Below, one piece after another: positions 1 to 64,000 of a stretch of 64,000 bases of DNA. The stretch spans positions 1 to 64,000 of the forward strand of contig JAKSZP010000204.1 of NCBI GenBank assembly GCA_022478985.1, in the 5' to 3' direction. The stretch's first letter is position 1. Every line of letters begins with the position of its first letter. This DNA is from Massospora cicadina. Taxonomy: Eukaryota; Entomophthoromycota; Entomophthoromycetes; Entomophthorales; Entomophthoraceae. A program made the position numbers and the translations under genes. The notes under the pieces are model-generated. The model made no database searches. It was not told where the DNA came from and worked only from the letters and a program-made list of their open reading frames with translations.

Positions 1-467
1 TGCCTAACTGCTTTGTAGCAGTTTTTCAGAGACCTCATCTTTCACACCCTTGAGGCATCTGCGTTAGTTGAAAAGGGCCTTTGGAGGTGATTACAGTGCT
101 TTTTTTCCTGTTCCTCTGGGTTAACTCAATTTTCCAGTAACCTGATATCAAGTCCATTGCAGGAAAATAATGTGCTCTCCTAATCAGTCCAAAGCATCAT
201 TGATTCTTGGCAAAGGGTATGAATCTATTTCTATATTACTGTTGAGCTTCCAGTAGTCTATTACTATGCAGTTGGTGCCATACTTCTTTTTTACAATTAG
301 AACAGGCGAAGCCCCTGGTCTTTTAGATGGCTCAAGAATCCCTTGATCTAGAAACTTGTCAATTTCATCAGTAACAACGTCTTCCACCTTCCATGATTGG
401 CAGATCAACTTAGACCTTATAGCGAGATGATCTCCTGTGTCTACTCAATGACAACCCCCCAAGCACA

Positions 468-499
<32 letters not shown>

Positions 500-640
500 T
501 CATGATTGTCAACAGCAAAAATCCCCTTATACTTCTAAAATAAAGCTATTGCTTGGTCTTTTTGTTCCTCTGATAGTCCTATTAAATTACTCTGAGGTAC
601 CACCATTAGTACATCAGCAGGTGTCTCTGTCAGTAGACCA
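1..640 (-). pseudogene. Gypsy element A, reverse transcriptase N-terminal half (runs off window)
   Basis: The minus strand at 184-408 reads as the start of a Ty3/gypsy reverse transcriptase: a stretch ending DKFLDQGILEPSKRPGASP, then VLIVKKKYGT, then DYWKLNS and SYPLPRINDALD. Below 184 another frame continues with AMDLISGYWKIELTQ, the motif carrying the first catalytic aspartate, so there is a frameshift near 180. Upstream (410-640) the linker between dUTPase and RT can be followed, broken by a 27-T run. The catalytic YLDD box lies beyond the left edge. It would copy element RNA into cDNA in a virus-like particle. It sits in order behind gag, protease and a dUTPase-like domain of the same element. 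It is clearly dead here. Confidence 0.85.
469..495. repeat. 27-base poly-T run
   Basis: An uninterrupted run of 27 T lies inside the region that coded the dUTPase-RT linker of element A (poly-lysine on the minus strand). It probably grew by slippage after the element died. Confidence 0.95.
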
Positions 641-698
641 AATTTATCCAACGACCTGAAATCAGGAACATGATGGACCTTATCTATTGGAATCAGAT

Positions 699-1317
699 TG
701 TAACGGTCGGAAACGTCCTAGTTTCCAATCGCCATCTTACCTTAGGTTTGACGCAATTCATGCCAAACATCCAGTAAGAGCTGGACTATTGATGTAGTAA
801 ACCTCAGAATTAGGAAAATTCAGAGCGAGAAAAAGATGAAATAGGTAAGCGAGGTTGCAAACCTCAGAAATAACCTTATTTTATTTATTATCAAATAAAA
901 AGTCGCTGACAAAAAGGATCCTGATAATCTGATACTGTGAACACACCAAAGAAAAGACAGGATATTTGAGGGAGATCAAAACCCCAAAAACCCATTTTTT
1001 TGTTGATGTGACAAAAACTTGTTGTGCGTGGATCATCAGGTAAGATAAGGTAAGGGTGGCCCCGAGGCCATTAGAGAAAAGAGAGAATTCCAAATGAAGT
1101 TCAGAATTGCACAGACTCGACCTTAATGGTCGCCCTTCTAAGGCCTCACCTGAATTATTGATTAGGCTCTTGCAAGCCTAATCGATAATTCAGGTGAGGC
1201 ACAACCCCAGCGCCCAAACCTGACAAACACCAAAAAAATTTTAGATTGATCGATTCAATTTTGAGAAATCTGAACCCAAATTGGAATGCAACAAACGGAT
1301 TAATACCGTCAGTTACA
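699..1317. mobile_element. Solo LTR K (619 bp)
   Basis: This segment starts TGTAACGG and ends GTTACA. It is flanked on both sides by CAGAT (694-698 and 1318-1322), a perfect 5-bp target-site duplication as left by gypsy-type integrases. Removing it restores the dUTPase-like reading of element A. No internal coding region is present, so it is a solo LTR left by LTR-LTR recombination. Its family is not represented elsewhere in the window as far as I could see. Orientation is unknown. Confidence 0.88.
1143..1200. repeat. 58-base palindrome inside solo LTR K
   Basis: Two 26-base arms (1143-1168 and 1175-1200) are inverted copies with one mismatch, separated by a 6-base loop (CTTGCA). It would form a very stable hairpin in RNA or a cruciform in DNA. 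It could be part of the LTR's transcript-end or packaging structure, or a later foldback insertion. Confidence 0.93.
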
Positions 1318-1560
1318 CAGATGTAAATCTGCTACAATTTGGTGTCAGCAGATTTACATTGGTTCACTCTAGAGGTTTACTAACAAAACCTTAATCTCCT
1401 TATGTCTTGGAAGTATAATCTCTGGAGCCACATGCAGCTCAAACCGCGTTTGATGATAGAGCCCAATGACTTCCCCATATAGCCCACTAGGCACTTCCAC
1501 CTCTAACTCAGAGTTCACTAGGACTTGATGGCTAGAAGGTATAGATATGGGCCCTGCCGC

Positions 1561-2040
1561 TCAAAGAGGTATCCCTTGATATTCGTATATCTGCTGAGGA
1601 AGGGGCTGAGTCTTGCGCTTTAGTTGGTGATAGCAAACTGGAATCACCCCATAACTATAGGTAAGGTTGATAAGGCTCAAATGCACCAGATCCTTCGGTA
1701 CTCCACTAGTGGTGAAGTAAATTGGGATTTGCTGACCCAGAATGGCGAGAGTCTTCTCCATCATATTAATGACAGCCCTGAAATGGTGCAGGAAAGTGGC
1801 CCCGATTGACAGGTCATAGTTTTCATTTGGCAGCACAATTGTTGGGGCTACAATGACAATGGACCCAAAGCGCAGAGGTAGCGCACTGTAAGCCCTCTCA
1901 GAAATGGTGATTACTGCTCCAAAGGTTCCGTACACCATTTGATGGTCCACATCAGGTTTCAAACGTCAACTTTGCCATCAAGTTAGTGGAAAATTTGTTG
2001 ACTGGATCACCAGTATCTATTATAGCGCGAACTCTTTTTT
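1561..2040 (-). pseudogene. Gypsy element A, aspartic protease
   Basis: The catalytic D-T-G triplet is intact at 2017-2009, in the context RAIIDTGDPVNKFSTNLMAK. About 85 codons later comes DLSIGATFLHHFRAVINM and EKTLAILGQQIPIYF, the second conserved strand of retropepsins. The enzyme would cut the Gag-Pol polyprotein. A frameshift or stop separates the D-T-G segment from the C-terminal part (open at 1962-1561). It lies between gag and the dUTPase-like domain. Confidence 0.8.
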
Positions 2041-2069
2041 TTGCTACAAATATATCACAGTATGTACAC

Positions 2070-4000
2070 TCAGAATAAGAAGAATATTGAGAGTTTAATA
2101 CGTGAACATTTATGGGCTGTCTTTTTTTTAAGAAAAATCATTATCCCCTCACCAACTTTGTGGTATTCTTTGACAATGGCATCTACTGGAAGGGCGACGT
2201 TTACTCCTTTCAGAGTTGGAGCATCCGCGGCAGGATCAAGTTTGTCCAAGGAGGCTTGATCAAGCATTTGACAGGCATACAGCTTCAGTTGTTTGAGGGA
2301 CTCTCCTTCCGCCGCCACCTTGGCTTGAGATCGTGTCACTACATTTACTCCTCCAAAAAGGCTGCTGATATAAAAGCCCGTCATCATACTGAGGGACTTC
2401 CGCAGGGTATACTACTATTGATTAGGGGGCATTTTGAGTTGATATCGTGGAGGTAGAGGGTCCCATCTCTACTCCGCTCCATCTTTTCCTTGATAGTATT
2501 GATCTTGGTGTACGTAGTTCATATGGCGGTTATGGCAGATTCTCTGCCAACTAGCCAGGGCAACTGTATTTGTAGCAGTTAACCCCATAAGAGCCACGTC
2601 CTTGATTATCATAAGAGGGTCCTAACCAGAAAGTTTGGGGTCATTCAGCATAACCAGCCTCAGGTTGGTAAGCTGATTGTTGACAGTTGGCATAGCTAGG
2701 TACTGGTCAATAGCTAGTTCCTGGTCAATAGCTGGGTTGCTGACAGTTTTCGTGACCAGCCCATTGACGCTGATCAAACTGTTGGGAATTTGGCTGAGGG
2801 CAAGGTGCAGAGTTGTAGAAAGGCTGAGGATTAATAGATGGATCTGAAGACAGATGAGAGTATTCTCCTGGACAAAAGGGTGCAGTAGCGGTGGTAGTTT
2901 TCCATTCCATATTCGGTGACAGAAAGTTAGGGGATACAAGATGCAAAAACTGTACATTTTGAGAAGAGGTACGTCATCATCCAGAAGCAGCGAAAAAACA
3001 TTATGAAGTTTGTGATATGGCTTCAACGCAGAGGTCACGGCAATTCACACTTCAGCTTCTACTAAGTACTCAGCTCCAATCAGTACATGGGCTTATGTTG
3101 TGATCAATCAGCGAACTCCAGGAGGGTCTTGTTTCAACGGAATCCAATCATTAAAAATTCTGCTTTTTGCTGTGACATCTTTGAAGTACCCCCAAACAGG
3201 CAGAATATGGTATCCTTTACATCCTTATAGGTGACAGGGCTAATTTGGAGGTAACAGGTGACCTGATTGGCGCTTTAAACATCCAAGGCAGATATTAACA
3301 TCTTAGCCTTCTGTCTATCAGATGCACCTTATGCTGAAAACTAAAACTGTTTGAAGAAACCATGAATGTTCCTGTTGCAGTCAAATGGAGGTAGTTTTTT
3401 TTATTAACCTCCTCATCCCATTCACAGGGTTTTGGGCCATATTGAGGAATGGATTGAGATCCTAAAGTGGTTTCTCAATGAGGAGCTGAATTAGCAGAAG
3501 TTGGGATGTCCACCGCTTCAGGGGTAGTATGACCTTCTGCCATTAGCAGTACTGCCCTTACTTGAGGTAAGTGTCATTACAACTCATATTTGTATCTGGT
3601 ACTACCATCCTTGATGTAGCAACTCCGACCAGCATCATATTCTTCCTCATATGATGCCCCCTCTTGATGGTCATCCTTTTCCCAGAGAGAAGACCAAGAG
3701 GTATTGGTCAAAATTTATTCTGCGCACTGCAGCCATTAAGTGAAATCATTCTATTGGTTGGTGAGTTCTTTGTTTTGTTGTCCTAAATATTTGCATTTGG
3801 CTAAACATACTATCAAGTTGGTGCATGACAGCATCTCGTTCTTGTAGAAGTTCATCTTGGTTTTTGAGCACCGCATCTAAGGTAAGTTTGAGTTCTACAT
3901 ATCCAGCTGGTGCAGTGTTCCGTGAAAATTCACCAGCAACAAAGCTTGTGTAATGTATGGCTGGCGACTGGAGTTCTGGAGTTTTGGGTGGTTGATCAAT
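2070..4000 (-). pseudogene. Gypsy element A, gag
   Basis: The minus strand from the PBS downwards carries a decayed Gag. Near 3990-3746 there is a coiled-coil-like start (ELKLTLDAVLKNQDELLQER). At 3330-3090 a capsid-type segment follows with ASDRQKAKMLISALDV and SPVTYKDVKDTIFCLFGG. A Pro/Gln/Tyr-rich tail (2946-2650, repeats of QQPSY and PSY type) then runs into a degraded Cys-rich segment resembling a zinc knuckle near 2560. A last part (2387-2070) links to protease. The true start codon is not clear because the open frame at 3746-4084 runs through the PBS. Confidence 0.62.
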
Positions 4001-4004
4001 GGGC

Positions 4005-4022
4005 CCCCAGTAGTGAGCACCA
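4005..4022 (-). other. Primer-binding site of element A
   Basis: On the minus strand this reads TGGTGCTCACTACTGGGG, beginning TGG and lying one base after the LTR end. The same 18-mer, with one or a few changes, occurs beside the LTRs of B and H and near 50.7 kb. It is complementary to the 3' end of a tRNA ending ...AGTGAGCACCA. Confidence 0.85.
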
Positions 4023-4023
4023 C

Positions 4024-4605
4024 TGTTATAAATTTGGATAGTATTGTTAGGATCCGTCATGTTGTTTGTACAGGTCAAACCCACTGATCAACAGACAGAC
4101 AATGTGAGGATTTTTGGCCTTTCAAACACACTTTAATAATACTTAAAATAGGAGCAATTGCCCCAATAGATTCTTTATCTATTTTTTATAAATACAGCTA
4201 CCTTTCACTGTAACATTCCCTCTCTAGTATTAGCAAATTCCTTCTCTCAATCGCCCATCTTGCTTATATACAATGACTTAGGCGATACTGCTCTCATGTC
4301 TTAGGCTATTATATTCCACCGATTCTCCTCAAATTCAGCTTGTTATTCTCTAATCCTCTGTATCCCTAATTATAGGCTAATTACTTCATTTTTGTTGAAT
4401 GTTGACATCACCTTATTGCCTTATCACCTTCTATAAAGGTGATCCAATAAAAAGTTGTTATATTCCAATATCACCTCATCTTGAGGCACTTGAATAACTG
4501 TAACTGATATCTTTTCAGTGGATTCTGCCTTAGCTGTACCACAATTATTGTCCAGTCATATCTGAATTTCAACACAGAGAAAGCATATCTGAGAAGGATT
4601 TTTAA
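4024..4605 (-). mobile_element. 5' LTR of element A (right boundary uncertain)
   Basis: The LTR edge is fixed on the left by the adjacent PBS and the terminal TGTTAT (read on plus). No second LTR of A is inside the window, so the other edge cannot be set by comparison. AT-rich sequence without coding signal continues to the SINE insertion at 4606 and perhaps beyond it. Confidence 0.55.
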
Positions 4606-4929
4606 AGGAAAAAAGATCTTTTTTATTTTAACCGAGGCAAGCTGACCAGGGGACAGGCATTACCAAAAGATAGAAATGAATGACATGAAATCTGAACAGG
4701 GTCAACTCCATCGAAGAAAGTTTTTCCACCTCCAGATTGTGACTCTAATTTTTCTGGTTATGTCATGGGTAAGGTTTTCATGTTATTAGACCTACTAACC
4801 ACCAATAGCTTCCTTTGGCTGGCACCCCAATTGATGTATGAAGGGTGGGAATCGAACCCACAACCTTCAGGTTGGTAGCTGTACGCCCTTACTGACTCGC
4901 CTTCCACCCCCAGGAAAAAAGATCTTTTT
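4606..4929. repeat. 18-bp target-site duplications of the SINE
   Basis: AGGAAAAAAGATCTTTTT occurs at 4606-4623 and again at 4912-4929, identical over 18 bases and bracketing the SINE. Length and A/T bias fit target-primed reverse transcription by a LINE. Confidence 0.97.
4624..4911 (-). mobile_element. tRNA-derived SINE with LINE-type 3' tail (288 bp)
   Basis: Read on the minus strand it starts with a tRNA-like head: a GGGGGTG acceptor-like start, a weak A box, then a perfect B box GGTTCGATTCC at 4858-4848, the internal promoter for RNA polymerase III. A unique body of about 150 bases follows. The 3' end (4663-4634) carries CCCCTGGTCAGCTTGCCTC and an A/T-rich tail (AAAATA). That 3' motif is shared with elements E1, E2, L1 and L2 here. 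It has no protein. Perfect TSDs mean the insertion is young relative to its neighbours. It depends on a LINE for movement. Confidence 0.92.
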
Positions 4930-5494
4930 CTAGAGAAAGCTGCACTATCCTACTTGGAATTTACTTGACAAGCCTGTGAGCCTCTGTCAGTATTTGTTAC
5001 TACTGTATGCTTCCTTGATTTTTAATAAAAACCCTATTACTGTATAAGGTTTTCAAAAATATTATTATAAAGGTTGCTGTCCTCATACAGTACCTTATAA
5101 TATTGGTATATTGATATGTGTACTTATAATGACTCCCTAATGCTAATTTTAACATAACGGTTACTTTGTATACTCTGACCTCTGTTCAGGCCCACCAGAC
5201 CTAGATATCACGCCTTAGAGACTAAAGAGAAGTACAGATTTTATCTTTTCATACTGAAAGGGCCTTCAGCACACCAAGAATGAATTCTACAAGTGACGTG
5301 TTGATGAGGTAGAATGTTGTTTTGGGAAAATATATTAGCATGTAGAAAGAGGCTTTTTAAAATGAAGCTCCCCTATAATGCCTCTACTTAAATCCGGTAT
5401 CCTTTAAGAGGTTGTCACTAGAGAGCTCTTAGACAATGAGAAAATAATTCTGATGATAACCACTTTTGATGCCACTTATTAATCCTATTGATTC
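4930..5494. other. Non-genic AT-rich stretch, probably part of element N
   Basis: No convincing reading frame is seen. By the TSD logic for E1, this DNA was once continuous with 13342 onward, so its right part should be the upstream region of plus-strand gypsy element N (gag end or leader). That is an inference; I could not recognise gag motifs. Confidence 0.4.
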
Positions 5495-5659
5495 TTATAT
5501 TTCTTATCTTATATTTGAGGTAAGCTGACTAGGGGACAGACATTACTGAAACAAAAAACTAAAAACTAATGTAACTAATTGATTTAAATAAAACCCCAAA
5601 ATGAGCGTATTGAATGATACACACCAAACAAAAACAAACAACCAGGTGGGGCAGCGGAA

Positions 5660-6543
5660 AACTGCAAATTTAACCATGGCGGAAGGGGAGGGGGATTGGG
5701 GGGGTTAATATTTGACAGCAGATTCCTAATTCCAGAGTAGGGCATGTGTCAAGGCGGAGAGCAAAGGCGTCAGGGCATCAGTGGAATGTGATTTGATATC
5801 ACTATTGATTAGTATCTCATAGAATTTGCCAGCTATAAAATTTGGCGCTGATGTATTTGGCTAAATACCTTTTGGATTTAATGAGGGCTTCTGGTAGTTT
5901 GATGAACGTGGCAATATTGGTTCAGGTAATTTTAGCTTTAGGATTTTGTGCTGCAGTTACCACGTTCTGTACAGCGTTATTGACATTTTTGTGTAATTGA
6001 TTCACTGTAATCTTACTTTTTGGGGTGAGTGTTGAGGGGATAACAGGTGGGGGAATTACTCCTGTGAACATCGCCACTGATTTGATGACAGCTTTGCGGA
6101 GGGGGTGACAATCTGGCGTGGCAGCTGCTTTGACTGCAAGCTGGTGGTCACTGCAAAATGGTTCGGCATTAGGCTGTGGGGCATATAAATGAGGGTGTAA
6201 CTGGCATCCCATTCAGCATTAATGAAATTCTCAATTTGAAGATAGGGTTCTTTAATGAGATTACCTGATTAGTCATTTTCAGCCAATGACTCACATGGGT
6301 TCTGGTTGAATTAATTGGGGAATCAGCGTATGGTTGATATTTGTTGCAGCATTGGAGGAAGCATGGGATTGAACAGGGGTCCAAGCTGGTGCTTGATTGG
6401 AGGAATCATGTGTGGCACTGGGGAGAAAAGGATGCTGATTGGTATCTGAAGGTGCAGCTGCAGCAACAGGCTTTGGGGGAGGTGAAGGTAGGATTGTACC
6501 CCATAACAAAACTGGCGCAGGGTGGGCGGTGGATTATAAAGAG
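5660..6543 (-). pseudogene. E1 ORF1-like protein, C-terminal half
   Basis: This half starts at the D insertion and matches the middle and C-terminus of the E2 protein: ILPSPPPKPVAAAAPS parallels ILPPPPPKPDATSASA, and QLHKNVNNAVQNVVTAAQ parallels the E2 segment before FQPKEKV. The final segment is rich in Pro and acidic residues and ends near the AAPPG-type C-terminus. Several frameshifts and stops are present. Function is inferred only from its pairing with the zinc-knuckle half at 12471-13277. Confidence 0.65.
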
Positions 6544-7382
6544 TGTCTATAACTCTCCTGTTCCCAGCCTGGAAAGGCTCGGTGCACGGGCCCAGCCAGG
6601 GAACTAGATGTTAGTACAAAAAGTTACTAGAGCCCAGCAGAGGGTGCTGGAGCAATAAAAACTTAATTATAGAAGTGCGATCTTCATATCCAAAACCCAA
6701 CCAAATAATAACTCAGTGCATAGGGTTAGAAGGGGTAGGCACACCAGGTTGGAGATAACCTGGGTGACCCAGAGGTGCACGGGGGATAATTTAATTGTAT
6801 TCAAAATGGAATGGTTTATGTAGCGTGAGACCTCCTTGAAGAGGTCCACGCACAGGGTCGTTCAAGGTAACCTAAGCAAAAGATGGGAAAAACGTGAATT
6901 TTTTATTATAAGAAGACGACCAACAAGGAATGTTGGTTGCAGAAAATATAATCAAACTTACCCGGTAAAATTTGGATCCTGCCAAAATAGTCACAAGCAC
7001 TGATCCACCAATAGCCAAAGAATACCATCCAAATTGGTATAAAACACTGAAAATGACATTCACTCAAGTAATCGATTGAAGTTGGATCTGACCCAAATGC
7101 ATGGTTTTATAAATGGAATGGGCTAAAAAACCCCATTCCTCTAACCAAATCAAACCGTCTGCATTAATTTAGTATACCATCCGTTTTAACGCCTGGGCCA
7201 ATGTAAGGGGCTGGGCATTAGGCACCTCACTTGTACCAACCTGAGCATACTTGGCTTAACCCAGCGTTAGTCTACTGTGTGCCTGAGGTCAGAAAGGGCC
7301 TGAAGCTTTACCTTCTGGGCCTCCTGTCGCCCAGCCTTATCCTTAGGGTTGGTCCCCACTATGATGTCATTTAACCATTAAA
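6544..7382 (-). mobile_element. 3' LTR of chromovirus D
   Basis: This 0.84-kb segment is repeated at 11639-12470. Both start TGTCTATAACTCTCC on the plus strand and end around CCATTAAA / CCATGACA. A PPT lies immediately to its right, which marks it as the 3' LTR of a minus-strand element. Confidence 0.9.
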
Positions 7383-7397
7383 TTACCCTCTCCTCCT
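7383..7397 (-). other. Polypurine tract of D
   Basis: Minus strand AGGAGGAGAGGGTAA lies directly upstream of the 3' LTR and would prime plus-strand DNA synthesis. Confidence 0.75.
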
Positions 7398-7419
7398 AAC
7401 GGGGCTCAACCCCCCCTCC

Positions 7420-8890
7420 AGGGGCTTGCACAAGGGAAAAGTTCTTGTGGTCTGGGGCCAACCTCATGGCGACAACGGTCAGTTTGGGTTGAGATCCAGC
7501 AGCCTGGGGGAAACGCTTGTGGAAGGCTTCAATCAGATCTTGGCCATGCACACAGTCACGCGCTGGAACCCAACTATTCTCTGCAGCGTCAAAACCCTTC
7601 CAGGGTACCAGTACTCAAGTTTTCTTTAACTTGTCGGGAGGCGACTATTTCTTCTACTTCCCACTCTGCCCCATCCCCGAGATAGGCCTCAGGAGTCTCT
7701 GGTGGGGGCCCTCAAACAACATCAATTTGCTCTCATGGAAGACAGAGAAGATCTGAAATGAAGAGGGAAGATCTAGCTGGTATGAGGCATGGCCCATCTT
7801 TCTAACCACACGGTAAGGGCTAATCCTCTTTAGTCCCAGCTTCTTGCATGGCTGTTTGATAGGGATGTTACGAGCATCAAGCATCACGAGACCCCCTTCC
7901 TTATACGCTGGACCCACTCAGCGCTTACCATCAGCATTCTCCTTATAAACATGCATTGCCGCCTCCAAACTTGTGGAAAACCCATGGTGGACATCCTTTA
8001 TAGTCTTGACAAAGTCCACCACCGCTTCACCCTTAGAACCACAGCTGGGTCTATGTTAAAGGCGGGGTTAAAGCCATGGTTGGAGAAAAAAGAGAAACAA
8101 CTGATAGAAGAATGAAAAGTGTTGGTGTAACTGAATTGGGCCATAGGGAGTTGAAAACCCAATCTGAATGATCTGCGGCGGTGTTTACCGCAGAAACTGT
8201 TCTAAGCACTAGTTCACTAGATCAGTCTGCCCATCTGATTGGGGGTGATAGTCAGTCAAATGGCAGGGGCGATTCTGAAGAGTATTACACAAGTCTTTCC
8301 AAAAGATAGAGGTAAATTGGCGTCCCCAGTCACTGATAATCTCTTGGTTACCCATTTAGTGCAAACACATGCGTGACAAAAGCCTAACCATCTCAGCCGC
8401 GGTTATTGTAGTTCCGCAAGGAATGAAGTGGGCGAACTTCGTAAAATGGTCCTCCACCACCATGATGGCATCATAACCATCAGAGACAGGTAGTACCAGA
8501 ATGAAATCCACCAATAGGGAAGTTCAGGGCCCTTTGGTTTTTTTGGACTGGTACCAACAACCCCTCTAAAGGTTGACGATTTAGTTTCATTTGGTTGCAG
8601 ATCAAGCACTCTTTGCAATACCGTGCCACCTAAGCAGGCAAGCATTTCCAATTGTAGTTGCGTCGTACTAACTCCAAGGCCTTTGCTATACCAGGATGAC
8701 TGACGATGAGTCCATCATGAGTTCCCAGATGATTTCCAGGCGCAGTGGTCCAGCAGGAACCCATAGGCGCCCCTGAAACCACACCATCTCATCCTTCACG
8801 TGATAACCCCTGGATAGATCCTCTTGATTCAAAGCGCTCTTCGCAAGTAGCATAGTATATTCAGCTGATAGCAGCTGAGTAAGGACCACC
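7420..8890 (-). pseudogene. Chromovirus D integrase with chromodomain
   Basis: The N-terminal HHCC zinc domain is seen near 8720-8590 (SHPGIAKALELVRRNYNW, then CKECLIC). The DDE core follows in another frame: VDFILVLPVSDGYDAIM, IISDWGRQFTS and YHPQSDGQTDLVN. The third catalytic residue reads D instead of E. At 7917-7654 comes the C-terminal domain (LDARNIPIKQPCKKL, YQLDLPSSFQIFSVFH). It runs into a chromodomain read across two frames: EWEVEEIVASRQVKE, then FDAAENSWVPARD and LIEAFHKRFPQAAG. The chromodomain would steer integration to modified histones. Frameshifts make it inactive. Confidence 0.85.
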
Positions 8891-9600
8891 TTTATGAACT
8901 TACTTTATTCCTCCAAATTTTCCAGAGGTGCAAGCACTGGCCCAATGGCCAAGGGAGAGGAAGTTGAGACACCCTTTTATTTAAAGGTATCATCACCTGT
9001 GTGTTATGGACTTCTACCTTCTTTGAATCAGGAGCTAAAGCAGGGTTGCAGCTTAACGCATCTGCCAAACCATTATCCTTACCCAAGGTGAATTCGTAAG
9101 AAAAGGCAAATTGGCCTAGGGTCTCATGCCAACGGGTCTGCCGTGGGGTTAGGACATGAGGGGCTCAGTAGTACAGCAAGTCATGGTGATCTGTACGTAC
9201 ATGAAACAGCTGGGTAGAGCCATGCAAGTGGTGACGCCAATAAGTCAGCGCCTCCACCATTGCTAGTAGCTCCTTGTCATAAACAGCGTAATTCAACTCA
9301 GGAAGAGACATTTTTTAAAAAATATCCCAACAGATGCTCTATCTCATCTTCGCCTACTTGTAACAAGGCAGCTGCTATGGCAAAGTTGGAGGCATCAGTA
9401 GATACAATGAAATTCTTTAAAGGGTTGACATGGCGAAGAACGGACGTGGACAACATGGTGCACTTCACTTCTTGGAAAGCATCCTCCAAAATGGGGGACC
9501 ACTGAAGCACCTTGGCACCGCTAGCCTTGTATAAGGGAGCTGGCATCTCAGAAAGATTAACTTGAACTTCTTGAGGAATGGACACGTCCCCAAAAACTCC
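8890..9600 (-). pseudogene. Chromovirus D RNase H
   Basis: The minus strand at 9585-9298 shows FIVSTDASNFAIAAALLQVG, containing the first catalytic Asp of the RNase H that removes the RNA template. The end of the domain appears near 9086-9030 as KDNGLADALSCNPAL. Between them the frame is disrupted. It follows RT and precedes integrase as usual in Ty3/gypsy. Confidence 0.78.
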
Positions 9601-10390
9601 TCAATACATTGACTGAAGAGGGTATGACCACTCAAAAATAGCCTTTTCCTATCTGGAGTTATCATGTGTCCTTGGTCAAACATGGCGTTGCCCAGAAAAG
9701 TGACCTGGGACTTAAAAGTTCACATTTTCTGATTTTTAATGTAAGGCAGGCAGCCCTCAATCTCTCTTCCACTTGCCAAAGGTGTTTTTCATGGGACTCC
9801 TGATCAGGGGAAAACACCAGGATATCATCCAAGTAAGCAACTGCGCATACCCCAACAAGTCCCCCAACTCAGCATTAATGCGGCGTTGAAAGATGACAGG
9901 GGCATTCTTAAGCCTAAAGTCTTACCCAAAACTGGAAAATTACTTTTTCTGGTACAGAATGTGGTTAACCACACCTGGCCCTTCTTTACTCGGATCTGAT
10001 TGACCGCATTGAGGCAATCCAGCTTGGAGAAGACCTTCACCTTATCCACATAGCGCACAATATGTGAATCCAAAGGGATGGGATGGAGGTCTGATACAGT
10101 AGCGTTGTTGAGGTTCCCATAATCTACGCATGGGCATAAAGTACCATCAGCCTTCTCAACAAAGAGAAGGGGGTAGCAAACAGGGGAGGTCCGCTGAAAA
10201 TCGCACCTTTAGCTAACTGCTCCTTCACCCATACACTTAACGCCTCTTCCTCCCAGATGGTCAAGAGGTAAATGGGAGAAGAAATATGCACCAGATCCAC
10301 AGTGAGTTTGAAATCACAGTCATACTCAGAATGATCAGGTAGTGCGTTAGCAGATGTTGCATCAAAGGAAGATTCCAAACCCTCCAAACA
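9600..10390 (-). pseudogene. Chromovirus D reverse transcriptase
   Basis: Upstream part at 10340-10124: ALPDHSEYDCDFKLTVDL, LAKGAI and LFATPF. Middle part at 10073-9890: KVFSKLDCLNAVNQIRVKKG. The catalytic box AVAYLDDILVFSPDQES is intact, YLDD at 9835-9824, followed by a long open stretch. Family-typical length is covered, but at least two frameshifts break the frame. Confidence 0.87.
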
Positions 10391-10860
10391 AGAAGTTAAG
10401 GGAACCACCACAGTGGGCTTCAGCATAGAGGCAGTGCTAAGGGTGTGAAGGTGGGGCCAATGGGGCAATTCTCCCTGAACGTTAGCCTCAGACAAAGAAC
10501 AACTAGTGTGCAACCATTCTTTAATGTTAGGGAGATGGTATTTTCTTTCAAGTTGGTTAAAACATCAAACTTCCGCCACCACTCCACTCCCAAAATGATA
10601 GGAAACAAGAGGTTTTTGACAGCCTGGAAGTGATAAAACAAGTGGTATTTTCTACCAGATAGTCCACTGTCCCCATAATCCTAAGAGTGGGCATACCTTG
10701 GGACGCCCCTCCCGTAATCTTATCAACTGGCAAGTAACTCAGCTTAAGGTAGTCAGCTAGGCTTTGGTCCATAAGCCATTAGAGGCGCCAGTATCCACCA
10801 GTACAGTGGTTCTGAATTTTTCTAATGGGGATGAAAGGGTAGCAGTAAGTAGAAAAAACA
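10390..10860 (-). pseudogene. Chromovirus D aspartic protease
   Basis: TTVLVDTGASNG gives an intact D-T-G (10795-10787). The second half follows at 10641-10520 with FPIILGVEWWRKFDV and ENTISLTLKNG. A frameshift lies between them. It would cleave the polyprotein. Confidence 0.82.
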
Positions 10861-10899
10861 CTAATGGTCTTGATTTCTAGCAGACAGCGCCAGAACATT

Positions 10900-11600
10900 A
10901 CCAACAAACTCTTCATCTGGCATTAGCACACCATCAGGGTATGTTTTGGAATCATAGAACGGGGAAAATAATTGGCCACTCTTACTACTGAGGCCACATA
11001 ACCCACCATGTCTTCTGAAGGTGCATAAACTTTATCATATTTAATACAAAGTTCTTTCCCCACTTCTTGAGTGCTACGAATCATGCTAGGGGTCAAACGA
11101 GGGTTCTCAGGGGTTATTTTTTATACTGGAATAGCGTACTCATCCAGGCCATAAAAGCTAATAAATGGCTCAGAGGTTTGGATAAGTTTTTCGTCATAAA
11201 ACGCGTTTTTAGACGTGAACAACCCTATTCCCCTAACCGCAATGGAATGCCTGACATTATCCAAGGCAACACCCCCATGCCCAGCTGCGCCAATTCTGCC
11301 ATCATCATCTAAAACGTGCTGTCAAAGTAAAACTCGTTTATTTAAATTGAAATTGGTAATCTTGGTGGAAAGTTGGGAAATCACAAATTTTGGACACAGA
11401 AGCATCCATATCCACTGGGTACGAGCATGAAGGGTGGGTACTTTCCAGTTGGATGCAGCCATAATCATGCCGAAATGCTCTAACCTGCAGAAAAAAGAGG
11501 AAACAGCAGTGCGGCTGACCACTGCTGAAGCCCACAGCTGGCACACACCTTTTACTCTTTGGAAAAGTCCCACATTGAAATATTTTGTGCACATAAAAAT
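10900..11600 (-). pseudogene. Chromovirus D gag region, unidentified
   Basis: Between the 5' LTR and protease only about 0.75 kb is available, short for a gag gene. A mostly open minus-strand stretch from about 11310 to 10930 reads through DNVRHSIAVRGIGLFTSKN and SEPFISFYGLDEYAIPV. I do not recognise capsid motifs or a clear zinc knuckle. Gag is either divergent or partly deleted. Confidence 0.35.
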
Positions 11601-11632
11601 AAAAGGTTAGTAACTAATGTAAGGAGAGTGTC

Positions 11633-11653
11633 TATAACTCTCCTGTTCTCAGC
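11633..11653 (-). promoter_or_regulatory. Hairpin across LTR/PBS boundary of D
   Basis: GGAGAG, nine bases, CTCTCC forms a 6-bp stem that spans the LTR edge and the position where a PBS should be. The related LTR at 53182 has GGAGCG...CGCTCC at the same place, a compensatory base-pair change. No TGG-type tRNA PBS is present, so the structure may take part in self-priming. Confidence 0.55.
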
Positions 11654-12470
11654 ATGGAAGGGCTCGGCGCACAGGACCCATGCCAGGGAAATAACCATTA
11701 GTACAAAAGTTACTGGAGCCCAGAAGAGGGTGCTGGAGCAATAAAAATTTAATTATAGAAGTGCGATCTCCATATCCAAAACCCAACAAAAAACAACTCA
11801 GTGCACAGCGTTAGAAGGGGTATGCACTCCAGGTTGGAGGGAACCTGGTTGACCCAGCGGTGCACAGGGGTATAATTTAATCATAATCAAAATGTGATGG
11901 TTTACGTAGTGCAAATCTCCTCAAAGAGGTCCACGCACAGGATCATTTGAGGTAACATAAGCAAAAAACGGAAAAAAGGGGGATTTTTTATTATAAAAAA
12001 GTCGACCAACAAGCAATGTTGGTCGCGGAAAACATAATTAAACTTCGTCAGGGAAATTCAGAGTCTGTGAAAATGGTCATGAGCACCAATCCACCAATAG
12101 GCAAAGGCTACCATCCAAATTGGTAGAAAACACCAAAACCAACTTCACTTGACTAAATGATTGTAGTTGAATCTGACCCAAATGCATGATTCCATAAATG
12201 ATACGGGTTTAAAAACACTGTTCCCATCTAATTGAATTGAATTGTAAGCGTTAGTTGAGTATACCATCCATTTTAATGCCTGGGCCGATGTAAGGGGCGG
12301 GGCATTAGTCACCTAACTAGTAATAACCTGGGCATACAAGGCTTGTACCTAGCGTTGGTCTACTGTGTGCCTGAGGTCAGGAAGGGCCTGAAGCTTTACC
12401 TTTTGGGCCTCTTGTCGCTCAGCCTTATCCTTAGGGTTGGTCCCCACTATCATGTCATTTAACCATGACA
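11639..12470 (-). mobile_element. 5' LTR of chromovirus D
   Basis: This is the second copy of the 0.83-kb LTR at 6544-7382. The two are similar from end to end but differ at many single positions, so insertion is not very recent. It carries the transcription start for D on the minus strand, though no TATA box was assigned. Confidence 0.9.
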
Positions 12471-13277
12471 TGGATTTTAACCAGCAGAAAAAAGTCAGAG
12501 CCTTTGGAAGCAGCTAATGAAGGGCACTTGCATTTTGAATGGTCCAACTCAAAACAGGATGGACAGATAATCCGCCCACCCTCGATGCAGGCCCATAACG
12601 GATGGTCAGGGGCAGAAGGAATGATGGCATGAGGGGCAATTGACAAGGCAATTTCATTATATTCAGGGCTGATTGTGGCATACACCCGAGGCCCAGCGAC
12701 GCGTGTGGCCCATTTTGGGACCACAAATTGTAAGATGAGGCTGTAGCAAAAGGCTGCTAAACCATCCATCAGCTCCTGGTGGAGCACCACAGGGGGGAGG
12801 TGGATGGGCAAACCAGCAAACTGAACCACCAAAGTGGTACTGCTAGGAGATAGGTCTGAATTGTGGGGAGAGGGGTACCCTGGAATACCAGGGGCACAGT
12901 TGCCACAGTGGCGGCGCCAGCTTCACAGGTGAAGGTGAGATTGATTTAACCCTATTAGGGTCAGAAATCTTTAAAACTGGCGGGAGTCATCACCACCTGA
13001 GCCATTTCAATAATGGCTGGTCATGTTAAGGGAAAGGTTTCCCATAGTTGACCCTAAGGCCAAAACTCATGTTGCTCTGGGGGAGAACCAGTGGTCAAAG
13101 AAGTACTGCTTGGGTTCAAGTGAGGTAAATGTCAAGATCCTTGGGAGGAACGAATTGCCCAGGGTTTGGTATGACTGGGTGAGCCAGTACAAGCGCGTTT
13201 TTCATCTGGACAAAAAACAGTTGGGGAGTTTCGCCGCTGCCCCACACTAGAGCAGCGGGTGGAGAATCTGAGGACAT
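12471..13277 (-). pseudogene. E1 ORF1-like protein, N-terminal half with zinc knuckle
   Basis: The start codon is probably at 13277 (MSSDSPPAALVWGSGETP, matching MSTAPPPAAPVWGSGKTP in E2). A conserved block GQFVPPKDLDIYLT follows. A long region, open at 12832-12455, ends in ICPSCFELDHSKCKCP, a perfect C-x2-C-x4-H-x4-C zinc knuckle (about 12566-12530), as in LINE ORF1 and gag proteins that coat RNA. Chromovirus D interrupts the frame just after it. Several frameshifts occur in the middle. Confidence 0.75.
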
Positions 13278-13380
13278 CAGAGCAAAACTATGGCAGGCAA
13301 TCAAAATTTGCTTGGAAAGTTATGACAAGTGTAAAGAGAGTTTATGTTTCTTAACTTACTGCCCCTAATATGATAGTCTA

Positions 13381-13760
13381 GTTACTCATATTGCGATCAA
13401 GGTCCATAGGATCCCTGCACTATACCTCTTAATTGAAAGTGGGTCCACAGTTAATGTCATTTCTTCCAAATCAAAAAATATAAAATTTACCCAACCTTCT
13501 ACAATACATTGGATATTGCACTATTATACCTTAATTCACCAGATAAATTGGTTACTACTCCATGTGCACCTTCATGTTCAGTAGGATGTCATTATAGACT
13601 CAGCTATAACCCTAGATAAACTCAGTTATGATCATGTTAGATACATAATTCATCTGAGAGCGAAACACCATTATTATGTGGAACCTTACTATCATATTTT
13701 GGAAAGTCATCTCATGGAGTTCAAGTCAGCAATAGTAGTAAAGAGCATATATAGGCCTGC
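13381..13760 (+). pseudogene. Element N aspartic protease
   Basis: The plus strand reads ALYLLIESGSTVNVISSKS. The catalytic D-T-G is replaced by E-S-G at 13435-13443, so the enzyme would be dead. A long readable stretch follows to about 13740. It matches the A and B proteases in context. Confidence 0.7.
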
Positions 13761-13849
13761 ACTTGTTATTGTAGATTAAGAATAGGACTAATCAGCTTAG
13801 CTACTAAATATGAGGGCTGTGCATAATATTACTGCCTTGTGTAGTTGAT

Positions 13850-14270
13850 ATAGCCAAGGGGGTGCTTTTTGTATTCACCAGAGCCTAAAGTGATTACCCC
13901 AGGGTTACAGGTCATATTTGACACCTGGGTCCGCATAAAAATTGCCAGTAAGTCTTTTGGAGCTTTAAGGAGCTAAAAAATCTTTTCTCAAAAGAGGCTC
14001 TTACTTGCCTGGACTTTGACCCCACATAGCAGGCTCAATATCTATTTTGCTGGCCAACTTAACTCCAAATTTGGCACAATTAGATCCAATACTACAATAA
14101 CCTAAGTACGCTTAGTGCTCACCAATGAAATTTTTTGTATCTATGGGTTTGTAGCTTTTTTGTATTTGGGTTAGAAGAGCCTTCCACTGTGGCACTAGTC
14201 ACGACTATAGTAGGAAAAAGCTTCACCACAGAACAAAGAATGAATATCAATGAGATCTAAGAGGAGAAAT
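13850..14270 (+). pseudogene. Element N dUTPase-like domain
   Basis: After the protease the frame reads LKVITPGLQVIFDTWVRIKI, then SFGALRS and LNIYFAGQLNSKFGTI. This follows the trimeric dUTPase pattern (I.PG.q...T.v.i / G.l / i...g.l). It is the same position as in A and B. The match is by motif only and weaker than in A. Confidence 0.45.
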
Positions 14271-14299
14271 TTAATCTATTCTCCACATGAAGATCTGAC

Positions 14300-15120
14300 T
14301 TGATCAATATTAAAGGGGCTGTACACAATAAGGAGACAGGGGACGAAACCCCTAATAGCTTGTGTCATTATTGGATAAATAACAGAAGTGGCAAAATTTT
14401 ACTACCAATCTTAAAAGTGGCTAACATTAAGATTAATGTTGCCTTCTTAGAGTCCCTGGACATCTCCTCTTTACTTGGTTAGAATAAAGATGGAAGCCAT
14501 CAGGTAATTTTGGACTACATTAAGATCAATGCAGTGACCTGATAGGATATTTACCCTCTCCCACAAATTGATGACTCTTTTCAACTCCTGAAAGGAGACC
14601 AGTATTTCTCAGTGATGGATACTGCCTAGGGTACTGAAAGAACAGACTAGCACCCAAGATTGAGCAAAGTGCACCCTATCATAAAAGAAGGGCGATCTGT
14701 AACTACACATGCTGTAGGTGCTGTAATGCCCCAAACACATTTCTATATGCTATGGAAGGACTACTGAGTGACTTGAAGGATTTTAGTATCCTGGTATACC
14801 TTGACAATTTTATAACATCTTCTTAAAAATTATTTGGGCATCAAGAGCACCTTCATGAGGGTTTAATCAACTATTGGAGGCATAAGAAAACTTAAGCCCT
14901 ATAAGTGCTTTTTTCAAGCTAGAAATGGAATTCTTGCATCATATGGTCACCATCCTTGTAATATAACCTTTACCTGACAAAGTTACTAGATAGAAAAGAT
15001 GACACTCCACAAAGACTTGAGAAAGACAAGGTATTCCTAGGTATGGTGGAGTATTATAAGCAATTTATCCGCAATTTTCAGAGATTGCTTGTATTTCTGG
15101 TATATTTACAGCTAAGAACA
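14300..15120 (+). pseudogene. Element N reverse transcriptase
   Basis: Recognisable blocks on the plus strand are DIYPLPQIDDSFQLLKGDQY, FSVMDTA, SILVYLDNFITSS (catalytic box YLDN instead of YLDD, near 14795) and the connection FLGMVEYYKQFIRNFQRL at about 15035. Stops and frameshifts are frequent. Confidence 0.78.
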
Positions 15121-15251
15121 GTCTTTTTTTTAAAGCCCCAGAGATATTAGCCCTTTTTTCATCTTTTAGATGGCCCTAATCATCCAGCCTGATTTTGGTT
15201 CATCTGAGTTTTTCAACCATTTATGCTTTCACTAATGGAAGTGATGTGGAC
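15120..15251 (+). pseudogene. Element N RNase H, 5' part (cut by M/C)
   Basis: The reading ends in IYAFTNGSDVD immediately before the insertion at 15252. It resumes as IRAILAQLDEQ at 22489. Element B has TDASDYDVRAILAQLD uninterrupted, so the junction is exact. Confidence 0.8.
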
Positions 15252-15716
15252 TGTTGGGACATGAGGGGAGCAACTCCCAACTTGCCAATATTTAATCAGG
15301 GCTTAAAGCCCCCAGAGATTTAAGAGACCTTAAAGGGCTTAAGTAAAGTCAAAATGTAAAAAGATATAGGCGATAAACGGTAAGTTTGTTTGAATAAAGC
15401 CTTGAAGTATCTATAGGACCTCAAAGCTAGAATTGGGATTGAGAAGGGGAGGATTCAGGAATGAGAAAGTCTCAGCATTGACTGAAAACGGTGAGATAAA
15501 TATATAATAATTAATATTACAAAGGGCTCAGGATTATTTTGGCATTAGTCACTGGTGAATCCCAAAATGGTTTATGTGATTGGGTACAAGCGTCAAATTG
15601 GGATTTTTTTACAACCCAATTGTTTTGAAATCCTTGTACTAGTCTCTGGTGTCAAATTAACATATAATTGAATATTATTAGGGGCCAATCCCCAACACTT
15701 TAAATTGGGCTCAACC

Positions 15717-17135
15717 TGTCAGGGAGATGTTAGATAAGGTTTAGACTGGCCTGGCAGTTGGGTTTCAGAAGCACTCAAAAAGTGCTTTAGAATTCCAGAG
15801 GCATTGCCGCTTGGACAACGTTTAAATTAGCTGTTAAATGAAGTTCAATGGAGTGCTGACAGGCTGCAATTATAGCAAACAAACTTGGCAAAGAGCCAAG
15901 ACGTTGCATCCACAAGGCTAATGGACCTGGGCATCATGAGTTGAAAGATCAGGGAAAACGTCAATAAGGTCTTGACATAATAGGCCTAATTGCCTCTGGA
16001 AAGAATTATTGTTAACAACATGACTGGGACAACCAGTCAATATGTGGGCTGTAAGGCCACATTGCTTATGTCATAGGAGTTTGATAAAAGAAAATTTTGA
16101 GCTTTATTAGGTAGATTTGACGTAGAGAGATCTTTATTGAAAGTAAAAGAAGAATATTTGACTGTCAATTTCCTCATTATGCTACAGCTTCTTACATAGA
16201 CAATCATTTTGGGGAATAGCCTAGGAAAGCAAGGATCAGGGTTCTCATGACTCAACCTAACCCAGCAAACTTTGAGCGAGGGAGAAGGAAAAAAAACTTA
16301 ATTAAACTGAAAATAAAAGAGTTGGCAGCAGGCCAAATGGCTGTCAGTTTGGCCTCAAAAGCCCAAATTGCAGTTCTATTGCAGCTTTTATGGTTAGTGC
16401 AAAAGCGTCTTACCAAACGGGCAACAGGAATCTCCCAAGGCTACCCTATGTAGGGTCAGTCCCAAGAGATTAGGAATGGGTTTGGGGTGCCCAACCCACC
16501 TGCACCCAGTCACTTTGGCTTACCGTTGATTAAGTAGGATGCATAAGCATAGATCTTGATATTTTTGTAAAGGTTTCTGAGCTGGCAGCGACTGTAAATG
16601 ATTTCCCCGAGCCATATAAAAGTTCCACCAAAGATTTGACATTAGGCTCATTTTTCTTAGAAGGTAAAGCCTGTTGGGCTTTTTTCTTAATAACTCTGGG
16701 GCATATTTCAAACTGGCAATGACATTTCCCAATGGCCCAATGCCATTGTCGAGTTTTGCTGAGGATTTGACACTTGACATTCCCTTTACAAAATTAAGCT
16801 CCTGTCAGGCTTAAAATGCTGAGGGCCTGAGCTCTAAGCCTTTGTTTCTTGGGTTAATTGCCATCAACTTCATGAGGTCCTTTTGCACCATGGGATGCCA
16901 ATTTTTCATTATTTTAGTGCAAATTTCCTCAATTCGCCTGAATATTTTGGCAGAAGTAAATGTGAGGACAGGTGACGGGATCTTCAAAGGGAGAGCTGTT
17001 ATCCATCACTCATCTACCACATGGACGAGGCCGCCCTGTGAGCCTAGAGGGAAAGATGCCCTTATCAAACCCTTTTTTGCGGGGAACAGGAACACCACCT
17101 GGTCCAAGCAGAGGGGACGCTCCCCCAGACTTACA
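15717..17135 (-). mobile_element. 3' LTR of chromovirus C (1.42 kb)
   Basis: It starts TGTCAGG and ends TTACA on the plus strand. It is repeated at 20974-22387 and, as a solo copy, at 50775-51935. A pyrimidine run on plus follows at 17136-17152 (PPT on minus). Some stretches look coding in all three copies (for example GLTLHRVALGDS-type readings), but they are simply conserved LTR sequence. Confidence 0.88.
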
Positions 17136-17152
17136 TTACCCTTTCCTTTTGC
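17136..17152 (-). other. Polypurine tract of C
   Basis: On the minus strand this is a run of mainly purines (AGGCAAAAGGAAAGGGTAA type) directly upstream of the 3' LTR. Confidence 0.7.
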
Positions 17153-17229
17153 CTATGGGAGAGCGCCACACCGGAGAAATGAATTAGGGTCACATTACGT
17201 GGGGCTTAACAATTTGATCACTTTGAGCA

Positions 17230-18560
17230 TAGCGATTTTTAGGGGAGGACGTGGAGCACAGGGTGGGTGGTGTGGAAAGTTTTGATGAGCTCCAAGCAGT
17301 TGCACAGTCTTGAGTGCTGGCCCAGATTACTCATATACTAGATAACCTTTTCATTCGGTGAGATATTGGACCAATCAACAAGATTAGCAGGAAATCAGGA
17401 TGGCCTTAATTTTAGCTTCCTCTGCGCCCTCAATCACAATGTGCTCTGGATCTGAGGGGAACACCCCCTTGAACGGGGGTACAACTGGGACACGTGGAAG
17501 ACCAGGTGTTTCTTCCAGTGAGGTGGCAATTTTAAATGGAAGGCGCCATTACCCACCCCTCAACCACCAGGTGGTGCCTGAGCGCTTACTTGCAAACTTA
17601 TGTGATGGCACTTGCATGTGCAAGTGGCGTGTATCAAACATAACATGGGATCCTTCCTTGATATTGTGCACTGGGAGCGTATTTATAAATCTTTGACCCT
17701 TTAATCACTTATTTCTTAGGTTAAGTGCTCCTTGAAACAAGGACTGTGTGACCTAAATGTTCTGTGCATGTTCAGCTGCAGCCAGTACATCCAGAAGGTA
17801 GCTTGGGCCAACTGAGAATTTAGGGTTGTACCACAAGGTAGCCTCATATGTGGAAAACCCCATAAATGCATGGTAACATTGTTATATTCAAACTGGGTGA
17901 GGGGAGTTCATTCGCCCAGGTATCCAGAGCAGCTTCAGCATAACACCGCAAGTACTGTTCCAGGATCTGATTGACCCATTCAGTTTGGCCATCCAACTGA
18001 GGATGGTATGCAGTGGAGCGACAAGGCGTGATCTTTAAGATCACAAGCATTTATTCCAAAGCTGTGCCATAAATTGGGGTTACGGTCACTATCAATCTCC
18101 TGAGGGAGTCCAAACATCAAAACATATGGCGCATGAAGAGATGTGCAGTTTCTTTTGAAGTAATAGGGGGAGAGCATGGAATGAACAAGGAGAACCTGAA
18201 GTGGTTTATAATCACCATAACCGCTGAAAACCCCTTGGAACTGTGAAGCTCAATGATAAAGTCCACGGGCACAAATGTCCATGGCCCCTCTACCTGCTGC
18301 AGAGGTGTAAGAACCCATTCTTTTTAGACCAGTCTAATTAGGCCCACACACAAATAATACAGTCTGCAATCCAAGCCAAGACATATTTTGTTAATCCCAG
18401 CCAATTATATTTAAGATTGACTAAATCAATGCACTTCTTATTCCCTGGGTGACTGACTGCAGGAGGTTCACGAAAAGCCTGAATTGCTTTGGATTGGAGG
18501 AGGGGAGGAACCCAAACCCACAAACTAAATCGAATGACTCATCAGCTAGATAATACTAAG
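17230..18560 (-). pseudogene. Chromovirus C integrase with chromodomain
   Basis: Zinc domain at 18523-18340: SHPGNKKCIDLVNLKYNW and IADCIIC. Core at 18177-17950: MFGLPQEIDSDRNPNLWH with the second Asp, then TAYHPQLDGQTEWVNQILEQ with the third catalytic Glu. C-terminal domain near 17545: KLPPHWKKHLVFHVSQLYP. Chromodomain remnant about 17380-17250: LVDWSNISPNEKVI, then LELIKTFHTTHP. Frameshifts separate the blocks. Confidence 0.82.
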
Positions 18561-18849
18561 AGTTCTTTGAAGTGGGGAGGGAAAACAGCTTCATAAGGTC
18601 CACCCCTTCTGCACATGCTGTTTTGGCTGCTAAGACCCTTAAAATCAAGGGTGCATCTGGAGCTAAATCTTCTGTTTAAACCTCAGGAAGGATATTATTC
18701 AAGATATGGGATGGTGAAATGACTGAGACAAGATCCACCTCACCTGAGTCAGCTAGGCAAAATGTGGGGTTGCGGCTTAGAAAATTGGGAAGGATGTTTA
18801 CCGCTCCTTTCACAACCTCATACTTGAAGTTAAAACTGCACAAGTCCCA

Positions 18850-19400
18850 GTAGGTGTGGGCCTGTTAATATGTTAACTTCAGTGGCTTTCAAAAGTAAAG
18901 AAGTGCTTGGTGGTCCGCTTTCACAGTCACCTCATGCTGAGAGCCCTGCAAAAGATACTGCCAGTGGGTCAAGGCCACACCATGGCTGCCAGCTCCTTGT
19001 CATAGACGGCTCAGGGCTGCTCAGTGGGAGAGAACTTTCAGGAAATATAAGTAACTGGGTGTTTAAACCTTTAATGCTCTTGGAGAAAGACAGCTCATAC
19101 TGCAGCATAAGATACATTGCACGTGACAATACAGGGTTGGGAGGGATCCGCATGCTTAAGGATGGGGGTGGCAAAAACATCTCCTTAATTGAATTGAATG
19201 CCATCTGTCACTTAGGCGTCCAACATAAAGGAACTTTCTTGCCTGTGAGTGGATGTAGAGGGGTTGCTAACTGTGAGAGCGCTAGAAGCGAATTTTTTTT
19301 GGAAAGACGTTAGTACCTAAGAATCTTCTCAATTGCTTCTGGGTATTTGGCGTTGGCCATTCTCTGATGGCATCCAGTTTGCTATCGGAATGGCGTACCC
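18850..19400 (-). pseudogene. Chromovirus C RNase H
   Basis: VYDKELAAMVWP at about 19010-18975 is the conserved YDKELLAIV block. A longer open stretch at 19204-18932 covers the first half in a shifted frame. It is degraded, but its place between RT and integrase is as expected. Confidence 0.65.
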
Positions 19401-20060
19401 ATCTTTTAAGATGAGGTTACCCAAGAACGTGACTTCATCCCAATAAAACTCACACTTTGAGGGCTTGACGAAAAGACCCGCCTTATGCTAGGCAGCCACT
19501 ACCGCCTCCAAGTATTTCGCATGTTGTTCAGGTGATGGAGAATGTACCAGGATATTGTCTTTATATGCAACTACGCAGGTGAACTAGAGATCACCCAGCA
19601 CACTTCTAATCATCTGTTAAATGTTACAGGAGCATTCTTAAGCCCAAAAGGCATCACAAAAAATTGGAATATACCTCGTCTGGTCCAGATAGCATTGAGT
19701 CATTCCTGAACTTTCGTCACCTACATTTTATTTAGGGTACCAACTAGATTGAGTTTTGAAACACCCGCGACTTGGCAATTGCTTGGATGATTGTTCCAAT
19801 GGCAGCTGATAAGAGTTGTGGACCACGATCTTGTTAAGATGGCCGTAATCCATGCAGGGATTAAGGGATCCATCAGGCTTCTTGGCGAAGACTATAGAAA
19901 AGGCCACAGGGGATTTCTCTTTGAAGAACCAGCCCTTCTTGAACATGTCATCCAACCAAGTACAGAGGGCAACTTTTACTCCGCCATATGGAGGTATTGT
20001 GGGCAGTTAATGTTCACCACCTCCACCATAGTTTAAATCTTCAAGTCAAATTCCATATGT
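19400..20060 (-). pseudogene. Chromovirus C reverse transcriptase
   Basis: The minus strand at 19955-19760 reads DDMFKKGWFFKEKSPVA, IVFAKKPDGSLNPCMDY and LNKIVVHNSYQLPL. The catalytic box reads VVAYKDNILVHSPSPEQHAK, that is YKDN for YLDD (19565-19554). It continues to FLGNLILKDGYAIP. The changed catalytic residues and stops make it inactive. Confidence 0.85.
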
Positions 20061-20419
20061 GAGGGAAAGCAGTTAGCATTATTTGGGTCAAAAATGCTCC
20101 GATAGCCCATCAGCGCATCAGGTAATCTGGAAGAAGGCCTACAGTAGATCCAAGGGTTGTAATTAATCCAAAGTTTTGAGCTTAGGAAATGCTATCCAAT
20201 ATAGGGAACTCACCCTCCATCTGACCATTAGAAAATGACTAAATGTTAGATTCTAAATAAATCCTCACATGCTGTTGACGCCATCAACCCACACCCAATA
20301 TCATTAGGAACACAAGGTTAGGCATCACCAATAATGATCACAAAAACTAAACTGGTGAACAGAGAAGGGTATAGGGTGCCATACAATGTAGGATGGTTGG
20401 GAGGCCAACAAAGCAACCA

Positions 20420-20545
20420 ACACTGCTGTCCTCAATCTATATCAAGATCCAGCTGCTGGGCATACTCCAGACTTATGAAGTTGCCCGCTGCCCTAGTGTT
20501 GACCAAGACCTCAAAGGACGTCTGGTGTGCCCTAATAAGAATTAT
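20420..20545 (-). pseudogene. Chromovirus C aspartic protease
   Basis: FEVLVNTRAAGNFISLEYAQ is readable. The catalytic D-T-G has become N-T-R (20500-20492), both changes being G-to-A type transitions. A possible zinc-knuckle tail of gag (HCPRA) precedes it near 20660. Confidence 0.75.
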
Positions 20546-20973
20546 ATTTGTAGCAAAAAGTTGGCGTAATTATATTTATTGGTGGATGCCGTCATTTCTT
20601 TAGAGACTAAAGATATTGAAAAAAGGTGAGCTGCAGCACATCAACTTAGGCACGGGGGCAGTGTGAAGATCTGGAACCAATATGGATACTGATTCAACGT
20701 CAGGAATGTATCACAAGGTCAAATCATCAAATCCAATCATGAGGTTCCCATTATAAAGGTGAACTAAGAGGAAAGAAGGTGGGAAAATGGAACAAGCTGA
20801 TAATGAAGAAATTCTCCAAAGCCATCCAGGAACTGCATATAAAATTGGCAATTGACCAGACAACCCACTGAAGACAGACTACTGACTGAACACTGATAAG
20901 AAAGATGATAAGCACTGCATCACCCATCTCAATAAGGAGGTGGAAATGGCCAGAAGCAATGGATGGTCAATTA

Positions 20974-22387
20974 AGTCAGGGGGGCGGCAAATAAAGTTTG
21001 GACTAATCTGCCAGTTGGGTTGCAGAAGCACCCAAAAGGCGAACCAGAATGCAATAGGCATTGTCGCATGGATAATGTAAAAATATCTGGTAAATGATTA
21101 GCAATGGAATACTGGCAGGATGTAATTATAACAAATAACCTAGCAAAGGGCCAAGCTTTTGCAGCCTCAAAGCCAATGGACCTGGACTTCAGGAGTTTCG
21201 AAATCTGAGCAAAAATTTCACTGTGGACTTGACATGATAGTCATAGTGCCTCTATATAGAATTTTTCTAACAACATGGATTGGATTCAGTTAAAACGTGG
21301 GCTATGAGGCCACATCTCTGATGGCACGAGGTTTGGTAAAGGAAATTTTCGCTTTTAATTAAAAAGTTTAGCTGCGTGAAGAATTTTATTGAAAGTAAAA
21401 TAAGAAAATTGACTTTTAATTTCCTCAGTGTGTTACAACTGCTTACATAGACAATCAACTTGGGGAGTAGCTTAAAAAAGCGTGAAATAAGGGCCCTCAA
21501 GGCTCGACCTAACCTGGCAAACTTAAAGCAAGGGTAGGAGGAAAATGAGCTTAGTTTGAACTGACTTCAAAAAGAGTCAGCGGAGGATCAAGTCACTTTC
21601 AGTAAGTCCTTGTATACCGAAATTTTAGTTCTAATGCACTTTTGACTATTAGCACAATGGCGTCTCGCTCATTAGGCAATGGGAACCTTCAAGGCCACCC
21701 CAAACAGGGGTGGTCCCAAGAGGTTGTAAACAGGTTTGGGGTTCCCAGCCCACCTGCACTCGGTCACTTTGGCGTCCATTTGACCAAGCGAGATTCATTG
21801 AATAAAACTTTGATATTTGTGAGGAGGGTTCCAAGCTGGTGGCGACTTTCAATGATCGCCCCAAGCCATTGTTGAGTTTAACTTAAAATTTGACAATTAG
21901 GCACATTCTTAAGAAGGTACACGCTTTTCTCGCCTTGTTCCAGATAATTTTGGGGCGGATTTCAAAACCAGCTACAACATTTCCCAATGGCCAATGCCAT
22001 TGGCAAGTTTTGCTGAGGATTTGACACTTGACACCCCCTTTACCAAACATACTGACTGTTAGCCTTATATTGCCGAGGGTTTAGGGCTCTTGGATCTTAC
22101 ATTTGAGGGCTCATTACCATAAACTTCATGAGAACCTTTTTCCCAATGGGGATGCCAACTTTCTTATATTTGGAAAAAATTTCCGAAGTTTTCATGACTG
22201 ATTTGGCAAAATTAAATGTGGGGACAGGTGCGGGATCTCACGGGGAGAGCTGTTACCCATCGCTCATCTACCACATAATGAAGTCACCTTGTGAGATGAG
22301 AGGGGCAGCTGCCCTTCTTGGACCTTTTTTTTAGGGAATGGGAACGCCACCAGTTACAAGCAGAGTGGATGCTCCCTCAGAATTACA
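20974..22387 (-). mobile_element. 5' LTR of chromovirus C
   Basis: This is the second LTR copy, aligning along its length with 15717-17135. The expected PBS side (just left of 20974) shows no TGG-type tRNA complement. Confidence 0.88.
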
Positions 22388-22483
22388 CAACCCAGGTTAA
22401 TGGGGAGCCATTCCAGCATTTTGCTCAAAGCAGGTTGTGACCCCTATTTGAGGATTCCCCCAATAAAGGGAGAATCCTAAAAA

Positions 22484-22730
22484 TGGAAATAAGGGCTATC
22501 CTGGCCCAACTAGATGAGCAGAGAATAAATTGAACCAGGGCTTACTCTAGAAAAACTTTATCAAAGGCTGAAAGGAATTAATGTTTTACTGAGCAGGAAT
22601 GTTTTTTTTACTATTTGTGATTAAGCGTTTCTGTTCTTATATATACGGAACCACTATAAATTGTGACCAAACACGCTTGACAAAAGTGGCTTCAACTAAT
22701 AAAGAATTTTTATAAATTTATAAGGCAGAT
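22484..22730 (+). pseudogene. Element N RNase H, 3' part
   Basis: From 22489 the plus strand reads IRAILAQLDEQRIN, then AYSRKTLSKAERN and TEQECFF, the C-terminal half of the RNase H interrupted at 15251. The TDH-type motif near 22660 is readable as VTKHA. Confidence 0.78.
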
Positions 22731-22899
22731 GGTCTCTCCAGTACAAAGGTATGATTTAATCATTGTACACTGCACTAGTAAAATTCATTTGAACGCAGAT
22801 TAGCTATATTGGATGCTGACCTTGGCAGTATTAGTGCTTGTAGAAGATTGCTTTTACTACTTTATTTGTTAACCAGATTATTTGGGATTCTAAACCCCC

Positions 22900-23660
22900 A
22901 GAAATATAAAAACACCATGACTAATGTCCTAAAACGCATATTACAGAATGGCATGCTGCAAGACTAATCATTGGAAAGTGGCTATCTACATGCAACCCTC
23001 TTCTTGAACCAAATATATCGTCAAATGGTACTCAAACTTAGGAAAATAAGCAGTTAAAAAAGCTACAAGTGGCTTATATGATAGTGCTAATGGGACTTGA
23101 TCCTTGAGACTATATAGGAATTATTGGACAACTGTTTAATTTATAGGACCCAGGATCAGTCAAGGCCTAATCATCAGCATTAAGTTGTATCTCGATTTTC
23201 ACCATTTAGTGACATTAGTGTAGGAGTTGTAGGGCCCCTCCCATGAACCTCCACGGTCATTGCTAAATTCTACTCACAATTAATTATCTCACCAAATAGG
23301 TTGAGGCCACTTTAGTAACTGCTGTTACTGCAGGCCACGGCCTTTTTCCTATATTGCTCTCTCATCAACAAACGCTGAGGTACAAGGGCTTTGCTCTAAA
23401 AATTGGGTTAAACTAAACTACTCAAAGTTTTTTAAGAAATAAACTCCATATTCAATAAAAACCAACACTTCACAGTTCCTTATAATCTTTCTTCTAATGA
23501 GGCATAAGAACGTGCAAGTGGTAATTTAGTTTCTATCCTTTGTAAAATGCATCTTCAGACCTATTAAATGGAACCATAACTTGCCATCTCCCACATTAGC
23601 TTATCATATAAGGTATCGCTAAATAAATAAAATGTCAGCATATCTAGGCTCTGAACTAAG
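22900..23660 (+). pseudogene. Element N integrase
   Basis: Blocks on the plus strand are DISVGVVGPLP, INYLTKWVEATLVTAVTA (core start, compare TKWVEAVILPAQTAKS in B) and ERASGNLVSILCKM (third catalytic region, compare the B reading). Many stops and at least three frameshifts are present. The 23.66-24.1 kb continuation shows nothing clear. Confidence 0.68.
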
Positions 23661-24099
23661 AGAGTACTGACTACCCAATGGTGTTCAGTCCTCAGTGGAA
23701 ACCACAGCTCCTGAGACTGCGAGCTAATTAGGTGTCATTAATGATGAAAGAATCAAACTATAAGTTCTCGCCACTCAAGGAATTGTCTTGATAATTATAA
23801 AGGATACTATGAAGTATAATGCTAATTGGTTAGCTCTTTTCATATCCAATATTGGTGATCTCATGTTGTTTTAGCATCATCACCCTTGTGGCCAACCTAA
23901 AAAAATTGATACTCCTGTTAAGGCCATTTTGGTACTATATAGGGCTTGATCAAAGTATCTCATCGCCAATGTCATCTAAGTTATAATATTTTTCACATAA
24001 ATAAAAGGTTCTTGCGCTATTTCCCCCTACAAAAGGATCTTGGAAGTGCAATACCAGCACTTGTACTGAAGATTGTTCCAAAAATTACTTAATATGGAT

Positions 24100-25400
24100 T
24101 AAAAAGATGTATAAATGTCCTCTTCCAGAATCTGGCCTTTAGGATTTGGATGGATTATTGCCTAATCTGCCCCTGCCCATAAATGTGCAAGGACTAAAAG
24201 AGGGGGCTCAATAATCAACACCTGGGGCTACTCCATTCTGGTATCCAAGATTACAACCTGGAATCCCTAAAGAATGGGAAGCCAAAAATCCAGAAGCTGC
24301 TCTAAGAGATAACCATGACTCAACCTCCTTATTAGATGCAAAATGAAAGTACTGAAAGAGGAAGACCTAGGTACCTTATCCACCACAGGACACTGAGAAA
24401 ACCTTACAAAGATCAAAAGCTGTAGCTAGTCAAATTTATAATATAATTTCCCTTATCATTTTTAATTATTTTACTCCACTTTACATAATTTAATAATTGA
24501 TATCATATCCAGTATAGTTGCCAACTTTCAAAAACTTTAAAGCTAAGGTTCGTCTCCATTACCTCTCTACAGCCATTCCACACTTCAGTGCCATCACAAA
24601 GACCTTCATAAATTCCATTCCTTACTGCTCCAGGCACCCAAAAAATTTAAGAATAGGCTCCCTCCCTATAAGAAAGCCAAAATGGATGGTAGAGCGAGTT
24701 AATATTACTCTTATCTTGAACCTTCATAAAAAAGGCCACAATTAATCCTCTACATTGGCCGCAGTACTTACCCATTGCAATTATAGCTTACTGCATTAGT
24801 TATCATAAATATATCATAGTTTACCAATTATAAGCTTTGTATAGAAGGAAACCCCAATTGCCCTTCAAAGTGCAATATATTTTAGATCATGCTTTCTCAA
24901 AGTCCTGAATTTAAGATGAAAGCTATCTCTAATGAATTAAATTGGCTTCAGGCTCCGACCTCAGATAGTTTGTCTGTACCATATCTAGAGAGACAAATTG
25001 GATTAATGACAAGCATATCCCCCAATATAATTACAGTCAGGTGACTTAATCCTATTTTACCATCACTAGGAAGGCAGAAGAGCCAAAAACTAACTTGAAA
25101 TTGTTCAAGAACATACAAGGTCATCTATATAAAAGGAAATGAACAATTAATAAGTAAGGTCACCCAAGGTACAATGTTGAATTGGGTTTATATTAGTTAT
25201 TTACAAACTTTAATCCCTGCGCCAAGATCTCTAAGGGGGAGTCATGGGAATATATCCCAATCTGAAAATTTGATAATCTCTGACGTCTAGGGCTTAACAC
25301 CAATCTAAATAGTTGACCACCACTATTGGTGTCCAAACTTGATTTAGACAAAATACCTCAACTTCAAAAAGAGCATAGGATGCAATCAAAATTCAGAAGG
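24100..25400 (+). pseudogene. Element J: gypsy integrase remnant
   Basis: A Cys-rich segment near 24150 (MDYCLICPCP) may be the end of the zinc domain. Further on ITKTFINSIP and KPKWMVERVNITLILNLH (24680-24730) correspond to the region around the third catalytic Glu. GDLILFYHH near 25040 looks like the C-terminal domain. It could be a separate gypsy copy or a tandem part of N. Confidence is limited by decay. Confidence 0.5.
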
Positions 25401-25628
25401 ACAAATTTGAATTAGATCTTGTCTTTGAAGTTTTTTTGTATCTCATCCCAAGCATTGGTACATCATCCCATGGTATGCTCCCTAAGATCAAACTTATTAT
25501 TACCGTTTTTGCAATAACTTAGTTTTTTTAGTACTAGATGGTCCCAACCCAAGGGGGGATTCATCGATGTGCAATAACTTAGTTTTTGCTTTTATATATC
25601 AAATCTCAAGGACTTTTTATAATTAAAA
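25401..25628. other. Short non-genic stretch with a repeated 16-mer
   Basis: GCAATAACTTAGTTTT occurs twice about 59 bases apart (25511 and 25571). Nothing else was recognised. It ends at the TSD of element H. Confidence 0.5.
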
Positions 25629-25633
25629 GAGCT

Positions 25634-25787
25634 TGTTGCAAAGCCTGGTTACAGTTGGCGAGATATCACAGGTCTAATTAGCACTAAAACAGTATATACT
25701 TATGCAGAAAGTATAGACAAAAATAGATATAGAGCTTGTCATAAAAATAAGCTTTTATGAAATATTTTTATTGTTTAGTAGAGTTAC
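25634..25787 (-). repeat. 3' LTR of H, first part
   Basis: It aligns with 46118-46290 (shared TCTAATTGGCACTAAAACAG and the following AGAGCTTG block) and stops at the B insertion. Bases 25783-25787 (GTTAC) are the left copy of B's TSD. Confidence 0.85.
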
Positions 25788-26793
25788 TGTGGGATTTTAG
25801 TTCTTTTTAGGCCCGCTGGTGCTATTGAGGCCTAAACTCCAACAAATGGGGAATTGTATCCAAAGAGGATAATAAAATAAATAAACCAAAAAATAGAAAG
25901 TTGAACCTTTTTATAAGTTATTGGGTCCCGTAGGGGATAAGAAATGAACCCTCATATAATGTTACAGCTTAGTAATTAGACTCATTCTGGGATCAAAGAG
26001 CGTATGCATCAAATCATTACTAAGTTTGAGCCAAGTTAGGAATATGACCATTCAGCCTATTGAAGCCCTTGAATCACGCCTCACTTTTTTAGCACTATTG
26101 GTGCCCAATCCGAATGAGGGAGCCTCCGTGCATCTTTATTTGCTAATGAGCTAAATAAAGGGATTCATTAGAAATTAAAAATTCCTAATATAGACCCTAA
26201 GTTATCAGCCTAGAAAACCATATCAGAAGGCGAGGAAGCTTTAGGAAAACTTTTACCCAGCGCCCACTTTAGCTGGCGGACCATGGAGGATAACATAGGG
26301 GTTAGAGCATCAGTGACATGAGGCATAAGGTGGTATAAAGGGGTTTTCTTTGTTAATGAGGCTGGTGCGGTCCATCGCCTCAATGAAGCTCAATTCAATT
26401 TATTGGATAGGCTGATGGAGGGTAGAGAGTGGGTTAGACATGACTGTGAGGTAATATTAAAATGAATTTGCTAATCATTATGTGAGAAAATATCTAAACT
26501 TTTTGGGACCCCTTCCAACCCTATAAAAGGGCCTGGTCTCCACGGTGTGGCTTGAAGTAGATTAGTGGTAAGACGGGGAGGGACCTCAGAAGAGTTCCCT
26601 TGATTCCTTTAAGGAGTTGGAATATTCTTGCTACCTAAACTCAAACCATTTGGCTGAGTTTTACTAATATTTATTGAATATTACCCTAATTCAAAGGTTC
26701 CACCGCAAATCAGCCAGGGTCTTTTTGGCAATTTTAAAATCATCCTCATCCAAAGTACTCTTCTCACAATATTTAATTTTCAATTTTCTGACA
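25788..26793 (-). mobile_element. 3' LTR of element B (1006 bp)
   Basis: It starts TGTGGG and ends TGACA on plus. It matches 31895-32585 but contains about 320 bases (26090-26400) missing from the other copy. A PPT lies just to the right. Confidence 0.88.
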
Positions 26794-26804
26794 TTTTCCC
26801 TTTC
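26794..26804 (-). other. Polypurine tract of B
   Basis: Minus strand GAAAGGGAAAA directly abuts the 3' LTR. Confidence 0.75.
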
Positions 26805-26829
26805 AAATAGCGTTAGGTGAAGAGTAAGG

Positions 26830-27900
26830 GCGCAAGAATTGGCTATGGACATGGTTAATGTTAAACCCCATAGCCAGGTATCATATATTTACTCATCCCC
26901 TCGCTTATAGGTAATGACAAAAGGGCCTTCCCAAATAGACCCAAACTCTCACTTCTGGGAGAAATACAAATATGGTAGTATAGCACCAAGTCTGACACTT
27001 GGAAGCTAGGTAGAGGAGGCTGGAGCTCATTAGCTGTCTGACCCTCTTTAGTTACCATCTTCACTAAGATGTTCATTACTTCTGATTGCAACTGGATGAT
27101 GTGCAGGGCTAACTTTTTTATAGCTTGCTAAGGATCAATCTTATCTATGAAGTTATCTTTTGCTACTAAAGCAGGAACCCTGGGTTTTGCTCATACAATA
27201 CTCGGAACAACAAAATTTTAAAGGATCTGATGATAGCTGATATGGTAAGCCATGATAGCACTGGGTAAGTATAGATCCCAGTGAAGATGATCGAAGTGGC
27301 CATTTTGCATGAAGTAGAGACAAGTGTCCCATTGTCTCTTTCTAAAGTACCATTGGTTGAGAGTTGTGATGGGCAGAAAGGAGTTGTTGTGTGCTAATGG
27401 AGGTAGCAATTATCTTCACCACTCAGGAGGTAAATTTTTCCCATTGTCACAGAGCAGGACCTGGGGGTAACCATGGCGAGAAAATATATATTGATGGAGG
27501 AACAAGGCCGTGGATTTGGCAGTTTGAGCAGGAAGAATCACAGCCTCAACCCATTTAGTAGAATGATTGATATAACCAAGTTTATAATGATTTCCACCAG
27601 TGGTCTGAGGTAGAAGGCCTACCACATCTAGACCGATGGTGTGAAAAGGTTGTTGAGGCGTAGTGGGCTAAAACTGATACCTAATCTTATAACTGGATTG
27701 CATTTTGGGTCAGGCATGTATATAGGTTTTCAGTTATTGTCTACATGATGCCCTCCAAGTAACATCGCTCTTTAACCTACTCATAGGTTTTTGTACTCCG
27801 CTATGCCCTAGAAGGGCATGGGACTCCAAAATCACGGGTACTCGCTTTAATGATTTAAGATAGGGCAACCAAATCATCCCTACTTTCTTATATAACTTCC
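26830..27900 (-). pseudogene. Element B integrase
   Basis: The core start is at 27625-27420 with GYINHSTKWVEAVILPAQTA and HGYPQVLLCDNGKNLPPEW, giving the second catalytic Asp in DNGKN. The third catalytic region at 27400-27230 is split over two frames (KETMGHLSLLHAKW and YHISYHQIL). The C-terminal domain appears at 27030-26900 (SFQVSDLVLYYHICISPRS). No chromodomain was found, unlike C, D and F. Confidence 0.82.
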
Positions 27901-28580
27901 CTTTCTCCACCTATGTGTTGTGAAATATTGTGCTATAATCTTCTTTACTAGTTCATCTTCATCATCCCACGCATCAGGAGTCATTAGGAGGTTATGCAAC
28001 CTCTCAACTTCACTAAAGTTAAGGTGGAGGACAGGCAGACGCGTTAACCCATCAACATCAAATGGCGTATCTCTGCTCAATGCTTAATGGTCATATCATA
28101 GTGCTGGAGCTTTAGAGCCCAGCGAGCCAACCGCCCTTAGGGTCTTTATATTTGTAATATTTTAAAGAAGCGTGGTTAGTAATTACTTTAAATGCCATCC
28201 CATATAGGAAAGGGAGGTAGTGTTCAACAGCGAGCAGGACTTCAAAACAATTTTTCTCAATGACTTTGTAATTGCGCTCAGCCGTCAAAAGCATTTTATT
28301 AAAATTAGACATGGGATGATCAACCCCATTTTTATCCAATTGAGCTAAGATAGCTCTAACGTCATAATCAGAGGCATCCGTGAATAACATGAAGGGCTTG
28401 CCATAGTCAGGGTGGCGAAGTATTGGCATTTTTTGCAATATCTTCTTTAAAGTAACATACACAGCCTTTTCTTTAGCACCCCAATAGAAAGGGGTTTTTC
28501 TAGCCAGGAGGCGGACAAGGGGCTCTCTGAGTTGAGCAAATTTTCTTATAAATTGATGGTAGTACCCCATTATGCCCAAG
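27900..28580 (-). pseudogene. Element B RNase H
   Basis: A 155-codon open stretch (28579-28112) contains MGYYHQFIRKFAQLREPLVR, then HPDYGKPFMLFTDASDYDV and HPMSNFNKMLLTAERNY, with LYGMAFKVITNHASLKYY. The normal TDH is TNH here. It is followed by SRDTPFDVDGLTRLPV, the linker to integrase. This is the longest intact piece of B. Confidence 0.9.
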
Positions 28581-29475
28581 AAGACTTGTATGTCACAAAG
28601 ATTTTAGGTGTGGGCATCTTGGATATTTCTTTAACCTTATCCTGTAATGGTTATATCCCATCTTGGGAGATGTCTTGCCAAAGAAAGTCTATCCTCTTCT
28701 GGAAGAAAGTATATTTAGATGCTTCACTTTATTTTGGAAGCCCGCAAGCGTTGAAACACCTCCTTTCTGTGCGTAAGATGCTCATTAAACGTTTTTAGAA
28801 GACTGTGATGTCACCGAGGTAGACAATCACACAGCTCAGCTTAAGGTCCTGGAGAATGTGATTCATAGCCCGCTGAAAAGTCGCAGGCTCATTACACAAC
28901 CCCTGAGGTAGCTGAGTGGGTTGAAACAAACCCTCGCTGAAGATAAGGGCTCTTTACTCCTGATCTTGTAGAGAAAGGCCCATCTGCCAATACCCGCTAG
29001 TCAAGTCCATGACAGAGAAGAATTTAGACCTAAAGAGTTGGGCCAGAGCATCATCAATGCGGGGGATAAGGTAGCTGTCCTTCTTGGTGAGGTTATTCGC
29101 TTACAGTAGTCCATAACTACCCAATGACCTCCTCTTTCCTTCTTTGTCAATAGTAGTGAGGATGACAAAGGGCTTTTGGGAAGGCAACAACAACCTAGCC
29201 TCCAGCAGCTGAATGAGCTCCATCCGCATCTGTTGCTCCTCCACTTTTGATTTGCGGTAGGGATTTGAGCAGATAGGACGAGCATTACCAACATCATTGG
29301 TATGAGTCCAACCCTTAATGTGCCCATAGACCATGTCAGATTTAGAGAAAATGTCACTATAGGACTCAAGCAGGATGTGGACCTTCTCCAGCTCAGCTGG
29401 AGTAAGTTCATCGGATATATGAATGGAAGGTAGGGTACATAAAGACTGGTCAGCGGGTAAACCCATATCCACCAT
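28580..29475 (-). pseudogene. Element B reverse transcriptase
   Basis: N-terminal block at 29400-29150 (ELEKVHILLESYSDIFSKSD). Then DSYLIPRIDDALAQL, FSVMDLTSGYWQMGLS, GLFQPTQLPQGLCNEPATFQ and IVYLGDITVF follow. The catalytic YLDD is YLGD at 28821-28810, losing one of the two metal-binding Asp. Frameshifts occur near 29100 and 28600. Confidence 0.88.
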
Positions 29476-29479
29476 AGAT

Positions 29480-29850
29480 CCGTTTTTGTGAACTTGCTTT
29501 ATTTCCTAAAGGGGAATCAGCATGCCTCTTCTTATCTCATGATGCTTTTTTACAACCATATCCTTCTTGGTGAGAGTCCTAACATAATGTTGATGGGTCG
29601 TTGATAAGCAGGGTATAGCACGCCTGGAAAATCTCTGGGCTCCAAAGGACTAACTCCATTGGTGATAAGTAGGTGCAGTAGGCAGTTGTGTGGAATTTTT
29701 CACGGTAATCTTTGTGTCAACTAACCTTTGTTCACCAGCTTTGATAGTCACTTCTTCAGAAGCATAGAAAGGGATACCTTTGAGGGCGTCCACTGACTGA
29801 GGCAACAGTTTGGTATGTCGTCCTGCTGTGGTATAATGTAGGGATAAAGA
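29480..29850 (-). pseudogene. Element B dUTPase-like domain
   Basis: KGIPFYASEEVTIKAGEQRL, then VDTKITVK, is a close fit to the dUTPase N-terminus (A..dvtI.aGe..lv.T.i.v). After a frameshift, DFPGVLYPAYQRPINIML fits the (p)Gvid..yrG.i.v.L block, and HEIRRGMLIPL fits the G.RIAQL block. It is placed exactly as in element A. Confidence 0.58.
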
Positions 29851-29869
29851 GGAAGAGGGATAATTGACT

Positions 29870-30270
29870 GTGCAAACATAGACCTTACTAATGGACTAAT
29901 CATTTTTCAAAACTAGGGGAACCTCATAGTTAAGCCGGGAGAGATAACCTTGCTTTAAGCTTATAATCCCTCTATACTCGAGCCTGAACTGGATAACAAT
30001 TAGTAGATCAAAGGTATTGTTAGTTAGGTCCACTGCAGGAGCATTCAAGATGAGCTTCCCAAAAAGGATGGGGCAGAGAAGAGTACATCCCAATGGGCAG
30101 CGTTGTTGGGACCTGCAGTCCTAAATTCTTGAGTTTAGTTGCGATTGGAACTAGTTTAATCTTTTTAGTGAGCTTTTGACAACACATCTTTTACAGGGGA
30201 TTTAGTGTCAAGGATAGTCTTAACCCGCACTCCATTGAATATGACTTCCGCCTTAATTAAAGTTCCACCC
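29870..30270 (-). pseudogene. Element B aspartic protease
   Basis: AEVIFNGVRVKTILDTKSPV shows the active site as D-T-K (30209-30201) in place of D-T-G. NAPAVDLTNNTFDLLIVIQF and YRGIISLKQGYLSRLNYEVP form the C-terminal half (30093-29896). Confidence 0.82.
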
Positions 30271-30499
30271 AAGTTGAGGGAAGAAGCGAGAAATTACTTA
30301 AGTTGGAGAGTAGAGGCAAGTCATTTTGTTTCAAGATATTTCTCCTGGATAGACAGCAGGATATGAACACACTGGTTAAGGCGATCAAGGTGGCAATAAA
30401 CTGGTCAGCATCACTGACAGTGTCAATGACCTCAAAACACCTCAACACTTGGCAAAGGTAAGTTTGGCAGGGGATCCTAGCCCAATCCACTCTATCAGG

Positions 30500-31845
30500 T
30501 TCAACCTGTCAGGTATCTCTACTTCACATGGGGCTCCTAAGACATAATAACTTCTATCTTCGCCACCCCCTTCATATTCTTCATCAGAGGGATCATCAAT
30601 GCAGGTTAGGGAGGCCACAGGGGTGAGGTAGGTTTAGGACTTCCCTTTTGGCATGATAAATCCTGTGATGGCTCCTCTACCTTATTAGCTTTTGGAGGAG
30701 GCGTTGAAATTTTTAAAGATCACTTTTTGACCTTTAAAGTAGGGGTTTTGTGCTTCATAGAGAAAGGTTTCACACTAGAATTAGCTGACTGAGAGGTTGA
30801 GGAAGATATCATCGTGTAAGGAGATATTTCTTCTATAACAGCTTTAGGTCGTTCAGTGGCTATGTATTTTATAAAACAGGTTTTTTAGCGTTTGTGCCCT
30901 GGTCATCTAACACATTGTTATTTGGGGTGATTGGCACCTGAGAAAGGGGTTTAGACTTAGATACAATATTTTGAACCACTTGAGAAGGCTGCTCTGGAGA
31001 AAAAGATGGGCAAGGCAAAGGAACGACTGTTTTTACTAACTGGGTTTTTGGAGCTGAAGATAAAGGGGCGCATTGCCCCATCACAGCCATTACCATCTGA
31101 TTATCATTATGGGAAGAAGAATCTGTGTGTGATGGCAACTCCATATGTACAGGTTTCTAAAGGATTGCAGCCTTAGTAGAGGCTAAAATAGCTGGCATAG
31201 CTGCTTGGCTCAGAGACCCTTGAATAGGGTCAAGTTCATAGAGATCAGCCACCTCTAATAAAGCTTTCTTGATATCTCGTACATATTTAATTAAACGCTT
31301 TAAAAATAGAGGTGCATTGCCAAAGAGGGATGGGACACCAAGCCAGCCAACATAGCCGCAATAGCTTCGTCTATGGGTACCATTTTTGCAAGCATTAAGG
31401 GTTGCGCTTTAATATAAAAGCGTTGGAAAAAGAGGCGATTGATTCACCCTGTGCAGACTAGTGCACATAAAGGCCTGTTTTTGCCTGTTCAGACTTTACA
31501 GTGAGCCAAATCTTCAGTTAGTGCTTGCTTCACCTCCGCCCAGGTGCTGAGGGTGGCTATGCGTGGAACATTTGCCTCTTGAGCGTCACGACTCAAGCAG
31601 GGAAGGAGGTACTTAATTTTAAGGTGATCTGTTACCCCTTCCAGAGCAACTTCAACATAAAGAGAAACGAAGCAACACTTCCCTCACCCAGGGTAAACTT
31701 ATCCCTAAAAGGGGATTTGTGGATGGTGGGAGCGGCTCCATAAAGGCCTTGGGAAGAGTGCTACTCAAGCCTTTTAAATTGAAATAAAGCACTGGCTAGT
31801 TGTTGCTCTAAAGCAACTAGCCTGGGTTCCGAGGTACTTGTCATT
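30500..31845 (-). pseudogene. Element B gag
   Basis: The start codon is at 31845-31843 (MTSTSEPRLVALEQQLASAL), 30 bases after the PBS. A capsid-like segment follows with HKSPFRDKFTLGEGSVASF. The C-terminal part (31144-30869) is polar and Ser/Pro/Gln-rich (SSHNDNQMVMAVMGQ and PLPCPSFSPEQPSQVVQN). No intact zinc knuckle was seen. It would form the particle shell. Confidence 0.68.
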
Positions 31846-31874
31846 TTAAAACAAGATTTTGGTGTTATACAGGG

Positions 31875-31892
31875 CCCCTGTAGTGAGCACCA
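31875..31892 (-). other. Primer-binding site of B
   Basis: Minus strand TGGTGCTCACTACAGGGG, two bases from the LTR end. It is identical to the PBS of H. Confidence 0.88.
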
Positions 31893-31894
31893 CT

Positions 31895-32585
31895 TGTTGG
31901 ATTTTAGAAATTTTTAGGCTCGCCGGTGCTATTGAGGCTTAACTCCAACAAATGGGGGATTGTATCCGTAGAAAATAATAAAATAAAAAACCTAAAAACT
32001 AGAAAATTGAGAATTCTTATAAGTTTAATGGGTCCCACGGGGTATAAGAAACAAACCCTCATAAAATGTTATGGCTTAGTAATTAAACTCACTTTGAGCT
32101 CAAAGGGCGTACACATCAAATCATTTTTTGTTCAAGTCAAATACAGAAATATGATTATTTGTCTCATTGAAGTCCTTGAATCTCACCTCGCTTTATTGGA
32201 AAAGCCAATGGAGGGTCAAGAGTGGGTAGGTCGATCTCATGAGGTAACGTTTGAATAATTTGAGTCAATCACCATGTGGGAAAATATCTGAACTTTTTAG
32301 GACCCCTTCCAACCTAAAGGGCCTGGTCTCCGCAGTGTGGCTTGAATGAGATTAGTGGTAAGGCGGGGAGGGACCTTAGAAGAGCTCCCTTGATCCTACC
32401 TAGGAGTCAGAATATTCTGGCTACATAAACTCAACCCATTTGACAAAGTTTTTATAATATTTTTTGAATTATTGCCCTAATTCAAAGGATTCCACCAAAA
32501 ATTGGTCAGGGTCTTTTGGCTGATTTTGGAATCATCCTCGTCTAAAACACACTTCTTACAATTTCAGACTTGCAATTGTCTGACA
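31895..32585 (-). mobile_element. 5' LTR of element B (691 bp)
   Basis: It starts TGTTGG and ends TGACA on plus and lies next to the PBS. It aligns with 25788-26793 apart from a deletion of about 320 bases. Confidence 0.9.
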
Positions 32586-32590
32586 TTCTC

Positions 32591-33670
32591 ACTACTGCCT
32601 AAATCAGGGAGTTATCTAGATTATTCTTACACTGACAGAGTCGCACTGTTGAGATTCTTCTGCTAATTCTACACTGGCAGGATCAGAGTGACAGTTTATC
32701 TTACCAATGTTTTCTATACCAACTGTGTTGCAATGCTAAATTCTCTCAAGTAAAGCTTGCTGCGTTACTCCCTATTACAATGCAAGGCCAATCAAATCAA
32801 CCATGGCCTCTAGTCAATTAGCCTTCATTATAGCTCCCAAATCTTCTAGAGTTCTTTCTTCAGGTCAGATAATAGCCTGTGGACTATGCTCATCTAAAAT
32901 TCACGTTCAACTGTCCAAACTCAGGAACATTCTGCAATATTCTATCAACCTCAGTAGCATCTTGATAATCATCTGCTTAACTTTGGTAGTAATTTCAAAG
33001 TTTATATTGATAAGTATATTCAGAGCTCATCTGACGTGATCATTTATGTAATTTTGACAGAGATATCTTACTGATCCAGTGTTAGAATTTGTGAAAGTTG
33101 ACTAATGGGCTCAGAGCAGGTTCTGTGGAGTGGTCATCCCATCGATGAGCAAATAGTAATTGATTCACTGGAATATATAATAAAGTAAATTAAATGCTAC
33201 AAATTTGGGCAGGAGAACATACAGATAAGTATATATCATCAGAACAAGTGGAAACCATCCGCTGTAGATTGGACCATTAGTAAACTAAAAAATTGATGAT
33301 ATTTGGTTAAGAAAAAGTTTTGGCAGATATATTTGACAGCAGATCATTAGGAATTGAACTGCAATCTACAACTATTTAGGATGATGTAATATTAAATTGA
33401 TAAAGCTATAGGACCATTACAAAAATAATAGCAATACGTATCAGAGTAAAATGCTATAAATTAATCTGCCATGAAAGCTAATAATTGGGCTGAAGATATT
33501 TGACTTAATAAATTTGGGTATTCAGGCCTAAACATGGTTATTAAGATATATGAAGACAAAAAACAGGGTGAGGGTAGCAGTGGGATATATAGGGCGCTAG
33601 GAAGTTATTGGTAAAGTTGATAACTATGTTTGGTCAAGACCTATGATTGTTAAAATTTCCCACTTGACCA
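32591..33670 (-). repeat. 3' LTR of H, second part
   Basis: It continues the LTR of H after the B insertion, matching 46290-47340 (shared CCATGGCCTCTAGTCAATTA and GTGAGGGTAGC blocks). The end near 33670 (TTGACCA) is less certain than the others. A PPT was not found beside it. Confidence 0.75.
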
Positions 33671-34393
33671 ATCATAGGGATTGAAATAGGCTAAAGCTGA
33701 TGGTAGGAAAATTAATAGGGGTTGGCATTTAGGCGTCCTGCTTGTACTTGGGCCAGCAAGTTATAGTAATTCTAGATTTTAAAATAACTGATATTTATGA
33801 GAAGATTTGCATTATCTTTAAATGCTCTTTACATTTAAGTACACTGTCCCCTGGGGGACCAGGATTATTATTAAAGAGTGCCAAAACTCACAAGGTAAAG
33901 TGGAGTAACAATTACTTTTCTTATTTCTCCCAGGGTGCTTGCTTCTCTGGCTGTATATATGGAAATGAGGGTAGGGCAATTTCCAGCTAAATGAATCCAC
34001 TGGTCTAGCCAGGTGTCATGGATGAAGCCGTGATGGGTCAGCGATCATTCCTCCATAAGTTAATTGAAAAGGATTTACCCCATAATGGCGGAGGTGAAGG
34101 GAACCAACCCTCTGAAGATAAGACTATGAACCTTTTTTATAGATTTGGGCAAATTAAGGATTTTTCCTCACTAGCAGAGTGATGTCAAGCAAAATTTATT
34201 TTTGTCTCGACAATTCAGATGACATACTTAATAAAGAAAACAATACTACTCAAGATCAACATTATAATCAACTCCCTTTCTATAAAATTCAGAGGTAAAA
34301 TTAATTAGCAATCAGCTTATGTTGCAACAATGACTTAAGTGAATTACCATGATGGGAATGATTGAGGCTAAAGGATAAATAATACCAAATTAG
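33671..34393. other. Interior of H, no gene recognised
   Basis: No conserved motif was seen on either strand. A pair of rearranged inverted words (TGGTCAAG / CTTGACCA and CCTATGATTG / CAATCATAGG) lies at the LTR junction (33631-33681). Confidence 0.5.
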
Positions 34394-34415
34394 AAACCAA
34401 ATAGCTTAAGTGGTT
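34394..34415. repeat. Left TSD of LINE L1
   Basis: The 22 bases AAACCAAATAGCTTAAGTGG plus TT match 39617-39638 except at three positions. All three differences are transitions (C/T, G/A, G/A). Confidence 0.9.
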
Positions 34416-34652
34416 TTTCTCTCTCATTACAAACACTTTTGCAACATATTCAATTTAAGTCTAGGTAAGTTTGATAATCTTATCGAGGTGAAAATGTGCA
34501 CCCAATGTCAAGTAGCAGTTGGGCGAGTAAAGTTAAGGGCACAGGTTAGGCCCCACATCACTCAAGTTTCATAAACGCCCCAGAGAATCTGGCAGCATAA
34601 ATAAAGTTAATAGTAAAAAACCGGCAGTTAGCATTTCCCCAGAAATTTTGGC

Positions 34653-35896
34653 TTGGAAAGTGCACTGCAACCAGTTATTCAATATGCCGCACTCCCAAAC
34701 ATTATTGTCTGTGGAACATGTGGTGCATGTCTTCCTGGATATTCAACAAACGGTGCTTTAAGAGATATTTGTGGAGATGTACACACATTTATCAAATGCA
34801 GTGTATGTCACACCACACTCCACGCCTTGCAGTTAGATGGATCTAAGTTTTAAAAGCAAAAATGCAGAGGATGAAGCCACAAAAGTGCAATTGGGTAGTG
34901 GACCTCCAATACAGTCAACGGGTAGCCAAAATGAAGTGCACTTGCTGGACTAAATCGAACCAAATTTTCATAACTTTTGACTTCCTACCTACTACAGTCA
35001 AGCGCACCATGCTGGACGCCACCTGAAGGCTGGGCTCGCCAAATATGGGGAAATCTAATCCTTTGAGATTTAGTACCTTACGCTTAATCTGGACCTGTGC
35101 ACGGGCAAATAAATTGCTGTTTCACCTATCTGTGGGAATAGTGGAAGATTTGACCCAAATTCCTCATACTGCTTTTGTAGAAATTAATAGGCAAGACTCC
35201 CACCCATTCAGGGTCACTGTGGATAGTGCACCTCCTATCAGCACTTTCTGTCGCACTTTTGGCCACAAGGCCCATACCTGCCCTGCCAAGGAGGGCATTA
35301 CTCAAACCAAGATAATCCCAGAAGCAATGTGTGGTGCAGACACCCACTAAGAACTGGCAGTAGACACTGATGCAGCCTTTCCGTGGGGCATGCCAGTGTG
35401 CTACATTCAAGTAAAACCTGTGTCCTCACAGGAGCATAAGAAGGCCAAGCAGGCCCACAAGGCGGTGGAAAAGGAGGTGGCAAAGACCGCGTTTGTGATC
35501 CCACCCACCCAGATCCAGGAGGACATTGAGTCAATCATGGTGAAAGTGGCTCATAAATCCTTCCACCAATCATATTGGGCCACCCAAGCTGAAGACCCAA
35601 TGGGTGAGTCAGTTTCACCTGAACAATGCTACCAAGCATCTATTGTAACCAAGTCGCTCACCAATATTCCTGCCAAAATTTAACCTTCATGCGATGTTGC
35701 ACCATAAGTGCACACAACGCCAAAAATTCGTCCCACAGTGGGGAAAAATAAGAAGGCAAAACCCAACGTGCACCCTACAGCTAAAGCTTCCCATACTGAA
35801 CCATACTCCATAGCACAGAATACCTGCACTGCCATACAGCGATGTGCTGAAAAAGATAAGGCTGAAGGGTTTGAGTGCCCTTCCCCTCGCACCTAA
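34653..35896 (+). pseudogene. LINE L1 ORF1 (nucleic-acid-binding protein)
   Basis: The start is MESALQPVIQYAALPN. A Cys-rich segment follows (IVCGTCGACLPGY, then KCSVCHTTLHALQLDG), conserved in part in L2. A middle region (34860-35200) lies in a second frame with DLTQIPHTAFVEINRQ and HPFRVTVDS. A zinc knuckle lies at 35250-35282 (FCRTFGHKAHTCP) whose first Cys is now Ser. It ends FECPSPRT with TAA at 35894-35896. ORF1 proteins coat LINE RNA in the transposition particle. At least two frameshifts and one stop are present. Confidence 0.8.
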
Positions 35897-35902
35897 GGTG
35901 CA

Positions 35903-38900
35903 ATGGGGTAACCTTTACTTTAGGGACGTTGAACATCGCTGGACTCAAGACCTTGCCATCCCGGGCTAGAAAACTGAGTCTTTTGGAGAATAATTTACCT
36001 GTGGACATCCTGGCCATTCAGGAAACCCACTGTCCACGCGGTGCAGAGGAAACTTGTGCAACCATGCTCCTCCCTTCACTTTCCTTTTGGTCAACGCACT
36101 GTGGGGTGCTTGTTCAAGTGACCCATAGAACTAAATTTATTTTGTCAACATTCTACCTTGATGGCCACATCCTTATAGTCACCTTTTTTGGGATGACAAA
36201 GTGCACGCTGTTGTTAACATTTACGCCCCAACCTGTGCACAAGATCGTCAGGAATTCTTCTTAGCCATCAAAAGCCTTCCACTACCACCGACCTGTTTGT
36301 TGTTTATGACAAGAACTGCTGGACAAACTCAACCACAGACCGCTGGCCCTTGTCACCTAAACCCCCATAGGGCACATTAAACTTCGTGTTCTAAAAGCCA
36401 CCCTAGGGTTGTTCAATACTCTGCCTCGTCATGCACCACTACTCACTAACATGTCTCGCCAATGTGCAAAACGGCCAGCTAAGGTTCATGGTCCACATTG
36501 ACCTTATTCTTGCGCTGTTGAAATTTCAATCCCAAATTTTCCATTTTACCATGAAAAAAATGATTTATCTGACCACAGAATGGTATTTGTTTCCTTCTGT
36601 TTGTCTAATCCAGCAGCCCAGGCACCAAAGTGGTGCAAACTATGACCTCAGCTCTGTAGTTTACCACACCATTATGTGTAGACCCAATCTCCACCTGGTC
36701 AACCTTCAAAGTGAACACCATCTTCCAGGCTCACCACATCTCATCACGTTGCTCGCAGGATGCCTTGGCAGTCATTTTTTGCATGCTGGCAGAAGTGGGC
36801 CACCTGAAGTCTAACGTCCTTTCTTCAGGCTACATCCCAGCTTGGGGTTGCAAGTGGACGAAGTGTACACTCACCTCAATGCACTGGTAAAACAACACAA
36901 GTATTGGGTTTGTGTTCAGTATATAGCAAAGCATATAACAGTAGGCAATATGCGGTCTACTTACACTTTTAGAAATTCTTTGCACTGCGCCAGAGCTTGG
37001 CCTGCACACAGGTGTGAGGGCCAGACCACTCCGTCGCAGATACGCTGGCTGAAGTGTCAATCAAATTACACAACTATTACTCTGAATTTCATTGCTCTGA
37101 TCCAGTTCTACCAGCTGAAGTGAAAAATTTTCTCAGAAGTGCAAATATCCACATCATTTCCTGTTTTCCATAGTTGATGAATTTGATTACTCGGGATGAA
37201 CTCTGGTCTGCCATTTGTGGTGCACCATACAGGAAATGCCCAGGTCCAGATGGCATCCCTTATGTGTTCTATAAGAGGTATTTCAAATATTTTTCCTCCT
37301 TGCTGCTTGCCTATATGAACCAATGCCTTATGGAAACGCGACTCCTTCCCGGAGGGAAAGAGGCCTTCATGATAACGTTGTCAAGAAAGGGGATAAGATG
37401 GACTTGGCCAACTGTCGCCCCATTTCTCTAACAAACACGGATACAAAAATTTTTGCTAAAATCATGGATAACCGTCTAGGGATTGTTGCCTCTGCTACCA
37501 TCTCACCCAGAACAATTTTGTTTCATACCCAGAAGGTCGATTTGGGACAAAGTGCACTCTGTGGCTAACGCCTGTCATTCCACGGCTTCTGGGGCACTTG
37601 TATTTTTGGAACAGCAGAAGGCCTATGATAGAGTAAACTTGGAATACCTCAAGGCCTGCCTCCGCCAATTCCGCCTTCCCCCACGTTTCATCAGTTGGGT
37701 GATGCTGATGACTGAATCTGCGACAATGACAGTGCGTGGCTCTGGATTTCTCACGGATTTAGTTCGCCCTCAAAGGGGCCTACGCCTAGGAGACCCTCTA
37801 AGACCACTCTTGTATAACTTCAGCCTTGACCCACTTCTTTGAAATGTAATTGCCCGCTTTACTGGTGCCCATGTGCAAGGCCAAACACCAGTCAAGATTT
37901 TGGCGTTTTCTGATGATTGTTTTGTTGGGGTGTCTAACAATCATGATTCATGGGCGCTTGAAGCTACTATCCAGGTTTACTCCATGGTATGTAATGCAGC
38001 ACTTAACGCTTCCAAAACCAAAATTTTTCTTTTTGGTCAGTATCAAGCCAGCTGATCCCCAGCGCCCCATTTTCTACCTGCTTCACAAACTTGCAAACGG
38101 GATCTCTTTCCCTGCCAAACCCACACTGCCCCGCTTGTGCTTCCCTTTGTGCCAAGCACCACAGTTGGCCCTGTCCGCCATTTTTGGGTGTGGCTGGAGG
38201 CGGGAGGGTACGCCTCAATGGTGATGAAAACCATATCCTAGACAACGTTACGAAATTCATAGCTTCCCTCAAAGCCCATCAGACCTCCCTTACAGGCAGA
38301 GTAGTGCTAGCCAACTCTATGCTCCTATCTAAAGTTTGGTTTGGGGCCACGCCTTCACAATTTTCCCCTTATTTCTTCAAGTCATTATACACTCTTCTTC
38401 AAGGGTGGCTTTGGTTAGGCCGCCAACCATTAGTGCGCTTGGATGTCATGTTTGGCCCTCGCCATAGTGGTGGCACTGGCCTGCTCAACTATGAGGTCCA
38501 CGCCGCCAAATTTCTTAGCACCTGGATCTCTGCAGCCACCAACCCTATGATCTCAGCTCAGCACTGGTCCTGCGCGGCCTTCTCCAACTTCTCCCACGCC
38601 ATGGCCATACTAATCCTGCCCAACCCATTCTCTGTTAAAGTTTCTCGCCTCACATCCTTCTGCTGCGGGACCACATGGGACGTCGCCCCACTTCAATAGG
38701 ATTCTCCTCTCCATGCGGATCGCTGAGTGTAGAATTCGCATCAGTGGGCACACTGCCCAAAGGGGGCTTCCTGCTCCTCGGTTCACCCAGGAAATACAAG
38801 GACTACCCATACTGAACGTAGTGAAACCCATGAGGTCCCCTACCATAGCCAGGGTGGACTATCTGGATATGTTGGACATCCCCTACTCCATAGATTCCCA

Positions 38901-39495
38901 GAAAGCCATATGGAAGTACGCCCACCACCCTCTTCTGCAGCTTCATATTTGTTCCCATGTGTAGCCCTGCTTGAGAAGGGTATATCATACTGCCAAGCGT
39001 TCTAACACTTTGCGCTCATCTTGCGTCATGTGTGGCCAGTATGAATGATGGTTCACCGCCTGGAAGAGTGCCCTCCTCAAAAGCGATATGGCGTGATGTA
39101 AAGCATCTATTTCGCCAGGATTAGGCACAGCCCTTCAGCCTGTCTAAGGACATCTTTGCTTTGTCCATGGTTTCCCCTCTACCACCTTCCCTCCATGCCT
39201 TAGTGGTTGCAATTGGTATGTGGACCACCCACACAATTGTCTTGGATGCTATCTCAGGATCCACTCCCACCCTCCAGGAAGTTATAAACCCGTTCCAGTC
39301 GCACATTTTGGACCACTTTCAGGCGGGGATGTTTGGGTACCTCTCACCCTGTCACCGCCAGATGGTCTGATCCTGGTTTCAGGTTTGGTTGATTGCTTCA
39401 GACCCCTTCCTACATATGTGCTCAATAGTAGCGCAAGCCCCTACACCAATAACCCCCTTCCTTCTCTTGGCGTTCCCAATGGCAACAAGAGATAG
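35903..39495 (+). pseudogene. LINE L1 ORF2: APE endonuclease and reverse transcriptase
   Basis: The ancestral ATG at 35903 is six bases after the ORF1 stop but is followed by a shortened G run that breaks the frame. The endonuclease shows TLNIAGLKTLPSRARKL and VDILAIQETHCPRG (catalytic Glu in QETH). RT shows KCPGPDGIPYVFYKRYF, ANCRPISLTNTDTKIFAK, QKAYDRVNLEYL, RPQRGLRLGDPL and the intact catalytic FSDD in KILAFSDDCFVG. A C-terminal region with a CxxC (SSCVMCGQ) ends GVPNGNKR. Frameshifts are spread throughout. No RNase H domain is recognised. Confidence 0.9.
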
Positions 39496-39558
39496 CATTT
39501 ACTTCTCTGGGGTGCAATCCTCTCGCTGAGTTCATTTTGTTAGTTTAGTTTACTTATT

Positions 39559-39589
39559 GGAAGTGTCCATCCTCTGGTTCGCCTTCTCC
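39559..39589 (+). repeat. Shared 3'-end motif, L1 copy
   Basis: GGAAGTGTCCATCCTCTGGT continues into TCGCCTTCTCC. It is homologous to motifs at the 3' ends of L2, E1, E2 and the SINE. Confidence 0.88.
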
Positions 39590-39638
39590 AAATAAAATTC
39601 AAAATTTAAAATTCAAAAATCAAATAGCTTAAATGATT

Positions 39639-40234
39639 CGCTTGAACGCATGAAGTGAGGCTTATTGTAGGAGGGACATCACGTGACCTGAAATCAAAAA
39701 GCATATTACTAAATTTGTGAATAAATCAATATTAAAAGAAGATACCACTTCCCAAAACAATGAAGTGGGTAGGATGAGAGGGCTCCTGGACATATATGTT
39801 CAGAGATAACAGCCTCCAGAAAAATCTCACAGATACTGGAATACATTAAATGATGCTTAAAGAAAGTAGCAGTTATACGCCTTATTAAGGGATCATGAAA
39901 ATCCACATATTTTACCTAAATTCTATTTTATTTTGGAATATTCATTCATTTACCTATATTGATATTTTATCAGAACTAAAAAATACTTCAATCTTTACAT
40001 TAATAAAACTTTTCTACAGAATCTTAGTTTTATATTTTTATGCTCACTTACAGTGGTTTAAGTGAACTACTTGCAAGTACCCAGGCTGGGATTAGCTAGT
40101 GAGAGGAACACAGTAACTAGTCTGAAATCTGCTCTGTTTGACCAATGACACTCTCTATTTTAGATACCTTGGAGCCGAGCTTCCAAGGTTGAGGTTTGAT
40201 TAGCTTCTGTTAAGTCCTGTAGTCCAAAATATAA
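39639..40234. other. Interior of H, non-coding part
   Basis: After the L1 TSD no recognised coding sequence is seen. A 65-codon minus-strand frame (39906-39709) lacks known motifs. Confidence 0.45.
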
Positions 40235-40826
40235 CTAAAAATCAAAAAGTATAACAAGAGACTTTCTTATGGGCGTGAACAGTATACCAAAGAGATCATT
40301 GCTACAAATTAGCATCAGAGGAGAAAATGCTCCATGAGGATGATTTTCATTAAAAAAAGTTTGTCTAGTTTCTAATCTGTGCAGAGTAGACCTCCATAGA
40401 AGCAAGTTGTCCTCACATGCTAAGCAAAACAAAGGCAATGAGCTAACTCCATGTAACCTTAAACAGATGAGCTCATCATCTCCGGGTTTAACTAAATCAT
40501 TTGAAGGGTATTTTGGTGACACGTTTCCTGAAGCTGCTCCAGCATCTAGAAATAATGGCTGCAAAACCTCCACTCTTAGGTCGCAAATGCAGCATTTAAC
40601 TTTTGCTCTCTCCTCCTTCTAGAATCAAAGGTCTTTTAAAAAGAGATGTAAAGCTGTTTCTCTGGAGTTTATAATAAGAGACTCAAGTTAATTTATATAG
40701 AGGTCTAGAGTACATCTATTATCCCCCTTAAAGCTCCCCTCTCATGTTTTGAACCCTTCTAGTCTGATCATTTTGTGGCACTACTTAACCATGGCCTCCT
40801 TGACGTCCTCAAACAGTCTCAACATG
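40235..40826 (-). pseudogene. Unidentified reading frame inside H (about 197 codons)
   Basis: From an ATG at about 40826 (MLRLFEDVKEAMVK) the same minus-strand frame runs to 40235 with only five or so in-frame stops (TAG, TGA, TAA, TGA, TAG). Each could come from CAG, TGG, CGA or CAA by one transition. The last 113 codons are fully open. A Cys cluster KCCICDLR and a later FCLACEDN suggest metal binding. I do not recognise the family, and it resembles neither gag nor pol. It may be captured host sequence or a divergent gag. The L2 insertion starts 16 bases upstream. Confidence 0.5.
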
Positions 40827-40859
40827 GTAAGAACCTCATTGTTTAATTTAACTTATTGC

Positions 40860-40890
40860 GGGGAAGGCTGACCATGGGACGGACACTTCC
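40860..40890 (-). repeat. Shared 3'-end motif, L2 copy
   Basis: The minus strand reads GTGTCCGTCCCATGGTCAGC followed by CTTCCCC, parallel to the 3' ends of L1, E1, E2 and the SINE. Confidence 0.9.
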
Positions 40891-40948
40891 TAATATGACT
40901 CAGAAGAGACAAAACTTAGTACCAGGGAGAGGCACCCCAGAGAAGCGA

Positions 40949-43900
40949 TTCTATCTCTTGTTGCCAGCGGGAACGCCACTTATGGGGAGGGGGAGGAAAC
41001 GTGTGAAGGGGCCATAGCCACAATTGAGCACGTGTGGAGGAAGGGGTCTGATTTGATGAACCAGACTGGGAACCAGGAAGAGACCAGCTGTTGGCAATGC
41101 GGTGGGAGGTATCCAAACATCCAGCTTGAAAGTGGTCCACCAAATGGGACCGGAATCTGTGTACCGCTTCTGGGAGAGTGGGGTGGAGCCTGCGATGGCA
41201 TCTAAGACAATCGTGTGGATGATCACTATGGCGATTGCAACCACCAAAGCACGGAAGGAGGGTGGAAGGGGGAGGCCATTGATAAAGCAAATATATCTCT
41301 TGACAGACTGAAGGGATGTGTTTGATCCTAGCCCAGCTGACGTTAAACTTCGCGCCATATCACTTTAGAGGTAGGACACTTCTCCAGGCTGTGGAACAGC
41401 GTTCCATATTGGCCGCACACAACACAGGATGATGTAAAGCGTTAGAGCGCTCAGCTGTATGATACACCCACCTCAGGCAGCGCCACACATGGGAGCGGAC
41501 TTGAGGCTGCAACAGAGGATGGTGTGCATATTTCCAGATAGTTTTTGGGTCTCAATGGAGTAAGGGATATCCATCATGTCCAGATAGTCCACCCTGGATA
41601 GGACATGGGGTCGTGTGAGGATCACGCCATCATGGATGGGTAGCCCCTGTACCTTTTGTGTGAACTGAGGAGAGGGGCAGCCTCTCTGGGCTTTGTGTCC
41701 GCTAATACAAATTCTCCACTCAGCGCTCCGCATGGAGAGGAGGATTTGTTTGTAGTGGGTTTTAGTCCCGTGAGGGCCTGTGGCCGATGTGTGTGATGCG
41801 AGGTATTTCATCAGGGAATGGGAGTTCAATGGGTTATTGAGGCCCAAGGCTTGGGAGAAGTTGGAGCGGGCCGCGCGGGACCAGTGTTGGGAGGGGAGCG
41901 TAGGGGCGGTGACTGCCGCTATCCAGGTACCCAAGATCTTGGCAGCATGGGCTCTGAAGTCGAGCAGACCCATGTCACCATGATGATGAGGGCCAAACAT
42001 GACCTCTAGCCGTACTGGTGGAGGGCGGCCTGACCAAAGCCATCCTTGCAGCAGGTCATACAAGGATTTGAAGAAGCTTGGGGAGAAGGGGATGGCGTGG
42101 GCTCCAAACCAGACTTTGGAGAGGAGCATAGAGTTGGCTAAAACAACCCTGCCAGTAAGGGAAGTAGGGTGGGCTCTGAGAGAGGCGATTCGCTTCATCA
42201 CGTTGTCCAGAATACGGCACTCCATTACTGCTGACGCATATCCGCCTGCCTCCATCCAAACGCCCAGATGGCATACCTGTCCTATGGTAGGGCGAGGCAT
42301 GAAGGGGAGCACCAGTGGGACGGTGTGTGTTGAGCATGTAGGGCGAGGACGTGGGTGAGCAGATGGGCCGGGTTGGGAACTAATTGCTGGGGCCCAGCAG
42401 TTCTGAAACTGACCAAGAAGGATGATTTCGGTTTTGGAAGCGTTCAGTGCCGCGTTACTTACCCGGTAATACTCCTGGATGAGAGCTTCAAGCGCGCGTG
42501 CATCTTGATTATTAGACACCCCAACCACACAATCATCTGTGAACGCCAATATTTTGACTGGGGCTTGGCCTGGCACATGGACCCCAGTGAGTTGGGCATT
42601 CACATTTCGCAGTAGTGGGTCAAGGCTGAAGTTGTATAAGAGTGGGCTAAGGGGGTCCCCTTGTCGCAAGCCCCTTTGAGGGCGGACTACTTCTGCTAGG
42701 AAGCCAGGGCCACGCACTGCCATTGTTGCAGATTCCATGAGCAGCATCACCTAGTTGATAAAGTGAGGGGTTAAGCGGAATTGATGGAGGCAGGCCCTGA
42801 GGTATTCCCAGTTTACTCTATCATAGGCCTCCTGTTGGTCCAATAATACAAGTGCCCCAGAGGCTGTGGACTGACATACATTAGCCACAGAGTGCACGTT
42901 ATCCCAAATTGACCTTCTGGGTATGAAACTGAATTTTTCTGGGGAGATGGTGGCAGATGCTACAGTCCCTAAACGGTTAGCCATAATTTTTGATTAAAAT
43001 TTTAGTGTCTGTGTTAGTTAAAGAAATGGGGCGCCAGTTGGCTAAGTCTAGCTTATCCCCTTTCTTGAAGAGTGTGATGGTAAAGGCCTCATGTCCTCCA
43101 GGAAGGAGGCGCGTTTCCATAAGGCATTGGTTCATATAGGCAAGCAGCAAGGAGGAAAAATATTTGAAATACTTTTTGTAGAATTCATATGGAATGCCAT
43201 CTGAGCCTGGGCATTTTTGGCTTGGTGCACCGCGAATGGCTGTCCATAATTCATTCAGAGTAATCAAATTCATTATTTTCGGGTATCAGAAAATGGTGTA
43301 GATGTGGGCTTGGTTGAGAAATTCTGCCACTTCAGCCGGCTAAATTGGATTGGATTAGTACAACTTGGAGTAATACTTTTATATTTTTTGATTGCCACTT
43401 CAGCTGGCATATCCGCAATGGAATCATCCAATCTTCGCACCTGTGTGCAGGCTATGCTCTGTCGTGATGTGAAATTTTTTTAAAGAAATGTGCGGTGCAC
43501 TTGTCGCCTTTTGTGATGCAATTGGCCCTGTACTGAACACAAACCCAATGTTTGTGTTGCCTTTCGAGTGTGTTGAGGTGGGCGGCTGCCTCTGCCCACT
43601 TCTGGCCCCATGCAGAGCTGTATCCTGTAGCTAAGATATTAGACTCCAGGTGTGCCAACTCTGCCAGAGCGCGCGAAATGACCGCCAATGTGGCTTTGAG
43701 CATCTGGAGGAGAGATGGCGAGAGTGGCGGATGGTATCATCTTTGATAGTTGCCCATGTGGAAATGAGGTCCACGCAAAATGGTGCAACAAACTCTTTTG
43801 CCAAAGTTGCTGATTCCACCCACGTGGAAAATCCTGGCAACGCGAGCTCAGAGGGGCGGATTTTGCACCAATGTGGGGCCTTAGCAGCTGTGACAGGTAG

Positions 43901-44605
43901 GTGGTGGGTTATTGAGACTAGTTGATAGTCGGAGAATTCCATTTTTGTTGTTTTAAAGTGGGATATGTCGGATTGGAATTTCGCTGGCGTAAGGATAAGG
44001 TAAATGCAGGACATGGACCTTAATTGGCCATTGTGGACGTGGGGGCGCATCATGTTCTCAAGCAGCAGGGCTTGCCGTGGCTGCACATCCATTAACCCAA
44101 GAGTGGCCTTTAGAATGCGAAGTTCAATGTGGCCCTGGGGGGCATGGGAGGAGGAAGGCCACCGGTCTGTTAGAGTGTTTAGCCAGCAGTTCATATCGCT
44201 GACTACGAAAGGGTCTGAGGGTAGCAGGAGGGATTTGACCAACGAGAAAAATTCCCGCCGCTCTCATGCACCATTTGGGGCATAGATGTTGATGATAGTA
44301 TGTACCTCATCAGCCCACGAGAAGGTGACAACAAGGACTCAGCCATTTAGGAAGGTTTCTGATGATAAAAATTTGAAAAAAAGTATTTTTCTGAGTTAGT
44401 ACCCCACAGTGTTCTGACCAAAAGGATAGGGATGGGAGGAGCATTGTTTTCCAAGCTTCCTCAGAACCTCGTGGACAGTGGGACTCCTGGATGGCCAGGA
44501 TATCCATTGGGTAAATATTGTTGTAAAAACTCAGTTTCCTAGCCCAGGATAGGGAGGCCTTGAGTCCGGTATATTCAACATCCCTAAAGTGAAGGTTTCC
44601 CCCAT
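40949..44605 (-). pseudogene. LINE L2 ORF2: APE endonuclease and reverse transcriptase
   Basis: The ATG at 44605-44603 follows the ORF1 stop (44614-44612) after six bases. Endonuclease: MDILAIQESHCPRGSEE. RT N-terminus at 43273-42977: KCPGSDGIPYEFYKKYF and LANWRPISLTNTDTKI. After a one-base shift the frame runs 42984-42754, then one stop (TAG where L1 has Trp), then 425 open codons (42750-41473). These include RPQRGLRQGDPLSPLLYNFS and the catalytic FTDD in KILAFTDDCVVGVSNNQD. The C-terminus ends GVPAGNKR. One stop and a few shifts separate this from an intact ORF. Confidence 0.92.
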
Positions 44606-44611
44606 TGCACC

Positions 44612-45860
44612 TTAGGTGCGAGGGGGTGGGCACCCAGGCCCACCAGCCTCCTCTAGATCCTCATGGGCCTTCACAGCAGCAAGGGTGTTAGCAGCAACAC
44701 TATTAGGATTTTTGTTAATTTTTGCAGAAAGAGTTGTGTTGGTTTTAGCCTTCACTTTTTTTCCCCAACATTGGACGAATTTTTGAGGTGCAGATGAGTT
44801 TGGTGCACCATTGAGCGGGTCAAAAAAAATTTTTACAGTTGGGATGGGTCCCAAGTCAGTTTTGACTGGAGCTTGGGTGCAACAATTGGGTGAGATCGAG
44901 TCCCCCATTGGATCCTCAGATTGAGTGGCCCAATCAGCATGGGCTTTCTAATCTGATTGGTTGATGGATTCCCGAGTTGCTCCTGCTGTGAAGGTTTCAA
45001 TGTCCTCCTGGTGTTGGGAGTGTGGGATAGCGGTGGTGGCTTTGGCTGCTTCCTTAGCTGCAGCCCTGCAGGCCTGCTCGTCCTTCTTCTGCTCTTGTGG
45101 GGAGATAGGCTTTACCAGTAGGTAGCAGCCTTGTGCTCCCCATGGGAAAGCCTCATTGGTGCTTGCGGTTGGTTTGCAGTGCACCTCTCCGCTGTCCACG
45201 GTCACCTGAAATGGGTGGGTGGTATGCCCTGCAATATCAATAAAAGTGGAGTGTGGGATCTGGGTTAGGTCCTTCACAATCTCCTCAGTTGGGGTCAGGA
45301 CTGCGATGGCTTTGCCAGTGCACAGGTGTGGCATCAGCATAAAGCATTGCATTTTGAAAGTTTGTATTTCGCTGTATACAGTGAGACCATCTTTCAAGTG
45401 TTGTTTCAAAATGTACGTTTTACCAAAGTAGGCAAAAAGTCAAATGTGAGGAAAATTTGGTTTGATTTTGTCCATCTGGTGCGTTTGGTTTTGACAACCC
45501 ATTGCCCTTTGGGGAGGTCAACCACTATGTGCACCGCAGCAGCCTCATCTGCTGCCTCTTTGTTTTTGAAACCTAGGTCCAGCCAACTGCCTTACATGGA
45601 GTGAGGTGCGACATACACTGCGGTCAGGAAAATTGTGTGCACATCTTCACAAAATTTTTCCCATAAGGCCATTTGTTGGATGTCCAGAAACATGCAGACT
45701 CCGAATTCCACTGACAAAAGTGGCTGAGAGTTTGGCGTGTTGATGTACTGGTTGCATCATGCTTGCCATGCGGCTATTTATGAGGAAATAGTGACCGCCA
45801 GTTTTTTAAAATTTTTGTCTATGCTGCCAGTTTCTCTGGGGCGTTTTCAAACGTTGGAGG
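44612..45860 (-). pseudogene. LINE L2 ORF1
   Basis: The middle part is open at 45409-44948 (153 codons) with KDLTQIPHSTFIDIAGH and HPFQVTVDSGE, matching L1. It then jumps to CKPTASTNEAFPWGAQGC. The segment carrying the zinc knuckle in L1 is absent, a deletion of roughly 35 codons. The C-terminal part (44908-44612) ends GPGCPPPRT and TAA. The N-terminal Cys-rich region is readable but has lost most Cys. Confidence 0.8.
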
Positions 45861-46025
45861 CCGCGGGCCTTCCACCTGCTCCTCTTACCTTGCTCGCTCA
45901 ACTGCTCCCTGACATGGGCGCAGACTAATCTCCTCTGTGACATTATCAAACTAGATTCAGACTTGGATTGAATAGGTTGCAAAAGTGATTGCAACGAGAA
46001 AGAAAAATTTTAAGAATCTCATTAT

Positions 46026-46098
46026 ATTCAGCACAAAATCCCTCTAAATATTGCTCATGTTATCCTCTCCTTATTTGTCAGTTTTGTTAATAGTGCAT
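46026..46098 (-). other. Leader of H
   Basis: A short stretch between the L2 TSD and the PBS of H, continuous with 40827 before L2 inserted. Confidence 0.5.
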
Positions 46099-46116
46099 CC
46101 CCTGTAGTGAGCACCA
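46099..46116 (-). other. Primer-binding site of H
   Basis: Minus strand TGGTGCTCACTACAGGGG, one base from the LTR. It is identical to that of B. Confidence 0.88.
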
Positions 46117-46117
46117 A

Positions 46118-47340
46118 TGTCGAAAATTTTGTTTGCCTTTGATGAGATGAAATAAATCTAATTGGCACTAAAACAGGATATACTGTATTAGGACAGTTTA
46201 CCTCAAGGAATAGATGTAGAGCTTGCTGAGTAGCATGAGCTTTTATGGGGATATCTTTATTGATTGGTAGATTTGCACTACCACCCCGTTCAAGGATTTT
46301 TCTAGATCCTTCTTTCACTGGCAGAGTCAAACTTCTGGGTTTGTCCACAATTTTCTATAACAGCAGAGTCACACTGCCAGTTTATCATTCAATTTTTTAT
46401 ATAGCAGTAGAGTCGCATTGCTAGTTTCTCTTGGATGGTGCTTGCTGCATTCCACCTCTCTTAAGAATGTAAGGCCACCAAACTATACCATGGCCTCTAG
46501 TCAATTAACTTTCTTTCCAGCTTCCAAATCTTCTAGAGTTTCCTCCTTCTGGTTTGCTAATATCCTGTAGATTAAGGGCTCAGAAACTTGACATTTGACT
46601 TATTAAGTTTGGAACATCTTGCGGTATTCTTTTTAACCTCAGTAGCATTTTGATAATAATCCTATTCAAATTTAAGTAGCTATATTAGAGTTTCAGTTGA
46701 CTAGGATATTCTGGACTCATCTGATGAGATAAAAAATTGTAAAATTTGTCATAGATATCCGGGACTGATCTGGCAGAAGTATTAAGTTAAATTTACTAAT
46801 GGGAATGGAATAGTTTTTGTAGTTAGCCATACAGTCAACAAGTGGATAGGAATCAATATGCCAGAATTAAGTTTGTAAAATAATTTAAATGCTCCGAATT
46901 TGACAGGTGTAAATACTAGAAAGTAGTTATCAGCAGGCTGATTGGAAACAATCCACGTATTTTTAGATCATTGGTAAACTTAAAAATTGATGTTATTTTT
47001 GCAAGAGAAATTGTTTGCAGAAATTTTTTTAAAAAGATTGATGGAACTGATCTTCCATACACAACTAATCAGGAGAGGGAATATTGAATTATAGATGTTC
47101 AGGATCATACCCAAAAGCTAGAAATATATAAAATGTTGGATCATTCAGAAAAATCTGACAGATATCACTGAGAATTGGGTTGAAGACATGTGACTTGATA
47201 TAATGCATAAATCTGGGCCTAAGAATTGTCAGTGAAATATGAAGATGATAGTCAGGTGAGGGTAGCTGTGGATCCATAGGGCGTTATGGAATTATTGCTG
47301 AAACAATATTTTATGCTTGTTAAATCTAAAAATCGCAACA
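46118..47340 (-). mobile_element. 5' LTR of H (1223 bp)
   Basis: It starts TGTCGAAA and ends CGCAACA on plus. The PBS lies to the left and TSD GAGCT to the right. It preserves the empty target site later used by element B in the other LTR (around 46264). Confidence 0.88.
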
Positions 47341-47345
47341 GAGCT

Positions 47346-47750
47346 TTTACCCTATATTGACTGTTTAGTTTTTAAACTTTGATATGCTTATTCCAGCGTC
47401 TTCAGTTTCCTAAAATTTTCTCAGATGTATGGATTTAAATCCCCCTAGTCCTGACAACTTCATTGATCGGAGCACTGATATCAATTATTGCACAAACTCA
47501 AATTTTATTCTCAAGTATATTGATATTATAGTGCAACCAGAGAAGTATATTTTATTCATATTTAACGTAAAACGGCTGGGGCGTCAACCTAATTCAATTA
47601 GTCTTAATCTTCACTCCAACGTCTAAATATTTGTATTAAAGTCTCTAGATGAAAATCAAATTGCCTCCTTTTAAGGGAGTCAATTAATCAGAATTATATA
47701 TTTACTCAAACTGGGATAGTTCTGCAAGTTTTTAAACGAATAAGTTAGAA
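47346..47750. other. No feature recognised
   Basis: AT-rich sequence with a 65-codon plus-strand frame (47429-47626) of no known similarity. Confidence 0.4.
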
Positions 47751-48680
47751 TTAAGAAAAGCATTATTGGGTACCACTAGTGCTAAAAAAGCCAAGCTTTT
47801 TTACATGGGTATCACCGTGATGGCTAAGTTTACTACTAGTAATCTTTGGAAAGGTGCTTCAATTTTTTTAGATGAATTATTGTTTACCAATAAAGCAACC
47901 TTACTCTATTGTCAGCTGTCTTTTCCATGGTCCTCATCATACACAGGCAAAGTAATATATTTATAATCGTTCATTTCTTTAGCAAACTTTTGCCATAATG
48001 ATCTTTAGAACTAAATCCGGTAGGTCACTTCAGCAACTCCCTGTCAATGTATAGTATTTCCACGCCGTTGGTTGCTACACCTACCTTGTTTTTAATTTTC
48101 CCTAGACATTGATTGAACAGAGTACAATTAGTCTCTATAACATGTCCCCCAAAAGTAACTTTGGTCACTTTAAGGACTTAAACATAATTAAGAAGTCCAA
48201 ATCCTTGTCTATGGTGAACAACAGAGATTATGAAGCTCAGGGTGGCCCAGGGTAGCATTTTAGAAAGGTTTTTTGTCAAATCAGAAATTGCCTTTTCTCA
48301 CAACAGGACTTTAACCTCATGGTAGAATCATTCAGCAATATGAGTGGTGGTATCATTCTTTCTGAACTGGATAGTCATAAATCTAGATTTGAGAGTGGCC
48401 ATCCTTTTGGGAATGCAAAATATTCTTAAGACAGAATTAGAATTTTTGAGCTAGTTGTTTGAGGAAGTAAGGCATGATCAGGTCATAGATTTGATCATTC
48501 AAATAGTTTGGATGATGGTGGACGCTATAAAGAAATTGTCAGCTTTATACATAATCAATTTAAACACTTTCAGGTTTGACTGCATATCTCATGTCAATCA
48601 AGCCTAGTAAGGTTGATTATATTGAAAAATTAAATAGGTTTAATGACATAAGAGGTGGTAGTTCAAAACATCAAGTGTTA
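47750..48680 (-). pseudogene. D-family chromovirus fragment, RT/RNase H part
   Basis: The minus strand at 48185-48050 reads KVTKVTFGGHVIETNCTLFN and QCLGKIKN, comparable to the post-catalytic part of D's RT (GHTLFSQCIEEFLG). YIDRELLK follows, compare the YDKELL block. It lies directly against LTR R, implying deletion of gag and protease. Confidence 0.5.
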
Positions 48681-48686
48681 AGAAAG

Positions 48687-49270
48687 TGTCTATAAATCTC
48701 CTGTTCCCTAGAGGGGATGGAGAATAATCATCAAAAGATTCTTGGAACAAATCAATACCATAATAAATAATAGAACACCACTGAAGCGCTGGCACCTATA
48801 TAACTTGAGACCACCTTGAGGAGATCTTTATAAAAAGTCATATATGAATTTCATTCTAGAAAATATACTTACTAATATAGTTTTATTAAGGGAGATGACT
48901 AGCAAGAATGGTGATTAAGTAAAGATGACTATAAGAAAATTAGTGAAGTTGGACTATCATCAATTTGCTGAGGGACTGAGTTAAAATCTTACCGATTGGA
49001 TCACTTCTCATCCATATTAAAGCAACCTTGAGTAATCCTGAACTAAAGTTCTAGACTTCAGTTGATATATTGTCAGATTGGAAAAAATTATAAACAGAAT
49101 GGGACTCGAATTTTCATTATTTGACAAAATTTAATCACTCATATTTGTTGGTTATATAAATTTTACCTTTGCGTGCAATTGATGTAAAGTCAGGTTGCCC
49201 ACACATGGACCCTAGATCCATTTTAAACATACTTCGCCCTTAACCTTCGCTGGTCTAAGGTATGATTCAG
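48687..49270 (-). mobile_element. LTR R, D family, degraded
   Basis: It starts TGTCTATAAATCTCCTGTTC like the D LTRs and can be followed with gaps (ACCACCTTGAGGAGATC, TAGCAAGAATGG). The adjoining minus-strand sequence CTTTCTTAACACTT resembles the PBS-side sequence of D (CTCTCCTTACATTA). The right end is uncertain. Confidence 0.65.
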
Positions 49271-49299
49271 TTCAGGGATGATGACCAACTTGATGCCTT

Positions 49300-50727
49300 T
49301 GGCTCTAGTACGCCCCTCCTTGATTTTGCAATTTGTCTCCACAATTATGTATTGTATCATGACAGTTTGGGATGACCTTGACGGGGTTCTAAATTCATAA
49401 GTTTGTTATAGTGGCTCCAATCCATGTCTGGGGTCACTAAGGAATGAGGTAAGGCCAACAGTGAATTTGGAATGGGTTGTTTGGACAGGTTTGCTGGGAC
49501 ACAAAAATGGACCCACCTTGTTAATTCATCTTCCAATAATTTTAGGTCTATTTTTAGATGGAACTCAAGAATCACACCAAGAGCGTCCTTAATAATAGCT
49601 GAGATTTGATGTGCCATTCAATAATAATTGCCACTCATATTTTTGTTACAAGTACTGGATAGTTGTTTAATGAAGCCTTCAAATCCTTAACTTCGTTCAG
49701 AATCTAATTTCATAATATTATGTCTTTTGATTTTTGAAATATCCTGTGGTTCTCAGGCTATATCATAAATATTATTATTAGACTTTATTAATTCTCCCAA
49801 AAACATTGTGAAGGAGCGATGTAGTTTTCCTATAGTAACTCAATATTTTTATGCACGTAGACTTTCTGGCTCTGAAGAAACGTTAACTCCTCCTGTAAAG
49901 AATTAGTAGCTTCATCTGTACTTTTAGTGTTGAGCTGAAATCTGCATTTATCTCTGGGTTTATTGGGTAAGTTCTTCTATTGATTCATCTTGTTTAACCA
50001 ACACATGCATTTATAATCACACTTTAATCTTTTAACTGGAACTAATTTACTACTTGGATCCACTCACATGTAAAATCTATCAGGCTCATTGCTTTTCAGA
50101 AAACTTAATCAAAAGCTAAAGTTCATCTGGAGGATAAGCCCATCCGTTTGCTAGGAAAATTTCTGGCTGAGCTTTTAGTTATAGTTGACTGCTTGTCATA
50201 CACCTTGGAAGCAGTTCTCCAGTTGTCTTTTCAAAGATTGCAGAGCATCTAAAAGTCCTTATAGTTTTGATTAAACACTTCCATTATTAAAGCATGGTGT
50301 TACATATTAGTCATCTTAAAATTGCATATATATGGTTGGAAAATCCTAGCAATATAGTGTCCTAGACCTCATTGTTGCTGATAATGAATAGTATCTGGCC
50401 ATTATTCATGCCTTGATATTATTCATAGTCATGTAGTATTTGTTCTTGGTATGTCAGCATTAATTGATAATGTATAAGATTGATTGTTATATGGATAGAG
50501 ATTTTAATTCTGTCAATATCTTTTTTCTGTCATAATTGTTAGGTGGTTAGGAGTAGGTAAAAATCCTTAATGTGGCGTATAGCTACACCTTATTATAGCT
50601 TGGCCTAGATAATGAATATGTGAATTGACTTTAATACAACTGATTGGTCATATTCAGTAATCTCTTCTCTTAGGTTAAAATCCATGTTGGTTTGGATTAA
50701 TACTTGAAATCTATGTTTTACTTGTTC
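49300..50727 (-). pseudogene. Gypsy fragment O, probable gag
   Basis: It lies just inside a PBS, where gag is expected. Readable minus-strand pieces include ALQSLKRQLENCF, STDEATNSLQEELTFLQSQK and an 86-codon open frame at 49617-49357 (RWVHFCVPANLSKQPIPNS). There is no definite capsid motif. The assignment rests on position. Confidence 0.4.
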
Positions 50728-50745
50728 CCTCTATAGTGAGTACCA
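50728..50745 (-). other. Primer-binding site of fragment O
   Basis: Minus strand TGGTACTCACTATAGAGG, the A/B/H primer site with four transition-type changes. The LTR of this element begins about two bases to the right and is cut 28 bases later by solo LTR P. Confidence 0.7.
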
Positions 50746-50774
50746 TTATGGTTGCTTGGCAAATACTCACTTCT

Positions 50775-51935
50775 TGTTAGGTGAAAAGCAAGTAAGAATT
50801 AGACTGGCCTGCCAGTCAGAGGGCCAAACACCCAAACGGCAAAACAGAATGCCCAAGGCACTGCTGTTGGTATGACGAATATGGAACCGGAAAGGAGTTC
50901 CACCAATATCTGGTGGTGAGCCAGTATTTTGTATAGGCACAAGATAGAGTACCAGATGCTCATGACCATTAACCCTAAGGGGTGCAAGAATGTTGGCAGA
51001 TAAGGCGGCTTATTTTCAACATATATAAAAAAACTAAATTTTTGGGGAAGGTTTTTTTAATGGAAAATTTAAGGAAGAAAAATTGACCAAAAATTTTCTC
51101 AGTGCGATGTGACTGATTAAATAGTAGTTGACTTTAGGGAAAACCAAGCTGGTATTGGGTCCCACAAATTTGACCTAATTGGCAAATTATTTGGGAATGG
51201 GCGGGTTAGTTCCCTGGGAACCAACATAAAAAATTTTGTCAGTGGGCCAAGTTTCTATCAGTTTGACCTTGAACATTCAAACCAAGGCTTGGCTACATTT
51301 CTTATGGTTGGCACGATGGCATTTAGCCCAACGAGTGGTGGGAATCCCCAAGGCTACCCCACATAGGGGTGGGTCCATTTGGTTGGGAATGGGTTTGGGA
51401 CGCACAACCCACCTGTGCTTGGTCACTGAACTGTTCATTCAGTCTATGGCAAGGCATCAGGTGAAACACCTGATTTGTCAGCAGGAAGCTTTGGAACCTT
51501 GTCAATGGTGTCCAGAGCTATTACCTGCCCATCGGTAGTGATGCCTGATGGGTTTGGGAGGGGGAGATTTTTCCAATCAGCATGTTAACTGAATTGTAAC
51601 TGTCAGGCATTCTGGCCAATAAATCAGTCTTCATACCTATTTGACTATTTAAAATCTGAGCATTGGGCAGATTGCCTCTCAAATTGGTTACAATTGATTT
51701 CATTTTGGCAATCTCAGCGCAGATTACTCTGATTCCCCATAGCAGTTCTACTGAGGAGAGTGTGGGTACCGGGAGCAGTATCCAAAGTGGGAGGGCTGCT
51801 ACCCAGCACTCGTCTACCATGTGAGAGAGATCGCCCTGAGTAACAAGGGGTACAGCCATCCTCTTTGGTGCCTTCTTGCATGGAAATGGGAAAATGGCCC
51901 AATCAACACCCAGAGGATGTTTCCTGGGAATTACA
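50775..51935. mobile_element. Solo LTR P of the C family (1161 bp)
   Basis: It starts TGTTAGG and ends TTACA. Perfect TSD CTTCT lies at 50770-50774 and 51936-51940. It aligns with both C LTRs, with about 250 bases missing. There is no interior, so it is a solo LTR. Confidence 0.92.
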
Positions 51936-51940
51936 CTTCT

Positions 51941-52500
51941 GCATAAGTTAAGTTCCTTCTTGCACCTCTTAATTTTTATTTAATCACAAGACGTTTTCCA
52001 ATAAAAAGGTCCAATCTGCTTTATAGATATAAATGCTGCACGATGCACAATTCTTACAATTCCTAGCATATTAAAACTCTACTTCTGAAAAAATTTGACA
52101 CAATATTAGAATTAAGTCTAAGGTGATATTATATCTGTATATATATGGGGCTAAAGTCAATATCTTAACCTAAGAACAACGATGCACACGTTTTAGGAGT
52201 GCAAATGACAGCCAGTAATTTTAATAAAAAGAGTATAATGGGTAAAATAGGCATAACTGAACCTATTTTTGGGAAAGAAAAAGTAAAAGGATGGTGAAAG
52301 TGTGTGATAAATCTGGAATGTCAGGGGGTTAGAATTGGATAGTAGATAGCAACATGGCTGTATAATTTATAAATTTATTGCACACGTTTAAATTGTGTGC
52401 ATGAGTCATTGTTAATTAAATAATATGATTACAGTGATAGTTTAAACAAACCTTTCAGTTGAGTATATTGCAGCCAATGGTATTAACTTGCTTATATTTT
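51941..52500. other. AT-rich stretch, no gene seen
   Basis: It contains an imperfect palindrome GCACACGTTTAAATTGTGTG near 52380 and is partly the LTR remainder of fragment O. It ends in a pyrimidine-rich run followed by ACAG, resembling a splice acceptor. Confidence 0.45.
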
Positions 52501-52503
52501 CAC

Positions 52504-53150
52504 CCTAGACAGGTGCTGAAGCTCTTTCTTCTGGTAACTTGAAGGCACTTTCTAAACAAGAAAAACCCCTTTTACACTTTTACAGGAGCACTGGAGAAAC
52601 ACTTGGACAAGGGAAATCTATAACCAAAACTCTAATCACAAGAGTTGGCACAAGACAAATAGATATGAAAAAACTAATTGTCCACTCAAATCCCAAGAGC
52701 ACAAAAGAATTATAAAACATTTTATTCTTTTGCCTAAGTGGTCTATTTTTATTAAGTGAACAAGGGTTTAATTAGGGTTTATGCAGCCCAACTCCTTTAT
52801 TGACAACCCAATAGGAATGACATCCATCGCTGATGGATTTAACCCTTATGAGCCATTTAAAACCATGACCACTTCATCCACCTAGCTAGATTATGTTGCC
52901 AACTAAGTTATGACTCCTTCTGGGGTTTTTGAATTAGCATGTCTCAACAACTTAATTAAACACCCGCAGATTAACCTCATTATGCTTGCAACCTGCTTAG
53001 GTACCAGGACTATATACTCATGAACAGAAGGTCAAATTACTTTAAGCTATTTGCAAGTTACTACCAATAAAAGCGTTGCCAACGCTTTAGCAACTTCAAA
53101 AACCCTTGTCAATAGCGACAAACTATGATCAATATGCACAGAAAATTTAT
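52504..53150 (+). pseudogene. Unidentified degenerate coding stretch
   Basis: The plus strand is open for about 55 codons from 52510 (TGAEALSSGNLKALSKQEKP, then LGQGKSITKTLITRVGTRQI). After a shift it stays readable from about 52795 to 53130 (MTSIADGFNPYEPFKTMTTS, VMTPSGVFELACLNNLIKHP, NLIMLATCLGTRTIYS) with three stops, all of transition type. Composition looks protein-coding. I do not recognise the family; host gene, gag or another element are all possible. Confidence 0.4.
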
Positions 53151-53181
53151 TAATAAATTTTAAACGAACATGTTAGGAGCG

Positions 53182-53878
53182 TGTCAGTAACGCTCCAGTT
53201 CCAGTAGATGTGTTGGGTGAGGGCCCACCCCACTGCTATGGAACCCACTGATGGAAAAAGTTTAAACAAAGCACTACACAAAAGGATGGTGCACAGAAGA
53301 GCCCAATTGAGGATGGCACATATTTAGTTAATCTGGATTTCTTGGAGGCAGGCAAACAAGATTTAATAAATGCACATAGACAAAAAAATGAATGAGAATT
53401 TTAAACCAGACTAATAAGGAATAATAGTCTTGTAAAAACGTAATTAAACACTGGGGGGAGGTTTTTGATTGGTGGAAGTAGTGCTAAGCCTAGGTGGACC
53501 AATAGGCGCATGCTACCATTGACCAGGGGCCTATAAAATGATATTGTCTAAACTTAAGTTATGGATTGCAAATTGAATCATCCTGAATTAACAATCTTAT
53601 AAATGGAACGGGTTTCAAATTCCTGTTCCTCAAATAACTGTAAACAACCGTCAGAAATTTAGAATTTAGCTGGTGCGTTTTAACGCCCTAGATTTAATAC
53701 TGGGCTGAGCATCACGCACTTTCTCAGAACCAACCTGGACATATCTCACCTGTACCCCTCTTTGGTCCAGGATATGTTACAAGTCAGGAAGGCCTTGCAA
53801 CTTGACCTTTTTGTCCTCTTGACATCCAACCTTGCCCTTATAGTCTGTCCCCTCAAATTATGTCATGTAGCCATTACA
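53182..53878 (-). mobile_element. LTR Q, D family
   Basis: It starts TGTCAGTAACGCTCC and ends CCATTACA. It aligns with the D LTRs (shared GGCCTTGCAACTTGACC-type block near 53790). To its left lies GGAGCG and a D-like PBS-side sequence (minus CGCTCCTAACATG), so it seems to be a 5' LTR remnant rather than a clean solo LTR. No TSD was found. Confidence 0.75.
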
Positions 53879-54731
53879 CAACACTCAAAATACTTGCAAA
53901 TATTATTGGATCATCCTCAATAGGAATATTAGTTATCAATCAAATTGCTTCTAGCAAAAAAGTTTTTTGGTCTCTAGGGAAATAGCCATCATAATCGTGA
54001 TCATTATAGTGATACCTCCAACATCTGCTATAGGTTTTCTTATTATAAAGTGAACCCCAGCGAGCCAAAAAGATATGTTATTATAATCAATTGAAGCTGG
54101 ATTATGTGGGAATTCTAAAACTCAACACATTCCCCAGCTTGGCCAGATTATACAACAAAGATAGAATTTGTATAAAGGTGTCACTTCTTTCTGTGGCATG
54201 AGTCAGCCATGATGGAAAAAATTGGTATTTGGCATAACTAGAACTTTTTATTCTTGCTTGATGCATCTTATCATGGCCATTTTGGCAGCAATTTTCTTCA
54301 TACTCTTTCCTTCTCATATTTGCTTCTGCCCCACAAGATCCAGTTCATCAACTGGACCCATAATTAGACCATTTATGTTGATCTTGCCAATAATAATTTC
54401 CTGTATGCTTGTTTACCCCTAGTTGAGGTTCTCATGGCTACGCTGTATTAGAATTACTGGTTAATTTGGACAAATGTTTAGCTTTGCCAGTTTTCCCAGG
54501 TTAGTGGTTCTCAAGAACTAGTTAGAATGGATCCCAAGTTCTTTTTCTTGTTTATCAATAACATTGACAGCAGAGGTGGTTTTAACTAGAATTAGTCCTG
54601 ACAAACGTCCACCCCCACTAGATCTTCTTCACTTCCATCATAGTACATCCCCCTTCTCCCCAAAAGACAACATATATCTTGGAACTCTGTCAAATCCACA
54701 TGATTGTGGCATAAATAAAAAAAAAAATAAA
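53879..54731 (-). pseudogene. Probable gypsy gag fragment
   Basis: The minus strand at about 54450-54100 reads GVNKHTGNYYWQDQHKWSNY, then RRKEYEENCCQNGHDKMHQA with a C-C-H cluster, and ILSLLYNLAKLGNVLS. It somewhat resembles the polar C-terminal part of element A gag. The assignment is weak. Confidence 0.35.
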
Positions 54732-54747
54732 CTAATATACATATTTT
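54732..54747. repeat. Left TSD of E2
   Basis: CTAATATACATATTTT is identical to 56666-56681, a perfect 16-bp duplication. Confidence 0.95.
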
Positions 54748-54759
54748 ATTTTATTTTAT

Positions 54760-54789
54760 GAGGTAAGCTGATCAGGGGATGGACATTGC
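54760..54789 (-). repeat. Shared 3'-end motif, E2 copy
   Basis: The minus strand reads GTCCATCCCCTGATCAGC followed by TTACCTC. Confidence 0.92.
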
Positions 54790-54890
54790 TGAATCTCAAA
54801 GTACAAAAAATATGAATGAACAGACCTTCCTGAACAGAATGTGTTGATTACCCAAAAAAGTGAGCAAAACACAAATCAATGAGATCACAA

Positions 54891-56576
54891 CTAACCAGGT
54901 GGGACAGCGGCGAGCCACGCATCCCCACATGGCGGAAGAGGAAGGGGGTTAGGGGACTCATCCTCAGATTCCTCAACGTCCAAAGAGTGAGCCAAGACAG
55001 AGAGCAAGGGCGTGGGGCTATCAGTGATATGCAGGAGGAGATCTCGGAGGACCTGTTGGTCATAGAAAGTTCTATCATTGAAAATTAAACCTACATATTT
55101 GGACAAGCATTTCTTTTCTTGAATGTGGATGACAGAAAGTTGGGAAGTATAAGTGGCACTAGCACGGGTAACTTTTTCTTTTGGTTGGAAAGTGGCAACC
55201 ACTTCCTGAATGGCCTACGTGGCGTTGTTATGCAACCAGATAATGGTTTTTTGTTATGCAGGGTTCAGCTGGGGGCAAAGGTGTGAAGGGAGAGACCTTT
55301 GTCAAGCATTTTTGCTTTGTGGGCAACAGCATGGCAGAGGAACTCTTTTTCAGGTTGGACAGCAATTGCCACAGCAAACTGGTTTTGGTAGAAAATACAT
55401 TGTCATTTGGCTGTGGGGCATAAAAGCACCAGGGATCGCAGTGGGAAAATGTGTAGGTAGAAATTCCCTCATGCTAACATCGGAGTCTTCAATAACATTA
55501 CTTGATTTGTCAGTTTCATCTAATGAGGACCATGGGTTCATGTCATATAATTCTGCATTTTTCTCAATAAGGATGGCTGAGGCTGGCGATTGCTTTGGGG
55601 CTCAGGATCAAACTATTGTCCAAGCTGCTACCTGATTGGTGGGAACATTGGTGGCACCAGACTTAGGATGGGCCTGATTTGCAGCTGCGGATGCAGAAGT
55701 GGCATCAGGTTTGGGAGGAGGGGGAGGTAGGATAGCACCCCATTCCCAAATGGCTGTGAGGTGTTTGGTGAATGGGTAGTGAGCAGTCAAGCCTCCAGAG
55801 GTTGCAGAACTTGTGAGGCAGAGGCAACTACGCTTTGAGTGATCCAACTTGAAGCAGGTTCAACATATGGTTCACCTGCCCTCAACTTGGGACCAGAATG
55901 AGTGGTCAGGGGCAGAGGCTTTGAAGAAGTGGGGTAATCTACTCAGCGACGTTATTTCATTTAGGGCTGATTTTGGAAAATACTTGAGGCCCAGCGAGGC
56001 GTGTGGCTCCATTAGGGACCACAAATTGAACAATGGGGTCATTATCATATACTGCCAAACCTGCCATCAGCTCTTGATGGAGTACCGCAGGGGGAGGTGA
56101 TTGGGCAACTCAGCAAACCTAACCACCAACGTGGAGTCAGCGGGAAGCTGGGTGCATCTGGTGGGAATTGGGGTGCCCTCAAAAATAAGGGACACAGTTG
56201 CTGCAGTGACAGCATCAGCTTTGCAAGTGATGCCAAGGACAAAGTGCCCCTTATATGGGTGGAAAATGATAACCCCAGCAGGTTGCATCACCGCCTGGGC
56301 TACTTCAATGATGGCTTTGTCTGCTTATGGTAACAATTTCCCATATTCGACCCAAAGGCCAAAATGCATGTTAGAGTGGGGAAGTACCAGAGGGCAGTGG
56401 GGCACTTCCTGGAGCATGCAAGGTGGATTGCAAGATCCTTGGGTGGAACAAACTGACCTAAGGACTTATTAGGACTGGACAAACCAGTCTGAGCATTTTC
56501 TCACTGGGAAGAAAACGCTGGATGGGGTTTTGCCGCTGCCCCACACAGGAGCAGCAGGCGGTGGGGCTGTGGACAT
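54891..56576 (-). pseudogene. E2 ORF1-like protein with zinc knuckle
   Basis: The start MSTAPPPAAPVWGSGKTP is at 56576. GQFVPPKDLAIHLA follows, then a folded-looking domain at 56290-56067 (KGHFVLGITCKADAVTAATV, LVVRFAELPNHLPLRYS). The zinc knuckle C-x2-C-x4-H-x4-C (about 55872-55826, TCFKLDHSKRSC) has an in-frame TGA between its first two Cys. A Pro/Ala-rich linker (ILPPPPPKPDATSASA) and a C-terminal part (55202-54891) ending in SLDVEESEDESPNPLPLPPC and AAVPPG complete it. About 560 codons, with a few shifts and stops. Confidence 0.78.
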
Positions 56577-56681
56577 CAGGAGTCAGTGTAACGGCTAATT
56601 TGGCTAGCTATTCCGTTTTGTAAATTTTAATTATCACAAAAGTGACCTTGAGCGGAAAGAAAGCCCTAATATACATATTTT

Positions 56682-57250
56682 GATTTCTTTTATTATTATA
56701 AAGACTTCCCCTTTAAATAAGTATAATTTATACATATTTTTCTATATGCTTTTTATCTTTATATTCTTTTTTTTTTTTTCTCTTATATCTAATAATAAAT
56801 TTTTACTATGGACCCAATTCATTATACAACCATCAGCAACGTTTTTTGTTGTATAAGCATATGTCTCTTACTTAGTAATAACTATAAATGGACTCAACCA
56901 TAGAGCATCCAACTTGTATCTTCTTCAAAATCCATGAGTATCACAAAAGGCTACTATATTAACAACATTTTATTCATTTAACACTGGACAACTATAGATC
57001 ATCTTTTATTGTACTAATTCTTTTGAAATATTGTATCATATGATTGAGATTGCAATTTGCTCATAATATCCACTTGTCAGGTTAATTATTGTTCTTTCTC
57101 ATATTTAAGGCCGTTTCAACTGCCATATATAATTTGGTTTAATGAAGCTCTTCTTCCAAATTTATAAAGTTTAACCGGCATCTTTTTGTCGCCATATGGT
57201 GATTAACAATATATGCAAAGCTAAATAAACCTAGATAGGATCCCCAAGAA
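56682..57250. other. AT-rich stretch with a poly-T run
   Basis: It holds a run of about 14 T near 56769. No coding motif was found. It probably belongs to gypsy remnant G or its LTR. Confidence 0.4.
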
Positions 57251-59310
57251 GATTTTCCCTACTACCAATTCTCTTAATGTTTTGGCTATGGTACCATTGA
57301 CTCTTTCCACCATCTTGTTAATCTCTAGTTGGCATGGAATAAATACTACTCCTTTGACCCCTATTGTTTAAATATCCAAGGAAACCCATAGGAGGTTAAA
57401 TTGTTTCCATTGTCACTAAGTATCATTTATAAGTATACATGATGGTATACTACTAAGCCAGGATGAATATCGTGGTCCTTGTTGCATATAACTACTCAAA
57501 TCTTTGGTCTTAACCCATCTGGTCAGATAATCTATTTCAATAATTATGTACTTCACACCCCTCAGTACATACACTCAGTGGCCCTCAACATATCACTTGA
57601 CACTATGTGCAAGGTGAACCTAGGGCACACTAGCCATTATCTTTTCAAAATAGTAGGACTTATGGGTTGACATTCCATGCAACAAGCCTAATAATCTTCC
57701 ACATAATAGCTTATTCAATTCCAGTAATAATACTAGAGAAGGCGATCTAGCGCTTTTCTAGGCCACCTTGCCCTACAACCTTGTGCAAAGCTTAAATAAT
57801 CACAGAGGGCTCCAACAGTTAGTAAATAAACATCTACTTACATTTAATTACTATGTAAGGTTGCACATTCTCCATTTCTGTATCCCCACGGCTTCTTTGG
57901 CACATTCTGAATCTTCTGGGGTTCATCTCTGAATTTTACTTTAATCATATGTTAGAATAGTTCATCCACTTGCTGATGCATGACATAAATGAAAGGTAAG
58001 CTTGCTAATCTATCAGCATTCTAATAAGATGCTCCCACTCTTTGAACAATTTTGAAGTCATAGGCTTTTAACTTCGAAGCTCACCTAGACATTCGCCCCT
58101 TTGGTTTTTTTTAAAATTATGCAACCAGCATAAAGATGAGTGGTCATTCACAACAATGAATTGTGTCCCATGAATATATACTCATATTTGCTTACAGACA
58201 AATACCACCATGAGGCATTTGTGCTCCATCATGGCGTAGTTCTATCCACTGGCGTTAATTTCTAGATTAAATATGCCATGGTATGCTCATCCCCAACATC
58301 ATTTAATTAATTTTAAAAAAGCTTTAATTGTCATTAGTGAGGCATACATATGAATTTTATTAGACTAAATAAAATCTGACAATTCAAAATGGATCTGTTC
58401 ATCATATACTTCTGGAGCTCATTAAATCTTTAGCTACTTTATCAATATGAATCCATTTTTGGATCTTTTAACGGTTGGAAAATGGCTCAGTGACTTTGGT
58501 GAACTTTTTCATAAGCAATAAAGCCAAATATTCCAAAAAGACTTGTATATCCTAAACACTCTTTAGGGTTGACAACCGTTCAAAAGCCAATGTTTTATGC
58601 AGGTGGGTTAGAATCTGTCATAGTTTATCACAAGCCCCAAGATTTAAGTTCTACCTTAAAGAGATGGTATTTTCTTAGCTTTATATTTAAATTTGCTACC
58701 GCTAGGCATTTGGAACTTCCTTTAATGTTCAAGGTGGTCTGTTAACATTCAAACAGAAAAGTTGATGTTGTCCAGATATACTAAAACTCAAGAAAACTTT
58801 AATTTATTAACATGGAATCCATTGCCCAATGAAAGGTAGCTGGCATGTTACATAGTCTTCCTGGCATTCTAATCGTCTGATATAACAACTTTTTTTAGTA
58901 TTTTGCCCACATTTCCAGCTTTCTAGGTTAAAGAATCTTCTGGTTTGTTAGGTGACTAGTCCTGCTAGCAGATGATTTTAAATTTGGATGATATTAATTA
59001 TTGGTAAAATAATGTCATTAGATTTTTTGGTAATTCTCCAGGTTGAGATCTGCTGGGGCTAATCCATGCAAATGCCTAATAATTCGTTGGGCAGAGTTGA
59101 CAATGAAATTGATTCATTGATAGTTAATCATTGATTAACTAATAGATGTGCCAAAATGATTGGTCTGTTTTCATCACTACCAATTGAAAAAAATTAGCAG
59201 TTGTTAGGCAAGTAAACCATCTGCAACTAGAAATCGACCATTTGGTTCAAGACCTGCCATAATAGTAAAGGGTCCATTACCTAAGCAGGTTTCTAGCAAA
59301 ATTTATTTGT
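57250..59310 (-). pseudogene. Gypsy remnant G: RT, RNase H and integrase
   Basis: Minus-strand order from right to left: RT start near 59260 (GPFTIMAGLEPNGRFLVADG), catalytic box VLVYLDNINFS near 58780 (YLDN for YLDD), and RNase H near 58240-58090 (RNYAMMEHKCLMVVF-like, YIHGTQFIVVNDHSSLCWLH). Integrase follows with KYIIIEIDYLTRWVKTKDL (57550), ILSDNG (57415) and NKMVERVNGTIAKTLRELV (57330). Stops are frequent. It may continue beyond F, which appears inserted at 59316. Confidence 0.75.
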
Positions 59311-59315
59311 TTTTA

Positions 59316-60162
59316 TGTGATTGAGAGAAAACATTAGGGACACGTTCTCTTGTAATTCTACCTTAGGTTTAGAGGATGTCTGACAGAGGAATCCTTAGCC
59401 TAATGCAGAAGAAAATCGCAGTAAGAGACCTTAAAGTAAAATTTAACATCAAGGCTGCCATTTCATTACTGAGGCGCCAACAGAGGAGTGTAACGCACAT
59501 TTTCATGCCAATGCGTGACAAACAAGTTGGCAGCACTAGCCATGTCACCGACCACATGACTGATAATCCTGTGGAGAATCACCCTCTAGCCTGAGCCCAT
59601 TCCCAGAATTTGTGACGTATTTGCAGACTAAGTTTCTGGAGATGCTACAAGCTAGCAGTAAGTCCTGGCCCCAAGATAGTGCCGTTAATGAGGCCAATGC
59701 CTGGCCTAGCTCACTTGTTGAGCTCATCATTCCAGTTATTACAATCAAAATTCCTTTAGAAAAAACCAAATTTAAAGCAAGCAAACTGAATTCGTATTGT
59801 TGTTTTCCTATTGAGAAAACAAAACTGTATTTACAGTTGCCATTTCCTCATTTTTAAAGCATTTTTAATGGTTTAAATTTTTACTATAACCTTATATTAT
59901 GCTTTAAAGCAGCATCCAAATTTTTGCTTGTGAAAGTCTCATATCCCACATAATGAAAATTCGGAGGATTTGAGCCGCCGGCCATTTGATATTCCAGATC
60001 ATTCCTCATACTTGAATCCCCAAATCCTTACCTACAATTTCCATCCCTAGTGGGTTTTCTGATTGGTGTGACTTTCCAAATCCAACCTCCTAATTCATGC
60101 GCAAATTTGAACTGATATTCATGAGGTCAATGTGCAGATCAGGCTGGCCCTGATCCATCACA
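59316..60162 (-). mobile_element. 3' LTR of chromovirus F
   Basis: The right edge is set by the PPT and CCATCACA; the left edge is proposed at TGTGATTG because it mirrors that end. There is no second copy in the window to confirm it. Confidence 0.55.
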
Positions 60163-60174
60163 TCACCCCCCTTG
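60163..60174 (-). other. Polypurine tract of F
   Basis: Minus strand CAAGGGGGGTGA directly precedes the 3' LTR. Confidence 0.75.
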
Positions 60175-61650
60175 TAAATCCAGAAACTCTTGGATCTTCT
60201 TGGGACAGCATTCACACTCCTCTGGAGTTTGCCAGGTCGCTTCCTCCACTGGATATCCTTTCCATTTCAACAAAAATTGCTGGCGACCCCTAACCCAACG
60301 TTCTCTCAGGATTTTCTCAGCCTCATATTCCTGGTTGTCCTCCTCCCATGGGTTCAGTGGCCCATGAGGCTTTGGTACCACCCCAGAATCCTTAGAGTTG
60401 TGAACCATGGATAACTGGATGGGCCCTTGACCCTGTCTTGAGTCCAATTCAATTGCTACTTTGTTAACAACCTGAATCACCCTATATGGGCCTAAGAACT
60501 TTATCCAAGTTTCTGGCTCTTCACCAGTACCCATAATTCTTTGCTGCCACTAATACCTAATCCCCTATAGCAAACGATGTGGCTGGCACTCTTCATCAAT
60601 CCACATATTACTTTCGCCATACTGTGGTGCGCTCCAAGTTGTTTTGCAATTTCCTTCCAATTTTGGTCATTCTTTGGGATAATTCGTCTGCCCCTTGACA
60701 TACTCCACCGTTTGATCCCCAATCCAACTATGGATTGGATCCATGATTAGCAAAAATGGTGATATTCCTGTCAACAGTTGGTGGTGGTTATTGTAAGCTA
60801 ACTGAGAAAGTCTGACCCAGGTAACCCAATTATTATGCTGATCTGAGATATAGCATCAGTTTATTGCTCCCATATCTGGTTTACCCTCTCTGTTTTCCCA
60901 TTGGAATGAGGATGGTAAGCCAAAGCCCTACACAGGCGAATCTACAAATTACTGAGCAGACTTGACCAGAATTTTGATACAAATTGGGGACTGCAATCCA
61001 AAATAATCTCTGCTAGTAGCCCATGATGGGTGAATATCTTGCCGATATAAACTCTTTCAGTGTCCTTGGCTAAGAATTGTGAGGTATATGGGAAAAACTT
61101 GAAGTATCTTGTTAACTGAAAAGCAACAACCATTATCACATCCTTCCCCCGGAACTTAGGTAAACCTGTAATGGAATCCACGATAACCAATTCCAATGTC
61201 TGGCTAAAAATTTGGAGTGGGACTAACTTACCCGAAGGCTGCTTTCACAAGGGCTTTGAATGTGCGCAAACCAAGCATTCCGCCACATTTTTTATATCCT
61301 TTCACAGTCCAGCCCATTAATACTTCCATCGCACCAAGTCAATTATCTTCACAACCCCCGTATGTCCTGCCAGTGGGTGGTCATGCAATGCCAGAAGCAC
61401 TTCCCTCTAAAGTTATGGGTTTAGAACCCATATCCGCGAGTTGTGACATATAATTTAATCTTTTTCTTATCATATGTACAATGATGGCTGTAATGAAGGC
61501 CCTCAACCGTTTCTGCCCATAACTGCTGCCTGAAAAGTAGCCCTCTTTGCTCTCTTCAGATCTCCCCTTCCAGTTCATCCCTTCACTCAATATCATGGCA
61601 AATTGGTCCTCCCAGAACATGGTTACTGTGTTATACTTCTCCATATAGCC
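60175..61650 (-). pseudogene. Chromovirus F integrase with chromodomain
   Basis: Core at 61196-60945: LVIVDSITGLPKFRGKDVIM with the first Asp and LAEIILDCSPQFVSKFW with the second. AYHPHSNGKTERVNQIW carries the catalytic Glu near 60920. The C-terminal domain, open at 60534-60163, has WIKFLGPYRVIQVVNKVAIE. An apparently intact chromodomain follows (EYEAEKILRERWVRGRQQFL, LKWKGYPVEEATWQTPEE). This is the best chromodomain in the window. Confidence 0.9.
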
Positions 61651-61749
61651 TTCTCATACGCTAGCCCCACATCCCAGTGCAACCAATCTGCTATGATGTT
61701 AACAGCTCCTAGATGGTATTCCACACCAAACTCATACTGAGCCAGCTCC

Positions 61750-62140
61750 ACATGCCAATGGTCTTGGCGCTGATTCATTTTCCTGGGCTCTCAGAGTATG
61801 CCAACACCTGATGGTCTGTACATACTATGAAAGGATGATGGGCTTACAACAAATGGTGCTGCCACCTCTGTTGCGCCACAACCACCACCAGTAGCTCCTT
61901 GTCATATATTGGATAATTTGTTTCTGCTGGAATCATTTTCCAGCTGAAATAACACACTGGGTGCTCCAACCCGCCCTTCCCCTTCTATAATAGCACTGCT
62001 CCCAAAGCAAAGTTTGTGGAATCTTTCTCGACCACTAAAGGTTTTCCTGGATCCAGATGGGCAAGGACTGGTGCTGAAATGAGCTTCTCTTTCAGCAGGT
62101 TAAGGCCGCTCCTCTTCTTCCCCCCATATGAACGGTACAT
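61750..62140 (-). pseudogene. Chromovirus F RNase H
   Basis: VVEKDSTNFALGAVLL (first catalytic Asp kept), then AETNYPIYDKELLVVVVAQQ and FIVCTDHQVLAY are readable on the minus strand, with one stop between blocks. Confidence 0.8.
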
Positions 62141-62960
62141 TCTGCGTTAGTTGCATAAGTGGCAAGGCTAACTTTGATAGATACTTGATGAACCACCTGA
62201 GGAAATTTGCCATCCCCAGAAAACTTCTTACACCTGTCTGATTGGTTGAAGCCTTCCATGCGTGCACTGCCTGATCTTTTCTGGGAATACACCCATTCCT
62301 TTTCTGAATATTACATTACCTAGGAACTTGACTGACTCCTGTTTAAACTCACATTTTGAAGGCTTCAGCCGTCATCCTGTACCAGCCAATGCCTTCAGGA
62401 CCTCCCACACATCCCATACATGAGCCTCCTTGGAACGTGAAAACACCAAGATGTCATCCATGCAAGCGATACAACACCAGCCAATCAACTGACAGAGTAC
62501 TCAGTCGATCATTTGTTGAAATACCACTGGGGCATTTCACAGCCCAAATGGCATAACTTGGTGTTGGAAGTTTCCAAGGTGGCACTTGAATGCCATGTAT
62601 CTTTGGTGCTCCAGCCTCAAAGGTACCTGGTTAAATGCATCTGCCAAATCAAGCTTGGTGAAAATGTTGCATCCCGTGACCATCAGTAAGATATCTTCCA
62701 TTAGTGGCATTAGCAAGGATCCAGCTCCGTGACCGCATTTAACCTCTGATAGTCCATGCATGGCCATAACTCTCAGCTTGCCTTGGGCACTAGCAACACT
62801 GGAGATACCACAGCTGATTTTGATGGCTTTATAAAACCTTCGCTCAACATCGAACTCATGTGGTCCTCCAATGAAGCCTTGGCTCATTCATTCAACGGAT
62901 TTTCTGGGCATCCACGGGGAAGTTCTGACCCTTGCTAAAACTGGAAAGAGAATGCAAATG
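62140..62960 (-). pseudogene. Chromovirus F reverse transcriptase
   Basis: The open frame 62887-62537 contains FTKLDLADAFNQVPLRLEHQ and NFQHQVMPFGL. It continues to the catalytic box ACMDDILVFSRSKEAH, where CMDD stands for YMDD at 62464-62453 with both Asp intact. Then SKCEFKQESVKFLGNVIF follows. A stop interrupts after the catalytic box. Confidence 0.88.
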
Positions 62961-63134
62961 GCCCTGTGGAGGAAAATGGCAAATACCTTTTTTAACCAAA
63001 GACCCCCACAAAATATTGGTATTCTGCGGGTATGACCTCTTCCTGCATGGCCCTCAGGGTTCAAGACGTATCTAACTTCTGGTTTCCAACTCACAACCTC
63101 CACCTCATCGGTGGACCCCTCCTTGGGTACAAGG

Positions 63135-63440
63135 TTATGGTACTGGAGGGCACGTCGATCTGGGTCTGAACTGATGCCACCACCGCATCCCAAACAATAG
63201 AGGTTGGTTCAGGTTCTCAATTGCACAAAACTGCATCCAGAACCTGAATGGGGCCTGCTGTAAATTCACTGAAGGGCATATGCGCCATGATGGCGCCCTC
63301 CTTGAGGCATCAGCAAATACCACCACCAGTCCTTCCTGAACATGCAGCTTCAAACGCTCTGCTAATGCCAGTTCAACTTATAATCTTCTGCCTCAGTATC
63401 TATCAGGGCCATTGCCCTTTCCATTACCCCATCTGTATGC
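63135..63440 (-). pseudogene. Chromovirus F aspartic protease
   Basis: ERAMALIDTEAEDYKLN gives D-T-E at 63400-63392 where D-T-G is expected, a single G-to-A change. The C-terminal half reads FCAIENLNQPLLFGMRWWHQ (about 63240-63170). Confidence 0.82.
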
Positions 63441-64000
63441 AACTCTATGGGAATAAACAGTTGAGAATAAAGCAAAGGAGATGATTTTTTTTTGAATATT
63501 TCTTTCACTTGTGAATTGGCTGATGAAAATTTTTTTGACATATTCCCTTGACGCCCCTCCCCTTGAACATTTCCCACGTTACTTGGGGCTGAGTGCCCAC
63601 CCCTTGACTGGAATGGCCGCTTACCAGGGAAAGTCCCTTTCCTGGTGACATTAGTTCCTCCCGCTGGTCCTGTGCCAGTGCTAACTGTTTTTTGACTTGA
63701 ACTGCTAAGGCCACATCCTCCCTCAACATATCTTAAACCATTTCTGCTGCCAAGGTTGCCAGAAAATCTGCCTACAACTCCTGGCGGAATGTTTGTGAGG
63801 TCTGGGAATACATGACCTGAACTGCCTTTGCGCATGGATGGAAGACCTGCGTATACTCCTCTACAGAGCTATGACCCTGGCTGACTGTTAATAGTACTGA
63901 GCAGGCCTCATCTTTTGCTTCATCTGGACATGCCACCCATTTGATCAACTTCACACTCCTCCATGGAATTTGGAAACTCTCCTGTTCCTCGATGAGTTCC
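63440..64000 (-). pseudogene. Chromovirus F gag, C-terminal part
   Basis: WVACPDEAKDEACSVLLTVS and SSVEEYTQVFHPCAKAVQV (63954-63772) are capsid-type sequence. A Gly/Ser-rich basic region follows (63835-63560, GPAGGTNVTRKGTFPGKRPF) before protease. No zinc knuckle was seen. It runs off the window. Confidence 0.72.

Follow-up and report, generated by a model that had tools for sequence, protein, structure and literature searches.

Three retroelement families with one kind of 3' end

The 64,000-nucleotide stretch of DNA analysed here, from the cicada-infecting fungus Massospora cicadina (the window) contains a 33-base tail motif at five sites, each scoring far above chance and each forming the 3' end of an insertion. 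These insertions are two LINEs of 5.2 kb (L1 and L2), two elements of 1.9 kb without reverse transcriptase (RT), designated E1 and E2, and one tRNA-like SINE, and each has its own target-site duplication (TSD) of 13-18 bp (Table 1). Together they probably represent an L1-like LINE system of the stringent kind, to which a SINE and an ORF1-only partner similar to HAL1 or TRE5-A.2 belong. The host genome comprises 1.47 Gb; its published description gives 92.4% as repetitive and 6.3% as L1 LINEs (PMC11105155).

Both the five motif sites and the five individual TSDs had been pointed out in a sequence-only reading of this DNA and were recovered here. Each tail was scored on both strands of the window with a weight matrix built from the other four; the scores of the five tails were 27-38 bits, each ranking directly after its four training tails, and the top score in simulated windows (20 per leave-one-out test) was 14.5-18.1. 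A consensus search of the window with up to three mismatches gave five matches versus 0.81 expected, four of them in the named elements and one at a weak unrelated site, and missed the tail of L1. The tail pattern had no match in viral_contigs and 14 in genome_contigs, all bacterial sites taken as chance without a computed expectation.

Elsewhere in the genome, 200 kb from seven long contigs were scanned with a matrix whose seed set was the five tails of the window plus five from E copies. All 12 sampled tails above 20 bits, a count independent of the seeding tails (simulations: 0, 0, 0), terminate members of the three families (five E, six LINE and one SINE); the tail is thus not restricted to the copies in the window. 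A thirteenth tail (L056:2087, 19.8 bits) terminates a LINE and was added to the class comparison below, a 13.6-bit site (L051:3573) was left unclassified, and one E (L048:3949-5456) had no tail above 12 bits within the stretch examined. Two other LINE-like RTs of the sample (L043 and L060) lack the tail. In the sample E and the LINE occur at similar frequencies, element densities being rough because the sampled contigs also hold E matches. Taken with the genome matches given below, the sample bears out the proposal of three multicopy families with one kind of tail.

Table 1 Features of the five insertions in the window
Feature	Position	Strand	Remarks
SINE, full length	4626..4911	-	tRNA-like head, unrelated body, shared tail, A-rich end
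SINE B box GGTTCGATTCCC	4847-4858	-	in tRNA-like head
SINE shared tail motif	4632..4664	-	weight matrix
SINE TSD, 3' copy	4606..4623		5' copy 4912-4929; 18/18
E1, ORF1-only element	5512..13341	-	split by nested LTR element at about 6540-12466
E1 shared tail motif	5515..5547	-	weight matrix
E1 TSD, 3' copy	5495..5511		5' copy 13342-13358; 15/17
E1 ORF1 N-terminal half, decayed	12524..13277	-	C-terminal part at 6512-5738
L1, full-length L1-like LINE copy, decayed	34410..39616	+	ORF1 34505-35893, EN-like stretch, then RT
L1 shared tail motif	39559..39591	+	weight matrix
L1 TSD, 5' copy	34394..34409		3' copy 39617-39632; 15/16
L2, full-length LINE, same family as L1	40841..46010	-	ORF1 45915-44615; RT piece 42750-41473
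L2 shared tail motif	40858..40890	-	weight matrix
L2 TSD, 5' copy	46011..46023		3' copy 40828-40840; 12/13
E2, full-length ORF1-only element	54748..56665	-	
E2 ORF1, about 561 codons, decayed, CX2CX4HX4C knuckle	54894..56576	-	remote homolog of LINE ORF1
E2 shared tail motif	54758..54790	-	weight matrix
E2 TSD, 5' copy	56666..56681		3' copy 54732-54747; 16/16

The LINE and the SINE

L1 and L2 (5208 and 5170 bp as cut) are 73% identical. Their RT matches RVT_1 (E 1.2e-11 and 1.5e-15) and, among solved structures, best matches LINE-1 ORF2 proteins (about 1e-9) with R2 next; judged by these similarities it is of the L1 type. For a putative apurinic-type endonuclease N-terminal to the RT and a zinc finger C-terminal to it, the matches to Exo_endo_phos (E 0.071) and zf-RVT (E 0.2) fell below the Pfam cut-offs, and two further pieces had no Pfam match. 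A protein search with the LINE ORF1 found two Massospora proteins, for which the AlphaFold prediction (mean pLDDT 35.6) was unusable, and a scan of viral_contigs with the LINE RT found no relative.

The B box of the SINE is exact and rightly placed, but with one mismatch allowed 40 of 100 shuffled windows contain a match as well. There is a T-arm match to the tmRNA model (E 0.0028), and ARAGORN detected no tRNA. The 40 genome matches scored out of 5463 candidates, this copy included, are 92-100% identical and all run to base 285 or 286 of the query; judged by eye, the TSD of a second copy, which lies in L047, is 15/15. LINE and SINE share their 3' end sequence, as in a stringent LINE/SINE pair.

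The ORF1-only element E

E1 and E2 (1919 and 1921 bp as cut) align colinearly over their whole length, with 1242 identities in 1806 aligned bases. The tail of E1 lies where the sequence-only reading had placed it, and the extent of E1 had to be revised: it reaches from about 13341 down to 5512, with a nested LTR element (LTRs at 6540-7378 and 11625-12466) splitting it. In the genome, 40 E matches were scored out of 1932 candidates, the own copy included. Among 20 fetched copies, projection from alignments starting at E2 base 3 to 60 gives full length for 14, five align only from E2 base 556 at the earliest and one is interrupted, and the automatic score gave a clear TSD in 7 of the 14. A recognisable tail ends all 20 (with a one-base indel in two), a result not fully independent because the matrix, the same as for the sample, was seeded with window and E-copy tails. 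All fetched copies are decayed, so there is no sign of current E activity. With these copies and two subfamilies, E is a multicopy family, as had been supposed, and its proposed lack of RT held up, in that an E-type ORF1 is followed by EN/RT in none of eight evaluable cases in the 200 kb. LINE-type ORF1 precedes EN/RT in all four sample LINEs with ORF1, EN and RT in view, and likewise in L1 and L2.

Searches with E gave no Pfam family, no relative in viral_contigs and, in a database of 5.8 billion proteins, nothing at E≤1 among the best 7995 candidates scored; an AlphaFold prediction of an 85-aa piece (mean pLDDT 44.7) was unusable. E has no nucleotide match to the window LINEs. Its protein is a remote homolog of LINE ORF1, with about 20% identity. 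In hhalign the two scored 44.7 versus 25.7 for the best of 100 decoys with the frame-adjusted E1 as anchor, and 40.1 versus decoy bests of 26.3 (200 decoys) and 25.6 (200 more), likewise frame-adjusted; the frame for the middle of the E protein had been picked partly after the resemblance was noticed, and the unadjusted version, used as control, scored 33.8 versus 24.8 for the best of 200 decoys. The expectation that the families share no sequence other than the tail fails because of this homology. Having an ORF1 homologous to that of the LINE and no ORF2, E is, by its predicted coding capacity, an ORF1-only LINE derivative. Divergence between E1 and E2 by codon position is 0.308/0.274/0.366 (p=0.004), and among copies of a single subfamily there is little such signal. 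A 5' end common to E and LINE was considered and rejected, since only the E2-L2 pair stood out (its similarity was reached by 2 of 1000 shuffles; L1-E1 by 353, L2-E1 by 311, L1-E2 by 202 and E1-E2 by 863).

Tail classes and predicted stem-loop

The tails fall into two classes, that of the LINE and that of E and SINE, which differ mainly at two stem pairs. In the window, the classes differ at fixed columns 3, 5, 25, 27 and 30, and the distances are 4-7 within E and SINE, 6 between the LINEs and 8-13 across. The E and SINE tails differ from all eight compared LINE rows at columns 3, 5 and 27. A GGAAG/CTTCC-type stem is present in every one of these eight rows and the GGTAA/TTRCC-type stem of E and SINE in none; pair 3-27 is A-U in 8/8 LINE rows and U-A or U-G in 24/26 E/SINE rows.

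Over 34 tail rows, 83.2% of the cells of the predicted stem are paired versus at most 46.2% when the stem is slid. Left out of the pair counts were the E copies L033 and L042, three E tails with small indels (L051, L054 and the second E of L055), the degraded E tail L047:553 and the LINE L061, whose tail is identical to that of L2. Pairs 5-25 and 1-29 are unpaired in 18 and 16 of the 34 rows, and the numbers of double-change pairs and of pair types are no higher than in shuffles (reached in 286 and 179 of 500, respectively), a control that ignores the relatedness of the rows. RNAalifold predicted a stem-loop from five tail rows, and single window tails fold only moderately (z -2.7 to +0.3). 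The conserved 3' stem-loop that had been anticipated is favoured by the pair counts but not by RNAalifold, which finds no pair when given these 34 rows. For zebrafish LINEs it is described that the loop must match and the stem can be swapped, a rule that fits the near-constant loop and the family-specific stem pairs of the tails; in those zebrafish elements, stringent ORF2 proteins contact the tail through their EN-RT linker region (PMC4176376).

Proposed mobilisation and alternative explanations

We propose that three non-LTR retroelement families of an entomophthoralean fungus use one kind of target-primed reverse transcription machinery, for which the 5.2-kb LINE, with ORF1 and an L1-like EN-RT ORF2, would be the enzyme source. 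The RNAs of the LINE, of E (1.9 kb, ORF1 only) and of the SINE (286 nt) would have a terminal 31-nt element in common, which can be drawn as a CCR-UCCCM-UGG hairpin inside a GGWA/UWCC stem and is succeeded by an A/T-rich end. ORF2 protein from the window LINE or from a close sister LINE may bind this 3' stem-loop, cDNA synthesis would start at a nick before an A-rich site and lead to the 13-18 bp duplications, and E and SINE would be mobilised in trans. E presumably arose long ago from a LINE of the same group via loss of ORF2, its ORF1 being kept under protein-level selection during its spread.

The hairpin-like tail common to LINE, E and SINE suggests that a LINE-type copying enzyme spreads the other two. 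To this extent the shared tail speaks for the original idea that one LINE RT mobilises both, and the separation of the E/SINE class from the eight LINE rows speaks against it. As all LINE rows have the LINE-type stem, the window LINEs may not be the helpers, and as the E and SINE tails form a separate class, the helper may be a LINE subfamily other than those sampled. We regard it as possible, though not the expected outcome, that such a subfamily combines an E-type ORF1 with an E/SINE-class tail and that the window LINEs are only its cousins; with about the same reservation, E would then be a plain ORF2-deleted derivative and the SINE tail taken from that subfamily. The fixed tail differences in the window agree with this explanation, as does the low identity of the two ORF1s, which descent of E from another LINE would lead one to expect. 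Against it, none of the eight evaluable E-type ORF1s occurs with EN/RT, the best 7995 protein candidates include no E relative while the LINE ORF1 found two Massospora proteins, and the other sample RTs (L043, L060) have no such tail. It is rather unlikely that E is an ORF1 lineage long independent of any ORF1+ORF2 parent, whose own particle also serves the SINE, with the LINE giving the ORF2 protein only. The strong divergence of its ORF1, the mild codon-position constraint between E1 and E2, the tail class common to E and SINE and the frequency of E would suit such a history, but the constraint could stem from a LINE parent and copies of one subfamily show little of the signal.

Two further explanations have little left to them. 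That the tail similarity reflects chance or a general host feature, e.g. an mRNA 3' signal acquired by unrelated elements, is highly improbable: the motif is short (31-33 nt), but the 12 sampled tails all end one of the three families, simulations gave none and two other LINE-like RTs lack the tail. An origin of E as a 3' or internal deletion product of a single LINE locus is ruled out by copy number and has a negligible chance, since the 22 copies examined form two subfamilies with full-length ends in common and own TSDs, and the E ORF1 has no nucleotide similarity to the LINE. It is conceivable, if doubtful, that E is a long-lived ORF1-only lineage with its own ORF1 and a recognition stem of its own, shared with the SINE, that borrows ORF2 from the LINE. 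If so, the LINE would provide ORF2, E the ORF1 particle and the SINE neither, a division of labour in place of one LINE carrying two passive parasites.

Comparison with known systems

Part of the LINE and 'Unknown' repeats of M. cicadina can be named from this analysis, which also bears on the question why an element without RT keeps ORF1. The compact recognition element, with its near-constant loop and changing stem pairs, leads to testable predictions.

Mammalian L1 is described as relaxed, a type that recognises poly(A). A poly(A) 3' end and nucleotide-level similarity to the parent LINE characterise HAL1; E, in contrast, has a specific 3' motif and no nucleotide match to the LINEs. In outline, mammalian HAL1 (half-L1) is a non-autonomous L1 derivative that encodes ORF1p only and arose several times (PMC5753468); E is like it an ORF1-only LINE derivative. 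In Dictyostelium discoideum, TRE5-A.2 is non-autonomous and apparently mobilised in trans by the TRE5-A.1 ORF2 protein, and a construct resembling TRE5-A.2, equipped with ORF1 and the essential 3' C-module, is mobile in trans (PMC5391098). TRE5-A.1 is the direct source of TRE5-A.2, and the excerpted account of TRE5-A describes no SINE on the same tail (PMC5391098); in the trio here, the ORF1s of E and LINE are only about 20% identical and a SINE shares the tail. TRE5-A targets tRNA genes.

Stringent LINE/SINE pairs such as eel UnaL2 and its SINE have a common 3' end, often a stem-loop, and within the L1 clade are described from green plants, including cases in plants and Chlamydomonas (PMC3747384; PMC4176376). 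As presented in these accounts they are two-member systems with no ORF1-only element described, in contrast to the three members here (PMC3747384; PMC4176376). In Aspergillus fumigatus, the 3' end of the tRNA-type SINE AfuSINE2-1a resembles the 3' UTR of the LINE I-1_AF (PMC5063351); that LINE is of the Tad clade, its host an ascomycete and no ORF1-only partner is mentioned in the portion concerned, whereas the LINE here is L1-like and accompanied by E. The trio brings two known ideas together, LINE/SINE tails of the stringent type and LINE derivatives with ORF1 only. Each part is known; that all three stand on a single tail, and with an ORF1 of such divergence, appears to be new in the literature searched.

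The shared 3' tail

The five insertions that the sequence-only reading had grouped by their 3' ends, namely the LINEs L1 and L2, the RT-less, ORF1-only elements E1 and E2 and a tRNA-like SINE, all carry the 33-base tail. When a weight matrix was trained on any four tails and scored on both strands of the window, the left-out tail ranked directly after the training tails (27-38 bits); the top site in simulated windows (20 per test) reached 14.5-18.1 bits. Downstream of each tail come an A/T-rich stretch and then a target-site duplication (TSD); every insertion indeed has its own, matching at 18/18 (SINE), 15/17 (E1), 16/16 (E2), 15/16 (L1) and 12/13 (L2) positions. The 5' TSDs start (slash) at TAG/AAAAAG, CAG/TAAGTT, ATC/AAAATA, TAG/AAACCA and TAT/AATGAG. 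Such A-rich starts might be compatible with one endonuclease, five being too few for a consensus.

L1 (5208 bp as cut) and L2 (5170 bp) belong to one LINE family and are both full length, 73% identical, with the layout ORF1, endonuclease-like stretch and RT. The endonuclease-like stretch fell under the Pfam cut-off (E 0.071) and the RT scored E 1.2e-11 and 1.5e-15; the closest solved structures to the RT are LINE-1 ORF2 proteins. Among Massospora cicadina proteins, one matches the RT (66%) and two others match ORF1 (72% and 57%). The assembly containing the window comprises 1,469,884,898 bases, and the M. cicadina genome is reported to consist of 92.4% repeats, with 56.8% Ty3 elements and 6.3% L1 LINEs (PMC11105155).

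E1 (1919 bp as cut, split by a nested LTR element that is probably Ty3-type) and E2 (1921 bp) are colinear over their whole length, 69% identical, and contain a single, decayed reading frame of about 561 codons. Two comparisons gave no nucleotide-level match between them and the LINEs. The SINE (286 bp) has a B box, ARAGORN found no tRNA in it, and its match to E1 covers 47 bases, tail included.

Coordinates of features in the window and in fetched genome stretches (L-numbers)
Location	Strand	Feature	Remarks
window 1143-1200		palindrome	58 bp, 90% self-complementary
window 6540-12466		LTR element nested in E1	LTRs 6540-7378 and 11625-12466, 83% identical
window 15718-17141, 20975-22393		direct repeat pair	1.4 kb, 72% identical
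window 28112-28579		RT-RNase H fragment of retroelement	RT_RNaseH_2 E 8e-23
L043:1810-6100	-	distant LINE-like RT	best tblastn identity 33% to L1/L2; weak ORF1 match, 24%
L047:553		E remnant	visible at DNA level only
L048:51-5456		cluster of three E copies	one apparently inserted near another's A/T-rich tail; tails 82 bases apart (3712, 3794)
L048:3949-5456		E copy	no tail above 12 bits
L060:5111-5786	+	distant LINE-like RT	best tblastn identity 30% to L1/L2

Homology of the E protein with LINE ORF1

The E protein affiliates with no named family in Pfam or among the 7995 candidates scored in a large protein search, and frame-by-frame BLASTP against the LINEs gave a best E of 0.025. Profile comparison with LINE ORF1 scored 40.1, the maxima of two sets of 200 column-shuffled decoys being 26.3 and 25.6. 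With enlarged profiles (27 genome copies added on the E side, 8 LINE rows in total) the score was 44.7 (E 7e-5; best of 100 decoys 25.7), and the alignment followed the main diagonal (E 108-239, LINE 108-247). The earlier expectation that the families share nothing beyond the tail therefore fails. As visual inspection had played a part in choosing the middle frame of E, the translation without adjustment was compared too; it scored 33.8 (best of 200 decoys 24.8). The parts before and after the zinc knuckle also align when taken separately, at corresponding places in the two proteins (E 0.0018 and 0.0055, computed without decoys). The CX2CX4HX4C knuckle of E1 and E2 lies at the same place as in P0030, a Massospora protein related to LINE ORF1; a second such protein, P0029, has N for H there, and the stretch is degenerate in L1 and missing from the L2 copy. 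Judged by these profiles, the E protein is an ORF1 homologous to LINE ORF1. Since E1 and E2 diverge unevenly by codon position (0.308/0.274/0.366, p=0.004), protein-level selection apparently acted on the E lineages, or on their parents, after the split.

Copy number and genome sample

That E might be a deletion product of one LINE locus is countered by its copy number: the last 301 bp of E2 returned at least 40 scored matches, its own copy included, among 1932 candidates (80-100% identical), and 14 of 20 fetched copies were full length by projection (1884-1911 bp; mean divergence 18%). In five others the alignment starts no earlier than E2 base 556, the pattern expected of 5' truncation, and one copy is interrupted. 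Each of the 20 has a recognisable tail at its end (with a one-base indel in L033 and L042). Long intact frames are absent, ATG ORFs reaching 204 codons at most. At an automatic score of at least 9, seven of the 14 full-length copies have a clear TSD and the other seven do not. The SINE likewise gave at least 40 scored matches, own included, among 5463 candidates (92-100% identity).

A sample of twenty 10-kb stretches, drawn from 7 long contigs, contained 12 tails above 20 bits (0, 0 and 0 in three simulations). Five of them form the 3' end of an E, six that of a LINE and one that of a SINE, and a further tail of 19.8 bits terminates a LINE as well. The sample includes nine E-type ORF1s, besides a tenth E remnant (L047). 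One is edge-cut; none of the 8 evaluable leads into EN/RT, in line with E being RT-less, and 7 end in a recognisable tail. All four sample LINEs that show ORF1 together with EN and RT carry a LINE-type ORF1. Two other LINE-like RTs of the sample (L043, L060) lack the shared tail, which is thus not universal among LINE-like RTs here.

The tail as a putative stem-loop

The window LINE tails differ from those of SINE, E1 and E2 by fixed differences in five columns (3, 5, 25, 27 and 30), four of which form stem pairs 3-27 and 5-25. The chance of at least two complete pairs among five random columns is 0.009, with no correction for deriving the structure from these same sequences. Pair 3-27 is A-U in every LINE row (8/8); among the E/SINE rows, 24/26 have U-A or U-G. 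The pair counts speak for the predicted 3' stem-loop: over 34 tail rows, paired cells amounted to 83.2% versus at most 46.2% in slid structures, but RNAalifold, which predicted a structure on the five window tails, returned none on the 34 rows. The covariation score was reached by 0/500 shuffles, which ignore relatedness, and two of five pairing measures were not above shuffles; pair 5-25 is broken in 18/34 rows and pair 1-29 in 16/34. Conservation is complete or at least 90% in columns 12-15 and 17-20. The tail pattern fits the rule reported for zebrafish LINEs, in which a foreign stem is tolerated and a foreign loop is not (PMC4176376).

Proposed trans-mobilisation and known systems

The observations are most simply explained by a stringent L1-like LINE with an ORF2 protein that would recognise and bind the stem-loop in three RNAs, those of LINE, E and SINE. 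No LINE tail compared is of the E/SINE class, so the helper may be a LINE other than those sampled. In the open-access literature searched, we found neither a LINE, an ORF1-only element and a SINE on one tail nor a description of SINEs or ORF1-only elements in Entomophthorales. Each component has a reported precedent: TRE5-A.2 for a trans-mobilised, ORF1-containing, RT-less element (PMC5391098), HAL1 for ORF1-only derivatives (PMC5753468), plants for stringent ends in the L1 clade (PMC3747384) and Aspergillus for a fungal LINE/SINE tail (PMC5063351).
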